A DNA stretch of 64,000 nt from the NCBI RefSeq assembly GCF_900095135.1, contig NZ_LT605205.1, positions 4,030,001 to 4,094,000 on the forward strand, read 5' to 3'. Numbering within the stretch: position 1 is the first letter of the stretch; every line of letters starts with the position of its first letter. Under the pieces are notes generated by a model. That model was given only the letters and a program-made list of their open reading frames with translations, ran no database searches and was not told the DNA's origin. The stretch comes from Proteiniphilum saccharofermentans. GTDB lineage: Bacteria > Bacteroidota > Bacteroidia > Bacteroidales > Dysgonomonadaceae. Positions 1-64,000 of the stretch are shown in pieces. A program made the translations under genes and the position numbers.

Positions 1-683
1 TGCAGGTAAAATTCCATCGCAAAATCCTGTACCTTGGCCAATACCGGCTCTGCCACCACTCCGCCCTGCTCCTGGATGACCCGCCGGCACCAGTCCCGTT
101 GCTTATCGGTAATTCCCTCCAATATCCATATCAGCCCTTTACCGCTACCCGAAAGGGGCATTTTCAACACCTTATTTCCAGATAAGGATTCCAGCCAGAT
201 ATACAATTCCTCTGTGTCAGTAAAGAAATGAGACTCTCCACAAAAGCCTTCCCCTTCAGCTCGCAATTCTTGCAATATTTCCACGGCACACTGCCGGTTA
301 GAATATTTTCTTAAACACGCTAATTCTTCCGGTGACGGCAACAATCCTTGTGATACTCCCTCTGATATTAGTTTTCTTCTCAATGCAGGGTTCCACCCCC
401 AGGGAACAATCTTCAGGTGTGGGTATAATGCAATATCAGAAAATGAGACAAGCGACGCCTCTACAGGCAGGATCTTTTTTACAGCCTCCAGGAATGAGCG
501 GTTCAACTCTCCTCCAGCAACCACTTTCGTATCACAATTATTCTTTCCGGTAACATCCTCCCCCCCATACCAAATAGGTAAAACAGCCAATTCCTCCGCC
601 ATCCGGATTGCAGATGCAGGCGGAGTATAATTGGGCGTAAAATTGGCTAGGGCGAGATCATTCTCGGGATTAAAAAGATACAT
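1..683 (-). CDS. ATP-grasp-like conserved protein (3' end beyond window)
   Basis: An open minus-strand frame starts at the ATG at 683 (MYLFNPENDLALANFTPNY) and runs without a stop to the window edge, giving 227 codons. I recognise it as a Bacteroidota conserved hypothetical protein. The stretch KMPLSGSGKGLIW near residue 170 looks like the glycine-rich ATP-binding loop of ATP-grasp enzymes, followed by an E-x-V-x-x-K-V-Q-D-F-A segment. The ATP-grasp assignment is inference from that motif. The C-terminal half, where the metal-binding residues would lie, is not visible. It sits 67 bp downstream of buk on the same strand and could be co-transcribed with it. No substrate can be proposed. Confidence 0.6.
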   Translation of the reverse strand, partial: MYLFNPENDLALANFTPNYTPPASAIRMAEELAVLPIWYGGEDVTGKNNCDTKVVAGGELNRSFLEAVKKILPVEASLVSFSDIALYPHLKIVPWGWNPALRRKLISEGVSQGLLPSPEELACLRKYSNRQCAVEILQELRAEGEGFCGESHFFTDTEELYIWLESLSGNKVLKMPLSGSGKGLIWILEGITDKQRDWCRRVIQEQGGVVAEPVLAKVQDFAMEFYL

Positions 684-750
684 CGACTAAAATATTTGTT
701 CAGTTCCGGATGAGAGGGTTCTGTATAAAAACCTACTGGTATATACAAAC

Positions 751-1830
751 CTATTGGTATTCTTTTATTTCAATGTCCCCGTTAAGTGCAAGAAGAGCGT
801 TCTCGGCCAGGGCACCCATCTCATCCTGCCCCGGATAAACATGTACAGGCGCTATCCGATAAACCCGCTCAATGACAAGATTACAGAACCATTTACTGTT
901 GGCAATTCCCCCGGTGATCAGGATCGCATCGACTTCACCTTTCAATACGGTGGACATAGCTCCGATCTCTTTCGCCACCTGGTAGGCCATCGCTTCCAGT
1001 ACCTCTTTACATTTTTCATCGCCATCTTTCGCTTCCCGTTCAGCCAAATAGGCATCATTTGTTCCCAGGTATGCCATCATCCCACCTTTACCGACGATCA
1101 TCGAGTACATCTCTTCGTAACTGTATTGACCACTAAATGCAGCTTTCAATAGAGTTCCTACAGGCAGTGAACCCGAGCGTTCGGGAGAAAAAGGCCCATC
1201 ACCATCCAGTCCCTGATTTACATCCACAACTCTTCCTTTGCGATGCGCACCGACCGTAATACCTCCTCCCAAATGGGCTACGATCAGGTTCATGTCCTCA
1301 TATTTTTTCATGATGGAGTTGGCGTGCGAGCGAGCTATCGCTTTCTGATTGAGTGCATGGAAAATAGAATTCCTCTCAAAGTCGGGATGTCCCGAATACC
1401 TGGCGAGCGGATCAAGTTCATCCACTACCACGGGATCGGCAATAAAAGCCTCGGCAGAGGGGAGTAACTTTGCAATGTCTGCAGCGATCAATCCTCCAAG
1501 GTTGCTGGCGTGTTCACCGCGTTTACATTCCAGCAGATCTTTTTTCATTACATCGTTTACCCGGTAAACGCCCGAACCGATTGGCTTCACCAATCCTCCG
1601 CGGCCAATCACCGCGTCAATGGTCTCCAGCGGTATATCGGCATTCTTTAGTTCTTCATAAATCACCTCTTTACGGTGTTCGAATTGGTCTGTGATCCGTT
1701 TGAATTTGCCCAACACTTCCTGAGAATGTTTGATGGTCTTCAGAAAAATCACCTTTTCCTGTTGAAAGATAGCGATCTTTGTAGAAGTGGAACCGGGGTT
1801 AATCACTAAAATACGCGTATTTACTCCCAT
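751..1830 (-). CDS. buk: butyrate kinase
   Basis: A 359-residue protein of the acetate/butyrate kinase (ASKHA) fold. The N-terminal phosphate loop ILVINPGSTSTKIAIF, the HLGGGITVGAHRKGRVVDV segment near residue 190 and the LITGGIAN motif near residue 305 are all present. It converts butyryl phosphate and ADP to butyrate and ATP, or the branched-chain equivalents, in the cytoplasm. The length is normal for Buk, whereas AckA is about 400 residues. It lies 21 bp downstream of ptb on the same strand, the classical ptb-buk arrangement, which supports a butyrate or isobutyrate/isovalerate energy-conserving route. Family members can use several short acyl groups, so the exact substrate is inferred. 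Confidence 0.93.
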   Translation of the reverse strand: MGVNTRILVINPGSTSTKIAIFQQEKVIFLKTIKHSQEVLGKFKRITDQFEHRKEVIYEELKNADIPLETIDAVIGRGGLVKPIGSGVYRVNDVMKKDLLECKRGEHASNLGGLIAADIAKLLPSAEAFIADPVVVDELDPLARYSGHPDFERNSIFHALNQKAIARSHANSIMKKYEDMNLIVAHLGGGITVGAHRKGRVVDVNQGLDGDGPFSPERSGSLPVGTLLKAAFSGQYSYEEMYSMIVGKGGMMAYLGTNDAYLAEREAKDGDEKCKEVLEAMAYQVAKEIGAMSTVLKGEVDAILITGGIANSKWFCNLVIERVYRIAPVHVYPGQDEMGALAENALLALNGDIEIKEYQ

Positions 1831-1851
1831 TTGAATATCTTATTTTATTGG

Positions 1852-2754
1852 TTAATCAATCAGTGTGGCTAAAGCGATAGAGAGCAGCTTGCTCCTTTCA
1901 TCATCGGATCGTGAAGTTAGCACGACAGGTACTGAAGCGCCCATCACCACGGCTGCTGAGGAAGCCCCACCCAGAAAGTTGAGCGCCTTGTAAAACATGT
2001 TTCCCGCTTCGATATCGGGCGCAAGGATTATATCGCAGTCGCCTGCTACCTCCCCGCTGATTCCTTTATGCCGTGCTGCATCCGCATTTACCGCGATATC
2101 AACGGCAAAAGGGCCATCGACAATACACCCTTTCAACAAACCTTTGTCGTTCATCTCTTTCAACTGAGCGGCATGTACCGTTGCTTCCATCTTTGGATTC
2201 ACAGTTTCCACTGCGGCAGCCACAGCCACCTTGGGGTTCCCGATACCAATCCCATGGCATGCTTTCACCGCATTATGGATGATCTGCACTTTTGCCTCCA
2301 GATCGGGAGCGATATTCATCGCCACATCCGTCACACAAAATATCTTATGGTAATAGGGCGATTCAAAGAAAGCCACATGGCTCAACAACTGATCGGTACG
2401 CAAACCCAGATCTTTGTCCAGTACTGCTTTCAAGAGGTCGCCGGTGTTCACAAAACCTTTCATGATAATATCAGCTTCTCCGCTCCTTACTTTCGCAACG
2501 GCGATCCGCGCAGAAATAGCACTACCCTCCCGATTATCGATCAATTCGATACCGTCCAGAGAAAAACCAATCGACTGTGCTATTTGCTCAATCTTCCCTT
2601 TATCTCCAACGAGCAGGGGTATGATAATCTCCTCCTTTATAGCATTCTGCAAAGCTTTCAAAACATGTTTATCTTCGGCAGCAGCCACAACGACCTTCCG
2701 CACAGGCCGCCGGGTTTTCGCTTTCCGGAGTAGTTCAGTCAAATCACGAATCAT
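1852..2754 (-). CDS. ptb: phosphate butyryltransferase
   Basis: A 300-residue PTA/PTB-family acyltransferase that exchanges CoA for phosphate on butyryl-CoA (or branched acyl-CoA), feeding Buk. Family features are the N-terminal VVVAAAEDKHVLKALQNA segment, the VGDKGKIEQ loop and the C-terminal LAPDIEAGNMFYKALNFLGG motif, where the product phosphate and CoA bind. At 300 residues it is the short PTB type rather than the longer Pta type. It is the first gene of a two-gene operon with buk. I see no convincing TAnnTTTG box in the AT-rich leader just upstream on this strand. Confidence 0.92.
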   Translation of the reverse strand: MIRDLTELLRKAKTRRPVRKVVVAAAEDKHVLKALQNAIKEEIIIPLLVGDKGKIEQIAQSIGFSLDGIELIDNREGSAISARIAVAKVRSGEADIIMKGFVNTGDLLKAVLDKDLGLRTDQLLSHVAFFESPYYHKIFCVTDVAMNIAPDLEAKVQIIHNAVKACHGIGIGNPKVAVAAAVETVNPKMEATVHAAQLKEMNDKGLLKGCIVDGPFAVDIAVNADAARHKGISGEVAGDCDIILAPDIEAGNMFYKALNFLGGASSAAVVMGASVPVVLTSRSDDERSKLLSIALATLID

Positions 2755-3142
2755 AGCAACTATTATTTTGCACTATTTTACTTGCAAATAAACAAAAAAT
2801 ATGGTAATATTCAGCTATATTCCGAATGATTTTTGACAAAAAGTAAATCCATTATCAAAAGACACGGCGATTAATTTGTGTCGTAGGAGCAACTGCATTA
2901 TTATATAATTTCTTACCTCAAACTCACATATTTATAAAATTAAATACATAACTTTGTCTTTATTTGATTGTCAATATACTTTTTGATATACACCATAAAC
3001 CATACGTTCATGTACAAGAATATCTTCATGTATAATCATCGTATAATTTCTATATATATTTTTATTTACATGTATAGAAAAATGCGGTTTTCTATATACG
3101 TCATCTTCAATATGTATAAAAACAGAAAAAATTTATATATAT
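2755..3142. other. AT-rich intergenic region with iterated ATGTATA motif
   Basis: There are 388 bases between ptb and the fic remnant, both transcribed leftward. The right half is extremely AT-rich and repeats an ATGTAYA-type word (near 3010, 3030, 3070 and 3112). An inverted repeat, TATAGAAAA at 3073-3081 and TTTTCTATA at 3088-3096, encloses a 6-nt loop and could fold in a transcript from either strand. A + strand TAACTTTG box lies at 2949-2956 without a clear -33 partner. A 79-codon + strand frame here is rich in I, Y, M and N, as random AT-rich DNA would be, and I do not call it a gene. Confidence 0.45.
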
Positions 3143-4260
3143 CTATTCATTCACCGATTCTATTTGCTCAACATCTTTATGCCTTAAATCGGCACTATTA
3201 TTCATGAGTAAATTAATTAATGGAATATTTAAATAATAGTTATACCTACCCGATTTTAATTTCTCTAATAGTTTAGCCTGAACAAGTTTATCCAGATAAG
3301 ATGTGGCTGTAAGACGTGTTACACCGACATCTGCCATTACGAACTCAATTTTCGTATAAGGATGGCTAAACAAGTTATTGAGTAGTTCGTGGCTATAGGA
3401 TTTCTTTAGCAATTCCCGTACTTTAAACTTATAATCCTGCATAAGTTTTGATATCCCTTTTACAAGTTGTATTGTCTGTCCTGCTGTTTCTTCAACTCCT
3501 TTCAGAATAAACAAAATCCAACTCTCCCAGTCATTTGTTTCCCTGACTGATTGTATCAACCTGTAATATTCGGATTTATTTGAAATAATATAACGGCTCA
3601 AATACAATATGGGTAAATCCAATAACCCATTTATGACAAGATAAAGAACATTGATTATACGGCCGGTTCTTCCGTTTCCATCATAAAAAGGGTGAATACT
3701 TTCAAACTGATGGTGAATAATAGCCATCTTAATAAGAGGGTCAAGTTGACTTACAGAAGTATCATTGATAAAATCCTGTAAGTTATCCATATAGTTTTCA
3801 ATCTCCCTCTTATCTTGTGGAGGGGTATACACCACATCTCCGGCTTGGTTTTTTAAAGTAGTACCTGGCACACTACGAAAACCGGCACTGTTTTTTTCCA
3901 GTTTCTGTTGAATATCTTTTATATTGTTATTAGTCAAAACCTTGTGGTTTCGTATAAGTTGAAAACCATATCGTAATGCTTCTGCATAATTCAAAACTTC
4001 TTTTGTGGTTGCAGAAACAGCCATTCCTCTCAAATCTAAATCAGCCTTATATAGATCATCGTGGGTGGTTACAATATTTTCAACGGCCGAACTGTCTTTA
4101 GCTTCTTGCAAAACCAAAGTATTGATGAGAATATTCTCATTAGGAATTGTCAGGGCAACACCTTTCAACTCCGCCAACTTTTTATTCGCTTCGTTTAATT
4201 GACGTAATACAGATTTTGTCTCAACATCTAATTCCAACGGCAGTTTAGGTATTTTATAGG
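3143..4260 (-). pseudogene. Fic family protein, 5' end severed by IS1182 insertion
   Basis: Fic-domain AMP/nucleotidyl transferase. The catalytic motif HPFYDGNGRTGR lies at residues 182-193 counted from the TTG at 4237. A class II inhibitory motif, S-x-x-x-E-N (SSAVEN, residues 49-54), lies upstream, and a winged-helix-like C-terminus follows. The frame stays open past the TTG to 4260 as TYKIPKLPLEL, the conserved Fic N-terminal segment, and then enters the IS1182 terminus. The missing start is found at 6150-6169 on the other side of the IS. Only the first few residues are detached, so initiation at the TTG could still give an almost complete protein, but the native start and promoter are gone. 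Confidence 0.85.
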
Positions 4261-6149
4261 TGAGTCCGCTCCGAAAAGTCGGAGTGATAATTTAGTTTAA
4301 AATTTTTTGTACAATAAATTTTATAAATCAGGTAAATTTCACCTGAAAAGTTCTTTGAAATATTTGTGTATATAGCTATTATTCACTACCTTAGTAGGGC
4401 TTAAAACTGTATAATATGTTCAAAAAATCGGACGAAAACCCTCAATTGGGCATTTTTTCATCACCGACGGAGTACTTCAGAGACTCTAAGAAGAAAGAAT
4501 ACCTAAAAAATGACTCCTGGCATAACCGGTTCCGAAACCATGTTGTAATGCGTGTGGATGAGTCTATTTTCAGACCACTTTATTCTAATGGAACGGGGGC
4601 TCCTAATGCCTCTATCCGTATTTTGGTCGGTATGATGATCCTCAAGGAAGGCCAGGGATGGAGCGACGCACAATTGTTTGAGAACTGCGCATACAATTTA
4701 CTTGTTCGCAGTGCTCTGGGTCTGATGTCGTTAGAGGACGCTGAGCCTGTTTCATCCACTTACTACCTTTTCCGTCGCCATCTGGTTGACTATGCAAGGG
4801 AACACGGCGAAGACCTGTTCAAAAAGTGCCAGGGGCAAATCACCCGTGACCAGCTATTGGAGTTTGAGGTGAGCGGCAAGCAGGTGCGCATGGACAGTAA
4901 ACTGGTCGGCAGCAATATCGCCTGGTACTCCCGTTACGAGTTGATTCATGAAACCCTGCGTCTGTTTATCAATGAAAGGGAGGAACATATCTTCAATAAG
5001 AGCCTGTCCAAAGAGATGTTTTCCCTTATCGAAAGCATACAGGGTGAAACGGGCAACAAGGTGGTGTACCGCAGTACAAAGGCCGAGGTTGATGCCAGGT
5101 TCGTTGAACTGGGCAAACTGATGTACCGTTTTATAGGGCTCTTCAAGAAGCATGACTATGGTCATTACCAGACCCTTAAAGCGGTTTTCGAACAACAATA
5201 CTCGGTTGGCAGGGACAAAACTGTCGTTCCTCTGGAAAAGGAGAAAGTCAGCGCCAAATCCATACAGTCACCCCATGACACCGACTGCCATTACCGTGAC
5301 AAAGACGGCAACAAGGTCAAAGGGTATTCGGTGAACGTCACCGAGACATGCGACCAACCGGGAGATGACAAAGATACGGCATTGAACCTGATAACCGATA
5401 CCGAGGTAACGGTGGCATCGGCTCCGGACAACGGCTTCCTTGAACAAGCCCTGGATCGGACACAGGAAATAATATCCGACAAAATAGAGAAAGTATATGC
5501 CGACGGGGCTTACCACAGTGCTGATAATCAGGAGTATTGCCAAAGCGATAAAAATGGCATCGAGCTGATACTCACAGGCATGCAAGGCCCCGCACCGAGA
5601 TATGACATCCGTTTGGACGAACAGAATGAAATCAATTTAATAGTAACCGACAACAAAACAGGAACAACAATACAGGCACAACGGGTAAAACTCCGCAAAG
5701 ACAAAACACAGAGGAAATGGAGGATCAAGACTGAAGAAGGAAAATACCGCTACTTCGATGAGGATAACCTCAGGGCTGCCGCTCTGAGGAAGAAATTGGA
5801 CGATATCCCGATAGATGAAAAAAATATCAGGAACAATGTCGAAGCAAGCATTTTCCAGTTAGGATACCATTACCCGAATGACAAGAGCCGTTACAGGTCA
5901 CTTGCCAAGCACAAACTATGGGCATACTCCCGCTCGTTGTGGATAAACTTCGTCAGGATAGTGAATTATATGACGCGAATAAGTCAAAGAGCGCTTTTTT
6001 GGCAAAAACTGCCACAATATATAATTAATTTATGTTTCAATATGTATATTATTGTAAGCATACTTTCAATTAATAAAAACAATCACATTTGTCCGGTTAA
6101 ACTTCATTTTTCAGCAATTTGAAAAAATGGGGTTTTCAGAGCAGACTCA
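4261..6149 (+). mobile_element. IS1182-family insertion sequence, copy 1, with intact TAGG duplication
   Basis: A 1,889-bp element bounded by imperfect terminal inverted repeats: TGAGTCCGCTCCGAAAAG at 4261-4278 and the inverse of TGAGTCTGCTCTGAAAAC at 6132-6149 (15 of 18 match). The left flank TAGG (4257-4260) is repeated immediately after the right end (6150-6153), so this copy has a perfect 4-bp target duplication and marks the original insertion event. It carries one transposase gene. The insertion lies inside the 5' end of fic. Confidence 0.9.
4416..6122 (+). CDS. IS1182-family DDE transposase, copy 1
   Basis: A 568-residue transposase. The N-terminal region (RNHVVMRVDESIFRPLYSNG, then GVGMMILKEGQGWSDAQLF-like text) is the conserved InsH/DUF772-type domain of this family. 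The catalytic domain shows acidic residues in RMDSKLVGSNIAW, in VYADGAYHSADNQEYC and in NNVEASIFQLGY, consistent with a DDE triad. The C-terminus contains the usual Y-R-x-L-x-K-H-K-L segment. The gene is intact and fills the element between its inverted repeats. It differs from copy 2 by Ser instead of Asn in the C-terminal IIVSILS segment. Confidence 0.92.
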   Translation: MFKKSDENPQLGIFSSPTEYFRDSKKKEYLKNDSWHNRFRNHVVMRVDESIFRPLYSNGTGAPNASIRILVGMMILKEGQGWSDAQLFENCAYNLLVRSALGLMSLEDAEPVSSTYYLFRRHLVDYAREHGEDLFKKCQGQITRDQLLEFEVSGKQVRMDSKLVGSNIAWYSRYELIHETLRLFINEREEHIFNKSLSKEMFSLIESIQGETGNKVVYRSTKAEVDARFVELGKLMYRFIGLFKKHDYGHYQTLKAVFEQQYSVGRDKTVVPLEKEKVSAKSIQSPHDTDCHYRDKDGNKVKGYSVNVTETCDQPGDDKDTALNLITDTEVTVASAPDNGFLEQALDRTQEIISDKIEKVYADGAYHSADNQEYCQSDKNGIELILTGMQGPAPRYDIRLDEQNEINLIVTDNKTGTTIQAQRVKLRKDKTQRKWRIKTEEGKYRYFDEDNLRAAALRKKLDDIPIDEKNIRNNVEASIFQLGYHYPNDKSRYRSLAKHKLWAYSRSLWINFVRIVNYMTRISQRALFWQKLPQYIINLCFNMYIIVSILSINKNNHICPVKLHFSAI

Positions 6150-6314
6150 TAGGTCATATTATTCATCATTTTTTGTTTATCTTATTCAAACTTTTTCCAA
6201 TTTCATTCCCAAATACTTAGAGAATATCACTCCTTCCATCATAAATTTCAGACTATAATATCATATTTCATACTCATTATCATCTATTTATCAGGAACAA
6301 ATATAAGGAAATAT
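6150..6314 (-). pseudogene. detached 5' end and leader of the fic gene
   Basis: Directly after the IS1182 right end, the minus strand reads ATG ATG AAT AAT ATG ACC TA from 6169 to 6150. If the IS and one TAGG are removed, this joins in frame to the fic remnant to give MMNNMTYKIPKLPLELD, a normal Fic N-terminus. The remaining bases up to 6314 are the old upstream region of fic, ending in AGGAAATAT (6306-6314), the target site of the neighbouring IS4 element. This fragment proves that the IS1182 insertion broke fic at this locus. Confidence 0.85.
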
Positions 6315-6425
6315 CACTATTAACCGACTAAATTCTAAATCCTTTAAATTCTATTTTTATTACGATGATACATAGTGTTTTGGAAAATGAAAATTCATTT
6401 TCCAAAAAGATACCCTCCCCATTCC

Positions 6426-6851
6426 TCAGAACAATGATAGCTGTGCGGCCGATGGGCTTTTGTTCCGACTCTTCATCCGTTTGGGATATGCACGCCTGCC
6501 TTCGGTCACAACCCAAGTCAAATCCAAATGGCTTATCAAATGCATTCGCAACAATGCGGCTATGGTTGAAAATGCCTTTTTGCTTTCAGATTTGGTTTGA
6601 ATCACCTGCAAAAGCAAAAAGGCGATCAATGTACACCAAACTTGTGTTTTTATACCGTTTTCCGTGTCGGAATAAAAATAGGTGAGTTGGAAGTTCTGTT
6701 TTAAACTTTTGAAGGTCGTCTCGATTAACCACCTGTTTTTATAAGCCAAGGCAACTTCCTCATCCGTTATTTCCCAATTATTGGTTATGAACTTGTATTT
6801 TCTGCCTTCCTCATCTTTATACCAGACTAAACGCAAGCATAAAGTTTTCAC
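6426..6851 (-). CDS. IS4-family transposase, C-terminal part (ORF B), copy 1
   Basis: A 141-codon frame carrying the third catalytic residue in YKNRWLIETTFKSLK, which fits the Y-(2)-R-(3)-E-(6)-K signature of IS4-family transposases. It opens at a GTG that overlaps the stop of ORF A (GTGA). Its coding frame extends further upstream and joins ORF A by a -1 shift at an A-run. Alone it lacks the two Asp residues and would not be catalytic. A fused ORF A-B product of about 436 residues is the expected transposase. Confidence 0.85.
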   Translation of the reverse strand: MKTLCLRLVWYKDEEGRKYKFITNNWEITDEEVALAYKNRWLIETTFKSLKQNFQLTYFYSDTENGIKTQVWCTLIAFLLLQVIQTKSESKKAFSTIAALLRMHLISHLDLTWVVTEGRRAYPKRMKSRNKSPSAAQLSLF

Positions 6852-7735
6852 CTGTTTGGATTTCTTCTTCTTTTTTTTCCCTCGACTTCGATTTCAACGG
6901 TTTCCTTATAGTTTATGTGGATATGCTCCGTTTTAAAAACGCCATATTCACCTTTCTCCAACTTCTTTTCAAACAGGACTTCCTGAACTTCATATTTTGC
7001 ATTGTCTTTTAGCCGGCAAACGTAATTTACACCCGTTTGGGTCCATTTGGCATATTGCAGGTAATAGTTGTACGCCTTGTCAAAGACTATCATGCTGCCC
7101 GGAGCCAAATTCAGATATTGCAAAAAGTTCTTGTCATGCATCTTTGCCTCGCTTATCTTCACAAATTGTGGCGTGTCGGCATGGATATCGGTCAGCATGT
7201 GGACTTTCAATCCGCCTTTCTTTTTCCCTTCGCCTTTAGGATTACGACCCACTCCTTTCATTATGTCCGAGAACAGGGTTATTGTACTTGAGTCAAATGC
7301 ATAAAATTCTTCAAAACTAATGCCTTCTTTGCGGCGTTTCCTTTTGCGGCTGACCGACAAAAATGGAGAAAAATGGGCTATCAATGCGAAATAGAACAGT
7401 CGGAACAATTCTTCGTCCCTATCACGTAACGCGTCTCCGGCCGTACTTTTGGCAGGTGAACTTTCCATCCCAAGATAATTCAGCTTACCCGCCAAAGCCC
7501 GCATTCCATCACAAACCTCCCCCATCGAGTCACAACGGGAAAATATGCCAAAGAGCATTACCATTAACTGCTCCCATGAAAAAAAGGTCTTATAATACCT
7601 GTCTGTTTTCATTCTTATCACCAACTCATCAAACTTCTCCTTGGGGATTATATTGATAATTTGTTTGAACACCGGCTGACCGACTAAATTCTTTTTGTTA
7701 ACTTTGTCCATGTCGATTTTATTTTTTTGCGACAA
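6848..7735 (-). CDS. IS4-family transposase, N-terminal part (ORF A), copy 1
   Basis: A 295-residue frame with the N-terminal DUF4372-like region (KKNLVGQPVFKQIINIIP, SWEQLMVMLFGIFSRC) and two catalytic-type Asp residues, in YAFDSSTITLFSD and SMIVFDKAYNYY. It ends shortly after a run of eight A residues with GKKRRRNPNR and a stop, while the -1 frame continues into the Glu-bearing domain of ORF B. The complete DDE triad needs a frameshift. It is identical to copy 2, so the shared frame interruption is not independent evidence of function. Confidence 0.85.
   Translation of the reverse strand: MSQKNKIDMDKVNKKNLVGQPVFKQIINIIPKEKFDELVIRMKTDRYYKTFFSWEQLMVMLFGIFSRCDSMGEVCDGMRALAGKLNYLGMESSPAKSTAGDALRDRDEELFRLFYFALIAHFSPFLSVSRKRKRRKEGISFEEFYAFDSSTITLFSDIMKGVGRNPKGEGKKKGGLKVHMLTDIHADTPQFVKISEAKMHDKNFLQYLNLAPGSMIVFDKAYNYYLQYAKWTQTGVNYVCRLKDNAKYEVQEVLFEKKLEKGEYGVFKTEHIHINYKETVEIEVEGKKRRRNPNR
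6871..6878 (-). promoter_or_regulatory. candidate -1 ribosomal frameshift site (A8 run) in IS4 transposase
   Basis: On the coding (minus) strand, GGG is followed by eight A and then G. In frame 0 the codons are GGA AAA AAA AGA. Two tRNAs on A-AAA-AAA can slip back one base and re-pair perfectly, giving KKKKSKQVKTLCLRL, which runs straight into the IS4 domain of ORF B. Slippery A-runs are a known frameshift device in several IS families. A plain indel mutation in the homopolymer is the alternative. Confidence 0.6.
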
Positions 7736-7898
7736 TAAAAATACGACATTCGGGTGAAACCGGAAAACGGGAGTAGCCCGATTCTTCTTTAATTATTTTA
7801 GTCGGTCAGTAGTGAAAAAATATCTAAACATTTGCCAGTAAAAAAAAAATGATGTTAATTTGTATTCTGCTGTTGGTTACGCCAAACATGGGAGATAA

Positions 7899-8492
7899 AT
7901 GGAATCAATTGATAATCAATGGAAGAAATTCCTGGAAGAGGGAGATAATCTCTCTTTCTCTCTTATCTATAAAAAACATATAGATGAGCTATTCTCTTAT
8001 GGAATCAGCTTGGGAATTCCGACTGAGATATGTAAAGATGCCCTGCAGGATACCTTTTACAAACTGTACATTACCAGAGAGAAGCTTCATCATGTAGAAA
8101 ATATCACCGCTTATATATTCAAGACTTTCAAAAATTGCCTCATAAATTTGAATAAAAAGGAGAGGCACAGGGAGAAAATTGTCTCTTTTCCAAACTCATT
8201 TTCCATTCAAGTCACAGTACTGGATGATATCATTAGCAATGAAAAAGCCGAATTGATTAAGAAAAAAGTGGAATCATTGTTAAGCAAGTTAACACCAAAT
8301 CAGCGTGAAGCTGTTTATCTGAAATATATGATCGGTTTGCAGCACAAGGAAATAGCAGAAGTTTTGAATATCAATGAGGAGTCTGCAAGAAAATTACTGT
8401 ACAGAGCCATGGAGAAACTACGCGAGTATGCTTCCCAAGATAATCACCCCGAGAGCTTATTCCTATTCACTCTACTCTATCTGATACGATAG
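7899..8492 (+). CDS. ECF-type RNA polymerase sigma-70 factor
   Basis: A 197-residue sigma factor with region 2 (ALQDTFYKLY, then HHVENITAYIFKTFKNCLIN) and region 4 (LTPNQREAVYLKYMIGLQHKEIAEVLNINEESARKLLYRAMEKLRE, a clear helix-turn-helix). It belongs to the Bacteroidota sigma-70 type paired with FecR anti-sigma factors that control SusCD loci. The next genes are exactly FecR, then an STN-domain SusC, then SusD. It probably directs transcription of the downstream island when a glycan signal is sensed. The IS4 right end lies 84 bp upstream, so its original promoter may be disrupted. Confidence 0.92.
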   Translation: MESIDNQWKKFLEEGDNLSFSLIYKKHIDELFSYGISLGIPTEICKDALQDTFYKLYITREKLHHVENITAYIFKTFKNCLINLNKKERHREKIVSFPNSFSIQVTVLDDIISNEKAELIKKKVESLLSKLTPNQREAVYLKYMIGLQHKEIAEVLNINEESARKLLYRAMEKLREYASQDNHPESLFLFTLLYLIR

Positions 8493-8531
8493 AAGCTTTT
8501 CAAATCTTCATTTTTGATACCTCTATATCTA

Positions 8532-8559
8532 TAATGTTAAAATTGCAATTTTAACATTA
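8532..8559. promoter_or_regulatory. 28-bp perfect palindrome between sigma and anti-sigma genes
   Basis: The 14-base half TAATGTTAAAATTG at 8532-8545 is followed directly by its exact reverse complement at 8546-8559, with no spacer. It sits 40 bp after the sigma stop and 53 bp before the fecR GTG. It could be a dimeric regulator's operator. As RNA it could form a hairpin that tunes how much anti-sigma factor is made relative to sigma factor. No U-run follows, so it is not a standard terminator. Confidence 0.6.
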
Positions 8560-8612
8560 AATTTTGTCCACGAATTTATTTTAATATTGTCAATATATAA
8601 AAAAGAATTGCT

Positions 8613-9812
8613 GTGAATAAAATAATTCATACATCTCAGCAGACTGATCACTTTCTTCAGAATGAAGATTTCATCAAGTGGAGGCTATTTCAAACGAAAG
8701 AATCAGAGGATTACTGGAAAGATTTCAAGTTAAAGAATCCACATTTGGAAGTTGCCCTACAGAATGCCATCAGCCAGTTTGATGCCATTGAAATCAACAA
8801 GTATCATCTGTCAGAACATGACAAAAAGGATATTTATGATATGGTCTTTCAAAAGATCAACCAATACAAGAGACGCAGACTGATAATATGGGTAAGTTCT
8901 GCTGCTGCCATTATGCTCCTGGGTGTTATGTCACTTTTATTTATGAATCAGATGAATAAAGAGAGTGGGTATATGTCAGAGCAGAAAAATGAAATAATTG
9001 TTGGGGAAACATTGCCAGAGGAAGAAATTTATCTTATTTCAGCTGGTAAAAAAATAAACCTGGCTCAGAATGTACAAATTGGTCTCACTGAGGATGGAAA
9101 TGCCTTGGTCACGGACAGTACATCATCAAAAAAAGTGCTGACGTTAGCCAAATCAGAATTAAACAGATTAGTTGTTCCTTACGGTAAAAGATCAAAACTG
9201 ATACTTTCTGACGGGACTGAAGTATGGCTTAATTCGGGGACACAACTTGATTTCCCTTCTGAATTTAATGGGAATACACGTGAGATTTTCATTGAAGGTG
9301 AGATTTTCATTGATGTTGCCCACAATGCGCAGGTACCTTTTATCGTGCATGCACAGGATATGGATATTCGAGTTCAAGGAACCTCATTTAACATCTCTGC
9401 TTATAGCGATGAAAGCAGTAAGACCGTTGTGTTGGTCGAAGGGAAAGTAAGAATAGGGAGAGGGTCGACACATATAGCCGAGCTATTACCAAACGAGAAA
9501 ATCGATATCACTGAAAACAACTTTCTGAAAGAGACTGTCGATGTATCAGAGTATATCAGCTGGAGAAAGGGTGTGCTGGAATTTAACAGTACACCCATGT
9601 CTGAAATTCTGAGGAAAATCGGACGCTACTACAATGTACAATTCGACGAAAACACGGATGTGAAACTAAATGAACTAACCTGTACTGGCAAGTTATTCCT
9701 TTCGAACAATCTGGACAGTGTAATGACTTCGGTTTCTATACTTTCCTCCACGCTATACAAAAGAGAAAATAATACAATACATATCATTAAAAAAGAGATG
9801 CCTATGAAATAA
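8613..9812 (+). CDS. FecR family anti-sigma factor
   Basis: A 399-residue inner-membrane anti-sigma factor. It has a cytoplasmic N-terminal part (about 1-90), one membrane segment (LIIWVSSAAAIMLLGVMSLLFM, about 92-113), the periplasmic FecR domain (LVVPYGKRSKLILSDGTEVWLNSGT, VQGTSFNISAY) and the C-terminal DUF4974 domain (YISWRKGVLEFNSTPMSEIL). It is expected to hold the adjacent sigma factor until the STN domain of SusC signals. The start is a GTG at 8613. No nearer ATG keeps the N-terminal sigma-binding region. Confidence 0.92.
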   Translation: MNKIIHTSQQTDHFLQNEDFIKWRLFQTKESEDYWKDFKLKNPHLEVALQNAISQFDAIEINKYHLSEHDKKDIYDMVFQKINQYKRRRLIIWVSSAAAIMLLGVMSLLFMNQMNKESGYMSEQKNEIIVGETLPEEEIYLISAGKKINLAQNVQIGLTEDGNALVTDSTSSKKVLTLAKSELNRLVVPYGKRSKLILSDGTEVWLNSGTQLDFPSEFNGNTREIFIEGEIFIDVAHNAQVPFIVHAQDMDIRVQGTSFNISAYSDESSKTVVLVEGKVRIGRGSTHIAELLPNEKIDITENNFLKETVDVSEYISWRKGVLEFNSTPMSEILRKIGRYYNVQFDENTDVKLNELTCTGKLFLSNNLDSVMTSVSILSSTLYKRENNTIHIIKKEMPMK

Positions 9813-9839
9813 ATCCCTTAATAAGATATCAGAAAAAAT

Positions 9840-9863
9840 CGGACAATGCTGTCACATTGCCCG
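9840..9863. other. stem-loop between fecR and susC
   Basis: CGGACAATG (9840-9848) and CATTGCCCG (9855-9863) can pair with one A-C mismatch around the loop CTGTCA. It lies 28 bp after fecR and 60 bp before susC. No T-tract follows, so a role in termination is unclear. It could be a regulatory or processing hairpin ahead of susC. Confidence 0.4.
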
Positions 9864-9923
9864 ATCATAAAAAACTTAATTTACAAATAAACCTAATCAG
9901 TAAACTAAATTCATTACAAATGT

Positions 9924-12900
9924 ATGGAAGAATTTATTAAATCTAAACAAATTGCATATAAAAAATGCAACCGATGCTTAAAGATCATGAAGTTGTCGAC
10001 TTTCTTTTTATTTGTCTGCTTATTTAGCACAATGGCAGAGAATTTACTTCCTCAGCAAAAGGAGCTTACTCTTGAGCTGAGAAATGTGACTATTTCAAAA
10101 GCGATCTCCGAGATTGAAAGAACAAGTGATTACCTCTTTTTAATTACAGATGAGGCAAAAACGGAGCTTAATAAAAGAACCTCTATCCATGTAGACAAAG
10201 AGAGTATCAGTAATATACTGAATATTATCCTGGACGAAACTGCTCTGGACTATAGCCTGGTAGAAAGACAAGTTTCACTTTATAAAAGTACAAAACTTAT
10301 ATCCCGGGATAAATCCGAGTTGGTTACAGACGAGGTTGCACAACAGAAAAAAGCAATCACTGGAAAAATCACTGATAAAAACGGTGAAACCGTGATCGGG
10401 GCCAACATCATTGAAATAGGCACTACCAACGGGACAGTGACAGACGTAGATGGACATTTTTCACTCAGTGTGGAAGAGAACGCAAATATTCGTGTATCAT
10501 ATATCGGATATTTAAGCCAGACAATCAACACATCCGGTAAAACAAGCTTTGATATTATTTTACAGGAAGATACCAAAACATTGGAAGAAATTGTTGCAGT
10601 CGGTTATGGCACTATGAGAAAATCAGATCTGACTGGCTCAGTAGCTAGTGTCAAATCACAAGATTTAACCGCCTTCCCAACAATTCAGGCAATGCAGGCT
10701 TTACAGGGAAGGGCATCAGGTGTACATGTCCAAGCCACTAACGGCGAACCTGGAGCCGACTTTAAAGTGCGTATCCGGGGTGCAAAATCCATTAGTTCGT
10801 CAAGCGACCCATTAATCGTTGTCGATGGTTTCCCTGGCGTTACGATGCCGGTGAGTGAAGATATTCAGTCTGTCGAAGTATTAAAAGATGCCTCTGCTAC
10901 TGCTATTTACGGCTCACGCGGAGCAAACGGTGTTATTTTGGTAACAACCAAAAGTGGTAGAGTGGGAAAAGCCAAAATCGAATTTAACTCCTCCTATTCT
11001 GTACAGAACGTGCTTAATAAACTGGATTTACTTAAAACGGCTGATTATATCGATTATGTAAATGAAATTGAGCCTGGGAAACTGACAGGTACAGACTATG
11101 AAGATACCGACTGGCAGGACGAAGTATTCCGGCAGGGAGGTATACAAAATTATCAACTTTCTATCTCGGGAGGTAACGACGATAGTCACTATTATGTTTC
11201 AGGCGTTATTTACGATCAGAAAGGGATTGTGATTGATTCCAAATTCAAACGTTATTCGATCACCAGTAACCTTGATTTACAAGCGCTTAAGAACCTCAAG
11301 GTAGGCGTTAAACTTTTTGCATTAAGAGAGCAAAGAAATGGGACAGTGAACATGGAAGGGAGCGGTGGCGCCGGGCAGACCGGTGTCCTGTCGGCAACAG
11401 TTTTGACCGAACCTACCATTCCTGTTTATAATTCAGACGGGTCATACCACAGCTCTTTCATGACTGGTCTTGAAAGAGACAACCCCGTTGCCATTGCGAG
11501 GGAAATGGCTATTGAAAGCGAAGGCGACAACCTGCAGGCCAACTTCTTTGGAGAGTATCAAATAACAAAGAATTTAAAATTCCGGTCAACTTTTGGAGCG
11601 CAGACCTGGTCTAACCGCTACGGAAACTACTTACCCACAACCATGTATGGCGGCAGAAGTATCAATGGTCGTGGTACCATTGACGGGAACAGGGTTACAA
11701 ACTTATCCAATGAAAACTATTTCACCTTCAGTGAAAAGTTCAGCGAAATTCATGATATATCTTTAATGGCCGGTTATACTTACGAGTCATCTAAATCTGA
11801 ATTTTGGCGCGCCCAGAGCGAAAATTTTCTTTCAGACGCTTTTGATTTTTGGAACTTATCTGCAGGATCCAACTACAGAGCTCCTGTTTCCTCTTTAACA
11901 GAATCAGAGTTATCGTCTTTCTACGGAAGGCTTCATTATAAATTATTTGACCGTTACCTGCTTACTTTCACAGGCCGCTATGACGGATCATCAAAATTTG
12001 CTAAAAACAATAAATGGGGCTTTTTTCCATCAGGCGCTATTGCGTGGAATATTGCAGAAGAAAGTTTTATGGATGAGATACCTCAGATCAGCCAGCTAAA
12101 GTTGCGCGGCAGCTATGGTATAACAGGAAACCAATCGATTGCTGCCTACGGATCTTTGGCACTGATGAGAACAATACCCAGTGTTACAATTGGTAACGAA
12201 GTTGTAAATGCCGTCACGCCCAATACAGTAGCTAATAATAATCTTACCTGGGAAAAAACAGCTCAGCAGGATATCGGTATTGATTTGGGGTTATTTAATC
12301 AACGTATTTCAATTGTTGCTGACTATTATTATATGAAAACCACCGATCAACTGTTCCAGGTTCCCCTGGTTTCATACTCCGGTTACGATAATATGTGGAA
12401 AAACTTTGGTGCGGTCGAAAATAAAGGATTTGAATTTACCCTGTCGACCGTAAACTTTAACGGAGACTTTAAGTGGAATACCGATTTTAATTTCTCTAGA
12501 AACCGGAATAAAGTACTGGAATTACCTAATGGCGCCGACGTCTTAAGAAGCGTATTTCCAGGGCACATGGTTGGAATCGGTACTACCAATGTGTTGAGAG
12601 AAGGTTATCCCATGGGGTCGTTCTTTGGGTATATTTATGATGGGGTTTACCAGGAGGGTGATACTTTTCTTCCCGGCGGTGGCTTTGAACAGGTTGCAGG
12701 CGGTGAAAAATTCCGAGACATAAACGGAAAGCAGGATGGTGTACTTACAGGTCAGCCTGACGGTCAGTTGAACAGCGATGACAGGACGATTATCGGTGAC
12801 CCCAATCCTGATTTCATTTGGGGTTTAAATAATACCTTTGAATATAAAGGATTTGATTTGAATGTTTTTGTTCAGGCATCCCAAGGAAATGATATTTATA

Positions 12901-13316
12901 GTTTTACTTTGTTTGAACTGGAATTAATGCAGGGATTCAACAATTCTACTACCAGGGCGCTTGACCGTTGGACACCAACAAATACCAACACCGATGTTCC
13001 AAAAGCAACAGCTTCCCGCTCAAGAATTTCGTCAAATCGTTTTGTTTATGATGGAAGCTATGCCCGGTTGAAAAATGTATCCTTAGGCTACCAGTTGCCA
13101 CAGTCGTTACTTCGTGGCTCTGGTATCAGCTATGCAAGAATTTATCTGAGTGGTCAGAATCTAATAACCCTTACTGATTATCCAGGTTTTGACCCGGAGG
13201 TGAATTATTTGGGATCTACCGGTATGGGAACTACAAGTAATGTTAACTTAGGTTATGATTATGGAAGTTATCCAAGTGCGAAATCCGTTACTGTTGGAGT
13301 ACAGGTAAAATTTTAA
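9924..13316 (+). CDS. SusC/RagA-type TonB-dependent outer-membrane transporter with STN domain
   Basis: An 1,130-residue transporter. After a long basic leader comes a signal peptide core (KLSTFFLFVCLFSTMAENLLP). An STN domain follows at about 45-115 (LTLELRNVTISKAISEIERTSDYLF). Next is a carboxypeptidase-D-like domain at about 133-210 (ITGKITDKNGETVIGANIIE), then the TonB plug (EEIVAVGYGTMRKSDLTGSV, DVEVLKDASATAIYGSRGANGVILVTTK-type text) and a large beta-barrel ending in VGVQVKF. The STN domain marks transporters that signal through FecR, which fits the upstream sigma/anti-sigma pair. It works with the adjacent SusD to import a glycan fragment. The substrate is unknown. Confidence 0.95.
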   Translation: MEEFIKSKQIAYKKCNRCLKIMKLSTFFLFVCLFSTMAENLLPQQKELTLELRNVTISKAISEIERTSDYLFLITDEAKTELNKRTSIHVDKESISNILNIILDETALDYSLVERQVSLYKSTKLISRDKSELVTDEVAQQKKAITGKITDKNGETVIGANIIEIGTTNGTVTDVDGHFSLSVEENANIRVSYIGYLSQTINTSGKTSFDIILQEDTKTLEEIVAVGYGTMRKSDLTGSVASVKSQDLTAFPTIQAMQALQGRASGVHVQATNGEPGADFKVRIRGAKSISSSSDPLIVVDGFPGVTMPVSEDIQSVEVLKDASATAIYGSRGANGVILVTTKSGRVGKAKIEFNSSYSVQNVLNKLDLLKTADYIDYVNEIEPGKLTGTDYEDTDWQDEVFRQGGIQNYQLSISGGNDDSHYYVSGVIYDQKGIVIDSKFKRYSITSNLDLQALKNLKVGVKLFALREQRNGTVNMEGSGGAGQTGVLSATVLTEPTIPVYNSDGSYHSSFMTGLERDNPVAIAREMAIESEGDNLQANFFGEYQITKNLKFRSTFGAQTWSNRYGNYLPTTMYGGRSINGRGTIDGNRVTNLSNENYFTFSEKFSEIHDISLMAGYTYESSKSEFWRAQSENFLSDAFDFWNLSAGSNYRAPVSSLTESELSSFYGRLHYKLFDRYLLTFTGRYDGSSKFAKNNKWGFFPSGAIAWNIAEESFMDEIPQISQLKLRGSYGITGNQSIAAYGSLALMRTIPSVTIGNEVVNAVTPNTVANNNLTWEKTAQQDIGIDLGLFNQRISIVADYYYMKTTDQLFQVPLVSYSGYDNMWKNFGAVENKGFEFTLSTVNFNGDFKWNTDFNFSRNRNKVLELPNGADVLRSVFPGHMVGIGTTNVLREGYPMGSFFGYIYDGVYQEGDTFLPGGGFEQVAGGEKFRDINGKQDGVLTGQPDGQLNSDDRTIIGDPNPDFIWGLNNTFEYKGFDLNVFVQASQGNDIYSFTLFELELMQGFNNSTTRALDRWTPTNTNTDVPKATASRSRISSNRFVYDGSYARLKNVSLGYQLPQSLLRGSGISYARIYLSGQNLITLTDYPGFDPEVNYLGSTGMGTTSNVNLGYDYGSYPSAKSVTVGVQVKF

Positions 13317-13350
13317 TGTAGTCTGATTAATTCAATTTAAAACAATAAAA

Positions 13351-14850
13351 ATGAAATTATCAAAATTATATATATTACCACTATTAACACTTTTCGTGTT
13401 GGGTTGTACTGATTTAGTGGAAAATCCGGTTGGAAGACTGATTCCTGATGGGTTTATCAAATCTGAGAAAGATGTGCAGACGGCAATCTACGGAGCATAC
13501 GGAAAAATTGCCTCGGATAATTATTGGGGAAGAGAAATGGCAGCAGCGATTATGCTGCGCAGTGACATGGTTGATATTGGGAATCGTTCAACAGTAGCGG
13601 CAAGAATTCAAATCAACGACTTCAATGCAAACTCTACAAATGCTATGATAGGGACATTCTGGCCAATGGCATACCAATCTATAGATGCAGTTAATACAGC
13701 GATCGATGGTGCGGAGGCGCTCGAACCTACAGACGGCATAAAAGCCCTTATTGGGGAAGCAAAATTTGTACGGGCTTTTACCTATTTTAATCTTGTACGC
13801 CTTTTTGGAGACATCCCTTATATAGATGAACCCGTAAGAGATCCGGAAGCTGTAGCGACTATTTCCAGAACGTCGGAGTCAACTGTCTATCAAAATATTA
13901 TTGGTGATCTAAACTACGCCAAAGAAAATCTCCCCATGGGACATCCATTGGATGATATCCGTAGCAGGCCATCAAGAGGTACTGCATATACCATGTTGGC
14001 TGATGTATATCTGACTATAGGGAACTGGCAAGAAGCTTACAATCATGCAAAATGGGTAATTGACAATGCAGGAAGTCTAAACTATTCACTAGAAGCAGAT
14101 TATCAAGATCTTTTTGATTCGGGCAAACAAGACGGTATGCCGGAACATATTTTTGCTATTGAATACAAAAGAGGATCAGCATGGCCTTACGATTATGATA
14201 GTCACGCCGCATTTACGGGAATGTCAGGTAGTGATGAAGTCGCAGGCTTTGATGTTGCTGTCCCTTCGTTGGCAGTTTATTCCACCTGGGATAGCAGAGA
14301 CTATCGAAAAAAAGTGGCTCTTGCCGATAGCGCACATTATAATGGCCTGCTTGTGCCATATACTAAGTTTCAGGGTACACAACGCCCGCATATTGCCAAA
14401 TACTGGCGGCGAATGGGAGTTCCGCGTGACCTGGTTACTGATACTGAAAATAATTACGCCATCTACCGATTTGCAGAGGTTTTACTCACAGCAGCAGAAG
14501 CATTGAATGAGGTAAGCGGCCCTACTGCAGAAGCACAGGGATATGTAAACCAAGTGCGTGCCAGAGCACGGAACTGGGCAGGAAAAGCAACCGATTTTCC
14601 TGCAGACGTGAATACCGGAATTTCCAAAGATGATTTCAGGACCCTTGTCCTGGAGGAAAGGAGGCTCGAACTCAGCTTTGAATTTAAACGCTGGTGGGAT
14701 ATCAAGCGTCGGAAAATGGGAGATGATGTTTTCAAAGGGCCCAACTCCCTGGAACCTCATCCTAATTTTAATGACAACCAATATTTGTTGCCAATCATGC
14801 AGCGGGACATTGACTTGAATCAGAATCTGACTCAAAACCCCGGATACTAA
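13351..14850 (+). CDS. SusD/RagB family surface glycan-binding lipoprotein
   Basis: A 499-residue lipoprotein, 34 bp after susC. The signal peptide ends in a lipobox (LTLFVLGC, Cys19). The body shows the SusD pattern: an EAKFVRAFTYFNLVRLFGDIPY segment near 135, typical of the TPR helices, then RPSRGTAYTMLADVYLTIGNW and the C-terminal LVLEERRLELSFEFKRWWDIKR. It forms the lid of the SusCD complex at the cell surface. The pair defines the island as a polysaccharide-utilisation locus. Confidence 0.95.
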   Translation: MKLSKLYILPLLTLFVLGCTDLVENPVGRLIPDGFIKSEKDVQTAIYGAYGKIASDNYWGREMAAAIMLRSDMVDIGNRSTVAARIQINDFNANSTNAMIGTFWPMAYQSIDAVNTAIDGAEALEPTDGIKALIGEAKFVRAFTYFNLVRLFGDIPYIDEPVRDPEAVATISRTSESTVYQNIIGDLNYAKENLPMGHPLDDIRSRPSRGTAYTMLADVYLTIGNWQEAYNHAKWVIDNAGSLNYSLEADYQDLFDSGKQDGMPEHIFAIEYKRGSAWPYDYDSHAAFTGMSGSDEVAGFDVAVPSLAVYSTWDSRDYRKKVALADSAHYNGLLVPYTKFQGTQRPHIAKYWRRMGVPRDLVTDTENNYAIYRFAEVLLTAAEALNEVSGPTAEAQGYVNQVRARARNWAGKATDFPADVNTGISKDDFRTLVLEERRLELSFEFKRWWDIKRRKMGDDVFKGPNSLEPHPNFNDNQYLLPIMQRDIDLNQNLTQNPGY

Positions 14851-15007
14851 AGTCATTGTGAACATATGGTTTCAACCAATGATGTTTTGAAGACGATAAA
14901 ACAAATTTGTCCGGTCTAGGTTGATTCATTTCTGTTATATCTGTTTTACAGATGGAGAAATAGATCATCAGTATCTCAGACAGCGTTTTCAAATCGCCCA
15001 TTGTACA

Positions 15008-15057
15008 TTTTCATTGAGGAAAGAGTTGTATTTATCAACTCTTTCCCATAATGAAAA
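15008..15057. other. long imperfect hairpin downstream of susD
   Basis: GGAAAGAGTTG (15018-15028) pairs perfectly with CAACTCTTTCC (15036-15046) around the loop TATTTAT. Outside a small internal loop, TTTTCATT (15008-15015) pairs with AATGAAAA (15050-15057), giving 19 base pairs in all. It lies in the 318-bp gap between susD and the GH26 gene, which otherwise shows no gene. It may end or stabilise the susCD message, so that susCD and the downstream genes are expressed at different levels. Confidence 0.6.
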
Positions 15058-15089
15058 TTTAATCACCGTAATTTTTCTCACCACATTAT

Positions 15090-15109
15090 CCGATTATGAA
15101 TATAATCGG
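15090..15109. other. second hairpin upstream of the GH26 gene
   Basis: CCGATTAT (15090-15097) and ATAATCGG (15102-15109) form a perfect 8-bp stem with the loop GAAT. It sits 59 bp before the GH26 ATG, in the same gap as the larger hairpin. It could be an operator or a leader structure. No T-tract follows. Confidence 0.45.
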
Positions 15110-15168
15110 GTGAATCGGCCTAATCACTGATTAACAAAACAGTCATATAATATTCATAAACATTCAAT

Positions 15169-16176
15169 ATGCAAAGGACTTATTTTTTCATTTTGTTCAT
15201 CTTTATTTCTTCAGTTGCATTTTCAACTGAGCCTGTCAATCCTGCAGCCACTCAGGATGTAAAAAAAGTATTGAAATACATTATTGATCTGAAGGGAAAT
15301 GGTGTTTTGACCGGACAACAGAATTTGGCTGACAGTGTGACTAAATGGACAAACAAGGTATTCGGGATTACTGGCAAATATCCGGCTTTACTGGGTCAAG
15401 ATTTCAGTTACGGCAAAGAAGCTTTCAAAAAGCGAATGAATATTACAAACGCAGCCATTGAACAGTGGAAACTGGGAGGATTGGTTACCATATCGTGGCA
15501 TCAGGTTAGCCCAGACAAATGGGATGGATCGGCAAATGAAGGAGAATTCAGCGATACTCAGGTAGCAATGACAAAGGAACGTTTCCGAGAACTTTTGCAG
15601 GAGAAAACGGTAATCCATGACAAATATATTGCCCATATTGATACTATCGCAACTTATCTGAAAACACTAAGAGACTCAGGTGTAGTTGTTTTGTGGCGAC
15701 CTTATCACGAAATGAACGGAGGTTGGTTTTGGTGGGGAGCTAAACAGGATTTTAAAAGATTATGGAAATTAATGTATGATAGATATACAATTCATCATGG
15801 ACTGAACAACCTGATCTGGGTATGGTCGCCAAACATTTCTAACCCGATAGTTGAGTATTATCCCGGTGATGACTATGTTGACATTGTTGGTTTTGACGGG
15901 TATCCGAGAGATGTGCGAAATTGGGACAGCGATGAAACGTTGAAAAATGAACTGGACGAAATGAAGAAATTAAGCAAAAACAAAATTATCGCATTGACAG
16001 AAGTGGGATGGTTACCCGAGATGGAGTGGATGAAGAACGAACGCCCTGAGATTGTATGGTTTTTGTGTTGGTGGACCCACCTGACAAAAGAAAACACAGA
16101 GCTTACTATTCAACAGATCTACAACCATCCATACGCAATAAACAGAGACAGGGTGAACTGGAAGTCAACACATTAA
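15169..16176 (+). CDS. secreted glycoside hydrolase family 26-like enzyme
   Basis: A 335-residue protein with a signal peptide (TYFFILFIFISSVAFS). It has the GH26 layout: NGVLTGQQN near 45, GGLVTISWHQ near 104-112, WRPYHEMNGGWFWWG with the probable acid/base Glu181, and IIALTEVGW with the probable nucleophile Glu278. GH26 is a clan A retaining family, chiefly beta-mannanases, with some other beta-glycanases. The signal peptide has no lipobox, so it is probably periplasmic or secreted. It lies 318 bp after susD. Specificity within the family cannot be set from sequence alone. Confidence 0.85.
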   Translation: MQRTYFFILFIFISSVAFSTEPVNPAATQDVKKVLKYIIDLKGNGVLTGQQNLADSVTKWTNKVFGITGKYPALLGQDFSYGKEAFKKRMNITNAAIEQWKLGGLVTISWHQVSPDKWDGSANEGEFSDTQVAMTKERFRELLQEKTVIHDKYIAHIDTIATYLKTLRDSGVVVLWRPYHEMNGGWFWWGAKQDFKRLWKLMYDRYTIHHGLNNLIWVWSPNISNPIVEYYPGDDYVDIVGFDGYPRDVRNWDSDETLKNELDEMKKLSKNKIIALTEVGWLPEMEWMKNERPEIVWFLCWWTHLTKENTELTIQQIYNHPYAINRDRVNWKSTH

Positions 16177-16303
16177 AATCAAATGTCATCATTGAACGGA
16201 ACAACTTATTTTAAAGGATATTTAATGTATCATTCGAAATTGGAATGCAAGTGTATTAGAAAAAGTTACTATTCTCTATTCTGTAACATGAAGTTATTGA
16301 TAA

Positions 16304-17536
16304 ATGCATCTTTGTGTTATGTCCGCAACCAATGAAAAAAACAGCTGGATTCATGGTATCGGTCCTGGGCTGATCGTTGCCGCTCTTGTTTTTGGGCCCA
16401 GTAAACTTACCATCACTTCAAAAATTGGCGCAAACCATGAATATGGACTATTGTGGGTTATCGCTGTGGCGATCTTTTTCATGGCAGTCTATACTGTGAT
16501 TGCCGAACGGATCGGGATCGCTTCAGAAAAAACGCTATTGGCCATGATAGGGGAAAGATGGGGAAAAGGATTCTCTATGCTGATAGGAATCGCGATTTTT
16601 TTAGTTTGCACCTCATTTCAGGCAGGTAATTCCGTGGGTGTGGGTATTGCAATAGGTGAATTGACCGGTACAAGCAATGTTATTTGGATTATTGTGTTCA
16701 ATTGTATTGGTATCGGGCTCCTTTTTTTTAGAAAATTCTACAATGTCCTCGAGAAGGTGATGATGTTTCTGGTGGGGCTTATGTTGCTGGCATTTTTAAT
16801 CACTCTCTTTGAAGTGAAGCCTAATGTCACAGGAGTGGCTAAAGGTTTTATTATTCCACATATACCGGAAGGATCAATGGGATTAATCATTGCATTTATG
16901 GCATCCTGTTTCTCAATTGTCGGCGCATTTTATACCTCTTACCTGGTACAGGAACGTAAAAAAGCGGCGAAGGGACTTGAAAGCAGATCAAAAAACAGCA
17001 GCCTGACCGGAATTATTATTCTTGGGTTACTCAGCGCGATAGTGATGATTTGTGCCGGCGCAATTCTCTTTCCCCAGGGTATCGAGGTGAAAACCGCAAC
17101 GGATATGTCCATGGCTTTAGAGCCTGCCTTCGGGGTATACGCATCCGCGGTGTTCCTGATAGGGCTCTTTGCTGCAGGCTTCTCTTCCATTGTTGGCAAC
17201 GCTACGGTGGGCGGCACGCTTCTAAGTGATGCATTTGGCGGCGGGGGAGCCTTCAGCTCAAGTAAAACGCGCGTTTACATCGCATTGGTTATGATCGTCG
17301 GTGCAATCATTTCAATCTTATTCGGTGGAGCACCTTTAGAGTTAATTGTTTTTGCTCAAAGTATTACAATATTTATCGTCCCTTTAATCGGCGTTACCAT
17401 GTTCTTCATTGCAAATGATAAAAAGTACATGGGTGAAAATAAGATCAACCCCTTTTTAAAGATATCGGGAGCGCTCGGGTTAATTGTGATTGTTTTGCTG
17501 GCTGTGGTGAATTTCATCGATATTTTCCTAAAATAA
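16304..17536 (+). CDS. Nramp-fold membrane transporter lacking the metal-binding motif
   Basis: About 410 residues with roughly eleven hydrophobic segments, related to Nramp divalent-metal transporters (GPGLIVAALVF in TM1, LLWVIAVAIFFMAVY in TM2). The TM1 motif DPGN that binds metal in true Nramps reads GPSK here. The TM6 region reads IVGAFYTSYLVQE without the canonical Met-Pro-His. A metal substrate is therefore unlikely by motif. The position ahead of catabolic enzymes suggests uptake of an organic substrate. An in-frame ATG at 16319 (MSATNEK) could be the true start. The domain relationship is seen. The substrate is unknown. Confidence 0.75.
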   Translation: MHLCVMSATNEKNSWIHGIGPGLIVAALVFGPSKLTITSKIGANHEYGLLWVIAVAIFFMAVYTVIAERIGIASEKTLLAMIGERWGKGFSMLIGIAIFLVCTSFQAGNSVGVGIAIGELTGTSNVIWIIVFNCIGIGLLFFRKFYNVLEKVMMFLVGLMLLAFLITLFEVKPNVTGVAKGFIIPHIPEGSMGLIIAFMASCFSIVGAFYTSYLVQERKKAAKGLESRSKNSSLTGIIILGLLSAIVMICAGAILFPQGIEVKTATDMSMALEPAFGVYASAVFLIGLFAAGFSSIVGNATVGGTLLSDAFGGGGAFSSSKTRVYIALVMIVGAIISILFGGAPLELIVFAQSITIFIVPLIGVTMFFIANDKKYMGENKINPFLKISGALGLIVIVLLAVVNFIDIFLK

Positions 17537-17591
17537 TTTGCTGTTTCTGAAACGATAACCTGTTTATTTTTGAAATAACATTCTGTTCAAT

Positions 17592-18605
17592 ATGACAAAA
17601 GAAGATGTGCTAAGCGATTATCTAAAACCTTCACGGAGGTTGGCCAATGACATTGCCAAAATAGAGGGTGATATCCTTATCCTGGGTGCCGGGGGAAAAA
17701 TGGGCCCGGCAATGGCAAAGCTGGCTCAGGATGCCATCAATGAGGCTGGAATTGAGAAAAAAATTATTGCTGTATCCCGCTTCTCCGAAGATTCCGTTTT
17801 CGAAAGATTAAATAGTCAGGGGATAGAGACAATTAAGGCTGATCTGTTAAACGACAATGATCTGGATAAACTGCCCCAGATTCCGAATATAATTTATCTT
17901 GCAGGACACAAATTCGGTACGTCCGGGAACGAGTCTTATACCTGGACAATGAACTCCTATTTGCCCGGGAAAGTAGCCGAAAAATTTCACAAGTCTAATA
18001 TAGTCGTTTTCTCTTCCGGAAACGTGTATCCCTTATCACCCGTCGTGAACGGGGGAATGACAGAGGATATGCAGGCTTCGCCAGTAGGCGAGTATGCTCA
18101 GTCCTGTTTGGGAAGAGAGCGCGTTTTCGCATATTTTTCCCGTAAAAACAGCACGCCTATGTTTATTTACCGCCTCAATTATGCGAATGATGTAGCGTAT
18201 GGCGTTTTATTGGAAATTGCCAAATCCGTCAAGGAGGAAGGAGAGATTGACTTGAGCATGGGGAACGTGAATGTTATTTGGCAGGGTGACGCCAACGAAA
18301 TCGCCATAAGAGCGCTGCTACATTGCTCAACACCCCCAAGAGTAGTAAATGTGACCGGTCCGGAGATGATTTCCGTAAGATGGCTGGCCAATGAATTTGG
18401 TAAGATATTCGGTAAATCCCCAAAATTTTCAGGCATTGAATCATCTGATGCCCTGCTGAGCAATGCCGCCGAATGTTTCAAACTCTTTGGCTATCCGAAT
18501 GTCAGCCTGAAACAGATGGTTGAGCTGATTGGATGCTGGGTGGCGGAAGGTGGAAAGACAATAAATAAACCCACCCATTTCCAGGAGAGGAAAGGTGAAT
18601 TCTAA
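17592..18605 (+). CDS. NAD-dependent epimerase/dehydratase-like protein with atypical active site
   Basis: A 337-residue extended-SDR protein with a Rossmann glycine motif (ILILGAGGKMGPAMAKLA, about 28-46), the IYLAGHKFGT strand and the SSGNVYPLS segment at 141-149. The usual catalytic YxxxK is YAQSC (Tyr168, with Cys at 172 in place of Lys), so standard SDR chemistry may be altered. It lies 12 bp ahead of the DHDPS-family aldolase in the same operon. I infer an oxidoreductase or epimerase step on the pathway intermediate. The exact reaction is unknown. Confidence 0.75.
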   Translation: MTKEDVLSDYLKPSRRLANDIAKIEGDILILGAGGKMGPAMAKLAQDAINEAGIEKKIIAVSRFSEDSVFERLNSQGIETIKADLLNDNDLDKLPQIPNIIYLAGHKFGTSGNESYTWTMNSYLPGKVAEKFHKSNIVVFSSGNVYPLSPVVNGGMTEDMQASPVGEYAQSCLGRERVFAYFSRKNSTPMFIYRLNYANDVAYGVLLEIAKSVKEEGEIDLSMGNVNVIWQGDANEIAIRALLHCSTPPRVVNVTGPEMISVRWLANEFGKIFGKSPKFSGIESSDALLSNAAECFKLFGYPNVSLKQMVELIGCWVAEGGKTINKPTHFQERKGEF

Positions 18606-18617
18606 ACGGAAGCGGCT

Positions 18618-19682
18618 ATGGCAGAAACGATAAAAAAAGAGGTGTTAACCAGGTTAAAAGAGGGCGGATTCATTCCTGCGCACCCCTTGGCATTAAACGA
18701 GGATTTAACTATAGATGAAGCGTCCCAGAGAAGATTAACGCGCTATTATATTTCCTGTGGTGTGGATGGAATAGCCATCGGGGTGCATACCACCCAGTTC
18801 GAGATAAGGGATCCGGAATACAGTTATTTTGAAAGAGTGCTGGCGATTGCTGCTGATGAAATCGCACGCTCCGGGGCAGGATCTTCCTTTATTAAAGTGG
18901 CAGGCATCTGCGGGCCGGTCCAACAGGCAGTCAAAGAGGCTGAAATCGCTGTAAGCCTCGGGTATGATCTGGGTCTGTTAAGCATGGGAGGATTGGATAA
19001 TCTCTCTGAGGATGAGCTGATCGCCCGCGCAAAGGCTGTGGCCCGGGTAATACCCGTTTTTGGATTTTACCTCCAACCATCCGTGGGAGGAAGAGTATTC
19101 AGTTACTCTTTCTGGGAAGAGTTCTGCAAGATCGATCATATATACGCGATAAAAGCAGCTCCTTTCAACAGGTATTATACCTTGGATGTGATCAGGGCTG
19201 TGTGCAACTCTCCCAGGAACAATGAGATCGCGCTATATACGGGAAATGATGACAACATTGTTCTCGATTTGATCACGCCCTATTCAATTAAGGCGGACAA
19301 CCGTTTGGTTGAAAAAAGATTCGCTGGGGGATTGCTGGGGCATTTCGCGGTCTGGACCAAAAAGTCGGTCGAACTGTTTCATTTTATCAAAGAGGGACTG
19401 AGAGAGAACAGTCTCAACCATGAAGAGATACTTAAAATTGCTGGTGAGATTACCGACATGAACGGGGCGCTCTTTGATGTGGCCAACAATTTTAAAGGTT
19501 CTATCTCCGGAATCCATGAAATTTTAAGAAGGCAGGGGTTGATGAAGGGTACCTGGTGTTTGAACCCGCGCGAACAATTGTCAAAGGGACAATCAGAGGA
19601 GCTTGACCGTGTCACCTCCCAATATGCGCGGTGGACGGATGATGAATATGTAAAGCTGTTTATTGTCAACGATAAAGGTTGA
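18618..19682 (+). CDS. dihydrodipicolinate synthase/N-acetylneuraminate lyase family aldolase
   Basis: A 354-residue class I aldolase-type protein. The Schiff-base lysine is probably Lys179 in HIYAIKAAPFNRYYTLD, and the active-site Tyr is probably Tyr151 in FGFYLQPSVGG. The N-terminus (GGFIPAHPLALNEDLTIDEASQRRLTRYY, read in parts) is that of a DHDPS-family subgroup that is longer than DapA. It lies between the epimerase-like and M20 genes, so a catabolic retro-aldol, dehydratase or lyase role fits better than lysine biosynthesis. The substrate is probably a 2-keto acid, by family rule. Confidence 0.82.
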   Translation: MAETIKKEVLTRLKEGGFIPAHPLALNEDLTIDEASQRRLTRYYISCGVDGIAIGVHTTQFEIRDPEYSYFERVLAIAADEIARSGAGSSFIKVAGICGPVQQAVKEAEIAVSLGYDLGLLSMGGLDNLSEDELIARAKAVARVIPVFGFYLQPSVGGRVFSYSFWEEFCKIDHIYAIKAAPFNRYYTLDVIRAVCNSPRNNEIALYTGNDDNIVLDLITPYSIKADNRLVEKRFAGGLLGHFAVWTKKSVELFHFIKEGLRENSLNHEEILKIAGEITDMNGALFDVANNFKGSISGIHEILRRQGLMKGTWCLNPREQLSKGQSEELDRVTSQYARWTDDEYVKLFIVNDKG

Positions 19683-19705
19683 CAGGTGATAACAACGAAA
19701 CGTCT

Positions 19706-20890
19706 ATGAACAAAAAGGATGATATTAAGCGTCTTGCTTCTGAAATAAAAAATGACATTATTTCTAAAAGAAGATATCTGCACCAAAACCCGGAATTATC
19801 TTTTCAGGAGTATAACACCTCGGCATTTATAAAAGACTCCTTGAATGCCTTGGGTATTACATGGGAGCCTATAGTGGGCACCGGCGTTGTGGCTACGATT
19901 CAAGGACGATATGATTCTGATCAGGTAGTCGCTGCAAGAGCCGACATGGATGCGTTGCCTGTTTCAGAAAAAACAGATCTGAGTTACATATCTTTAAATG
20001 ATGGCGTTATGCATGCCTGTGGACATGATGTTCATGTTTCTTCACTTTTAGGAGTAGCGGAGATACTCACAAAACTGGACAATAACTTCAGCGGGACAGT
20101 AAAGCTGATTTTTCAGCCTGCCGAAGAGATATTGCCCGGGGGAGCAATGCGGGTCATTCAAGAGAATGCCCTGGATAACCCCAAAGTAAACGCGATGATC
20201 GGACAGCATGTAATGCCCTCCATACCGACAGGGAAAGTGGGTATTAAACCGGGAGAATTTATGGCATCCATGGATGAGATAAGAATAAAGATTTCAGGTA
20301 GGGGAGGACATGGCGCAGAACCCCATAAAAACAGCGATCCGATAGTGGCAGCTTCGGCAGTTATACTTGCATTGCAGCAGGTTGTGAGCCGGCTGAATAA
20401 CCCCAACACCCCGTCGGTTCTCTCTTTTGGGAAAGTCCAGGCGAACGGATCCATAAATATTATCCCCGACGAGGTTTTGATTGAAGGAACTTTTCGTACC
20501 GTGGACGAGCAGTGGAGAAACGAGGCGTGTAAAAGAATTGAATCCATAGTCCATTCGGTCGCGGAAGGATATGGATGCCAATCCGTCATCGATATAAGAA
20601 AGGGATACCCCTCGCTTCATAACGATATTACATTAACGAAAAGGATTAAAGAACTGATGCGTGATTATTTGGGAGCGGAGAATATTATAGATCTGCCCGT
20701 TTGGATGGCTTCCGAGGATTTTGCTTATTATGCCCGGGTGACGGATGCCTGTTTCTATGCATTGGGAGTGGGATATGAAGGAACCGAAAATCCCTCGCTG
20801 CATAATCCGTTGTTCGATATCAATGAGGATTCCATCGAACTCGGTATTGGATTGATGACCTATCTGATTTTAAGTTTATTAAATAAATAA
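19706..20890 (+). CDS. M20 family amidohydrolase (N-acyl amino acid hydrolase type)
   Basis: About 394 residues from the ATG at 19706. An in-frame TTG at 19679 overlaps the previous stop and is less likely to be the start. Metal-binding motifs are ARADMDALPV, HACGHDVHVSSLLG and FQPAEEILPGG, with the C-terminal MASEDFAYYAR His/Glu region. Proteins of this type remove acyl groups from N-acyl amino acids or related amides, using two divalent metals, in the cytoplasm. In this operon it may deacylate an N-acylated sugar or amino-acid intermediate. That role is inference. Confidence 0.88.
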   Translation: MNKKDDIKRLASEIKNDIISKRRYLHQNPELSFQEYNTSAFIKDSLNALGITWEPIVGTGVVATIQGRYDSDQVVAARADMDALPVSEKTDLSYISLNDGVMHACGHDVHVSSLLGVAEILTKLDNNFSGTVKLIFQPAEEILPGGAMRVIQENALDNPKVNAMIGQHVMPSIPTGKVGIKPGEFMASMDEIRIKISGRGGHGAEPHKNSDPIVAASAVILALQQVVSRLNNPNTPSVLSFGKVQANGSINIIPDEVLIEGTFRTVDEQWRNEACKRIESIVHSVAEGYGCQSVIDIRKGYPSLHNDITLTKRIKELMRDYLGAENIIDLPVWMASEDFAYYARVTDACFYALGVGYEGTENPSLHNPLFDINEDSIELGIGLMTYLILSLLNK

Positions 20891-20900
20891 TATTGTCCAA

Positions 20901-21389
20901 ATGGCAAAAGTACAACCATTTACAAATCTACAATTAAGCGCATTGGTTATTTTACGATTTCTCGCTGGCTGGCACTTACTTTATGAAGGAGTCTCTAAAC
21001 TGCTTAATCCCGGCTGGTCCGCTGCTGGCTTTCTCGGGGAATCTCAATGGATCATGTCTGGAATTTCCAATTGGATTGTCTCGAATAACAATGTATTGAA
21101 TGCGGTAGATTTTTTAAATACATGGGGGCTTATCGCGATCGGATTGGGATTGATCCTGGGATTGTTCACAAGTTTTGCCGCATTTTCGGGAGCAATCCTT
21201 TTGTTCATATATTACTTCAATAATGCCCCAATCGTTGGTATAGAATACACGATTCCCTCAGAAGGAAATAATCTTCTTGTCAACAAAACCCTCATTGAAG
21301 CCATGTCACTTTTTGTTCTGGCCGTTTTTCCTACCGGTTCAATTATTGGCCTGGATGTCTTTATTAATCGTTTAAAAATTAGAAAATGA
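20901..21389 (+). CDS. DoxX family membrane protein
   Basis: A 162-residue protein with four hydrophobic segments. The DoxX pattern includes LSALVILRFLAGWHLLYEGVSKL at the N-terminus and GLIAIGLGLILGLFTSFAAFSGAILLFIYY in the middle. It ends in the ATGA overlap with the oxidoreductase gene, so the two are translationally coupled. DoxX proteins sit in the inner membrane and are often linked to redox enzymes. The coupling to a Gfo/Idh/MocA enzyme suggests a shared electron-transfer task, which is inference. Confidence 0.85.
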   Translation: MAKVQPFTNLQLSALVILRFLAGWHLLYEGVSKLLNPGWSAAGFLGESQWIMSGISNWIVSNNNVLNAVDFLNTWGLIAIGLGLILGLFTSFAAFSGAILLFIYYFNNAPIVGIEYTIPSEGNNLLVNKTLIEAMSLFVLAVFPTGSIIGLDVFINRLKIRK

Positions 21390-22960
21390 ATACAAGAAAA
21401 GAGAAACCTCATCCCGATGAAGATAAAAACATCCTCTCGCGCAGAAGTGCATTGAAAGCATTGGCAGGGATACCGGTTTTGGGATTATTCGGATATGAAC
21501 TGTTTGATAAAATAAGCTGGGACAAAAAAAAACAGTCCCGGTTAATTAAAGAATTGGGACTTGAAGACATCCATATCCAACAAAAAGTCCCTGCCGTTTC
21601 AAAAGGTGATCTGATCCGGATTGGAATAATAGGCTTTGGAAACAGGGCGAATGCACTTGCCAACGGACTCGGGTTTATGCATCCCGAAACAGTGGAAAGC
21701 TATACAAAAAGCGGCAGGTTAAAAAACTGGCTGGAACAGGAAAATTTAAATGTGGCAATCACCGGAATCTGCGATGTGTTTGATATGAATGCAGAAAGAG
21801 GATTGGTTACAGCCGGAAACGAACTTTTAGCAGGCGGAGCCAAACCGTCGGGATTAAAGGTCAAACGATACCGGACTTACCGGGAGATGTTGGATGATGA
21901 TTCTATCGATGCAGTGGTTATTGCCACACCCGACCATCATCATGCCCGCATGACCACGGATGCGGTAAAGGCAGGAAAACATGTCTTTTGTGAAAAAAGT
22001 ATTGCATTACACGAAGATGAATTACAGGAAGTATATCATACGGTAAAAAACAGCGACCGCGTATTCCAGCTTGGCCACCAGATTACCAAGAATGTTGTTT
22101 TTCAGCAAGCGAAGGAGATTATCAAAAGAGGAATTCTCGGGAAAATTGCTTTGGTTGAGACCACTACAAACCGAAATAGTGCCGAGGGAGCCTGGATCAG
22201 ACACCTGGACGAATATGGCAACCCGAAACCGGGAAGCCTAAAGACAATTGACTGGGAACAATGGTTGGGTGACTGTCCGAAAGTCCCTTTTACAATTGAT
22301 CGGTTTTATAATTGGACAAAGTTTTTTGATTACGACACCGGGATGTTAGGACAACTTTTTACACATGAATTCGATGCAGTAAACCAGTTGCTTAATATTG
22401 GAATCCCAAAATCGGCGGTTTCCTCCGGCGGTATTTATTTTTGGAAGGATAACCGGGAAATACCCGATCAAATCCAGTCCGTTTTTGAATATCCCGATAA
22501 AGAGCTGACTTTAATGTACAGCGGTTGCCTTGCTAACAGCCGACAGCGGGGACGTTATTTTATGGGACCCGACGCATCCATGGAGTTAAGTGGAACATTA
22601 ACCATTACAGCAGACAACGACTCTGTAAAATATAAAAAACAACTTGAAGCCGGACTTTTCAATGCAAACAGTCCCATGATTCACGTGAGTCCAGGATCGG
22701 GAGAAATTGATGCTATATCAACCGCAACCGAAAAGTATTATGCCTCAAGAGGCCTCACCACCACCAAAATAAACGGAAAGGAAATTGATGTCACACACCT
22801 GCATCTCAAGGAGTGGATCGATTGTATCCGCAACGGCGGAGAGACCAGCAGCAATATCGAACGTGCATATGAAGAAGGTATAACCGTATTGATGGCACAT
22901 AAATCGTATGTGGAAAAAAGAAGGGTTGAATGGGATCCGGTAAGGAATAAAATTATATAA
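21386..22960 (+). CDS. exported Gfo/Idh/MocA family oxidoreductase
   Basis: A 524-residue protein. The N-terminus has a twin-arginine-like signal (SRRSALKALAGIPVLGLFG, about 20-38), so folded, cofactor-bound export is plausible. The Rossmann domain shows IRIGIIGFGNRANALA (about 72-87), ITGICDVFD and VIATPDHHHARMTTDAVKAGKHVFCEKS, which carries the conserved EK pair. The C-terminal domain ends in HLKEWIDCIRNGGETSSNIE. It probably oxidises or reduces a sugar derivative with NAD(P). GH109-type hydrolases share the fold, but the EK motif favours an oxidoreductase. It is the last gene before IS copy 3. Confidence 0.85.
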   Translation: MNTRKEKPHPDEDKNILSRRSALKALAGIPVLGLFGYELFDKISWDKKKQSRLIKELGLEDIHIQQKVPAVSKGDLIRIGIIGFGNRANALANGLGFMHPETVESYTKSGRLKNWLEQENLNVAITGICDVFDMNAERGLVTAGNELLAGGAKPSGLKVKRYRTYREMLDDDSIDAVVIATPDHHHARMTTDAVKAGKHVFCEKSIALHEDELQEVYHTVKNSDRVFQLGHQITKNVVFQQAKEIIKRGILGKIALVETTTNRNSAEGAWIRHLDEYGNPKPGSLKTIDWEQWLGDCPKVPFTIDRFYNWTKFFDYDTGMLGQLFTHEFDAVNQLLNIGIPKSAVSSGGIYFWKDNREIPDQIQSVFEYPDKELTLMYSGCLANSRQRGRYFMGPDASMELSGTLTITADNDSVKYKKQLEAGLFNANSPMIHVSPGSGEIDAISTATEKYYASRGLTTTKINGKEIDVTHLHLKEWIDCIRNGGETSSNIERAYEEGITVLMAHKSYVEKRRVEWDPVRNKII

Positions 22961-22967
22961 TTCTAAC

Positions 22968-24287
22968 GAGCTACTGATTATTTAAATGGACTCAAATAAC
23001 AATAGTCCGTTAAAAATTTACTATATGAGTCATGCAGCAATGGCTGCAAACTCCACGAGTTCTTTAACAAGTTTATCATTTAATCTTCTGTTCGGTTTTA
23101 TGCCAGACACGCAAATAAATCGCTCAAGCAGGTAGGCATTGTGTATCATTGTTTTACATGATGCCATCGAAAAGGGGATGCCTTTCTCCTTTGCCAGCAC
23201 CTTTGCCAGGTTTATTGAGGTAAGAGACGCATTAAAGTTGAACGATAGCTTTGCTACGTCCCTTGCCTGCGATTGCATCAGTCCTGTGAAGCCTTTGGCA
23301 TCCCTGAAGCAAAACTCGATCTGAAAACGGGTGCGGTAAAATTCTATAACATCTTTTCCACTCATCTCAGGATTGGTAGAGAAGAACAGTTTTGGTTTTT
23401 TCCCATCCTTGGAATACCAGACGACAAGCCTGACCATCCGTTTAAGTGATTTGGAATAGGCTACCAAGGTGTAGAGATCACCGTTATCAATATTGATCTT
23501 TTGCACTCTGGTTGTATCCAGGTTGGCCATGTCAATCTTTCCGTCGTAGAGTTTAGGCCTGCCTTTCTTGCCTGTCGGTTTCTGCAGTGTTGGATAATAA
23601 AGTGCGGCGTCATCCCTGAAGCGGCTGACCAGATCAAACTTCATCTCTTGCAGACCCGTAACGAAGTTGTTCTTTGCGAAGTAGGCATCGGCAACCACGT
23701 GACGGCTTGCCCGATAGAGTTTCTCCCGCATCGATTTAATGACCAGCAGGTACCAGTCAATCAGGTTGGCATCACGACTCTCCAGGGTTTGACGGTCCGG
23801 AGTCTGAACGGCCTGTAGACTGATGCAATCCTTGTTGTCGACGTCTATAAGGCCCACTCCCAGGATTTCCAATCCTCTTTTCGCCTGACCGGCTGCACCC
23901 GACCAGAAGTAACCAATCCAAGGGGTATTCTTTCCTGATTTGGTTATATAACTGGGATCAATGGCAATTGCCTTGCGATCTCCGGTTAATACCCTATCAG
24001 ACAAGGACAAGTTAAACTCCAGCCAATCAAAATCCTTCGAGAAGTTCTGGCGAAATCGCTGTTCACACGACTTGCCATATCTCCCCAATTGTAGGAAATT
24101 AATCCTGCCGGGAATGACCAGATACAAAATAAGCGTCTCCATAAGGAATGATTTGAAACTTTTGTTTAACTTCGTAGTTAGTTCACCAGGAACATCACTA
24201 CAGATACCTCTATATTGGTTAAGTATGCTGGTTCTATCCATCTTTATTAGGTTTTGATCAGCTATAAAGATACTGATAATCAGCTAC
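22968..24287 (-). mobile_element. IS4-family insertion sequence of a different type (ends approximate)
   Basis: A single transposase gene is flanked by short inverted CTGATTAT words (22974-22981 and, inverted, 24276-24283) embedded in similar text (GAGCTACTGATTAT and AGTAGCTGATTAT). I could not fix the ends to the base or prove a target duplication. It separates the oxidoreductase operon from the rhamnosidase and sulfatase genes. It is unrelated in sequence to the IS4 element in the flanking blocks. Confidence 0.7.
23030..24241 (-). CDS. IS4-type DDE transposase (IS copy 3)
   Basis: A 403-residue intact transposase. The catalytic residues are probably Asp in AIAIDPSYITKSGK, Asp in HVVADAYFAKNNF and Glu in YRTRFQIEFCFRDAK, which fits Y-(2)-R-(3)-E-(6)-K of the IS4 family. 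There is no frameshift. The gene stands on the opposite strand from its neighbours and would interrupt read-through from the upstream operon to the rhamnosidase gene. Confidence 0.88.
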   Translation of the reverse strand: MDRTSILNQYRGICSDVPGELTTKLNKSFKSFLMETLILYLVIPGRINFLQLGRYGKSCEQRFRQNFSKDFDWLEFNLSLSDRVLTGDRKAIAIDPSYITKSGKNTPWIGYFWSGAAGQAKRGLEILGVGLIDVDNKDCISLQAVQTPDRQTLESRDANLIDWYLLVIKSMREKLYRASRHVVADAYFAKNNFVTGLQEMKFDLVSRFRDDAALYYPTLQKPTGKKGRPKLYDGKIDMANLDTTRVQKINIDNGDLYTLVAYSKSLKRMVRLVVWYSKDGKKPKLFFSTNPEMSGKDVIEFYRTRFQIEFCFRDAKGFTGLMQSQARDVAKLSFNFNASLTSINLAKVLAKEKGIPFSMASCKTMIHNAYLLERFICVSGIKPNRRLNDKLVKELVEFAAIAA

Positions 24288-24381
24288 TTAACCATCTTTT
24301 TTATGTTAAACTATGTTATGTAAATCATTGAATTTTAATTGGTTAATTGAATATTTACCGAAGTATTAAAATAAAAAAATA

Positions 24382-26736
24382 ATGATTAATCAGGTAAATC
24401 AAATATTTCTATGTAGTTTCCTGTTTTTATCCTTATTCCCGGTGAGTTTCGCTCAACCAGCGTCGCATTGGGTATCCTACCCTTCTGCCAATCAAACAGC
24501 ATACGGAGTATACCATTTCCGAAAAAGCTTTGAACTGGATAAAGTCCCCGACAAAATGGTTATCCACGTTTCAGCCGATAACAGGTATAATCTTTTTGTG
24601 AATGGCAAACGGGTTTGTTACGGACCGGCAAAAGGTGATCTTAAGACTTATAAGTACGATATAATTGATATCGCTCCATTCCTACATATCGGCGAAAACC
24701 TTCTGGCAGCACTTGTTTTTAATGGAGGCGATGATAAACCTATGGCATTTATTTCGGTACAAACGGCTTTTATGTTGCGTGTGGAAAACAGCAATTTTAG
24801 TGAATTGAATACTAACAGTAACTGGAAAGTCTATAAAAATCCTGCGTATCGGGTGATTTCCTATCATGAGATGTTATTTAAAGAACGGTGGTTTTATGGG
24901 TTTTATGCCTGTGGCGGCGGTGACGAGATCTTTGCCGAAAAATATCCATGGGGTTGGGAAACAACAGGATTTGACGACAGCGGTTGGATTGCTGCTGAAC
25001 CATTGCTGTTTGACAAGCAACCGCCCTGGAACCTTGTTCCAAGAAACATCGCATTTATGGATGACCATTTGGCCTATCCCGCCAAAATCCGAAAGGTGAA
25101 CAACGTCAATATCCCTGTTGGTAAATGGGACGGAACATCAAGTTTAACCATTCCTGCCAATACCAGTGCCAACATTTTAATCGATTTTGAGGTGCTGACT
25201 ATGGGATATCCCGAACTGACTGTACATGGTGGTGCGGGTAGCCGCATTCAGGTAAAATATGCAGAGGCGCTATATGAAGCGGTTCACCTGAAGGCCCATC
25301 GTGACTCGGTGAATAATCTGAATATGTTTGGCGTATGGGATATTTTTCATGCAGATGGAGGAGAATGTATGTTCCGGCCGTTGTGGAAGCGATGCTTTCG
25401 CTACGTCCAGTTCAATGTGGAAACCAAAAACGAACCGTTAGAAATCGGTTCATATATTCTTGAATATTCAGGGTATCCCTATCCAGAAATGGCAACCTTT
25501 GAAAGTGACAATGAAAAGCTGAACGAAATTTTTGAGATGAGCCAACGTACGTTGCGTATGTGTTCGGGAGAAACTTATTACGATACACCGTTTTACGAAC
25601 AGTTGAGTTATGGAGGGGACAACCGGCCTATTGCAGCCATTTCAACCTACAATTCTACCGATGACCGGCTTCTACGTGAAGTTTTAAGGCTTTACCCTCA
25701 GTCGGAAAACAAAGAAACTGGTTTGTTCAAGTCGGCTTATCCTTCCCGCTTCGATTTTGATATGGGAACATGGTCTATGGGATGGGTGCAAACACTGCTT
25801 GATTATTACCTGATGCGGGGTGATTCTGCTTTTGTCCTGCAGTTTACCGATAACATAGAAGGGGTATTGCGGTTTTATGAACGTCACCTCGACGAACGTA
25901 CCGGATTGATCGGCGTAGTAAAAAATCAAAACTTCGTCGACTGGAGTATTACAAAAGGGAGTTTAGTACGCCGTAATGAAAATGGTGAAGCAAGACAGTC
26001 TGGTTTGCTCACCCTTTATTATGCCCATACGCTCGACTGTGTCTCCAGACTTTATCAGGAAACAGGATTGACAAGCCGTTCGGCGCATTGGAAAGAGCTT
26101 TCCGGAAAAATAAAGGCAGCAGTGTACACCAATTGCTGGGATGAACAGAAGCAACTCTTCCGCGATTATGCTGATAAGGAGATTTTCTCGCAACATACCA
26201 ACATTATGGCTATTTTATGCGATTTAGTACCGCCATCAGCGCAAACTGAGTTGCTACACCGTATTTTACAGTTTGAAAGTTTCGAAGAGATGGCCAGTTC
26301 CTATTTCTCCTTTTTCCTGTTTAAAGCCATGGAAAAAACCGGGAACGAACATCTTTATCTCGATAACCTGGATTTCTGGTATAATTTTATCGATCGGGGT
26401 CATACAACCTGTGGCGAAACCGGGTTTGCTTCACACGACCGCTCCGATTGCCATGCCTGGAGCGCCCATCCGGCCTACTTCCTACTGAGTTCAGTGTGCG
26501 GGATAAAACCGGCCGATATTGGTTTTAAAACAGTAAAAATCGAACCACATCTGGGGGAACTCAAAAGTTTAAAAGCCGATATGCCTCATCCAACCGGTCG
26601 TATCAAAGTGGAGTATCAACTCACAAAAAAAGGATTGCAGACCCTTATTGTTTTGCCTCAGGGTATGTCGGGCTCATTCAGATTTAAAGGAGCAGAAAGA
26701 ATATTGACTGAAGGCGAGAATAGGTTTATTTTGTGA
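24382..26736 (+). CDS. alpha-L-rhamnosidase-like glycoside hydrolase (GH78 type)
   Basis: A 784-residue protein with a signal peptide (FLCSFLFLSLFPVSFAQ). An N-terminal beta-sandwich (about 40-120, ADNRYNLFVNGKRVCYGPAKGD) is the ligand/N-domain usual in bacterial rhamnosidases. The (alpha/alpha)6 barrel follows, with TYYDTPFYEQLSYGGDNRP near 395 and DFDMGTWSMGWVQTLLDYY near 455; acidic residues in these segments fit the inverting GH78 mechanism. A C-terminal beta-domain ends the protein. It probably releases terminal alpha-L-rhamnose in the periplasm. Specificity is inferred from family only. Confidence 0.82.
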   Translation: MINQVNQIFLCSFLFLSLFPVSFAQPASHWVSYPSANQTAYGVYHFRKSFELDKVPDKMVIHVSADNRYNLFVNGKRVCYGPAKGDLKTYKYDIIDIAPFLHIGENLLAALVFNGGDDKPMAFISVQTAFMLRVENSNFSELNTNSNWKVYKNPAYRVISYHEMLFKERWFYGFYACGGGDEIFAEKYPWGWETTGFDDSGWIAAEPLLFDKQPPWNLVPRNIAFMDDHLAYPAKIRKVNNVNIPVGKWDGTSSLTIPANTSANILIDFEVLTMGYPELTVHGGAGSRIQVKYAEALYEAVHLKAHRDSVNNLNMFGVWDIFHADGGECMFRPLWKRCFRYVQFNVETKNEPLEIGSYILEYSGYPYPEMATFESDNEKLNEIFEMSQRTLRMCSGETYYDTPFYEQLSYGGDNRPIAAISTYNSTDDRLLREVLRLYPQSENKETGLFKSAYPSRFDFDMGTWSMGWVQTLLDYYLMRGDSAFVLQFTDNIEGVLRFYERHLDERTGLIGVVKNQNFVDWSITKGSLVRRNENGEARQSGLLTLYYAHTLDCVSRLYQETGLTSRSAHWKELSGKIKAAVYTNCWDEQKQLFRDYADKEIFSQHTNIMAILCDLVPPSAQTELLHRILQFESFEEMASSYFSFFLFKAMEKTGNEHLYLDNLDFWYNFIDRGHTTCGETGFASHDRSDCHAWSAHPAYFLLSSVCGIKPADIGFKTVKIEPHLGELKSLKADMPHPTGRIKVEYQLTKKGLQTLIVLPQGMSGSFRFKGAERILTEGENRFIL

Positions 26737-26767
26737 CAAGAAATTTTTAAAATTATTATCTTTGTTT

Positions 26768-28603
26768 ATGAAAAGTATTATAAAGATTACACCGCTTATC
26801 TTCCTTACACCCTTGTCCTGCCAGCAAAAACAACCGCAGGAACAGGAACTACCGAATATCCTCTGGTTAACCTCGGAAGACAACAGCCCATTCCTGGGTT
26901 GTTACGGCGACACCCTTGCCACAACACCCCACCTCGACAAACTGGCCTCGCAAGGCTTCCTCTATACCCATGCCTATGCAAACGCGCCGGTCAGCGCACC
27001 TTCAAGGAATACGATCATCACAGGGGTATATGCCAACTCGGCCGGGAATGAGAATATGCGCAGTACCTACGCAAAAAGCGATGAGGTAAGGTTTTATCCC
27101 CAATTCTTAAGGGAACTGGGGTATTATTGTACCAACAATAAAAAGGAAGATTACAATATCCTCGGGAAACAGCTCTCCGGTATATGGGATGAGTCGTCCG
27201 ACCAGGCCCATTACAAGAACCGGAAACCGGGGCAACCCTTCTTTGCCATATTCAACACCACCCTCTCCCACGAACATGTGATACACGAGTCAATACCTGA
27301 CAGTGAACTAAGGCATGATCCAAGGAAGATGTCCCTGCCTCCCTACCACCCCCGTACTCCCGAAATGGAACATGACTGGGCACAATATTATGATTATATT
27401 GAGAGGATGGATGCCTGGATAGGTGAGCAACTCAAGGAACTGGAAGATAATGGACTGCTGGAAAATACAATCGTATTCTATTATGCAGACCACGGCGGTA
27501 TCCTGGGCAGGAGCAAGCGCTACATTTATGAGTCGGGGACACGGGTCCCACTTATCGTCCGCATTCCCGATAAATACAAGCATCTGTTTCCCAATAGTGA
27601 AAAGGGGACAAAAGTCGACAGGTTAATCAGCCTTGTAGACCTGGCTCCGACCCTGTTAAGCATTACAGGTATACCCAAACCGGCATATATGCAGGGGAAT
27701 GCTTTTCTTGGACCCGACACGACAGAAGACCCGGAGTACGTGTATATGTTCAGGGGCAGGATGGATGAAAGATACGACCTCTCCAGGGCTGTGCGCGACA
27801 GGAAATACAGGTACATTAGAAACTATATGCCCCACAGGATCTACGGCCAACATATAGACTATCTTTGGAAGGCACCTTCCCTTGCATCGTGGGAACAGGC
27901 GTACCTGAACGGGGAATGCAATGAGGTGCAAGGCAGGTTCTGGCAATATAAACCGGCGGAAGAGTTATACGACACAGAAAATGACCCCTGGGAAGTGGTA
28001 AACCTTGCGGGTAAGCCGGAATACGGGGAAGTCCTCGAACGTATGCGCAGGGCAAACAGGGAGTGGCTACTGGAAATCAGGGATGCAGGGTTTATCCCTG
28101 AAGCAGACCGGTCGACAAGGACAAAGAACCGCGCTATATATGACTATATGAGGGAAGAAAATATTCCTCTTGAAGAGATAGTCAATGCTGCGGAAATAGC
28201 AAGTGAGGGCAACCCGGAAAATCTGCCGCTGCTGGTCAAATTCCTGGAGAGTGACGACAGCGCTATTCGTTACTGGGGAGCCATGGGACTCCTGATCCTG
28301 GGTGAAAAGGCACGGCCGGCCGTTCCGGCTTTGGAAAAGGCATCCGCAGATGATTTCCCGAATGTGGCAACCGTCGCAGCGGAAGCCTTGTATTCCCTGG
28401 GGAGAAAGGAGTTGGCTGAACAGATACTCCTGGACAAACTGAAAAATGACGATCATACCTGTACATTTGCCTTGAACTCAGTTGATGTATTGGGTATTGA
28501 CAGCAAGGCTGTAAAGGACAAAGTCTCCGAGATCGCTGAAAAGTATAAACTACAGTACAACCTGAGCGCAGCCAAATGGTTACTGGAAAAGTGGGGAATA
28601 TAG
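26768..28603 (+). CDS. Ser-type sulfatase lipoprotein with HEAT-like C-terminus
   Basis: About 611 residues from the ATG at 26768; an in-frame TTG at 26762 precedes it. The signal peptide ends in a lipobox (FLTPLSC, Cys18). The sulfatase signature S-A-P-S-R (residues 76-80) has Ser rather than Cys as formylglycine precursor, so it needs an anaerobic radical-SAM maturase, none of which lies in the window. Metal-binding residues occur in LWLTSEDNSPF and YYADHGGILGRSKRYIYE. The C-terminal 130 residues form HEAT-like helices (SAIRYWGAMGLLILG). Next to the rhamnosidase gene, it points to a sulfated, rhamnose-containing glycan. Substrate position is unknown. Confidence 0.9.
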   Translation: MKSIIKITPLIFLTPLSCQQKQPQEQELPNILWLTSEDNSPFLGCYGDTLATTPHLDKLASQGFLYTHAYANAPVSAPSRNTIITGVYANSAGNENMRSTYAKSDEVRFYPQFLRELGYYCTNNKKEDYNILGKQLSGIWDESSDQAHYKNRKPGQPFFAIFNTTLSHEHVIHESIPDSELRHDPRKMSLPPYHPRTPEMEHDWAQYYDYIERMDAWIGEQLKELEDNGLLENTIVFYYADHGGILGRSKRYIYESGTRVPLIVRIPDKYKHLFPNSEKGTKVDRLISLVDLAPTLLSITGIPKPAYMQGNAFLGPDTTEDPEYVYMFRGRMDERYDLSRAVRDRKYRYIRNYMPHRIYGQHIDYLWKAPSLASWEQAYLNGECNEVQGRFWQYKPAEELYDTENDPWEVVNLAGKPEYGEVLERMRRANREWLLEIRDAGFIPEADRSTRTKNRAIYDYMREENIPLEEIVNAAEIASEGNPENLPLLVKFLESDDSAIRYWGAMGLLILGEKARPAVPALEKASADDFPNVATVAAEALYSLGRKELAEQILLDKLKNDDHTCTFALNSVDVLGIDSKAVKDKVSEIAEKYKLQYNLSAAKWLLEKWGI

Positions 28604-28644
28604 ATTAAAACAGAGGATTAAGAATAACTAAATAATAACGAACA

Positions 28645-29125
28645 ATGAATAAGCTTTTATTAAAAATCTCAATTGTAATCTGCTTGTTGGGAGTATTCCC
28701 TTTTTTTGCATGGAGCCAGCAATCGGTCTCAGTTACGAATTTCAAAAACAACCCTCTACCAAAAAATCCCACTTCGTTAAAAATACTGGGTATTGGTAAT
28801 AGTTTTACGGATGACGGAATGCAATACCTGCCCGATCTGTTGAAACACGCAGGCATAGATAATGTTATGCTGGGGAGATTGGTGCGTGGGGGGTGCTCCC
28901 TTGAACAACACCATAAGATTTATACATCCGGAGAAGCCGGTTATCCACGCTATGAGAAGTCATACCCCGGAAAGAATGCCTGGGAAAAGGTAAAGGAGCC
29001 ATGCGGATTTGTAGAAGCTGTTGCTGATAAAGCCTGGGATATTATCGTGATTCAACAGGTATCAGAGCTTGCAGGAGTGTACGAATCTTTCCAGCCCTAT
29101 CTGAATGAGTTGATAGATGCAATAA
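28645..29125 (+). pseudogene. SGNH/DUF4886-type protein truncated by IS1182
   Basis: The N-terminal 160 residues show a signal peptide (LLKISIVICLLGVFPFFAWSQ) and the start of an SGNH hydrolase-like fold (LKILGIGNSFTDDGMQYLPDLL), with the Ser in the GNSFT block. The IIVIQQVSELAG segment near 133 is the next strand. The native frame ends at 29125, where IS1182 begins, and the reading frame then picks up about 11 codons of IS sequence. The Asp/His end of the catalytic domain is missing. The lost 3' part would have lain at the island's original location. Confidence 0.85.
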
Positions 29126-31014
29126 TGAGTCCGCTCCGAAAAGTCGGAGTGATAATTTAGTTTAAAATTTTTTGTACAATAAATTTTATAAATCAGGTAA
29201 ATTTCACCTGAAAAGTTCTTTGAAATATTTGCGTATATAGCTATTATTCACTACCTTAGTAGGGCTTAAAACTGTATAATATGTTCAAAAAATCGGACGA
29301 AAACCCTCAATTGGGCATTTTTTCATCACCGACGGAGTACTTCAGAGACTCTAAGAAGAAAGAATACCTAAAAAATGACTCCTGGCATAACCGGTTCCGA
29401 AACCATGTTGTAATGCGTGTGGATGAGTCTATTTTCAGACCACTTTATTCTAATGGAACGGGGGCTCCTAATGCCTCTATCCGTATTTTGGTCGGTATGA
29501 TGATCCTCAAGGAAGGCCAGGGATGGAGCGACGCACAATTGTTTGAGAACTGCGCATACAATTTACTTGTTCGCAGTGCTCTGGGTCTGATGTCGTTAGA
29601 GGACGCTGAGCCTGTTTCATCCACTTACTACCTTTTCCGTCGCCATCTGGTTGACTATGCAAGGGAACACGGCGAAGACCTGTTCAAAAAGTGCCAGGGG
29701 CAAATCACCCGTGACCAGCTATTGGAGTTTGAGGTGAGCGGCAAGCAGGTGCGCATGGACAGTAAACTGGTCGGCAGCAATATCGCCTGGTACTCCCGTT
29801 ACGAGTTGATTCATGAAACCCTGCGTCTGTTTATCAATGAAAGGGAGGAACATATCTTCAATAAGAGCCTGTCCAAAGAGATGTTTTCCCTTATCGAAAG
29901 CATACAGGGTGAAACGGGCAACAAGGTGGTGTACCGCAGTACAAAGGCCGAGGTTGATGCCAGGTTCGTTGAACTGGGCAAACTGATGTACCGTTTTATA
30001 GGGCTCTTCAAGAAGCATGACTATGGTCATTACCAGACCCTTAAAGCGGTTTTCGAACAACAATACTCGGTTGGCAGGGACAAAACTGTCGTTCCTCTGG
30101 AAAAGGAGAAAGTCAGCGCCAAATCCATACAGTCACCCCATGACACCGACTGCCATTACCGTGACAAAGACGGCAACAAGGTCAAAGGGTATTCGGTGAA
30201 CGTCACCGAGACATGCGACCAACCGGGAGATGACAAAGATACGGCATTGAACCTGATAACCGATACCGAGGTAACGGTGGCATCGGCTCCGGACAACGGC
30301 TTCCTTGAACAAGCCCTGGATCGGACACAGGAAATAATATCCGACAAAATAGAGAAAGTATATGCCGACGGGGCTTACCACAGTGCTGATAATCAGGAGT
30401 ATTGCCAAAGCGATAAAAATGGCATCGAGCTGATACTCACAGGCATGCAAGGCCCCGCACCGAGATATGACATCCGTTTGGACGAACAGAATGAAATCAA
30501 TTTAATAGTAACCGACAACAAAACAGGAACAACAATACAGGCACAACGGGTAAAACTCCGCAAAGACAAAACACAGAGGAAATGGAGGATCAAGACTGAA
30601 GAAGGAAAATACCGCTACTTCGATGAGGATAACCTCAGGGCTGCCGCTCTGAGGAAGAAATTGGACGATATCCCGATAGATGAAAAAAATATCAGGAACA
30701 ATGTCGAAGCAAGCATTTTCCAGTTAGGATACCATTACCCGAATGACAAGAGCCGTTACAGGTCACTTGCCAAGCACAAACTATGGGCATACTCCCGCTC
30801 GTTGTGGATAAACTTCGTCAGGATAGTGAATTATATGACGCGAATAAGTCAAAGAGCGCTTTTTTGGCAAAAACTGCCACAATATATAATTAATTTATGT
30901 TTCAATATGTATATTATTGTAAACATACTTTCAATTAATAAAAACAATCACATTTGTCCGGTTAAACTTCATTTTTCAGCAATTTGAAAAAATGGGGTTT
31001 TCAGAGCAGACTCA
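29126..31014 (+). mobile_element. IS1182-family insertion sequence, copy 2, without target duplication
   Basis: The same 1,889-bp element as copy 1. The left flank is AATAA from the SGNH gene and the right flank is TAGG from the old fic leader, so the 4-bp duplication is absent. Its left junction is therefore the result of recombination or an independent insertion, not of the event that created the TAGG pair. Confidence 0.9.
29281..30987 (+). CDS. IS1182-family DDE transposase, copy 2
   Basis: A 568-residue intact transposase identical to copy 1 apart from Asn in place of Ser in the C-terminal IIVNILS segment. It shows the same acidic catalytic blocks (RMDSKLVGSN, VYADGAYHSA, NNVEASIF). Both copies can in principle produce active transposase. 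Confidence 0.92.
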   Translation: MFKKSDENPQLGIFSSPTEYFRDSKKKEYLKNDSWHNRFRNHVVMRVDESIFRPLYSNGTGAPNASIRILVGMMILKEGQGWSDAQLFENCAYNLLVRSALGLMSLEDAEPVSSTYYLFRRHLVDYAREHGEDLFKKCQGQITRDQLLEFEVSGKQVRMDSKLVGSNIAWYSRYELIHETLRLFINEREEHIFNKSLSKEMFSLIESIQGETGNKVVYRSTKAEVDARFVELGKLMYRFIGLFKKHDYGHYQTLKAVFEQQYSVGRDKTVVPLEKEKVSAKSIQSPHDTDCHYRDKDGNKVKGYSVNVTETCDQPGDDKDTALNLITDTEVTVASAPDNGFLEQALDRTQEIISDKIEKVYADGAYHSADNQEYCQSDKNGIELILTGMQGPAPRYDIRLDEQNEINLIVTDNKTGTTIQAQRVKLRKDKTQRKWRIKTEEGKYRYFDEDNLRAAALRKKLDDIPIDEKNIRNNVEASIFQLGYHYPNDKSRYRSLAKHKLWAYSRSLWINFVRIVNYMTRISQRALFWQKLPQYIINLCFNMYIIVNILSINKNNHICPVKLHFSAI

Positions 31015-31179
31015 TAGGTCATATTATTCATCATTTTTTGTTTATCTTATTCAAACTTTTTCCAATTTCATTCCCAAATACTTAGAGAATATCACTCCTT
31101 CCATCATAAATTTCAGACTATAATATCATATTTCATACTCATTATCATCTATTTATCAGGAACAAATATAAGGAAATAT
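31015..31179 (-). pseudogene. second copy of detached fic 5' end and leader
   Basis: The 165 bp between IS1182 and IS4 is repeated from 6150-6314, including the fic ATG codons and ending in AGGAAATAT (31171-31179). A host-gene fragment duplicated together with the two IS elements shows that the whole block was copied as one unit by recombination. Confidence 0.85.
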
Positions 31180-31290
31180 CACTATTAACCGACTAAATTC
31201 TAAATCCTTTAAATTCTATTTTTATTACGATGATACATAGTGTTTTGGAAAATGAAAATTCATTTTCCAAAAAGATACCCTCCCCATTCC

Positions 31291-31716
31291 TCAGAACAAT
31301 GATAGCTGTGCGGCCGATGGGCTTTTGTTCCGACTCTTCATCCGTTTGGGATATGCACGCCTGCCTTCGGTCACAACCCAAGTCAAATCCAAATGGCTTA
31401 TCAAATGCATTCGCAACAATGCGGCTATGGTTGAAAATGCCTTTTTGCTTTCAGATTTGGTTTGAATCACCTGCAAAAGCAAAAAGGCGATCAATGTACA
31501 CCAAACTTGTGTTTTTATACCGTTTTCCGTGTCGGAATAAAAATAGGTGAGTTGGAAGTTCTGTTTTAAACTTTTGAAGGTCGTCTCGATTAACCACCTG
31601 TTTTTATAAGCCAAGGCAACTTCCTCATCCGTTATTTCCCAATTATTGGTTATGAACTTGTATTTTCTGCCTTCCTCATCTTTATACCAGACTAAACGCA
31701 AGCATAAAGTTTTCAC
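31291..31716 (-). CDS. IS4-family transposase, C-terminal part (ORF B), copy 2
   Basis: Identical to 6426-6851. It carries the Glu of the YREK motif (YKNRWLIETTFKSLK) and needs a -1 frameshift from ORF A to make a full transposase. The GTG start overlaps the ORF A stop by four bases. Confidence 0.85.
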   Translation of the reverse strand: MKTLCLRLVWYKDEEGRKYKFITNNWEITDEEVALAYKNRWLIETTFKSLKQNFQLTYFYSDTENGIKTQVWCTLIAFLLLQVIQTKSESKKAFSTIAALLRMHLISHLDLTWVVTEGRRAYPKRMKSRNKSPSAAQLSLF

Positions 31717-32600
31717 CTGTTTGGATTTCTTCTTCTTTTTTTTCCCTCGACTTCGATTTCAACGGTTTCCTTATAGTTTATGTGGATATGCTCCGTTTTA
31801 AAAACGCCATATTCACCTTTCTCCAACTTCTTTTCAAACAGGACTTCCTGAACTTCATATTTTGCATTGTCTTTTAGCCGGCAAACGTAATTTACACCCG
31901 TTTGGGTCCATTTGGCATATTGCAGGTAATAGTTGTACGCCTTGTCAAAGACTATCATGCTGCCCGGAGCCAAATTCAGATATTGCAAAAAGTTCTTGTC
32001 ATGCATCTTTGCCTCGCTTATCTTCACAAATTGTGGCGTGTCGGCATGGATATCGGTCAGCATGTGGACTTTCAATCCGCCTTTCTTTTTCCCTTCGCCT
32101 TTAGGATTACGACCCACTCCTTTCATTATGTCCGAGAACAGGGTTATTGTACTTGAGTCAAATGCATAAAATTCTTCAAAACTAATGCCTTCTTTGCGGC
32201 GTTTCCTTTTGCGGCTGACCGACAAAAATGGAGAAAAATGGGCTATCAATGCGAAATAGAACAGTCGGAACAATTCTTCGTCCCTATCACGTAACGCGTC
32301 TCCGGCCGTACTTTTGGCAGGTGAACTTTCCATCCCAAGATAATTCAGCTTACCCGCCAAAGCCCGCATTCCATCACAAACCTCCCCCATCGAGTCACAA
32401 CGGGAAAATATGCCAAAGAGCATTACCATTAACTGCTCCCATGAAAAAAAGGTCTTATAATACCTGTCTGTTTTCATTCTTATCACCAACTCATCAAACT
32501 TCTCCTTGGGGATTATATTGATAATTTGTTTGAACACCGGCTGACCGACTAAATTCTTTTTGTTAACTTTGTCCATGTCGATTTTATTTTTTTGCGACAA
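31713..32600 (-). CDS. IS4-family transposase, N-terminal part (ORF A), copy 2
   Basis: Identical to 6848-7735. It holds the two Asp blocks (YAFDSSTITLFSD, SMIVFDKAYNYY) and ends just after the same eight-A run. The start at 32600 lies 80 bp inside the right inverted repeat. Confidence 0.85.
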   Translation of the reverse strand: MSQKNKIDMDKVNKKNLVGQPVFKQIINIIPKEKFDELVIRMKTDRYYKTFFSWEQLMVMLFGIFSRCDSMGEVCDGMRALAGKLNYLGMESSPAKSTAGDALRDRDEELFRLFYFALIAHFSPFLSVSRKRKRRKEGISFEEFYAFDSSTITLFSDIMKGVGRNPKGEGKKKGGLKVHMLTDIHADTPQFVKISEAKMHDKNFLQYLNLAPGSMIVFDKAYNYYLQYAKWTQTGVNYVCRLKDNAKYEVQEVLFEKKLEKGEYGVFKTEHIHINYKETVEIEVEGKKRRRNPNR

Positions 32601-32836
32601 TAAAAATACGACATTCGGGTGAAACCGGAAAACGGGAGTAGCCCGATTCTTCTTTAATTATTTTAGTCGGTCAGTAGTGAGGAAATATATTGAATAAAAA
32701 GATTCCTCTCTTCCAAAAATCAGAACTTATCGCACGCTGAATTCAGGGAAGCAACTCTTTCATTGAAAAGCAAACATACTATTTATTCTTCGATTTCAGT
32801 CGATAACGTTGTTTTTCTTGGTGTATGTTTGTTATA

Positions 32837-32874
32837 AAGAAAAAGCACCTACCGAAATAAATCGATAAGTGCTT
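32837..32874 (-). terminator. Rho-independent terminator of tRNA-Gly
   Basis: On the minus strand AAGCACTTA and TAGGTGCTT pair with one wobble, and a T-rich run (TTTTTCTTT) follows. It starts 12 bases after the tRNA 3' end. The rest of 32689-32836 shows nothing I can identify. It is probably the original DNA upstream of fic. Confidence 0.7.
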
Positions 32875-32885
32875 AATACTGAACG

Positions 32886-32958
32886 AGCGGCAAACGAGAC
32901 TCGAACTCGCGACCCCCAGCTTGGGAAGCTAATGCTCTACCGACTGAGCTATTGCCGC
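32886..32958 (-). tRNA. tRNA-Gly (anticodon CCC)
   Basis: A 73-base cloverleaf. The acceptor arms GCGGCAA and TTGCCGC pair, the D arm is GCTC...GAGC, the anticodon loop TTCCCAA gives CCC, and the T arm contains TTCGAGT. The discriminator is T (32886). CCA is not encoded. It reads GGG codons. Confidence 0.95.
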
Positions 32959-32968
32959 ATTACAGATG

Positions 32969-32976
32969 CAAAAATA
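32969..32976 (-). promoter_or_regulatory. -7 box of tRNA-Gly promoter
   Basis: TATTTTTG on the minus strand matches the Bacteroidota TAnnTTTG element, 10 bases upstream of the mature tRNA start. I see no strong -33 element. Confidence 0.55.
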
Positions 32977-33019
32977 ATCAATTTTCATATAATTCCTCTC
33001 GGAATAGGAAAAAATTATT

Positions 33020-33027
33020 TACCTTTG
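33020..33027 (+). promoter_or_regulatory. -7 box of tRNA-Pro promoter
   Basis: TACCTTTG matches TAnnTTTG, 14 bases ahead of the mature tRNA-Pro 5' end, a spacing that fits a short leader. Confidence 0.65.
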
Positions 33028-33041
33028 CACCCACAATTGAC

Positions 33042-33115
33042 CGGGATGTAGCACAGTTGGCTAGCGCGCCACGTTCGGGACGTGGAGGTCGGGTGTTCGA
33101 GTCACCTCATCCCGA
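33042..33115 (+). tRNA. tRNA-Pro (anticodon CGG)
   Basis: A 74-base cloverleaf. The acceptor arms CGGGATG and CATCCCG pair, the anticodon stem CCACG/CGTGG encloses TTCGGGA, giving CGG, and the T loop is TTCGAGT. The discriminator is A. The C1 at the 5' end is typical of bacterial tRNA-Pro. Confidence 0.95.
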
Positions 33116-33121
33116 CATTAA

Positions 33122-33147
33122 AAAGGCTGAATGTCAGCCTTTTTTTA
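33122..33147. terminator. bidirectional terminator between tRNA-Pro and the wHTH gene
   Basis: AAAGGCTGA and TCAGCCTTT form a 9-bp stem with a 3-base loop, followed by a T-run on the + strand and by TTTTT on the minus strand. The T-run reaches the stop codon of the converging wHTH gene. Confidence 0.85.
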
Positions 33148-33441
33148 TTCCTCTTTCGGCGGATTCAGGTAACTCTGCAAAGCTTGCACGTACAGTTGAA
33201 AAGCATGCATGCCTTTTTGCGTAATGCGGCAGACAGTACGTGTACGCTTACCGGCGAATCCCCGTTCCACATCAATATACCCTGCTTCGTTCAGTTTGTC
33301 GATCTGCACGCTGAGGTTACCGGCAGTAGCACCGGTCTTCTCGCGGAGATAAACGAAATCTGCCTCTTCCACCGAAATAAGGATGGACATCACAGCGAGA
33401 CGAAGTTCGGAATGTAATAAAGGATCGAGCGATGCAAACAT
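33145..33441 (-). CDS. winged-helix transcriptional regulator
   Basis: A 98-residue wHTH protein of the short HTH_34/ArsR-MarR-like type. It begins FASLDPLLHSELRLAVMSIL, followed by the recognition helix region EKTGATAGNLSVQIDKLNEAGYIDVER and a basic wing (FAGKRTRTVCRITQKG). It lies 2 bp downstream of a membrane-protein gene. Such pairs usually form a self-regulating operon. Two palindromes upstream of the operon are candidate binding sites. The ligand or signal is unknown. Confidence 0.85.
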   Translation of the reverse strand: MFASLDPLLHSELRLAVMSILISVEEADFVYLREKTGATAGNLSVQIDKLNEAGYIDVERGFAGKRTRTVCRITQKGMHAFQLYVQALQSYLNPPKEE

Positions 33442-33443
33442 AA

Positions 33444-34019
33444 CTATCCCCTTCCTTTTGCATAGAGAATATGACCGGGAATGACCATCATCACAAGAAA
33501 TAAGCCGGCAAAAACCAATATCTGATCTGTACCTTGCGTAAACAGGCAGGCAAGTGATAACACAATTCCCACAAACCCGGCAACCGCTATCGGGGTAAAG
33601 CGTATAACCAGCCCGGTGATTGCGGTACCACTCCCCATCAGCAGAATAACGATGAACAGTATCGGTAAATTCCAGAAAAACATAGCTGTTATCGATATCA
33701 TAAAACCGGTCACCCCTATCACTATCCAGACATACCCAACTACCCTGTCGATATAGGTTTTGACGCCTTTTTCATATTTCCTGATAAGAACGAACATCAT
33801 AGGACCGGCTATCACCGGGATCAGAAACCACAAATAATGTATCCGGTAATCCCCTGTTGTTGATAAAAAATACCATATCAGCAAAGACACCACAATCGTA
33901 GTATATCCCCAGACAAGAAATGGCATTCCGTTGCTTTTCTCCAATTTCCGTTGCGTGTTTTGAATCATTCGAGCGATAAGTTCTAAACTCTCTTTCTCAT
34001 TTAATTGTCTCTCTTCCAT
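33444..34019 (-). CDS. multi-spanning membrane protein, first gene of the wHTH operon
   Basis: A 191-residue protein. A soluble N-terminal stretch of about 30 residues (EKESLELIARMIQNTQRKLEKSN) is followed by about six hydrophobic helices, for example FLVWGYTTIVVSLLIWYFL and YLWFLIPVIAGPMMFVLI. I do not recognise an enzymatic motif. It is the Bacteroidota membrane protein commonly found with a small wHTH regulator, and a transport or sensing role is only a guess. The ATG at 34019 is the start and the upstream region carries the paired operators. Confidence 0.7.
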   Translation of the reverse strand: MEERQLNEKESLELIARMIQNTQRKLEKSNGMPFLVWGYTTIVVSLLIWYFLSTTGDYRIHYLWFLIPVIAGPMMFVLIRKYEKGVKTYIDRVVGYVWIVIGVTGFMISITAMFFWNLPILFIVILLMGSGTAITGLVIRFTPIAVAGFVGIVLSLACLFTQGTDQILVFAGLFLVMMVIPGHILYAKGRG

Positions 34020-34045
34020 TGTTTTTATTTTTAATATTCAAATCG

Positions 34046-34060
34046 GTTTATATTTTAAAC
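34046..34060. promoter_or_regulatory. palindromic operator candidate 1
   Basis: GTTTATATTTTAAAC, with inverted GTTTA and TAAAC arms, lies 27 bp ahead of the membrane-protein/wHTH operon. It shares its outer bases with site 2. The centres are 41 bp apart, close to four helical turns, so two dimers could bind the same face of the DNA. Confidence 0.6.
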
Positions 34061-34086
34061 TATAATCATACTACAAATATAAATCA

Positions 34087-34101
34087 GTTTATAATATAAA
34101 C
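34087..34101. promoter_or_regulatory. palindromic operator candidate 2
   Basis: GTTTATAATATAAAC is a perfect 15-base palindrome (seven paired bases around one central A). It lies between two divergent transcription units and just upstream of the TACATTTG promoter of the DUF3857 gene, so it could control both directions. Confidence 0.65.
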
Positions 34102-34120
34102 CAAATAAATCGTAAGAAAA

Positions 34121-34152
34121 TTGAATAAAATAATAAAAAACATCTACATTTG
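34121..34152 (+). promoter_or_regulatory. promoter of the DUF3857 gene
   Basis: TTG at 34121-34123 and TACATTTG at 34145-34152 are separated by 21 bp, close to the Bacteroidota -33/-7 spacing. It decides in favour of the ATG at 34187 over an in-frame TTG at 34121, which would overlap the promoter. Confidence 0.6.
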
Positions 34153-34186
34153 TGTCGTAACTTTTATCTCTTTGAAGATTTGCACT

Positions 34187-36007
34187 ATGAGAAACATCGC
34201 AGTTCTATTTGTCATTTTTCAGTCACTCACCTGTCTTTCGCAGTCATCTTCCAGCGAGATAATAAACCGAACCTCCCATTTCATATTTAATAGTAACGGA
34301 ATGGTACAGATTGACACCGTATTAATGCAAATAAACGACAGGAATGCGGATACAGAGATCATCATACCCTATTCCAAAGGAGATAAGATAAGTGTAGATA
34401 TTGTCCGGCTTGAAGATCAGGACGGAAATATTATCCGGAAGTTGAAGAAAAACGAAATTAAAGACCGTAGTTTTATTTCTGCGGTATCGTTATACGAAGA
34501 TGATTTTGTGAAATATTTCGATCTGAAGCACGATAAATTTCCTTACCGTATCTTCTACGTCTCCTGGATCCACTATGCAAAATCACTGAATATTGTCGAT
34601 ATAGATCATGCCAGATCTAAAACACCTGTCCATTCGAGCACTTTAATCGTAGAAGTACCGATAAAAGATTCCATAAGATACAAATATGAAAATGTGGAAA
34701 GTCCCAAAACAGCTGTACAGAACCGGTTCAGGAAATATATCTGGAAATATGGTTACATACCGCCGTCATCTGCTGACATCTATCGCCTGGACAAGGATCT
34801 GAAAGCCCCGTCCATCCACATTGTTCCCTTGCATTTCAAATACGGTGAGGCCGGAAGCTTTGAGTCCTGGAAATCCTTTGGAAATTGGATATTCCGCCTG
34901 AATAAAAATAAAGACAAACTACCGGCAGAAGAGTGTCAACGAATTGACAACTTACTCAGGAATACTCACAGCCAAAAGCAAAAAGTTGAAATTCTTTACC
35001 GGTATCTTCAGGATTATACGAGATATATCAATGTGAGTATTAAATTAGGAGGTCTTCAAACTTATCCGGCCAGCTATGTTTGTAATAATAAGTATGGCGA
35101 TTGTAAAGCCCTTACCAATTATTTGCAATCCATGTTGAAATATGCAGGTATACCATCATATTATACACTTATCGAAGCCGGCACAAAAATCTCTGAATTG
35201 GATGTTAACTTTCCTTCTCAAGCATTTAACCATGTCATACTGACCGTACCGCTTGAAGAAGATACCGTTTTCCTGGAATGCACCGATAAAAATATTCCGT
35301 TCGGATACATCGGTACTTTTATACAAGGCAGGAAAGCGCTTTTGGTCGATGAGAATGACAGCCGGCTGATTCCGATTCCGGCACTACAGCCGGACGATGT
35401 GCTCTGTTCCCGGACTATAGAGGTAAAAACGGATATACAGCAAATCCATCTATCGGAAGTTCAGAAAGGTCATAAATATGAATTTTTTAATTATGCAGCC
35501 AAAGAATTGGGTAAAGATAGAGTAGATAATATTATCCGTAGTCAGATTTTTTCAGGCAAAGCGGAACTTATTGATTATGAATTAAACTCCAACAACAGAC
35601 AATCTCCTGAGATCAGTCTGACCGCCCGATTCAAAGCTGAAAATATATATAAAGAATACGGTAAGAATATAATTCTTTCACCCTTCCCGATGGATTTTAA
35701 AGACTTTGAAACTCCCGACCAAAGGACAACCGGTGTACAAATCAATTATCCTGAATTTTACCAGGATACAATTATTTACGAGATACCCGACAAAGAAATT
35801 ATCAAAATCCCGGAAAAGGTATTTGTTGAGACTGATTTCGGGAAATATGAAATCTCTTTTGACCTAAAAAATCACACATTGGTTTGTTACAAAACTTTTC
35901 TATTATACCCAGGTAAGTATCCTATTGAAAGATATGACGAATTCTTCCGGTTCATTCAAACGATGAAGAACAACGAATTGAAAAATATCCATATCGAAAT
36001 TCTTTAA
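34187..36007 (+). CDS. DUF3857 and transglutaminase-like domain protein
   Basis: A 606-residue protein from the ATG at 34187, which places a signal peptide (RNIAVLFVIFQSLTCLSQ) at the N-terminus. DUF3857 occupies about 30-240. The transglutaminase-like core follows, with Cys in KYGDCKALTNYLQ, His in AFNHVILTV and Asp in LECTDKN, so the Cys-His-Asp triad is preserved. It is exported, probably to the periplasm. The family is common in Bacteroidota but its substrate is not established. It may be controlled with the divergent wHTH operon through the shared operators. Confidence 0.82.
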   Translation: MRNIAVLFVIFQSLTCLSQSSSSEIINRTSHFIFNSNGMVQIDTVLMQINDRNADTEIIIPYSKGDKISVDIVRLEDQDGNIIRKLKKNEIKDRSFISAVSLYEDDFVKYFDLKHDKFPYRIFYVSWIHYAKSLNIVDIDHARSKTPVHSSTLIVEVPIKDSIRYKYENVESPKTAVQNRFRKYIWKYGYIPPSSADIYRLDKDLKAPSIHIVPLHFKYGEAGSFESWKSFGNWIFRLNKNKDKLPAEECQRIDNLLRNTHSQKQKVEILYRYLQDYTRYINVSIKLGGLQTYPASYVCNNKYGDCKALTNYLQSMLKYAGIPSYYTLIEAGTKISELDVNFPSQAFNHVILTVPLEEDTVFLECTDKNIPFGYIGTFIQGRKALLVDENDSRLIPIPALQPDDVLCSRTIEVKTDIQQIHLSEVQKGHKYEFFNYAAKELGKDRVDNIIRSQIFSGKAELIDYELNSNNRQSPEISLTARFKAENIYKEYGKNIILSPFPMDFKDFETPDQRTTGVQINYPEFYQDTIIYEIPDKEIIKIPEKVFVETDFGKYEISFDLKNHTLVCYKTFLLYPGKYPIERYDEFFRFIQTMKNNELKNIHIEIL

Positions 36008-36030
36008 TGAAACATACCCAACTAATGTAT

Positions 36031-37445
36031 ATGATGAAAAAAATGCTATCCTGTCTCTTTTCTTCTTTTTGGCCATAATGGGATTTGCCCAGGAAGAGAA
36101 ATATTCACTCGATTTCGGAAGAGTAACCCAGTACGAAATGGTTATGAAAGAGTATGAAAATGATCCCGATGCGGATGCCGTCATACTTTACAATCAGGGA
36201 GAATACTTTTATTCGGGAAACTACGAGCAGGACGGTTTCCTGCTCCGCATGAAAAAGCAGATTAAGATTAAAATTCTCAAGCAGTCGGGCGTACAGTATG
36301 CCAATTTCGAAATTCCGATATTTAATGGAAATTCGGGGTGGGAATCCATCGAAAGTATTGAAGGCACCACATATAACATAGACCAAGGCTTTACTCAAAC
36401 AAAATTAGAAACAAGGAACATATTCGAAGAGAAAGTGGACGATGATGTCCGCGTCAAAAAAATCGCTCTCTCAGATGTACGTCCCGGCTCGGTCATCGAA
36501 CTAAGCTATACCATTGTAACCCCTTATTTTTTCAATATGCGACGATGGTATTTCCAGCAAAAGATACCGGTTATTTTCAGCCACTTAAAATACAAAGCAA
36601 TTCCATATTATGAATATGTATATATACTTAAGGGAACCGATAAATTAGATATTTTCACCGCCACTACACCCAGCAGTGAAATCCAATTCAGGAATCTCAG
36701 ATACCGGGAAGTAATTTATAACTTCGGGATGAATAATCTTCCTGCCTTTAAAGATGAAGAATTTATTTCTTCCATCGACGATTATATGATTAATATCAAT
36801 TTCCAGCTTTCAAAGTTTCATCACCCCAACGGAGGAAGCAGAGATATCATGACCACATGGCCGGCCATGTGCGATGAATTCCTAAAGAACGATTATTTCG
36901 GAAAATATATCAAAGATGTAGAGAAGCAAGCCTCTAAAATTATGTCCGGAATCGAACTTAAAGATAAATCTGCACAGGAAAAGATTGAAATCATCACCGA
37001 ATTTGTTAAATCGAAATACAGATGGAACGGGTTCTCAGGAAAATTTGCAGATGTGAATCTGAAAGATTTTTTAAAACAGCAAAGCGGAAATACCGGAAAC
37101 ATCAATTTACTGCTTGCAGGACTATTAAAATCAGAAGGGATAGAGGCATACCCCGTCATATTAAGTACCCGGGGCAATGGTACCATCAGTTTTTCCCATC
37201 CGTTTCAACATTTTTTTAATTATGTCATTGTATTGGTAGAGATCGATAACAGGATTATACTTCTTGATGCGACTGATCCTCTTTTGTATTATGCCGTATT
37301 GCCTGAAAAATGTATGAATGTAGAGGGGTTAGTGATAAAACCACAATCAGAGGAATGGATTACAATTCAACAAAAAACCTCATCGACATTACAGAAAAAT
37401 TTAAAGTCGGAAATTAATCCGGAGACAAATGCCTTTCGGATCTGA
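36031..37445 (+). pseudogene. second DUF3857/transglutaminase-like gene, frameshifted and C-terminally short
   Basis: The main frame (from 36069, about 458 codons) starts only at a TTG within a hydrophobic core (LAIMGFAQEEKY). A plausible signal-peptide start, ATG ATG AAA AAA ATG at 36031, is in a different frame. One extra T in the run near 36061-36070 would join them into MMKKMLSCLF plus SFFLAIMGFAQ. The core lacks Cys at the expected site (SGNTGNINLLL), as often in this subfamily. The protein stops right after the core (LLDATDPLLYY) without the usual C-terminal DUF3858-like domain. It is a decaying paralogue of its neighbour, or there is a sequencing error. Confidence 0.6.
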
Positions 37446-37491
37446 TGATACTGGTTAAGGAGTGAGAAAAATGAATTGCGGTTGTGAAATC

Positions 37492-37965
37492 TTATTCCCC
37501 ATTCGTATCTTTCATAATTGGAATTCCGCGCTTCACGCTCTGGCTGAGTGAGATCATCGTCTCTGTGGCTACTACACCCGGTATCTCCTGGATGCGGTTA
37601 TTCAGCAGATCCATCAGATGCTCATTGTCACGTGCAAATATCTTCACCAGAAGGGTATAGGGGCCGGTGGTAAAATGGCATTCGGTCACTTCAGGTATCT
37701 TATCGAACTCGGGGATCACATTCTTATACATCGATCCTTTTTCGAGTTTTACCCCGATATAAGCACTGGAGGCATAACCAAGCACTTTTGGGTTTACATG
37801 GTATCCGGAACCGGTAATCACATCATTTTCGATCATCCGTTGCACACGTTGATGGATAGCGGCACGCGACACACCGCACTGCTCCGCCACATCTCTGAAA
37901 GGAATCCGGGCATTTTGGGAAATGATCTCCAGAATCTGCCGATCTAACTTGTCTATTTTTTCCAT
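37492..37965 (-). CDS. Lrp/AsnC family transcriptional regulator
   Basis: A 157-residue protein. The N-terminal helix-turn-helix (LDRQILEIISQNARIPFRDVAEQCGVSRAAIHQRVQRM, read in parts) is followed by the RAM/AsnC ligand domain (about 65-150), with EVTECHFTTGPYTLLVKIFARDNEHL. It is a feast/famine-type regulator that senses amino acids or related small molecules. It is a stand-alone gene converging on the DUF3857 gene. Its targets cannot be seen here. Confidence 0.93.
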   Translation of the reverse strand: MEKIDKLDRQILEIISQNARIPFRDVAEQCGVSRAAIHQRVQRMIENDVITGSGYHVNPKVLGYASSAYIGVKLEKGSMYKNVIPEFDKIPEVTECHFTTGPYTLLVKIFARDNEHLMDLLNNRIQEIPGVVATETMISLSQSVKRGIPIMKDTNGE

Positions 37966-38089
37966 AGGTGTCTGCTTTTGATTGATCCTTCAAAAGTAAT
38001 AAATTTCTATGATATTTTGACAAAATGGAATGATATTTTTTGAATTAGCCCACTTTTCTATACCATTTACTGAAGAAAATACCGAAAAC

Positions 38090-38782
38090 CTATCGATTTG
38101 CCATCAACTGGTAGTAATAATCGGCAAGTGCCATATCGAAAGGGGTGGTGATTTTGATATTGGTCACCTCCCCCTCAACCAGTTGAATACCCATACCCCA
38201 TTTCTCCGCTACCGATGCATCGTCGGTAAAAGAAGGATCAAAACCGGCCTCATAAGATTTTTTCAATTCCCCCGCCGGAAAGACCTGTGGTGTCTGAACG
38301 AGTTTCAACTGTTTCCGGTCGACCATCCGGCTTCCTGTTCCGGTGAGCTGACGCACACTGTTTACTTCATCCACCACGGGGATCACTCCGCATTGATTTT
38401 CGAAAGCAGTATCAAAACATCGTCCTATCAGTCCGGATGTTACAAAAGGACGTGCGCCGTCATGGACTCCCACTATCTCATCTGCCGAAATTTCTTCTAA
38501 CCCGTTTTTCACGGAATGGAATCGTGTTTCTCCACCAGGCACGACTGTATGCGGGACAGAGAATCGATGTTCCTCGCACAATTGCGACCACAACAACTGC
38601 GCTTCCTCCGGAAGCACCACGACAATACGTATCCTGTAGTCATAATCATAAAAAGCTTTGATGGTATGTGTCAACATGGGTTCACCCCCGATGGGTTGGA
38701 ACTGTTTAGGCAACTCCCCTCCTGCCCGTAGTCCTTTACCTCCGGCTACAATAATGACGCTCTGCTTCTTTTCAGGGATCAT
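38090..38782 (-). CDS. ispD: 2-C-methyl-D-erythritol 4-phosphate cytidylyltransferase
   Basis: A 230-residue enzyme of the MEP isoprenoid pathway, coupling CTP and methylerythritol phosphate. The nucleotide-binding loop VIIVAGGKGLRAGGELPKQF is at the N-terminus. VHDGARPFVTSGLI (about 103-116) and the C-terminal TDDASVAEKWG and ITTPFDMALADYY segments are standard. Its start overlaps the end of xseB by ATGA. Confidence 0.95.
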   Translation of the reverse strand: MIPEKKQSVIIVAGGKGLRAGGELPKQFQPIGGEPMLTHTIKAFYDYDYRIRIVVVLPEEAQLLWSQLCEEHRFSVPHTVVPGGETRFHSVKNGLEEISADEIVGVHDGARPFVTSGLIGRCFDTAFENQCGVIPVVDEVNSVRQLTGTGSRMVDRKQLKLVQTPQVFPAGELKKSYEAGFDPSFTDDASVAEKWGMGIQLVEGEVTNIKITTPFDMALADYYYQLMANR

Positions 38783-38970
38783 GCGATATCATCTAAAATT
38801 TTCTGTAGTTCTTTATCGGTTTTGGTCAGCTTTTCCTTACAAAAAGCGATCAGTTCCGATGCCCTTTTTACTTTCTCGGTAAGGGCATCTACATCCAATT
38901 CACCCGACTCAATAGCAAAGACAATTGCTTCGAGTTCTTTTTTGGCTTCTGTATAAGTGATTTTTTTCAT
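38779..38970 (-). CDS. xseB: exodeoxyribonuclease VII small subunit
   Basis: A 63-residue coiled-coil protein (TYTEAKKELEAIVFAIESGELDVDAL, then VKRASELIAFCKEKLTKTDKELQKIL) that binds XseA to form exonuclease VII, which degrades single-stranded DNA. It lies 69 bp downstream of xseA and overlaps ispD by four bases, so the three genes probably form one operon. Confidence 0.92.
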   Translation of the reverse strand: MKKITYTEAKKELEAIVFAIESGELDVDALTEKVKRASELIAFCKEKLTKTDKELQKILDDIA

Positions 38971-39039
38971 GCTCTCATTAAAATATTACTACTCTCAAAT
39001 TGATTTGTGCCTCTCTTTTTCAATCTCGCTCAATCTCAT

Positions 39040-40308
39040 TCAATCTTTCTCATGAGGCTTCCGGGGAACAACCTGCGTGATAACAGAGGTAGAAAAACCA
39101 TCCCTAAAACGGGTTTCTATAACATCTTCCACGGAGAGGTCATTCAACGAAGTCACAATTCTTCCGTTCTTTAGTGTGAGGGTATAGCCGCGTTTGAGGA
39201 TATTCACGGGAGAAACCATCTGAATGAATTGCTCCCTGTTTTCCAACAGATGGGATTGATGCTGCAACAAGTGCTTCACCCCATATTTCATCTTTCCTGA
39301 AAGCTGCTGTATTACAGATACTTCTCTTTGTATCATAAGGGAGGATTGATGCACCAGTTCTTTGGACAACGAAAAAAGATCCGTTTGCTCTTTCAATAAC
39401 CTCGATTCACTTTCAGATACTATCCTCTCTTCCAGGTCGAGAAGTTCTGTCGCCACACGGTTCAGACGAGCTATAAAAAACTCGGCTACCGCTGTGGGCG
39501 TCTTCGCACGGGTATGCGCCACTATATCCAATACAGTGATATCCCGTTCATGGCCTATACCGCTTATCACCGGAAGAGGGAACTGCGCTACGTTGGTCGC
39601 CAGAAGGTAAGAGTCGAAACAGCTCAGGTCTGACGACGCACCCCCACCCCGGATAATGGCCACTGCATCGAACAAATCCCTGTATTGAAAGACTTTTTCC
39701 AGGGCTGCTATAATAGAAGCCTCGCTCCTGTCGCCCTGCATAATCGCCGGGAACAATCTGGTATAGAAAACTAGTCCCCCCGGATTGTTTGCCAACTGAT
39801 CACAAAAATCCTCATAACCTGCGGCAGTAGGCGACGAAATGACCGCGATCCGGTTTGCCAATTCCGGTAACTCCAACTCCCTGTTAAGTGTTAAAACCCC
39901 TTCTTGCTCCAGTTGCTTTAATATGAGTTGCCTGTTACGTGCTATTTCTCCGAGGGTGAATGAAGGATCGATATCTACTACGGTAAGTGAATACCCGTAA
40001 AGTTCATGGAACTCAACCGAAACACGCACCAATACACTGATCCCCGACGTGAACTGCTGACCGGTCTCATCTTCGAAATAGGCAGACAGCATCTGGAAGA
40101 CGTTCGCCCAGATCACCCCCCTTGCTTTTGCAATGATGGATTGTGTTACAGCATCTTTTTCTATAAATTCGAGATAACAATGCCCGTTGCGGTTACGGCG
40201 CACATCACTTGTCTCCGCCCGCATCCAGTAGGTTCCCGGCAGATGATCGCGGATAGCATCCTTCACCTGACGGTTGAGTTCAGATAATGTAAGAGAAGAT
40301 TCGTTCAT
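39040..40308 (-). CDS. xseA: exodeoxyribonuclease VII large subunit
   Basis: A 422-residue enzyme. It has an N-terminal OB fold (about 1-110, TYWMRAETSDVRRNRNGHCYLEFIEK) and a catalytic domain with NRIAVISSPTAAGYEDF, AIIRGGGASSDLSCFDSY and VISGIGHERDITVLDIVAHTRAKTPTAVAEF. A long coiled coil follows. Together with XseB it cuts single-stranded DNA from both ends. It lies 2 bp downstream of the subtilase gene. Confidence 0.95.
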   Translation of the reverse strand: MNESSLTLSELNRQVKDAIRDHLPGTYWMRAETSDVRRNRNGHCYLEFIEKDAVTQSIIAKARGVIWANVFQMLSAYFEDETGQQFTSGISVLVRVSVEFHELYGYSLTVVDIDPSFTLGEIARNRQLILKQLEQEGVLTLNRELELPELANRIAVISSPTAAGYEDFCDQLANNPGGLVFYTRLFPAIMQGDRSEASIIAALEKVFQYRDLFDAVAIIRGGGASSDLSCFDSYLLATNVAQFPLPVISGIGHERDITVLDIVAHTRAKTPTAVAEFFIARLNRVATELLDLEERIVSESESRLLKEQTDLFSLSKELVHQSSLMIQREVSVIQQLSGKMKYGVKHLLQHQSHLLENREQFIQMVSPVNILKRGYTLTLKNGRIVTSLNDLSVEDVIETRFRDGFSTSVITQVVPRKPHEKD

Positions 40309-40310
40309 AA

Positions 40311-41960
40311 TCAGATCTCCACCTTATATATACGTTGCTTAAACGGCTCTTCCGTCACGAAATAGAGGAATCGGTTATTTTTGAGAATCCCTTCCTGAAG
40401 TGGAACAAGGAGTGTATTCTCATCTTTGAATCTATGTGCAGAAATCAAATAGCCCGATTCATCGAGAACCCTGAAGGAGTAGGAAGAAGGTGAAAACACC
40501 GGATCAGACAGACTCACTACATAATTGCCGGATAACTCCGGACGAATATCCCATCCGTTGTCGGCCACTTTCTGGGGATAGATCTCCAATTTCCCCAATA
40601 CCTCTTTCATTGCCCGATGAAAATCAGGAATGCCATGTCCATATATGGAATCAGGGGTGAGATACCTGTCGGAGGAGCGCTTCACAATATCTATCAACTC
40701 CGAACGGTGCAGGGCAGGGTTCACCGACCATAGTGATGTTATCAGCCCGGTCAAAAAAGGAGATGAGAGGGAAGTACCGTTCGTGTGTACTATTGCCCCA
40801 TCCCGGCCAATGGTAATGGTTTCTCTCCCCACGGAAACCAGATCCGGCTTGATACGGTTATCAGCCGTCAACCCGTGGGAACTGAAAGAGGCAATAATAC
40901 TGTCCGTACCTACAGCTCCCACTGCGAGTACATTTTTTGCATCAGCCGGCGGGGTAATCTTTTGCCATGACTTATTTCCTTCGTTGCCGGCGCTTACTAC
41001 TATTAATATTCCTTTTTCGTAGGCTATATCGGCAGCCTGCGACATAATCGACACACTTCCATCCAGTTCGGCATGCGTATAATTTAATAACTTGTCGTCA
41101 AAAGAATTGTATCCCAGTGATGTATTGATAATATCCACTCCCAGGCTGTCCGCAAATTCAACAGCACGCACCCAATAATCCTCCTCTACCGGGAACTCAC
41201 TCGTAGTATCCTCAGACCGCAGCAACCAATAGGTCGCTTGCGGTGCAGAACCCATCATTACTCCCGGCAGATCGGTCGCCATTGTGGATAACACTTTGGT
41301 ACCATGGTCACTGGAGGCAAATATACTTCCGGATGGCACAAAATCCATATAACCTCCCAACCTGACTGACTCAAAGCGAGGGATCACATCAAAATTGGTA
41401 AATCCCGCATCGATCACACCTACCAGCATATCTTTACCTTTAAATCCGGCGTCGGCCATTACAACAGCATTATGCATCCTGAACTGTGCATCGGTAACCC
41501 CATATTCGGTATCAGCCACCACATATTCATCACAATCCACCGGCAACAAACGGGGACGAGCCCTTTCTCCGGCAGGCAAACCGGTTCCCCGCCAGATATA
41601 TTTCACCGAATCGACAAACGAGAGAGACTCGATATTTCCGATCCTAACACTGTCGCTAACCTCCACTACAAGGGTACTGAACCACTTACTATATGTGATA
41701 ACTTTTCCACCGGCTTTCTCTACCAGTGTAAAATAGTCGGATGAGATAGGCAGATCCGACTTATCAATCGCCACTTTTTCTTTCTTTTTCCTTTCGATTG
41801 CGCGTCGGGAGAGAAAGGTTTCAGGCTTATCGGGGGAATGGGGAATATTTCCTTTGTCTTTCAGATAGACACGGAATTTATAATATTGCGGATGGTACGG
41901 CGTCTGCCCGGAAGCGAGGAGTGTAAAAAGGGATAAAAAAAACAGGAACAAATACCTCAT
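40311..41960 (-). CDS. subtilisin-like (S8) serine protease, exported
   Basis: A 549-residue protein with a signal peptide (YLFLFFLSLFTLLASGQ) and a propeptide of about 120 residues. The catalytic residues are Asp in VGVIDAGFTNFD, His in SSDHGTKVLSTMATD and Ser in NGTSLSSPFLTGL. The oxyanion Asn lies in VVSAGNEGNKSW. The C-terminal 90 residues form a small beta-domain that could be a sorting or anchoring region; I cannot show a type IX sorting signal. It is probably periplasmic or secreted. It overlaps the small membrane-protein gene by 4 bp. Confidence 0.92.
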   Translation of the reverse strand: MRYLFLFFLSLFTLLASGQTPYHPQYYKFRVYLKDKGNIPHSPDKPETFLSRRAIERKKKEKVAIDKSDLPISSDYFTLVEKAGGKVITYSKWFSTLVVEVSDSVRIGNIESLSFVDSVKYIWRGTGLPAGERARPRLLPVDCDEYVVADTEYGVTDAQFRMHNAVVMADAGFKGKDMLVGVIDAGFTNFDVIPRFESVRLGGYMDFVPSGSIFASSDHGTKVLSTMATDLPGVMMGSAPQATYWLLRSEDTTSEFPVEEDYWVRAVEFADSLGVDIINTSLGYNSFDDKLLNYTHAELDGSVSIMSQAADIAYEKGILIVVSAGNEGNKSWQKITPPADAKNVLAVGAVGTDSIIASFSSHGLTADNRIKPDLVSVGRETITIGRDGAIVHTNGTSLSSPFLTGLITSLWSVNPALHRSELIDIVKRSSDRYLTPDSIYGHGIPDFHRAMKEVLGKLEIYPQKVADNGWDIRPELSGNYVVSLSDPVFSPSSYSFRVLDESGYLISAHRFKDENTLLVPLQEGILKNNRFLYFVTEEPFKQRIYKVEI

Positions 41961-42184
41961 TGATTCAAATCTTTTTTGGAGGAGAATCGATCTCTTATTT
42001 TTTGTCTCCTCTTAAGGATAAAGAAGAGCAGTATTACCATCAACAAACAGATCCCGATAATCCCGAAGTACTCGCTCCAGTTTCCGGATGCCTTATATCG
42101 GGGATAAGCCATCACGGCCATAATGGCAAAATAGGCCAGCAAGACCATCGGGAAGAGTATATGTCTTTTAATCTTTCGGCTCAT
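41957..42184 (-). CDS. small membrane protein of unknown function
   Basis: A 75-residue protein with two hydrophobic helices (HILFPMVLLAYFAIMAVMAY and YFGIIGICLLMVILLFFIL) and a basic C-terminus (KRRQKIRDRFSSKKD). I do not recognise it. It overlaps the flavodoxin gene by 17 bp upstream and the protease gene by 4 bp downstream, which supports its being real and translated with them. Confidence 0.7.
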   Translation of the reverse strand: MSRKIKRHILFPMVLLAYFAIMAVMAYPRYKASGNWSEYFGIIGICLLMVILLFFILKRRQKIRDRFSSKKDLNQ

Positions 42185-42668
42185 TGACTGACGACATTAC
42201 ATTCGCAAAACGTTCAATTTTCTCTTTCGAGATCGCAACGACCAGGTCTCCCTTCTCTATCATCCGGCTAGTGACTACACGTTCCCAGAAACTCAGTTTC
42301 AATTTGTCAATCTCTCCACCAAAGTAATCGCGTACTACAGCTTTATGGTTAAGGATTTCCGGGAAAGCGTCATCGAGTTGCTGTTGTGCTCTCTCACCCG
42401 AATAGATGCAGTTGATAAACAGGCCGAGCCGTTTTGTGGCGAGTAATTCAAGATTGTCGTTGCAAAAAGATGATATCTCTTGTTGTATCTTTCCACTATG
42501 GATGGATCCTCCCACGATGACGGCTTCATAGCCTGAGAGATCGGGCAGAAAATCCCTTCTGTTCAGGTTACAGATATCCACCTTACCGTCTATCCGCCTA
42601 AACAACTCCCGTACACATTTTTCTACCGTGCCGTGATTGGATGCAAAGACAATCAGCGTATTGTCCAT
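42168..42668 (-). CDS. flavodoxin-domain protein (HemG-like)
   Basis: A 166-residue flavodoxin fold. The FMN phosphate loop is at the N-terminus (LIVFASNHGTVEKCVREL), and YEAVIVGGSIHSGKIQQEISSF and LGLFINCIYSG follow. The closest functional class I recognise is menaquinone-dependent protoporphyrinogen oxidase (HemG), but generic flavodoxins look alike. It lies 6 bp after pepD in a compact operon. Confidence 0.8.
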   Translation of the reverse strand: MDNTLIVFASNHGTVEKCVRELFRRIDGKVDICNLNRRDFLPDLSGYEAVIVGGSIHSGKIQQEISSFCNDNLELLATKRLGLFINCIYSGERAQQQLDDAFPEILNHKAVVRDYFGGEIDKLKLSFWERVVTSRMIEKGDLVVAISKEKIERFANVMSSVNEPKD

Positions 42669-42674
42669 GGGTGG

Positions 42675-44138
42675 CTATTTCAAATTCTCCAACGTTTCAA
42701 CAAGATAATCGTAGCATTTCCCCACAGTAGATATCTGAACCGCTTCATCGGGCGAGTGCGCCCCGGTGATAGTCGGCCCGAAAGAGACAATATCCAATTT
42801 TTGTTCCACGTTCGACTGGATGATACCGCATTCCAGTCCGGCATGGATCACTACCACTTTAGGTCTTTCACCATATTTCTCCAGATAGATCTTCTCCATG
42901 GTGTGCAGCAATTCGGAACCGGCATTAGGCTGCCAACCCGGATAATCACCACCGAAATCAACTTTTGCTCCGGCCAGATGGAAAAGGCTCTCTACTGAAG
43001 AGCAGATCCAATCCTTACGGCTTTCAGAAGAGCTACGCACCAACAATTTTATATCGACACTATCACCTGAAGAGTGGACTAGTGCAAGGTTCAGCGAACT
43101 CTCCACTACCCCCGGAAAATCGGCCAGATAGCTGACCACACCATTAGGACAAGCTTCTACCGCATTAATAATATCATCCTGCACCTCTTCGGGGAAGAGG
43201 GCTTCAGGCATATCGATCTTCTCGGCTTTGAATGAGATATTCTCTTCAATACCGGCAAAGTCTTCCCTGAAGAGTTCCTCATATTCACCCACCAGATCGA
43301 TCAGGTCGTCGGAAAGCTGCCCGGGGATAGTCAGTACCACAAATGATTCACGTGGGATAGCGTTACGCAGCGACCCACCCTGTATGCTGGCAATACGGGC
43401 TTCGTAATTGGCCACGACATCTTTCAGGAATCGGTTCATCAGTTTGTTGGCATTGGCACGTCCCAGATGTATCTGTACTCCGGAGTGTCCTCCCTTCAAT
43501 CCCTGCAAACTCACTTTATAGGCCACATCACCTTCTTCAACCTCTTTATCGGGTTGAAAACGGAAGGAGACATTCACATCCCTGCCTCCGGCACAGCCGA
43601 TACAGAGTTCACCATCCTCTTCGGTGTCGAGGTTGAGCATTATTGAACCTTCCAGGAATCCTTTCTCCAGACCATTCGCACCATCCATCCCGACTTCCTC
43701 GTCGATAGTAAAAAGTGCTTCAAGCGGAGGATGCTGCAGGGAATCATCTTCCAGCACAGCCATCATCATGGCACAACCGATGCCGTTGTCGGAACCCAAC
43801 GTAGTAGAACGGGCTTTTACCCATTCTCCGTCGATATATGTTTCTATGGGATCTGTAGTAAAATCATGTTCCACACCCGCATTTTTTTGAGGTACCATAT
43901 CAAGGTGTGATTGCAGGATCACTCCTTTACTACTTTCATACCCTTTTGAAGCCGGTTTTCTTATCACCACATTACCCACGCCATCCTGTTTTGTTTCCAA
44001 ATTGAGCGATTTCCCAAAATCCGTCACGAAACGGGTCACCTCTTCCATCTGTCCGGTGGGACGGGGTATCTGTGTAAGTGAATAAAAATGTTTCCAAACT
44101 CTTTGCGGGTCTAAATTCAAAATTTCTACTGCAGCCAT
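42675..44138 (-). CDS. pepD: aminoacyl-histidine dipeptidase
   Basis: A 487-residue M20C metallopeptidase. Zinc-binding motifs are VILQSHLDMVPQ, LGSDNGIGCAMMMAVLED and TIDEEVGMDGANG, with a C-terminal His in VVIHAGLECGII. It hydrolyses Xaa-His and similar dipeptides in the cytoplasm. Length and motif order match the full M20C form with its inserted dimerisation domain. The gene follows the flippase-like gene by 4 bp. Confidence 0.93.
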   Translation of the reverse strand: MAAVEILNLDPQRVWKHFYSLTQIPRPTGQMEEVTRFVTDFGKSLNLETKQDGVGNVVIRKPASKGYESSKGVILQSHLDMVPQKNAGVEHDFTTDPIETYIDGEWVKARSTTLGSDNGIGCAMMMAVLEDDSLQHPPLEALFTIDEEVGMDGANGLEKGFLEGSIMLNLDTEEDGELCIGCAGGRDVNVSFRFQPDKEVEEGDVAYKVSLQGLKGGHSGVQIHLGRANANKLMNRFLKDVVANYEARIASIQGGSLRNAIPRESFVVLTIPGQLSDDLIDLVGEYEELFREDFAGIEENISFKAEKIDMPEALFPEEVQDDIINAVEACPNGVVSYLADFPGVVESSLNLALVHSSGDSVDIKLLVRSSSESRKDWICSSVESLFHLAGAKVDFGGDYPGWQPNAGSELLHTMEKIYLEKYGERPKVVVIHAGLECGIIQSNVEQKLDIVSFGPTITGAHSPDEAVQISTVGKCYDYLVETLENLK

Positions 44139-44142
44139 ATCA

Positions 44143-45138
44143 TTATAATTTTTGTTCTCTTTTCACATACGGCATGGCGAGTACGCCAAAAAGTCCGTAG
44201 AGTATCTGCCATACCGATTGGACGGTAAACACTGCTCCGGCAAACGCAAGTGCATGATTCTCTGCCACTCCCAGGATAAGGAGAGAAGAGATTACTGTAA
44301 AGTGCCACGGCCCTATTCCACCCTGTACAGGGACAGAAATACCGATAATAGTCATTGCGAAGACGATCAAACCGGCCAAAGGGCCAAGATCTTTCGTGAA
44401 ATCAAACGCATAAAAGCAAATGTAAAAATACAAATAAAAACATAACCAGACCAGTATCGTGTAAATTATTATACGTTTTTTCTCTTTCATCTGCATGATC
44501 AGTTTCAGATCATACTTAAGCGTACTAATGAATTTATCAATCTTCACCATTAGTGCGGTTTTCCTGAAAACCGTAAGCATAAGCACTATAAACAGCACTA
44601 CAACAGCCAACCCCATATAGATCCAGGCTGAAGCAAACAGATTTGTAAAACCTTCGGCAAACTGGGGGTTATCACGCAGATAGGAGACAAAGAAATCGAT
44701 ATAGAGCAATACGCTGACAAAAATAATAACCAGTCCCGTGACCACCTCCATCATCTTATCGATCAAAAAGGTCTCAAGAGTTTTGGAGAAAGGGATCTTA
44801 TCGTACCGGCTCACCACACCGCAACGCCACACATCTCCTGCCCGAGGCAATACAAAGTTGACGGCAAAATTCCCCCACGTAGCATAGATTATACTGGCCC
44901 TGGGGGGATGATACCCGAGCGAATGCAAAAACAACTCCCACCTCAAACCCCTGATGGTGTTACCTATCAGGCCAAAGATAAGTGAGAGTATAATGATACC
45001 TATATTGGCCGATTTAATAATGGCCCATAACTCCTTTATATCAGTATTCCTATACATCGCCCAAAAAATCAGTAATCCGAGCGACAAGGAAAACAGTATC
45101 TTTAACAGGCTCTTGAACGAATCCTTATTTATTTTCAC
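44143..45138 (-). CDS. lysylphosphatidylglycerol synthase TM-region (UPF0104) protein
   Basis: A 331-residue integral membrane protein with about eight helices. The family motif region GNTIRGLRWELFLHSLGYHPP (read in parts) and FAVNFVLPRAGDVWRCGVVSRYDKIPFSKTLETFLIDKM are typical, as is the late GGIGPWHF segment. The family includes MprF flippase parts and AglD-like proteins. The catalytic soluble domain of MprF is absent, so a lipid-related transport role is likely but unproven. The nearby DUF2156 protein at 48216 may be a functional partner. Confidence 0.85.
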   Translation of the reverse strand: MKINKDSFKSLLKILFSLSLGLLIFWAMYRNTDIKELWAIIKSANIGIIILSLIFGLIGNTIRGLRWELFLHSLGYHPPRASIIYATWGNFAVNFVLPRAGDVWRCGVVSRYDKIPFSKTLETFLIDKMMEVVTGLVIIFVSVLLYIDFFVSYLRDNPQFAEGFTNLFASAWIYMGLAVVVLFIVLMLTVFRKTALMVKIDKFISTLKYDLKLIMQMKEKKRIIIYTILVWLCFYLYFYICFYAFDFTKDLGPLAGLIVFAMTIIGISVPVQGGIGPWHFTVISSLLILGVAENHALAFAGAVFTVQSVWQILYGLFGVLAMPYVKREQKL

Positions 45139-45267
45139 CTGTAATCCGTTATTGTCTTATACAACCATGATTATCACCTCAATGCAAAGGCATGCGGACA
45201 TAAGCCGTCCGACGGCCATATCTCTTTTTTTATGAACGCATTTATCCTGTTTTACGTAATAAAATGT

Positions 45268-45275
45268 TACCTTTG
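45268..45275 (+). promoter_or_regulatory. -7 box of rsmA promoter
   Basis: TACCTTTG fits TAnnTTTG, 36 bp upstream of the rsmA ATG. No clear -33 element is seen. Confidence 0.55.
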
Positions 45276-45310
45276 CGGCGGTAAAGATAAGGAATAATCG
45301 CCATATTGCA

Positions 45311-46111
45311 ATGTTTCCGGTAAAAGCAAAAAAAAACCTGGGCCAGCATTTCCTTAAAGACAAGGAAATAGCGCGCCGTATCGCAGCCACCCTCGATCAG
45401 TTTCCCTCGCTACCTGTGTTGGAGGTGGGGCCGGGGACAGGTGTGCTTACGGAATTCCTGCTGGAGAACCGGAGAGAACTTACCGTGATAGAGATCGACC
45501 GCGAATCGGTCGCCTACCTCAAAGAGCATTATCCTACACTGAATGGTAAAATTCTGGAGCAGGATTTTCTGCGGATGGATTTTGCCAACCACTTCGACAC
45601 CCCTTTCTGCATTATTGGCAATTATCCCTATCATATCTCATCACAGATTTTCTTTAAAGTGCTCGATAACAAGGACTCCGTCCCTTGTTGTTCGGGTATG
45701 ATTCAAAAGGAGGTTGCGGAACGCATGGTCGCTTCACCGGGCAGCAAAACTTATGGTATTCTCACTGTCTTGCTGCAGGCATGGTACGATATAGAGTACC
45801 TTTTCACGGTGAGTGAACAGGCATTTGTTCCTCCGCCCAAGGTCAAATCGGCAGTTATACGGCTTACCCGTAACAAGCGAAAGCGGCTCAACTGCAATGA
45901 AAAGTTATTCAAAATGGTAGTGAAGACAGGATTCAACCAGCGGCGAAAGATGCTCCGCAACTCAGTCAAGTCACTACTGTCCGGAGAGGATCCTTTGCCC
46001 GACGACCCGATGCTCATGAAACGACCGGAGCAACTGTCGATCGAGCAATTCGAAGAGCTGACCAATTTACTGGAACCGTTCATCAGCCGAGCCCAACCGG
46101 AAGAGAAATAG
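45311..46111 (+). CDS. rsmA: 16S rRNA dimethyladenosine transferase
   Basis: A 266-residue SAM-dependent methyltransferase (KsgA) that dimethylates two adenines near the 3' end of 16S rRNA. KKNLGQHFLKDKEIARRI is at the start, the SAM motif VLEVGPGTGVLTEFLL is at about 35-50 and the target-base motif is IIGNYPYHISSQIFF (NYPY). The C-terminal helical domain includes RRKMLRNSVKSLL. It is divergent from the flippase-like gene and 44 bp upstream of corA. Confidence 0.96.
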   Translation: MFPVKAKKNLGQHFLKDKEIARRIAATLDQFPSLPVLEVGPGTGVLTEFLLENRRELTVIEIDRESVAYLKEHYPTLNGKILEQDFLRMDFANHFDTPFCIIGNYPYHISSQIFFKVLDNKDSVPCCSGMIQKEVAERMVASPGSKTYGILTVLLQAWYDIEYLFTVSEQAFVPPPKVKSAVIRLTRNKRKRLNCNEKLFKMVVKTGFNQRRKMLRNSVKSLLSGEDPLPDDPMLMKRPEQLSIEQFEELTNLLEPFISRAQPEEK

Positions 46112-46155
46112 ACCATTTTTGAACTAATTTGAATCACGATTAAAAAAGAGACACC

Positions 46156-47100
46156 ATGGCGGAAGTAAAACTTTTTTATCATAAAGACGGCATCGTGAGA
46201 TTGAGCCGCAGCCTCGATTTCCTAAAGTCAAACCCAATCGGCAATTTTTTATGGATCGACCTCAACGACGTGGATGAGGAGGTTGAAAACGAACTCGAGG
46301 ATTTTCTCAAGATATATATCCAGGAAGAGGAAGAGATGATTGAGATCGAGATGTCGTCGCGTTACATTGAAACCAACGACACGCTAGTCGTCAACTCCAA
46401 TTTCCTGTTGTCTAATTTCGAAACCGACCCCGTATCATTTATCCTCAAAAACAACATTCTGGTAACTGTCAGGAGTCAAGAGCTGATCTCTTTCCACGAG
46501 ACGGTAAAGAAGATATCGGCCAACCCGCGGAACTACCCCACCGGAGCACATGTGCTGGTGGCGCTCCTGGAAACCCGCGTGGAATTCGATGCCGACATGA
46601 TTGAGAATATGACCCAGAAGATTACCCAGTTGAGTAATACGCTTACCTTACAAGAAGCCGATGAGGAGTTACTGTCGGAAATCAAGAACCTGCAGGAAAA
46701 GACAATGATGCTCCGCGAAAATATCATCGACAAGCAACGTACCGTATCCAGCATGTTGCGGAGTGAATTTATCCCGGCCGAACTGCAACCCAAGCTCACC
46801 ATTATCATCAAGGACATCAACTCGCTGGTAGAGCATATCAAGTTCAGTTTCGACCGCCTCGACTATCTGCAGGACACCTTCCTCGGGTATGTAAACATCG
46901 AACAGAACAAAATCATCAAGATATTCACCATCTTTAATGTCATCTTTCTGCCGCCGACGCTTGTTGCCAGTATTTACGGAATGAATTTTACCAATATGCC
47001 CGAGTATGAGTGGGTACTAGGTTATCCTTTTTCCATTGCGCTGATGGTTCTTCCGGTAGTGGGTCTGCTGATTTTCTTTAAAAAGAAGAAGTGGTTATAA
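46156..47100 (+). CDS. corA: CorA family magnesium transporter
   Basis: A 314-residue protein. A large soluble funnel domain is followed by two C-terminal membrane helices (IFTIFNVIFLPPTLVASIYGMNF and PFSIALMVLPVVGLLIFF). The GMN selectivity motif is at about 282-284, followed by MPEYEW. It forms a pentameric magnesium (or cobalt/nickel) channel in the inner membrane. The C-terminus ends in KKKKWL as usual. Confidence 0.93.
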   Translation: MAEVKLFYHKDGIVRLSRSLDFLKSNPIGNFLWIDLNDVDEEVENELEDFLKIYIQEEEEMIEIEMSSRYIETNDTLVVNSNFLLSNFETDPVSFILKNNILVTVRSQELISFHETVKKISANPRNYPTGAHVLVALLETRVEFDADMIENMTQKITQLSNTLTLQEADEELLSEIKNLQEKTMMLRENIIDKQRTVSSMLRSEFIPAELQPKLTIIIKDINSLVEHIKFSFDRLDYLQDTFLGYVNIEQNKIIKIFTIFNVIFLPPTLVASIYGMNFTNMPEYEWVLGYPFSIALMVLPVVGLLIFFKKKKWL

Positions 47101-47210
47101 TGAATGTGCTAATTTACGAATATGGTAATGTGTTAATTGAATCATTAAAGCATTATATCATTCAAATTTATTAGCATTCAGCATATTATTATCATTGGCA
47201 CATTGAATTG

Positions 47211-48086
47211 TTACTCCAACATAAAATGCATTTGGGGTTGTTTTTCGGGGAAGAGTTTGTTAAAGGGTTCTTCTTTTTTTGAGGTATGGTATCCAAGTAG
47301 TAACTGAGCCAACTCCCTTATATCAATTGTAAGTAGAGGTTCAACGATAGGAGCCCCCCTCTTCACTTTTCCGTTTTCAATCGTGAATAGGGTATTATTT
47401 TCTTTTAATAGCTCGTCATTAACCGTAATTGAAAAAGAATTCCGGCTGTGGCGTTCAGAAAAAAGACGAACTATTTTTTCCGCATCAATCACACGCGCCA
47501 TCCCCATTAAATTCTTCACAGGTGGAAAATCATAAAGTGCCGCTTCCTCCACGATAGCACGGAAATCATCGAATGATTTCTGTACGGTCATATCTTTCCG
47601 CCTGAACAGGGTATCGAATTCCCGGAAGGCCGCATGCAGGTCGCCGGGATATTTTTCCACTAACGCCTTCAATGAAGGTAACTCCGTTATTCCGGCATCA
47701 AATGTTTGTGCGAAACCATACCGGTCATAAAATTCCAGCAACCACTCCTCCTGCGGAACGAGCAGCATCAACGATATATCTCTACGGGCCGCCTCTTCAA
47801 AACTTCTGACCAGCAGTTGATTTATATATCCCCTCCTTCGATATTCCGGAAGAGTAGAAACACCGGCAATATAAAGGATGGGAATTTCCGTTCCACAAAA
47901 GGTAAAAAGATAAGGCAACATCTGCAGTGATGCGATAGCTTTACCCTCTACCACGTATACCAGGGTGTTTTCGTCACGGTACTTGTGTCGAAAATAGACA
48001 TCCATATAGTTGTCAGGATCGCCGAAGACGGTCTTCCATATCTCCCGGACCTGTGGCCTTATCGTTTCGTCGGCAAATTGGATCAT
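47211..48086 (-). CDS. GNAT family N-acetyltransferase
   Basis: A 291-residue protein. The acetyl-CoA site is in IAGVSTLPEYRRRGYINQLLVRSFEEAARR (read in parts, about 92-120), followed by LMLLVPQEEWLLEFYDRYGF. The length and two-part layout recall Eis-type acetyltransferases with a sterol-carrier-like tail. The acceptor substrate is unknown. Confidence 0.88.
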   Translation of the reverse strand: MIQFADETIRPQVREIWKTVFGDPDNYMDVYFRHKYRDENTLVYVVEGKAIASLQMLPYLFTFCGTEIPILYIAGVSTLPEYRRRGYINQLLVRSFEEAARRDISLMLLVPQEEWLLEFYDRYGFAQTFDAGITELPSLKALVEKYPGDLHAAFREFDTLFRRKDMTVQKSFDDFRAIVEEAALYDFPPVKNLMGMARVIDAEKIVRLFSERHSRNSFSITVNDELLKENNTLFTIENGKVKRGAPIVEPLLTIDIRELAQLLLGYHTSKKEEPFNKLFPEKQPQMHFMLE

Positions 48087-48157
48087 TGCTATTCAATAGA
48101 TTTCCAGTTGTTGTTCGGTTGTTGTCCAATTACTGTTCAGTTGTTACAAATAATGAC

Positions 48158-48216
48158 ACGAAGTGAATAACAGCAAAGCTGAATAACGCAAAGCGAATAA
48201 CGTACAAAGCACGAAT
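48158..48216. repeat. short degenerate tandem repeats
   Basis: GAATAAC recurs three times (48165, 48181, 48195) in a 14-16-bp spaced pattern with CAAAGC between copies, and GTTGTT words precede it. The array fills the gap between the GNAT and DUF2156 genes. Confidence 0.6.
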
Positions 48217-49112
48217 TATTTAAATCTCGCGTTGTATTTTTCGAGCAGGATATCAGGGTGGTAAGAGAGCTTGGCCTGTCGGAGATTCTCTATCCCCATA
48301 TCCTCTTCCCTGTTCACATAAAGAAACTGAGATGCCTCGTTTTCTACAAACTGCTGGTTGATGATGGTATAGGCACCATGAATGGCGGTAAACGCTTTTT
48401 CCACATGCACCACGATAGTATCTTCGGTAAGTGGTTCGCCTATAGTGAAAGCGGCAATCTCGTTATCCACACAAATCAACCCACCTTTCAAACCAAAGTA
48501 TTCAAAATTATCAAGCATCAGGGTAGTGGCATAATCATCATAAATCAGCGAGGGGTCTTTCTCCTCCTTATTCATTTCCATCCACTTGTCGAGCATATTC
48601 TTACACTCTTCCACCAATGCCGGGTTGCCGGTTAGAGAATGGTATTTCCAGACATTCTCCCGTTTGAACCGGTTGATATGATTTCGTTTACTCTGCAGTT
48701 TCTTGCCTTTCAAATGAATCAGTTTTTCGGTCGTATAGATATAGTCAGAGACCGACCTGTTGAGTTTGTAGTCGAACTGACCGGGCATCACTGCCTCAAT
48801 CTCGCCGATCATCTCTTCTGTCAACCCTCTCATCTGAAAAGGGGTGCTGTATGACGAATGATCTTCCAGGATGAGATCAATAGCCTCTTTCAGGTTGCCT
48901 CTCCCTACCGGTTTAAGATAGGAATTCCGGACATTATTATCTTTAAACCTGATAAACAACCAATCGCACGTTATCGCAAATTGCGTATCGAATTTTTTTC
49001 CCCAGCAATACAAATTGGTAAAACAAAGGTCTGAAGCCCTATAGTTTTGATGCCGCAGATAGGAATTGATGATATCTTTGTCTTTTAATTCAAGCGATTT
49101 AAATGTCAGCAT
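48216..49112 (-). CDS. DUF2156 (phosphatidylglycerol lysyltransferase C-terminal-like) protein
   Basis: A 298-residue soluble protein with a tandem GNAT-like fold. LELKDKDIINSYLRHQNYRASDLCFTNLYCW (in parts) at the N-terminus and KGKKLQSKRNHINRFKRENVWKY in the middle are characteristic. The C-terminal FVNREEDMG...LRQAKLSYHPDILLEKYNA end is conserved. In MprF this domain transfers an aminoacyl group from tRNA to lipid. The stand-alone form may do a related transfer, and its acceptor is not known. Confidence 0.88.
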   Translation of the reverse strand: MLTFKSLELKDKDIINSYLRHQNYRASDLCFTNLYCWGKKFDTQFAITCDWLFIRFKDNNVRNSYLKPVGRGNLKEAIDLILEDHSSYSTPFQMRGLTEEMIGEIEAVMPGQFDYKLNRSVSDYIYTTEKLIHLKGKKLQSKRNHINRFKRENVWKYHSLTGNPALVEECKNMLDKWMEMNKEEKDPSLIYDDYATTLMLDNFEYFGLKGGLICVDNEIAAFTIGEPLTEDTIVVHVEKAFTAIHGAYTIINQQFVENEASQFLYVNREEDMGIENLRQAKLSYHPDILLEKYNARFK

Positions 49113-49205
49113 AAGGACATACTTTTCTTTTTCCTGTTACTTTGGGTGAACAACCGATCGACTGAAAAGTTTAAAAAGGAATCTGTTGAAAAGGAACTAC
49201 AGTTC

Positions 49206-50195
49206 TTAAAAAGGCTTGAACCCGACTATCTCCCTTACACCTTCAATGGTTTTCCGGGCACTTTCCCTTGCTCTCTCCGCACCCTCAAGGGTTACTTTAC
49301 GCAGGTAAGCATCATCTTTTTCAATCTCCTGGATCCGCTCACGGATGGGAGTTGTAACTTTAATAATATCTTCGGCCAGTTGCTTTTTCAGGTCACCGTA
49401 ACGGATGGCACAGGTATTCCATTGCATTTCATAATGCTGCACCACTTCGGGGGTAGAGACCACACGAAGGAGGATAAAAAGATTCTCAATATAATCTGGT
49501 TTCACGGAATTGGGTTCGGTCGGCCCTGAGTCAGTAAGCGCCCTTTTCACCTTTTTCTCTATCTCTTTCGGGCTTTCACCCAGGTAGATGGCATTACCTT
49601 CCGATTTCCCCATCTTTCCACTACCGTCCAGTCCGGGTATCTTCACCAGTTCTTCCCCAAAATTATAGGCCACCGGCTCCTTGAAGTATTCCACTCCATA
49701 GAAATGATTAAAGCGGCGGGCAAAGCGGCGCGTCATTTCGAGATGCTGCTCCTGGTCTTTTCCCACAGGCACTTTGTCGGCACGATGGATAAGGATATCG
49801 GCAGCCATCAGCGTAGGATAGGTAAGCAATCCCGCGTTCACGTTCTCAGGTTGTTTTCGTGCTTTTTCCTTGAATGAAGAGGTTTTGGAGAGTTCTCCCA
49901 GATAAGCATGCATATTGAGGTAAAGATATAGTTCTACTGTTTCAGGCAGGTCGCTCTGCACATAGATCACCGACTTCTCGGGGTCAATCCCCGCAGCCAG
50001 GTAATCCACCAATACGTTCTTCACATTCTCATGAAGCATCTTCGGGTCGGGATGCGTGGTGAGGGAGTGTATGTCGGCAATAAAGAAATAACACCTGTTT
50101 TCCTCCTGCATCCTGATGAAGTTGCGTAAAGCACCGTAATAGTTTCCTAAATGTAATTTTCCGGTAGAGCGAATACCACTTAATACTATATCCAT
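49206..50195 (-). CDS. trpS: tryptophanyl-tRNA synthetase
   Basis: A 329-residue class Ic synthetase. The HIGH-type motif is in GKLHLGNYYGAL (about 12-23) and the KMSKS-type loop is GKMGKSEGNAIYL (about 193-205). The dimer-region sequence DKVPVGKDQEQHLEMTRRFA is present. It charges tRNA-Trp. The length is normal for bacterial TrpS. Confidence 0.96.
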   Translation of the reverse strand: MDIVLSGIRSTGKLHLGNYYGALRNFIRMQEENRCYFFIADIHSLTTHPDPKMLHENVKNVLVDYLAAGIDPEKSVIYVQSDLPETVELYLYLNMHAYLGELSKTSSFKEKARKQPENVNAGLLTYPTLMAADILIHRADKVPVGKDQEQHLEMTRRFARRFNHFYGVEYFKEPVAYNFGEELVKIPGLDGSGKMGKSEGNAIYLGESPKEIEKKVKRALTDSGPTEPNSVKPDYIENLFILLRVVSTPEVVQHYEMQWNTCAIRYGDLKKQLAEDIIKVTTPIRERIQEIEKDDAYLRKVTLEGAERARESARKTIEGVREIVGFKPF

Positions 50196-50281
50196 AATCC
50201 GTTACAATTCTTTTTTAAAAGTACAAAGATAACCCTTTTTTTCCAAACCGAGAATCAATCTCGACGGTCACAATTATATGA

Positions 50282-50485
50282 TTACAAAGAAATCATCCGG
50301 CTGTCAACATTCTTTCCGATCCGGCAAACGATCTGTTGAATATAAGTGCGATAGCCTCTGCCATTGGGTTCTCCAATCGTATCAACTTCACCCGTGCATT
50401 CAACAAAGTGACCGGCCTCTCACCAAAACAATCCAAAAAACAGAGGAGGACTGCAAAAAAGACAGATACCCTGCACCCACACTGA
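50282..50485 (+). pseudogene. remnant of an AraC-type regulator C-terminus
   Basis: The frame from 50282 to the stop at 50483-50485 reads DLLNISAIASAIGFSNRINF followed by TRAFNKVTGLSPKQ, the second helix-turn-helix of AraC/XylS regulators. There is no start and no first HTH. It stands alone in the 483-bp gap between trpS and the fumarate reductase genes and is probably the tail of a lost regulator. The protein tail after GLSPKQ is basic and unconserved. Confidence 0.7.
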
Positions 50486-50580
50486 GAAGACAGCATCACA
50501 GCAGAATTTGGGAAGTCATCATCCAATCCAATTAAAGAAAAACTTCCTCAAATAGTTCTGGGTAAACAGATAAAAAGTTG

Positions 50581-50588
50581 TACTTTTG
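50581..50588 (+). promoter_or_regulatory. -7 box of fumarate reductase promoter
   Basis: TACTTTTG fits TAnnTTTG, 91 bp ahead of frdC, leaving a leader of about 85 bases. A -33-like TTC lies 22 bp upstream. Confidence 0.5.
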
Positions 50589-50678
50589 CAGTGCTGAACA
50601 GAATATCTTATTTCGGTAACAGTAAAAGCGGGACATAAAAAAATTAATACATCAAAATAATTTAAAAAAGAGAACTTT

Positions 50679-51353
50679 ATGAGTTGGTTAATCAAATCAT
50701 CTATCGGGCGGAAATTTGTCCAAAGTATTTCCGGCCTCTTTCTGATTCTGTTCCTGTTATTCCACATGTCGATGAATCTGGTACTGCTCTTCAACTATGA
50801 GACGTACGACTTTCTCGCCAATGAAATCCTTGGTGCGAACTGGTGGGCTATTGTCGGGACGGGAGTTATCGCGGCAGGTTTCGTGATCCACATTATCTGG
50901 GGGATTATCCTCACGATACAGAACCGGAAAGCTCGCGGGAAAGAAAGGTATGAGTCTTCGAGCAAGACCAAGACCACCTGGTCATCGCAGAACATGTTCG
51001 TCCTAGGACTGTTTTTACTGCTGTTCCTAATCGCACATCTTTTTCAATTCTGGTATCAGATGCAGTTCAAGGAACTATTCATGATTGAAGGGGCACGGCA
51101 TGACAGCGCCCAGTTGGTGGCAGAAGTATTCTCCAACATTTGGGTTGTAATTTTTTATGAACTAGCTTTCATTGCTCTCTGGTTCCATCTGATGCACGGT
51201 TTCTGGAGCGCACTTCATTCTGCTGGAGTAAACAACGGCGTATGGATGAAACGCCTCAAAGTGCTAGGGAATGTAATTTCAACCATTATCTGTCTGGGAT
51301 TTTTTATTGTACCCATAGCAATATACCTCGGATACTCTAACCTATTAGGATAA
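50679..51353 (+). CDS. frdC: fumarate reductase/succinate dehydrogenase cytochrome b subunit
   Basis: A 224-residue membrane anchor of the Bacteroidota/B-type with five hydrophobic helices. Probable haem-ligating histidines lie in LLFHMSMNLVLLF, AGFVIHIIWGIIL, LFLIAHLFQFWYQ and ALWFHLMHGFWSALHS. It passes electrons between menaquinol and the FrdAB arm. It is the first gene of frdCAB, 19 bp before frdA. Confidence 0.94.
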   Translation: MSWLIKSSIGRKFVQSISGLFLILFLLFHMSMNLVLLFNYETYDFLANEILGANWWAIVGTGVIAAGFVIHIIWGIILTIQNRKARGKERYESSSKTKTTWSSQNMFVLGLFLLLFLIAHLFQFWYQMQFKELFMIEGARHDSAQLVAEVFSNIWVVIFYELAFIALWFHLMHGFWSALHSAGVNNGVWMKRLKVLGNVISTIICLGFFIVPIAIYLGYSNLLG

Positions 51354-51372
51354 CTAAAAGCAATTGAATATT

Positions 51373-53316
51373 ATGAACAAGATAAATTCCAAAATCCCCG
51401 AAGGACCTCTCGCCGAGAAATGGACCAATTACAAAAACCATCAAAAGTTGGTGAACCCGGCCAATAAACGCCGCCTCGATATCATTGTGGTAGGTACCGG
51501 TCTGGCCGGCGCATCGGCAGCCGCCTCATTAGGTGAGATGGGGTTCAATGTACTGAATTTCTGCATCCAGGATTCTCCCCGCCGTGCACACTCTATCGCA
51601 GCGCAGGGAGGCATCAATGCAGCCAAGAACTATCCGAACGACGGTGACTCCGTCTACCGTCTGTTTTATGATACGATCAAGGGGGGTGACTACCGTGCAC
51701 GCGAAGCCAACGTGCACCGCCTGGCAGAAGTATCAAATAGCATTATCGACCAGTGTGTGGCACAGGGTGTTCCTTTTGCACGCGAATACGGAGGTTTGCT
51801 CGACAACCGTTCATTCGGGGGTGCACAGGTATCCCGTACTTTCTACGCCCGCGGACAGACGGGACAGCAGCTCCTTTTGGGCGCATACTCAGCCTTGAGC
51901 CGTGCCATACACAAAAAACAGGTGAAACTCTATACCCGTTACGAGATGGTCGACCTGGTCATCATCGACGGCAGGGCAAGAGGTATTATCGCCCGCAACT
52001 TAGTCACAGGTAAATTAGAGCGTTTTGCCGCCCATGCCGTAGTTATTGGTACAGGAGGATATGGAAATACTTTCTTCCTGTCTACCAATGCGATGACCTC
52101 CAACGGTTCAGCTGCATGGCAGTGCTACAAAAGGGGTGCATACTTTGCCAATCCCTGTATGGCACAAATTCACCCGACTTGCATTCCGGTACACGGGGAA
52201 TTCCAGTCGAAGCTGACCCTTATGTCGGAGTCGTTACGTAACGACGGGCGTATCTGGGTACCGAAAAAACTGGAAGATGCAAAAGCTATCCGTGAGGGAA
52301 AACTGAAACCGACCGATATCAAGGAAGAAGACCGCGACTACTATCTGGAGCGCCGTTACCCGGCATTCGGGAACCTTGTTCCACGTGACGTGGCATCCCG
52401 TGCCGCCAAAGAACGTTGCGACGCAGGTTATGGTGTAGGTAATACCGGTCTGGCTGTTTACCTCGACTTTGCCGAAGCGATCAACCGCCTGGGCAAGGAT
52501 GTGGTGGAAGCCCGTTACGGCAACCTCTTCCAGATGTATGAAAAGATCGTGGATGATAATCCTTATGAGACGCCCATGATGATTTATCCCGCCATCCACT
52601 ACACCATGGGAGGTATCTGGGTAGATTATGAATTGATGACCAGCATTCCCGGATTGTTTGCCATCGGTGAAGCCAACTTCTCCGATCACGGTGCCAACCG
52701 TCTGGGAGCATCTGCACTGATGCAGGGATTGGCCGACGGCTACTTCGTACTTCCCTACACCATACAAAACTATTTGGCCGACCAGATCAACGTGCCGCGC
52801 TTCAAGACCGACGCACCTGAATTTGAGAAGGTCGAAAAAGAGATCAACGAGAGGATCGACCGTCTGATGAATATCAAAGGGAAACACTCTGTTGACCATA
52901 TCCACAAGGAGTTGGGCCATATCATGTGGGACTTCGTAGGTATGGGCCGCGACGCGGAAGGATTGAAGACAGCGATCGAAAAACTGAAAAAGGTGAAAAA
53001 GGATTTCTGGACCAACTTACGCATTCCCGGCAACAAAGATACGCTCAACGTGGAACTCGAAAAGGCGTTGCGCCTGGCTGACTTTATCGAGATCGGCGAG
53101 CTGATGGCACACGATGCACTCGACCGCGAAGAGTCCTGCGGAGGACATTTCCGCCTGGAGCATCAAACGCCCGAAGGTGAAGCTTTACGCCACGACGATC
53201 AGTTCTCTTATGTTTCCTGCTGGGAATACCAGGGAGAAGACAAAGATCCGGTGATGTACAAGGAACCGCTTAATTATGAGTTTGTGGTTCGCCAGCAAAG
53301 GAATTACAAATCTTAG
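51373..53316 (+). CDS. frdA: fumarate reductase/succinate dehydrogenase flavoprotein subunit
   Basis: About 647 residues from the ATG at 51373; an in-frame TTG at 51364 is less likely. The FAD Rossmann motif is [21 protein letters not shown] (about 39-59, in parts). [14 protein letters not shown] carries the flavinylated-His region, and [11 protein letters not shown] and the active-site [13 protein letters not shown] area follow. [15 protein letters not shown] is the late FAD segment. In fermenting Bacteroidota this complex reduces fumarate to succinate at the membrane. It can in principle run in reverse. Confidence 0.95.
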
Positions 53317-53360
53317 ACTGTTGATGAATAACGGGTAAACTTTAAAACAACAAAACGATC

Positions 53361-54116
53361 ATGGATAAAGATATCAACATAAAAGTAAAAGTTTGGCGCC
53401 AGAACGGACCGAAAGACAAAGGGCACTTCGAAACTTACCCATTGGAAAATATCTCACAGGGAAGCTCATTCCTGGAGATGCTCGATATCCTGAATGAACA
53501 ACTGATCAATGAAGGTAAAGAGCCGGTGGTTTTCGACCACGATTGCCGCGAAGGTATCTGCGGTATGTGTAGCCTATATATCAATGGACATCCGCATGGC
53601 CCAGACCAAGGGATCACTACCTGCCAGCTCCATATGCGCCGCTTTAACGATGGCGACACCATCACTGTAGAGCCTTGGCGCTCTGCCGGTTTCCCCATTA
53701 TCAAAGACCTTATGGTAGACCGTTCGGCTTTCGATAAGATCATCCAGGCAGGTGGTTATGTATCGGTCAATACCGGTGGTGTGCCTGATGCCAATGCGAT
53801 CCCTATCCCACGCGACGACGCAGAAATGGCAATGGATGCCGCGGCATGTATCGGTTGCGGTGCTTGTGTTGCAGCCTGCAAGAACGGTTCGGCCATGCTT
53901 TTCGTATCTGCCAAAGTAAGCCAGTTCGCTTTACTGCCGCAAGGACGTGTGGAAAGGAAACAACGTGCCAAAGCTATGGTGGCCAAGATGGACGAACTAG
54001 GCTTCGGAAACTGCACCAACACCGGTGCTTGTGAAGTAGAATGTCCGAAGAACATCTCTATCACCAACATCGCACGGTTGAACCGCGAGTTCCTGAGAGC
54101 AAAGTTTGCGGATTGA
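53361..54116 (+). CDS. frdB: fumarate reductase/succinate dehydrogenase iron-sulfur subunit
   Basis: A 251-residue protein. The N-terminal 2Fe-2S ferredoxin domain has [15 protein letters not shown] and TTCQLHMR. The C-terminal part has [17 protein letters not shown] and [20 protein letters not shown] for the 4Fe-4S and 3Fe-4S clusters. It links FrdA to the cytochrome b subunit. It lies 44 bp after frdA and ends the operon. Confidence 0.95.
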
Positions 54117-54211
54117 CGTTAGAACTTAGAAATAAGAAGTGATTTTAATATGCCAATCCCGATAAATCGGGACAAGGAGTGATAATTCATAACTTATAAT
54201 TTATAACTGCA

Positions 54212-54254
54212 AAAAAGCGTTTTCTCCTGTAGTAAAGGGAGTTAAACGCTTTTT
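54212..54254. terminator. terminator after frdCAB
   Basis: AAAAAGCGTTT (54212-54222) and AAACGCTTTTT (54244-54254) form a long stem that extends with an inner TCTCC/GGGAG pairing. T-runs on both sides make it usable in both directions. Confidence 0.85.
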
Positions 54255-54333
54255 CACATATACAACCGCATCTCATTCATAGGAACTGTTATTTCATTTT
54301 ATGGTTTATTTAACAACCTATCGCTAATCTTTT

Positions 54334-54364
54334 TTGTTTTACCAATATCATATGTGTACATTTG
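54334..54364 (+). promoter_or_regulatory. promoter of the outer-membrane barrel gene
   Basis: TTG at 54334-54336 and TACATTTG at 54357-54364 are 20 bp apart, a good Bacteroidota -33/-7 pair. The ATG follows 48 bp later. Confidence 0.7.
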
Positions 54365-54412
54365 CCTTCTAATTGGACAAACTAACACAATGTTTTACTA
54401 AACAGACTAGAT

Positions 54413-55039
54413 ATGAAAACAAAAACATTATTCTTAAGTGCACTGGCCGCTTTCCTCCTAATAGGAGCAACAGCCAACGCACAATTACGCTTCGGGTTAA
54501 GGGGTGAAGTAGGCCTCAACAAACCATCTTTTTCGGAAGAAGTATTCGAAGTGGAGAACCTGAATTCATTCAAGATAGGGCCTACGGCTGAATTTATGCT
54601 GCCGGTGGTGAACCTTGGAGTGGAAGGAGCCATCTTGTACAGCAACGACCGGATGAACGTAAAAGACGTTTCAGAAGAGGGAGCCCAAAGCATAGTACAG
54701 AAAGTATCCAACCACTATCTGGATGTACCGGTGAACCTGAAATACAAGATAGGGTTCCTTCTTCCCGTAAAAGCCTATCTGGCGGGTGGTCCCTATGCGC
54801 GTTTCCTGATTGCAAGTGATGATTTCACGTGGGAGACGATAAAAGGCGAAGTGGAGGCGAAAAGCTTTGAAGCGGGAGTTAACCTCGGATTAGGCGCCGA
54901 ACTATTCAGCCGGTTGGCGGTAGGGGTGAACTACGGGATACGAATGACCGACAACTATTCGGTGGACAAACCGGAATGGACCGACGCGTTCAACGGGAAA
55001 AAAGGCACCTGGTCACTGACGGCAGCTGTATACTTTTAA
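54413..55039 (+). CDS. outer-membrane beta-barrel protein (PorT/OmpW-like)
   Basis: A 208-residue protein with a signal peptide (TLFLSALAAFLLIGATANAQ). Alternating beta-strands follow, such as LRFGLRGEVGLNKPSF and YLDVPVNLKYKIGFLLPVKAYLAGGPYARFLI (in parts), and the C-terminal strand ends in aromatic VYF, which suits insertion by BamA. It is of the PorT/outer-membrane protein beta-barrel class common in Bacteroidota. No specific substrate is known. Confidence 0.82.
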   Translation: MKTKTLFLSALAAFLLIGATANAQLRFGLRGEVGLNKPSFSEEVFEVENLNSFKIGPTAEFMLPVVNLGVEGAILYSNDRMNVKDVSEEGAQSIVQKVSNHYLDVPVNLKYKIGFLLPVKAYLAGGPYARFLIASDDFTWETIKGEVEAKSFEAGVNLGLGAELFSRLAVGVNYGIRMTDNYSVDKPEWTDAFNGKKGTWSLTAAVYF

Positions 55040-55042
55040 TGC

Positions 55043-57280
55043 ATGTATGCTGATGTAATATTGCCACTTCCGCTTTCCGGCCTGTTCACATACGCCATTC
55101 CGGCGGAAATGCAACACAAGATCGGGAGAGGATTCAGGGTAACCGTACCCTTCGGAAGGCGAAAATATTACACAGCCATCGTCACAAAAATACACCGGCA
55201 ATCGCCTGAAAATTTCACCGTCAAGGAGATCCAGTCCCTTCTCGATTCGACCCCTGTTGTAACCGAACAACAGTTGGAATTGTGGGAATGGATCTCTTTT
55301 TATTATCTCTCCGCACAAGGAGATGTGTTCAAAGCAGCACTTCCCTCCCCGATGATGCCGGCCGACCTACAACCCGGCTTCATCCCGAAAAGTGAAACAC
55401 ATCTACGGATCAATCCTACACTGGATGATATTGCTATTAGCGCATCCATTGGAAAGGCGCGCAAACAGCAGTTACTGCTGGACGAAATTATGTGGTTTCT
55501 CACCGAAACCGGTAGGGAAAGTATCAGCAAGAGAGAGGTAAAAGAGCTGACCGGCTACTCCCCGGCAGTACTGAACGGACTACTCCGGAAAGAGATACTA
55601 CACCTTTTTTCCGTAGGGAGAAGCCGCCTCCACCCAAAAACAGCACCGACCCGTACCCCCTACCCTCTGAGCGAAGAACAACAGAAAGCATTAGACACTA
55701 TTCAAAGCAGTTTTTCCGATAAACAGACTGTCCTTTTACACGGAGCCACTTCCAGCGGAAAAACAGAAATCTATATCCATCTTATCCATCAACTTCTTAC
55801 CGAAGGCAAACAGATACTTTACCTCCTGCCGGAAATCGCCCTGACCACACAACTCACCCAACGGCTGCAGGCTGTTTTCGGTGATAAAATAGGTATTTAC
55901 CACTCCGGGATTGACGACCAGGAGCGGACAGAAATCTGGCAAAAGATGTTGTCAGAGACACCCTATGAAATTATATTGGGTGTACGTTCCTCCCTTTTCC
56001 TTCCGTTCCGGCGGTTAGGGTTGGTGATTGTGGATGAAGAACATGAAACCAGCTACAAGCAACAGGAGCCTTCACCCCGTTATCATGCACGCGATACGGC
56101 CATCATGCTGGCACATATGTCAGGTGCAAAAACATTGTTGGGATCGGCAACTCCTGCCATTGAGTCCTATTACAATGCCCAAACAGGTAAATATGGACTG
56201 GTGACCCTGAATAAGCGCTTCGGCAATATAGAGGCACCCCTGGTCAGCCTGCAAAATACTAAAGATCTGCGTCGTCGGAAGAAAATGAAGAACTTACTTG
56301 CCCCTGTATTGATGGACGAGATCAATAAGGCGCTGGAAAACGGGGAACAAGCCATCCTTTTCCGTAACCGTCGCGGTTTTGCTCCAATGGTTGAATGTAA
56401 ATCATGTGCCTGGACACCGAAATGCAACCACTGTGATGTCACTCTTACCTACCACAAGAAAGCTAACAGCCTGATATGCCACTATTGCAATACCTCCTAC
56501 CCTTTGCCATCCGGATGCCCTTCATGCCACGAAGGAGAGTTGAAATCGCTCGGAACCGGTACTGAACGGCTCGAAGAGGAGGTAGCACAACTCTTTCCCG
56601 ACGCAGTAGTGGCCCGAATGGACAGTGATACTACACGCGGCAAGGATTCATTCGAGCGTATCATCAACGATTTTCAGGAGAACCGGATTCAGATACTGGT
56701 CGGCACACAGATGATCTCAAAAGGGTTGGATTTCGGGAATGTGCGTGTGGTAGGTATTGTTGCAACAGACTCGATGTTGAACTACCCTGATTTCCGTTCA
56801 CACGAGCGCGGTTTCCAGTTGATTACCCAAGCGGCAGGTAGGGCAGGACGAAGAGACAAGCAGGGAGTGGTCATTATCCAGACTGTCGACCCCCAACAAC
56901 CGATTTACAGGTTTATCATCCGTAACGATTACGAAAGTTTTTATCAGTCCCAAATCACAGAGAGGAAACTGTTTAAATATCCTCCATTCACCCGTCTGAT
57001 CTCCATTACCCTAAAACATAAGGATGAGCGGAAAGTGGAATCCGGAGCAGCATTTATTTGTCAACAACTAAGACAATCACTCGGGAACAGAGTGTTAGGT
57101 CCCAACAAACCTATAATCAGCCGTATTCAACAACAACATATTCGTGAAGTCCTACTGAAAATCGACCATCACTTCTCTCCCTCCCAAGTAAGGGAATTGA
57201 TCAAAACAGCAGAATCCCGCCTCAAGGGGAATGGCGATCTCAAACAAATACTTCTATATTATAATGTGGACTGGGTGTAA
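55043..57280 (+). CDS. priA: primosomal protein N' (replication restart helicase)
   Basis: A 745-residue helicase. The N-terminal 3'-DNA-binding domain (YADVILPLPLSGLFTYAIP) is followed by Walker A (LLHGATSSGKTEIYIHL), DEEH (VDEEHETSYKQ) and the zinc region CKSCAWTPKCNHCDVTLTYH with CHYCNTSYPLPSGCPSC. RAGRRDKQGVVIIQT is helicase motif VI. It restarts stalled replication forks. The gene starts 3 bp after the barrel gene. Confidence 0.95.
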   Translation: MYADVILPLPLSGLFTYAIPAEMQHKIGRGFRVTVPFGRRKYYTAIVTKIHRQSPENFTVKEIQSLLDSTPVVTEQQLELWEWISFYYLSAQGDVFKAALPSPMMPADLQPGFIPKSETHLRINPTLDDIAISASIGKARKQQLLLDEIMWFLTETGRESISKREVKELTGYSPAVLNGLLRKEILHLFSVGRSRLHPKTAPTRTPYPLSEEQQKALDTIQSSFSDKQTVLLHGATSSGKTEIYIHLIHQLLTEGKQILYLLPEIALTTQLTQRLQAVFGDKIGIYHSGIDDQERTEIWQKMLSETPYEIILGVRSSLFLPFRRLGLVIVDEEHETSYKQQEPSPRYHARDTAIMLAHMSGAKTLLGSATPAIESYYNAQTGKYGLVTLNKRFGNIEAPLVSLQNTKDLRRRKKMKNLLAPVLMDEINKALENGEQAILFRNRRGFAPMVECKSCAWTPKCNHCDVTLTYHKKANSLICHYCNTSYPLPSGCPSCHEGELKSLGTGTERLEEEVAQLFPDAVVARMDSDTTRGKDSFERIINDFQENRIQILVGTQMISKGLDFGNVRVVGIVATDSMLNYPDFRSHERGFQLITQAAGRAGRRDKQGVVIIQTVDPQQPIYRFIIRNDYESFYQSQITERKLFKYPPFTRLISITLKHKDERKVESGAAFICQQLRQSLGNRVLGPNKPIISRIQQQHIREVLLKIDHHFSPSQVRELIKTAESRLKGNGDLKQILLYYNVDWV

Positions 57281-57287
57281 AAACGCA

Positions 57288-57321
57288 AAAAACCGGTACT
57301 CAATACAGAATACCGGTTTTT
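57288..57321. terminator. bidirectional terminator between priA and rng
   Basis: AAAAACCGGTA (57288-57298) and TACCGGTTTTT (57311-57321) form an 11-bp stem with a 12-base loop, with T-runs on both strands. It serves the converging priA and rng genes. Confidence 0.9.
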
Positions 57322-57351
57322 ATTAGTTTTTCGTCCCGTTAGTACGGGATA

Positions 57352-58920
57352 TTATTTCATTTCAATTTCTTCTTTCAGATCTATTTCGTTTCCTTCTTTG
57401 TCATAAAATTCATATTGCAGGAACCCGAGCTTCTGGTCGGGGATAATTTTCATACCTACATTGAATTTTTTTCTCCATTTGTACTTCAACGAAAAGAGAC
57501 CCTGCTGAACATAAGCTGCAACATAGGGATGTATATGCAGACTGAATTTCTTCACTTTTAGCTTGGTCGCTAGATAATCGATCTTTCCTTCCAATGTGTC
57601 TGTGAAAAGAATCGACGACTTTATCTTTCCTTTACCAAAGCAGGTGGGGCAAACCTCGCTTGTGGCAACTTCCATTTCGGGGCGGACACGCTGACGCGTA
57701 ATCTGCATTAATCCGAATTTGCTCAATGGCAGGATATTATGCTTGGCCCTGTCTTTAGCCATCAACTCCTGCATCTTGGCGAGCAACTTATTACGATGCT
57801 CCCCTTTATTCATGTCAATAAAGTCGATGACGATAATACCTCCCATATCCCGCAAACGCAACTGGCGGGCAATCTCTTCGGCGGCAGCCACATTTACTTC
57901 GTAAGCACTCTCTTCCTGACCGAGTTTTGATTTGTTACGGTTTCCGCTATTCACATCAATCACATGCAATGCTTCGGTATGCTCAATAATGAGATAAGCA
58001 CCGTTTTTAAACGTAACAGTTTTTCCAAAGAGCGATTTAATCTGTTTGGTAATGCCGAAGTTATCTAAAATGGGGAGTGCTCCTTTATATTCCTTGACCA
58101 CATTCTTACGGTCGGGGGCAATCACACTCACATAATCGGCAATCTGCCGGGCTACTTCCTGGTCATTGACATGGATCTGCTCGAAAGAGGGACTAAAAAT
58201 ATCGCGTAACAGTGCTACTGTACGTCCCGTTTCCTCATAAATCAAAGAGGGGGCCTTGGCTTTCTGTATCTTGCCGATATTATCTTCCCATCTCTTTAGC
58301 AGCACCTTGAGTTCCGCATCGAGGTCGGCTACCCGTTTACCTTCAGCATTGGTGCGTATGATCACTCCGAAATTTTTCGGTTTGATACTCTGCATCAACT
58401 GTCTCAGCCGGGCACGCTCCTCGCGCGATTTAATCTTTTGTGATACCGATACCCTGTTGATAAATGGTATTAACACCATAAATCGTCCTGCGAAGGAGAT
58501 TTCGGCCGTCAATCTCGGACCCTTCGTTGAAATAGGTTCTTTGGCTACTTGCACTAATATTTCCTGCCCTACTTTCAATATATCCGCGATTGACCCTTCT
58601 TTCTCGATCTCGGGCTGCAGCTTCATCTTCTGGAGCTGCGGTATCTTCTTTTTGTCTTCAACCTGTTTCTGAAAATAGAGAACAGAGTTGAATTCAACCC
58701 CTAAATCCAAGTAGTGAAGAAAAGCGTCCTTTTTATGTCCCACATTCACAAATGCAGCGTTGAGGGCGGGCATCAGTTTCTTAACTTTGCCCAAGTAGAT
58801 GTTTCCAACCGCAAATGAACCATCCTGGCTCTCCTGTTGCAATTCTACCAGTTTCTTGTCTTCGAGAACCGCGATGGTAATTTCTTTGGATTGAACATCC
58901 ACAACAAGTTCGCTTGTCAC
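57352..58920 (-). CDS. rng: ribonuclease E/G family protein
   Basis: A 522-residue RNase E/G catalytic core. An S1 domain lies at about 35-130 (DGSFAVGNIYLGKVKKLMPALNAAFVNVG, in parts), then a DNase I-like domain with catalytic Asp residues in IHVIDVNSGNRNK and IIVIDFIDMNKGEHRNK (ligands for magnesium). The zinc-link CPTCFGKGKI lies near 443. There is no long C-terminal scaffold, so it is RNase G-like. It processes rRNA and mRNA. The start is a GTG at 58920. Confidence 0.93.
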   Translation of the reverse strand: MTSELVVDVQSKEITIAVLEDKKLVELQQESQDGSFAVGNIYLGKVKKLMPALNAAFVNVGHKKDAFLHYLDLGVEFNSVLYFQKQVEDKKKIPQLQKMKLQPEIEKEGSIADILKVGQEILVQVAKEPISTKGPRLTAEISFAGRFMVLIPFINRVSVSQKIKSREERARLRQLMQSIKPKNFGVIIRTNAEGKRVADLDAELKVLLKRWEDNIGKIQKAKAPSLIYEETGRTVALLRDIFSPSFEQIHVNDQEVARQIADYVSVIAPDRKNVVKEYKGALPILDNFGITKQIKSLFGKTVTFKNGAYLIIEHTEALHVIDVNSGNRNKSKLGQEESAYEVNVAAAEEIARQLRLRDMGGIIVIDFIDMNKGEHRNKLLAKMQELMAKDRAKHNILPLSKFGLMQITRQRVRPEMEVATSEVCPTCFGKGKIKSSILFTDTLEGKIDYLATKLKVKKFSLHIHPYVAAYVQQGLFSLKYKWRKKFNVGMKIIPDQKLGFLQYEFYDKEGNEIDLKEEIEMK

Positions 58921-59090
58921 AATTGTTCGTTTTATAAATTAATTTTCAATACTTTAGGCTTCTGTCGTCACAACAGAAAGGAGGCTCTCGCCAGAACCTT
59001 CACCCTGTTTTATACACAAAGAACAAACTTAATAGCCAATTGGTTCTTTTAAGTTTGTTCCTCTATTAGTGAGTAAAAAAAGTAAGACGG

Positions 59091-59183
59091 CTATTTCTTC
59101 TTCTTATGCCTATTCTTTCTAAGTCTTTTTTTACGTTTGTGTACAGACATTTTATGCCTTTTTCTTTTTTTTCCGCTTGGCAT
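59091..59183 (-). CDS. 30-residue basic AURKAIP1/COX24-type protein
   Basis: A very short minus-strand gene beginning MPSGKKRKRHK and ending in HKRKKRLRKNRHKKKK. It carries a good AGGAG ribosome-binding site (59193-59197) ten bases before its ATG. I recognise it as the small AURKAIP1/COX24-domain protein of Bacteroidota, related to mitoribosomal mS38, and probably a small ribosomal-subunit protein. It lies 28 bp downstream of the HU gene on the same strand. Confidence 0.88.
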   Translation of the reverse strand: MPSGKKRKRHKMSVHKRKKRLRKNRHKKKK

Positions 59184-59211
59184 ATGCTTTTTCTCCTATT
59201 TTTATTATATG

Positions 59212-59493
59212 TTATTTATCACCTTTTACCTGGCCTACAAAAGTTTTGGCAGGCTTAAAAGCGGGGATATTATGTTCGGGGATGATGATAGTTGTATTTT
59301 TGGAAATGTTACGAGCTGTTTTTTGTGCTCTTTTTTTCACAATGAAACTTCCGAAACCTCTGAGGTATACGTTTTCGTTATTTGCCAAAGAGTCTTTTAC
59401 CACTTCCATGAAAGACTCCACTGTTGCCAATACCGATGCCTTATCTACGCCGGTCTTTTTCGCAATTTCATTTACAATGTCTGCTTTAGTCAT
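59212..59493 (-). CDS. HU family DNA-binding protein
   Basis: A 93-residue histone-like protein (TKADIVNEIAKKTGVDKASVL at the start, VYLRGFGSFIVKKRAQKTARNISK with the beta-arm, and IIPEHNIPAFKPAKTF at the end). It bends and compacts DNA as a dimer. A TATATTTG promoter box lies at 59558-59565. Confidence 0.94.
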   Translation of the reverse strand: MTKADIVNEIAKKTGVDKASVLATVESFMEVVKDSLANNENVYLRGFGSFIVKKRAQKTARNISKNTTIIIPEHNIPAFKPAKTFVGQVKGDK

Positions 59494-59557
59494 TTTATCT
59501 ATATTTTAATATTAATAATAATACCTTGGGGTAATTGAATAGTAAAATTTTGGATTG

Positions 59558-59565
59558 CAAATATA
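59558..59565 (-). promoter_or_regulatory. -7 box of the HU promoter
   Basis: TATATTTG on the minus strand matches TAnnTTTG, 65 bp upstream of the HU start, leaving a leader of about 58 bases. Confidence 0.55.
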
Positions 59566-59828
59566 TAGCTTTTTTTTCAACACGAAAAATAAATGCATGG
59601 AATTTTTCCGAATTTCCTCAGATTTGTGATTTAATATCTAAAAAATTCAAGATTAAAATCAACTTTCCCTCTATCCCTCTTTCTATTTTCAATTCTTCAC
59701 CTCCAATCATCCCGTTTCCCAGCCAGCTACTTTCCCCAATCCCCCCAGTCACCCCCAGGCACTTAACCACCCAGGTACTCAGGTACCTTCCCATTATCCA
59801 CCTTTTTCCACCTTTCCACTTTTTTCAT
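59566..59828. other. gene-free gap with pyrimidine-rich strand
   Basis: Between the HU promoter and the mutY promoter I see no gene. From about 59660 to 59826 the + strand is almost free of G and strongly C/T-rich, with CCCCCC runs and a GGTACTCAGGTACC repeat near 59774-59787. No hairpin or known RNA is evident. Confidence 0.5.
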
Positions 59829-59836
59829 TAGCTTTG
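59829..59836 (+). promoter_or_regulatory. -7 box of mutY promoter
   Basis: TAGCTTTG matches TAnnTTTG, 32 bp ahead of the mutY ATG. Confidence 0.55.
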
Positions 59837-59867
59837 CCGGAACAAAGAAGAACAGAACGGAGAAGAA

Positions 59868-60938
59868 ATGAAAGAGAAGAACAGGAACTCATTGATTACA
59901 TCGCTTTTACTGAGCTGGTACGAAAAAGAAGGACGTGATCTACCGTGGCGGGAAACTACTGACCCATATAAAATATGGATCTCGGAAATAATTTTACAAC
60001 AAACAAGGGTCGTACAGGGAAGGGATTACTATTTTCGGTTCATCGAGCGATTCCCTACTGTGGAATCACTGGCTGCCGCCAAAGAAGATGAAGTATTGAA
60101 ACTATGGCAAGGTCTGGGTTATTATACCCGTGCCCGCAATGTACATGCCGCAGCAAAACAGGTGAAGAGCATCTTTAACGGTGTATTTCCTTCGACTTAC
60201 TCTAATATCATTTCACTGAGAGGTGTAGGTGAATACACAGCGGCGGCTGTTGCATCGATTGCATTCAACGAGCCTTATGCCGTAGTGGACGGTAACGTAT
60301 TCCGGGTAATTGCCCGTCTATTCGGCATTTCATTGTCGATACATAGCTCGGAAGGAAAAAAAGTGATCAGAGAGATTGCCCAGTCACTGCTTGACACACA
60401 AGATCCCGGAAGATATAATCAGGCAGTGATGGACTTCGGAGCTTTGATCTGTACCCCTGCCCAGCCCAAATGCATAGCTTGTGTACTTCAGGATTACTGC
60501 ACCGCTTTTGCTGGGAACCGGGTGGGTGAACTTCCGGTGAATGATCGGAAAATCTCCATCAGGAACCGGTATTTCCACTACTTCCATATATTACACAACG
60601 GCAGCACGTTTCTGCAAAAACGTAACGGTTCGGATATCTGGAAAAACCTGTTCGAATTCCCTTTGATTGAAACAACTTTGCCATCCGATTTTACAGAATT
60701 GGAAAAGAGAGAACCCTTCAGGAAGCTCTTCGCCGGGATATCCACTTTTTCAGTCGACCACCGGCTGGCAATCAAACATCAACTTACCCACCAGGCCATA
60801 CACACTCACTTTTACCGGATAATTATTCCCGATGAGATTCCATTCAATCCTCCCAAGGAGATATTTAGAATTGATGATGAACAACTTTTGGAATATCCGG
60901 TATCAAGATTAACCCACAAATATCTCGAGACAATTTAA
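59868..60938 (+). CDS. mutY: A/G-specific adenine glycosylase
   Basis: A 356-residue base-excision enzyme that removes A opposite 8-oxoG. The catalytic Glu lies in WISEIILQQTRV, the HhH motif is LRGVGEYTAAAVASIAF and the GVD-type Asp lies in YAVVDGNVFRV. The 4Fe-4S cluster is CTPAQPKCIACVLQDYC (C-x6-C-x2-C-x5-C). The C-terminal NUDIX-like domain recognises 8-oxoG. Confidence 0.95.
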   Translation: MKEKNRNSLITSLLLSWYEKEGRDLPWRETTDPYKIWISEIILQQTRVVQGRDYYFRFIERFPTVESLAAAKEDEVLKLWQGLGYYTRARNVHAAAKQVKSIFNGVFPSTYSNIISLRGVGEYTAAAVASIAFNEPYAVVDGNVFRVIARLFGISLSIHSSEGKKVIREIAQSLLDTQDPGRYNQAVMDFGALICTPAQPKCIACVLQDYCTAFAGNRVGELPVNDRKISIRNRYFHYFHILHNGSTFLQKRNGSDIWKNLFEFPLIETTLPSDFTELEKREPFRKLFAGISTFSVDHRLAIKHQLTHQAIHTHFYRIIIPDEIPFNPPKEIFRIDDEQLLEYPVSRLTHKYLETI

Positions 60939-61039
60939 ATTAATCAGTTAAGCAATATGAGTTGAACTTTATCATTGTGAGAATTAAAAATGGAGGAGTA
61001 AAGGTGACTTAAAATGACTATTTTAATGAATATTTATTG

Positions 61040-61069
61040 TTGCTAATTACAAATAAATGCTTAATTTTG
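61040..61069 (+). promoter_or_regulatory. promoter of ssb
   Basis: TTG (61040-61042) and TAATTTTG (61062-61069) are separated by 19 bp, the expected Bacteroidota -33/-7 arrangement. The ATG follows 43 bp later. Confidence 0.75.
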
Positions 61070-61112
61070 TTTTTACAGTGATAGCTATTCTAAACCCAAA
61101 AATTTTTAAATT

Positions 61113-61571
61113 ATGTCGGTAAACAAAGTAATCTTAGTAGGGAATGTGGGAAGAGACCCGGAAATGAAGTATTTTGACAATGATGTTGCTAAAGCGAACT
61201 TCTCGCTGGCAACCAGCGAAAGAGGTTACACAACTTCTGGCGGCACGCAGGTGCCTGAACGTACGGAATGGCATAACATTGTATGTTGGAGAGGATTGGC
61301 GCAAGTTGCTGAAAAATTTGTAAAGAAAGGTACATTGGTGTATGTGGAAGGAAAAATCCGCTCCCGTTCATACGATGACCAGAATGGGGTGAAAAGGTAC
61401 ATTACCGAAATTGTGGCAGATAATCTGGAACTTCTGGGCCGCAGGGGAGGTAGTGACGAGGGATTTGGAAATAGGGAAAATGAAAATGAACAAAATCACG
61501 CCGCTTCGTCGGGCAGTGCCCTTAGCGACGAGCAGGACGAAATCTCAGACGCAGATGATTTGCCATTTTAA
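61113..61571 (+). CDS. ssb: single-stranded DNA-binding protein
   Basis: A 152-residue OB-fold protein (VNKVILVGNVGRDPEMKYF at the start, EWHNIVCWRGLAQVAEKFVKKGTLVYVEGKI in the middle, in parts). A low-complexity linker follows and the acidic tip DADDLPF binds partner proteins. It coats single-stranded DNA in replication and repair. Confidence 0.96.
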   Translation: MSVNKVILVGNVGRDPEMKYFDNDVAKANFSLATSERGYTTSGGTQVPERTEWHNIVCWRGLAQVAEKFVKKGTLVYVEGKIRSRSYDDQNGVKRYITEIVADNLELLGRRGGSDEGFGNRENENEQNHAASSGSALSDEQDEISDADDLPF

Positions 61572-61582
61572 ATAAAACATTG

Positions 61583-61590
61583 TAATTTTG
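61583..61590 (+). promoter_or_regulatory. -7 box of gldE promoter
   Basis: TAATTTTG matches TAnnTTTG, starting 12 bp after the ssb stop. Transcription would begin near 61597, at the base of the adjacent hairpin. Confidence 0.55.
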
Positions 61591-61593
61591 CGG

Positions 61594-61643
61594 GAGAATG
61601 TTTTATCGCTTCCCTTCTGGAAATCAAGCGCTAAAACATTCTC
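61594..61643 (+). promoter_or_regulatory. 5' leader hairpin of gldE
   Basis: GAGAATGTTTTA (61594-61605) pairs with TAAAACATTCTC (61632-61643), and after one mismatch CGCTT (61607-61611) pairs with AAGCG (61626-61630), giving 17 pairs. TAAAACATT also occurs at 61573-61581, so in read-through transcripts the AATGTTTTA arm could pair with either side. It would sit in the leader of a gldE transcript. Confidence 0.6.
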
Positions 61644-61669
61644 TCTTTGTTTCACTAAAAAATTGCCAC

Positions 61670-63001
61670 TTGGACCCTGACCCTTTATCGTTATTAAACG
61701 TATACCTGACGGCAAGCCTGCATGCATTGCCCGATTATATCATTGCGGTACTGCTTCTCCTGCTTATTATCTCAAATGCAATTGCTTCAGGTGCTGAAGT
61801 AGCTTTTACTACACTGGAAAAGAAATTTGCCGACGACCTCCACACGTCTGAAGAACCAAAAAATATCCGCATTTCAAACCTACTCAAAAAACCGGAAAAA
61901 TTATTGGCATCCCTTGTGGTTGCCCAGTTATTCCTGCAAGTCTCCATCACCGCGCTGCTCATTTGGCTGCTGAGCCGTCCGACCCTTTTCGGAGGGAACA
62001 GCATTGATCTCTCTGTAGCGGGAATAATTGTCATTATCTCTCTTATTCTTTTATTTAGCAATATCCTTCCCAAGCTCTATGCTTCTCAATATCCCCTCCG
62101 TTTCGTAGAAAACAATATCCTATTTATCAGATTAATAAATGCACTGGCAAGCCCCTTCTCTTCGTTGCTCGCAAAAAATGCCGCCGCCTTTAACCGTACT
62201 CCATCGCAACGGCAGCATGAGATCTCGGCAAATGACCTATCCAAGGCGCTTGAAATCAGGTCTAACGAGATTACGCATGAACAGGAAAAAGAGATGTTAG
62301 AGGGAATTATCCGTTTCAAGGATAAACTGGTAGATGATGTATTAGTCTCCAGAAGCGATATAGTGGCTATTGAGTTACAAAAACCTTTTACAGAACTGAT
62401 TGATTTTATCGTAGATGCCGGTTTTTCACGTATTCCTGTATTTGAGGAAAATGCTGATAATATTAAAGGAATCCTCTATGTAAAAGATCTACTACCGCAC
62501 TTGGGGAAAACACCCTCTTTTAAATGGCAAACGTTGATCCGACCGGCTTATTTTGTGCCGAGGACAAAACGTATCGACGACCTGCTGGAAGAGTTCCGCA
62601 CCCAGAAGATCCATATGGCTATCGTAGTGGATGAATATGGAGGCACGTCGGGATTGGTCACGATGGAAGATATCCTTGAGGAAATTGTCGGCGATATCAG
62701 TGATGAATATGATGAGGAACTGCCTTTTTACACTATTGAAGCAGATGGCTCTTATATTTTCGAAGGAAAAACCCAGTTAGAGGATTTTATCAAGATCACC
62801 CAATTACCGGCAAAAGATTTCGAGGAGATGTCGGAAGAGGTGGACACCCTTGCCGGGTTACTGTTGGAATTGAAAGGCGATTTTCCGAAACGGAAAGAGA
62901 GTTTCATTTACAAAAAGCATACTTTCCAGGCAGAAGACCTGAGCAAGAAACGGATTACCAAAGTGCGTTACATCCCTCCAACAGTAAATAATGAGGAATA
63001 A
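61670..63001 (+). CDS. gldE: gliding-motility-type membrane protein GldE (CNNM/CorC family)
   Basis: About 443 residues from the TTG at 61670 (DPDPLSLLN follows), which resembles the usual GldE start; an in-frame ATG at 61598 lies inside the leader hairpin and is less likely. Three or four membrane helices (DUF21, ALPDYIIAVLLLLLIISNAIASGAEVAFTTLE, in parts) precede paired CBS domains (VLVSRSDIVAIE, KIHMAIVVDEYGGTSGLVTMEDILEEIVGDI) and a CorC/HlyC C-terminal domain. It is essential for gliding in flavobacteria. In non-gliders the role is unclear and may involve ion transport. Confidence 0.88.
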   Translation: MDPDPLSLLNVYLTASLHALPDYIIAVLLLLLIISNAIASGAEVAFTTLEKKFADDLHTSEEPKNIRISNLLKKPEKLLASLVVAQLFLQVSITALLIWLLSRPTLFGGNSIDLSVAGIIVIISLILLFSNILPKLYASQYPLRFVENNILFIRLINALASPFSSLLAKNAAAFNRTPSQRQHEISANDLSKALEIRSNEITHEQEKEMLEGIIRFKDKLVDDVLVSRSDIVAIELQKPFTELIDFIVDAGFSRIPVFEENADNIKGILYVKDLLPHLGKTPSFKWQTLIRPAYFVPRTKRIDDLLEEFRTQKIHMAIVVDEYGGTSGLVTMEDILEEIVGDISDEYDEELPFYTIEADGSYIFEGKTQLEDFIKITQLPAKDFEEMSEEVDTLAGLLLELKGDFPKRKESFIYKKHTFQAEDLSKKRITKVRYIPPTVNNEE

Positions 63002-63631
63002 ATGCTGATCAGAAGAGAACATACCGATAACGGAGGATTGTTGGGGATTTGGAAGATGGATGAATCTCGTGCAGAACTTTTACAACTTCTTCCGGAACAT
63101 ATGAGATCCGACGCGGTTGAACATATAAAGACCATTCGTTCCGAAAGACGCACCACCGAATGGCTCTCCACCCGTATCCTGTTGTTCATGCTGTTAAACG
63201 AGGAAAAAACCATTCTTAACCATCCGGACGGTAAACCTTATTTGGAAGACGGGACCCACCATATCAGCATATCCCACACAAAAGATTATGCGGCCATTTA
63301 TCTACATAAGACCCATCTAATAGGAATTGATATCGAGATCCGGTCGGAACGGGTCAGAAAGGTAGCCGACAAATTTATCGGGGATACTGAGTACATAGAT
63401 CCTTCACAGAAAACAGTACATCAACTATTGCATTGGTCTGCCAAAGAGAGTATGTTCAAGCTGATGGAAGAGAATGAGATCCATTTCAAGCACCATCTCC
63501 ATATCCAGCCGTTCACTCCCGTATCCAAAGGAATTATAACAGCCACGGAAACCAAAACCGACCTTAACCGTACTTTCAATATACACTATGAAGTACATCC
63601 CGACTATGTGCTTACATGGGTCGCAGGATGA
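63002..63631 (+). CDS. 4'-phosphopantetheinyl transferase superfamily protein
   Basis: A 209-residue Sfp/AcpS-type enzyme. The magnesium-binding motif LIGIDIEIRSERVRKVADKFI (in parts) and the WSAKESMFKLM motif near 144 are present. HISISHTKDYAAIYL is the preceding family block. It attaches phosphopantetheine to carrier proteins. It starts right after the gldE stop. This pairing with gldE is usual in Bacteroidota. Confidence 0.88.
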   Translation: MLIRREHTDNGGLLGIWKMDESRAELLQLLPEHMRSDAVEHIKTIRSERRTTEWLSTRILLFMLLNEEKTILNHPDGKPYLEDGTHHISISHTKDYAAIYLHKTHLIGIDIEIRSERVRKVADKFIGDTEYIDPSQKTVHQLLHWSAKESMFKLMEENEIHFKHHLHIQPFTPVSKGIITATETKTDLNRTFNIHYEVHPDYVLTWVAG

Positions 63632-63633
63632 CT

Positions 63634-63690
63634 TCAAGATTCAAGATTCAAAATTCAAGATTGAAGATTTCAGATTTCAGATTTAGAAGT
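63634..63690. repeat. low-complexity tandem AAGATTC/AGATTTC repeats
   Basis: About 57 bases of degenerate 7-8-base repeats (TTCAAGA, then TTCAGAT) follow the PPTase stop. Such arrays are common between genes and I assign no function. Confidence 0.6.
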
Positions 63691-63734
63691 TCTTCACTTT
63701 TCACTTTTAATTTTTCACTCTTAACCGGTAATTA

Positions 63735-63765
63735 CCAAAAACGCCCCGAAAAAACTTCCGGAGCG
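63735..63765 (-). terminator. Rho-independent terminator of tsf
   Basis: On the minus strand CGCTCCGGA pairs with TTCGGGGCG (two wobbles) around a 6-base loop and a TTTTT run follows. It lies about 30 bp after the tsf stop. Confidence 0.8.
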
Positions 63766-63794
63766 CTCTATTTATTAAATCGCAAAAATATATC

Positions 63795-64000
63795 TTACAC
63801 GTTCAACGATACACGTTTGAATGTAGTAACAGATAACTCTTTATCGCTTTCTTTCAGAAACTGTTCAATGGTCTTCTTGGAGTCTTTCACATATTCCTGT
63901 TGAAGAAGAGTCGATTCCTTGTAGAACTTCTGCAATGCTCCTTCCGCAATCCTGTCGAGCAGGTTTTCCGGTTTACCGGCTTCGCGTGCTTTGTCTCGTG
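63795..64000 (-). CDS. tsf: translation elongation factor Ts, C-terminal part (5' end beyond window)
   Basis: The minus strand reads a 68-codon tail that includes AREAGKPENLLDRIAEGALQ and KFYKESTLLQQEYVKD and ends TFKRVSLNV, the conserved C-terminal region of EF-Ts. EF-Ts recycles EF-Tu by nucleotide exchange. The start lies beyond the window edge. Confidence 0.9.
   Translation of the reverse strand, partial: RDKAREAGKPENLLDRIAEGALQKFYKESTLLQQEYVKDSKKTIEQFLKESDKELSVTTFKRVSLNV

Follow-up and report, generated by a model that had tools for sequence, protein, structure and literature searches.

How a glycan-use gene set of 21.3 kb came to lie between the severed start of a fic gene and a tRNA-Gly gene in Proteiniphilum saccharofermentans, enclosed on both sides by the same pair of insertion sequences (IS), is the question raised by this locus. 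It was followed through a stretch of 64,000 nucleotides (the window), whose features are collected in Table 1.

The compound block and its target duplications

Self-BLAST of the window returned one long direct repeat (4261-7823 against 29126-32688) with 4 mismatches in 3563 positions, located at block positions 107, 1798, 3556 and 3557. The last two fall within the 9 bp beyond IS4, so that the block proper is 3554 bp long with 2 mismatches, its copies (4261-7814 and 29126-32679) being direct and offset by 24,865 bp. Each copy is composed of an IS1182 element (1889 bp), a fic 5' piece (165 bp) and an IS4 element (1500 bp), confirming the original prediction that the island lies between two copies of a compound IS block. 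The island borders are near-identical direct repeats, each made up of IS and resident flank, as expected of an island formed by IS recombination. The 165-bp piece had been described as a fic leader; the piece is present but holds candidate fic start codons, so that IS1182 interrupts the fic reading frame within a few codons of its start. In the IS4 transposase, the first frame scores above the cut-off of NF033592 and the second below it.

Table 1. Features of the island, its borders and its flanks (window positions).
Feature	Position	Strand	Evidence or comparison
buk and ptb (acetate/butyrate kinase, phosphate acetyl/butyryl transferase), left hotspot border	751-2754	-	Pfam PF00871, PF01515
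fic (SoFic-like protein adenylyltransferase), severed from start codon and upstream region by IS1182 copy 1	3143-4260	-	Pfam Fic_N, Fic, SoFic-like_C; NF046030 below its cut-off
TAGG, left target duplication of IS1182 copy 1	4257-4260 (right copy 6150-6153)		single TAGG in L054 and L130
IS1182 copy 1 (T107, G1798)	4261-6149	+	transposase 568 aa: PF05598; NF033551 below its cut-off; inverted ends
fic 5' piece copy 1 (candidate start codons and upstream region), ends in AGGAAATAT	6150-6314	-	91% to L130
IS4 copy 1; transposase in two frames, split at A8 run	6315-7814	-	NF033592, both frames
AAAAAATAT, island-side flank of IS4 copy 1	7815-7823		copy 1 right flank as read
Island first part: ECF sigma, FecR, SusC-type receptor, SusD, GH26, Nramp, unknown (337 aa), DHDPS-like, M20, DoxX, GFO/IDH	7899-22960	+	Pfam
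IS701-like transposase inside island	23030-24241	-	NF049999, below its cut-off
Alpha-L-rhamnosidase and sulfatase genes	24382-28603	+	Pfam PF17389, PF00884
SGNH (DUF4886) gene, cut by IS1182 copy 2	28645-29125	+	PF16227 positions 1-115 of 242; 85.5% to intact L057 gene
IS1182 copy 2 (C107, A1798)	29126-31014	+	self-BLAST, flank reading
fic 5' piece copy 2	31015-31179	-	repeat of copy 1
IS4 copy 2	31180-32679	-	repeat of copy 1
AGGAAATAT, right target duplication of IS4 copy 2	32680-32688		single copy, one mismatch, in L130
tRNA-Gly(ccc), 3' end toward island, right hotspot border	32885-32958	-	border seen in relatives

Like the anatomy of the block, the target duplications are directly observed. 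TAGG stands on either side of IS1182 in copy 1 only; in copy 2 the right flank is TAGG and the left ...GCAATAA. Both copies have AGGAAATAT to the left of IS4, but only copy 2 has it to the right as well, the right flank in copy 1 being AAAAAATAT. The flanks thus bear out what had been claimed for them, that the IS1182 duplication is confined to copy 1 and the IS4 duplication to copy 2, and the same holds for the collapse of the repeats, since taking out 24,865 bp in silico leaves a single block with both duplications. This distribution fits one resident block, with one ancestral insertion per IS, whose duplications are now split over two copies. A 6-bp duplication (ATAGGT) was ruled out for IS1182: four copies in one relative (G013) have duplications of 4 bp in three cases and 5 bp in one, and TAGG was therefore kept.

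The flank AAAAAATAT is probably half of the island's own IS4 target duplication. In G013 an IS4 relative is flanked by the 9-bp duplication ATTTATTTT, and AAAAAATAT, being of the same A...T, A/T-rich type, fits the targets of this IS4 group. It is also identical to AGGAAATAT at 7 of 9 positions, a level reached by 192 of the 63,991 9-mers in the window, and could instead be a mutated duplication.

The same flanks bear on composite transposition, in which IS4-island-IS1182-fic piece-IS4, or a corresponding unit ended by IS1182, would have jumped as one transposon. It is true that AGGAAATAT borders the IS4-ended unit at either end, and that TAGG occurs to the left of the first IS1182 copy and to the right of the second. 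Such a cargo, however, already includes a fic piece ending in the same AGGAAATAT (or starting with the same TAGG), so that two insertions would have had to strike one locus at an identical base, and the IS4 transposase is split in both copies. This explanation is considered very improbable.

The empty site, the hotspot and the cargo

In G468, a genome of the same family but a different genus, the site carries neither IS nor island, as observed directly. At this locus (L130) the order is uninterrupted from fic, an intact homologue of 376 aa, through the fic 5' piece and the right flank to the tRNA-Gly 3' end, with identities of 97% for fic, 91% for the fic 5' piece and 86% for the right flank. 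Between neighbouring matches the overlap is 9 bp at the IS4 target and 6 bp at the IS1182 target, and once joined they align without a gap at either. The TAGG site is also uninterrupted in a further genome (G020), where agreement past TAGG extends over only 12 bp. Comparison of these sequences supports an ancestral site that was free of the island. The original prediction was more specific, placing one block at the ancestral site and advising a search of relatives for it. The duplications fit one block and G468 is island-free, but its site is also IS-free and no one-block version was found in the relatives searched. Viral contigs searched with the empty fic start gave 0 matches.

The place occupied by the island is, on gene order, part of a wider hotspot between ptb and tRNA-Gly(ccc). 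In the relatives measured, buk and ptb stand beside tRNA-Gly in the same order, while the distance from ptb to tRNA-Gly(ccc) varies among the genomes measured from about 150 bp (in two relatives) to about 30 kb, with tblastn rows covering <25% of the query left out. Tyrosine-integrase elements at tRNA-Gly(ccc) in G013, G026 and, in part, G468 have this border in common with the present island, but they carry their own integrase and a repeated tRNA 3' end (45 bp exact in G026), whereas neither was found for the island. Integration of the tRNA type was rejected accordingly: no integrase is found among the 15 island ORFs scanned and the tRNA-Gly 3' end is not repeated, the longest exact repeat of the tRNA-Gly region within 2600-32840 being 11 bp and the best ungapped match to the 45-bp tRNA end in the window 25/45.

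By its Pfam content (ECF sigma, FecR, TonB-dependent receptor, SusD, GH26, rhamnosidase and sulfatase) the island is a polysaccharide utilisation locus. For the IS701-like element within it, the rest of the genome offers only two matches, both short and diverged, but relatives such as G023 and G010 match it at 96%, a pattern which suggests an outside origin.

The cut in the SGNH gene at the right edge is likewise seen directly. In G032 a rhamnosidase gene is followed by an intact SGNH homologue (319 aa) running beyond the break, the match stopping at window 29126; the cargo breaks off at an IS within a gene of which a complete version exists in another genome, again as expected of IS recombination. 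An SGNH gene continuing past an IS1182 copy had been proposed as a check; G032 has the gene intact beyond the break point, and the donor itself was not found. A scan of genome contigs gave 11 SGNH loci, one close (L078, 89%) and the other 10 at 34-74% identity. The contig of L078 is letter for letter the same as that of L057. The 3' side of the L057 gene had no match in the own genome, in a search run without a positive control and hence weak.

These junctions also bear on the assembly, in which repeats could have been wrongly joined at the second block or its junctions. The length of the repeat (3.55 kb) and the further copies of IS1182 speak for such an error. Against this, the genome is one contig of 4.41 Mb, the block copies differ at two inner bases, SGNH ends where an independent genome has the gene intact, and the outer junctions are backed by G468. 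An artefact is scarcely credible.

Route of arrival

We consider it likely that a resident block recombined with incoming IS4-island-IS1182 DNA, in a scheme leading from single IS insertions to two exchanges. The original site would have been fic, its upstream region and tRNA-Gly. IS1182 would have entered the start of fic at TAGG and IS4 the upstream region at AGGAAATAT, giving the resident block, while an IS4 insertion at AAAAAATAT on the left edge of the island and an IS1182 insertion within the SGNH gene would have taken place elsewhere. Homologous recombination, presumably of the RecA type, would then have involved one exchange in IS4 and one in IS1182. Since the ISs follow one another in opposite order in the incoming DNA (IS4-island-IS1182) and the resident block (IS1182-IS4), these exchanges would leave a block on both sides of the island, with loss of the SGNH 3' half. 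They may have occurred through a linear fragment bridging sister chromosomes, or through a plasmid or other circle which integrated at one IS and lost its backbone by a second exchange; the two are indistinguishable by sequence. An ends-in entry of DNA bounded by IS4 (left) and IS1182 (right) had been proposed originally. The flanking ISs are supported, less directly, by the SGNH cut and its G032 counterpart, the IS1182 alleles and AAAAAATAT, but linear ends-in entry is one of several routes to the same product. The order of events, the involvement of RecA and the form of the donor are what we infer.

Nine full near-identical IS1182 copies were compared, of which five have a 4-bp duplication, one has a 5-bp duplication and three have none, copy 2 among them. 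Since two of the seven others with flanks read (L003 and L004) also have none, an absent duplication alone is weak evidence. Base 107 is T in copy 1 and L003, and C in copy 2, L004, L005, all four G013 copies and all four more distant loci. With each allele found in other copies, the left end of copy 2 is likely not a copy of that of copy 1, which suggests two separate IS1182 insertions; the argument concerns one base, and gene conversion could be an alternative. The IS4 copies are identical to each other and are the sole near-identical IS4 pair in the genome, so two separate IS4 insertions are something we infer rather than see. The IS4 transposase, split in both copies, counts against separate IS4 insertions in the preferred scheme.

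L003 and L004 each have AGAT on one side, with flanks seemingly swapped. A 1.7-Mb inversion between them was rejected through G021, the only one of 7 relatives searched that was informative for both: the L004 flanks are adjacent there and the L003 flanks collinear, 3.4 kb apart, giving no sign of an inversion.

An intrachromosomal origin would have IS4-island-IS1182 elsewhere on the chromosome, with unequal sister exchange at IS1182 producing a tandem duplication, an IS4 x IS4 exchange deleting the intervening DNA and the original island being lost later. Near-identical IS1182 does occur at three further chromosomal places, and RecA-dependent tandem duplication bounded by IS is documented (PMC9946442). 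However, among the matches listed from the own genome, none represents another near-identical island, a third near-identical IS4 or the rest of SGNH, so that this route needs an extra loss, and the IS701-like element, with its closer matches in relatives, suggests an outside origin. We regard it as unlikely.

Arrival from outside, the preferred reading, was followed through donor searches that covered one genome per species. Block and island had no megablast match in a plasmid collection, and viral contigs searched with the IS4-island junction gave 0 matches. No near-identical island is among the matches listed from 60 other relatives, nor among those from 392 other genomes of the order (query window 16304-29125 only), with few candidates scored per genome, and neither a donor molecule nor a one-block recipient is among the matches listed in relatives, plasmids and the own genome.

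Meaning and comparison with known systems

The mechanism is ordinary and the biology of a familiar kind, while the present case is unusually legible: with the target duplications, the SGNH cut and a genome of another genus in which the site is empty, the last arrival step of a glycan-use locus can be traced almost base by base. It is an arrival for which no integrase was found among the scanned island ORFs, and it also points to the ptb/tRNA-Gly hotspot. A more novel but unlikely proposal is that a pair of unrelated ISs with 165 bp between them serves as a landing pad for repeated use, at which any DNA having IS4 at one end and IS1182 at the other docks between duplicated blocks and from which it leaves as a one-block circle, the island being a two-IS shuttle unit cycling in the population. 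The 24.9-kb circle itself was not seen.

Three known systems offer points of comparison. In Burkholderia thailandensis, RecA-dependent tandem duplication occurs between IS copies, and direct IS copies provide, as here, the homology for gain and loss of the DNA between them; that system, however, amplifies a resident region, whereas here a single-copy island, new to the site, lies between compound blocks of unlike ISs (PMC9946442). In Streptococcus pneumoniae, merodiploids form by transformation with repeat-carrying fragments. By analogy, an incoming fragment may pair alternatively with repeats on sister chromosomes to give a duplication edged by IS-derived repeats, but there a resident segment is doubled, while here only the 3.55-kb block is doubled, with new DNA between its copies (PMC3784515). 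Incorporation of an IS26 translocatable unit, which joins beside a resident IS26 to form IS-cargo-IS, is similar in placing IS-bearing DNA next to a resident copy of that IS (PMC4894685). It depends on the IS26 transposase and one kind of IS (PMC4894685), whereas here the doubling takes in two unrelated ISs together with the DNA that separates them, which, unlike IS26, points to homologous recombination.

The block pair and its target duplications

The original prediction described a glycan-use island between two copies of a block composed of IS1182, 165 bp of 5' sequence of fic (a SoFic-like adenylyltransferase gene) and IS4, an arrangement borne out by self-comparison of the window, where one long direct repeat has 4 mismatches. 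IS1182 measures 1889 bp and IS4 1500 bp. Two of the mismatches fall in the 9 bp beyond IS4, so the block proper, 3554 bp long, differs at 2 positions. Neither the fic piece nor IS4 differs between copies, so that the event would be recent or the copies homogenised. The genome is a single 4,414,963-base contig. The 21.3-kb island carries genes for an ECF sigma factor, FecR, a SusC-type TonB-dependent receptor, SusD, GH26, Nramp, an unknown protein, a DHDPS-like protein, an M20 peptidase, DoxX and a GFO/IDH protein, followed by an IS701-like element, rhamnosidase and sulfatase genes, and the beginning of an SGNH (DUF4886) gene. Its Nramp, DHDPS-like and M20 genes form a recurring set at two other regions of the genome.

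IS1182 has TAGG at either side of copy 1 and ATAA at the left of copy 2; IS4 has AGGAAATAT at either side of copy 2 and AAAAAATAT at the right of copy 1. Collapsing the repeat leaves one block with both duplications restored. An absent IS1182 duplication is suggestive rather than diagnostic, since among the three other full copies in this genome L005 has ATTA and L003 and L004 have none; four copies of the same IS1182 in a relative, G013, have AGAA, TTGT, GTAT and a 5-bp TACAT. A 69% relative of this IS4, in G013, is flanked by duplicated ATTTATTTT, and ATTTAAATT follows another end in genome G025, seen on one side only; the 9 bp right of IS4 copy 1 appear to fit the target type of this group. 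They agree with AGGAAATAT at 7/9 positions, a score that 192 of the 63,991 9-mers in the window attain, as do 42 of 7,006 where the context is A/T-rich; a common target type would explain the likeness.

At IS1182 base 107, copy 1 and L003 carry T. Copy 2 carries C, as do L004, L005, all four copies in G013 and four loci that are more distantly related. T is therefore probably the derived base, and copy 2 probably did not take its left end from copy 1. This one-site argument suggests two IS1182 ancestries, with gene conversion as an alternative. Base 1798 is G in copy 1 alone among nine full copies. In both copies eight consecutive A residues divide the IS4 transposase into two frames, which would mean either that the gene is broken or that slippage occurs there; in the 69% relative it is one frame.

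Coordinates of features in the window and in related loci
Feature	Location	Counterpart or note
Window	G000:C1:4030001-4094000	own genome
Direct repeat	4261-7823; 29126-32688	
IS4 transposase	6426-7735; 31291-32600	
ptb to tRNA-Gly(ccc) gap	2754-32885	30.1 kb; loci L107-L119
fic, G468	L130 4198-5437	window 4261-3022
fic 5' piece, G468	L130 4038-4203	window 6314-6149
Right flank, G468	L130 3781-4046	window 32932-32680
tRNA-Gly end by integrase, G468	L130 3784	
tRNA-Gly(ccc) 3' end repeats, G026	L115 1071-1115; 16879-16923	
tRNA-Gly(ccc) 3' end repeats, G013	L113 868; 14757	
fic, G020	L054 7517-8534	~270 bp missing within gene
Lone 97-bp IS1182 right end	G000:C1:2457174-2457270	L006
Short element, IS1182-like ends	G000:C1:1348500-1348559	L007
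Nramp, DHDPS-like and M20 set	G000:C1:433565-438020; 3870776-3875101	68% to window ~16346-20871; L059

The empty site and the cut SGNH gene

A fic search covered 101 family genomes, this one included, and matched 17; one of these, G468 from another genus, matched over the whole query, at 98%. Its contig L130 has the counterparts of fic, of the fic 5' piece and of the right flank in direct succession; where one match meets the next, 9 bp are shared at the IS4 target and 6 bp at the IS1182 target, the pattern that an unoccupied site should give. When the contig was aligned with the site reconstructed from the window, no gap opened at either target, and one base differed in the 9-bp IS4 target. 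This site, with neither IS nor island, backs the collapse argument, which was right. The fic frame of G468 is 376 aa long, which places the window IS1182 within the fic frame, near its start. In G020 the TAGG site is likewise uninterrupted, yet agreement with the window ends 12 bp past TAGG, where unrelated sequence begins close to the contig end.

In G032 (contig L057, identical to L078 of a Proteiniphilum sp. MAG) a rhamnosidase gene (87%) precedes an SGNH gene (85.5%) whose match stops at window 29126 while the gene continues to 319 aa, so that IS1182 most likely cut the island's SGNH gene; beyond IS1182 copy 2 there is now fic sequence. The two matches lie 7 bp apart there, so the sulfatase gene is absent between them.

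A hotspot at tRNA-Gly

On sequence comparison, insertions in this genus concentrate in the gap from ptb to tRNA-Gly(ccc), which is a hotspot. In ten relatives chosen by eye among the 38 other genus genomes, with buk/ptb and the tRNA genes on one contig, it measures ~0.15 kb (G034, G029), 2.0 (G002), 2.6 (G015), 6.6 (G016), 9.5 (G024), 16.1 (G026), 17.9 (G010), 23.6 (G030) and 28.0 kb (G013). Left out were G023 (a stretch without tRNA-Gly), G003, G035, G027 and G019 (tRNA side only), and G009 and G017 (buk/ptb and a partial tRNA-region match on one contig). Gene content differs among most genomes measured, with an integrase element common to G013 and G026. Their nearly identical tyrosine integrase (PF13102 above cut-off, PF00589 just below) lies next to a second copy of the tRNA-Gly 3' end, exact over 45 bp in G026 and 29 bp in G013. 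In G468 the same tRNA-Gly end lies beside a 55% identical integrase, and the fic region abuts it; no repeat of this kind was found in the window. These observations suggest that fic may once have arrived at this tRNA with an integrase element, the island coming later by the IS route.

Routes of island entry

Homologous recombination over two ISs, as originally proposed, is retained as the best reading. The incoming order, IS4-island-IS1182, would be the reverse of the resident IS1182-IS4, so that exchange at both ISs would double the block. Composite transposition, as an arrival route, would require the same base to be hit twice. Intrachromosomal duplication followed by deletion would give the same product; it requires later loss of the original island, and neither the SGNH remainder nor a further near-identical IS4 was found in this genome, where the IS701-like element has just two matches, both short and diverged (149 bp at 79%, 64 bp at 84%). 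That element occurs at 96% in relatives, e.g. G023 and G010 among the matches listed, and a donor from outside is preferred on these sequence matches.

Recombination over the two ISs could have taken two forms. A circle might integrate at one IS, a second exchange then removing the backbone, or a linear fragment might bridge sister chromosomes, as modelled for pneumococcal merodiploid formation (PMC3784515). Circle formation from the block pair would be possible by analogy with stretches between IS copies that are duplicated and resolved in a RecA-dependent manner (PMC9946442). The arrival of the island is a clear case of an already known kind.
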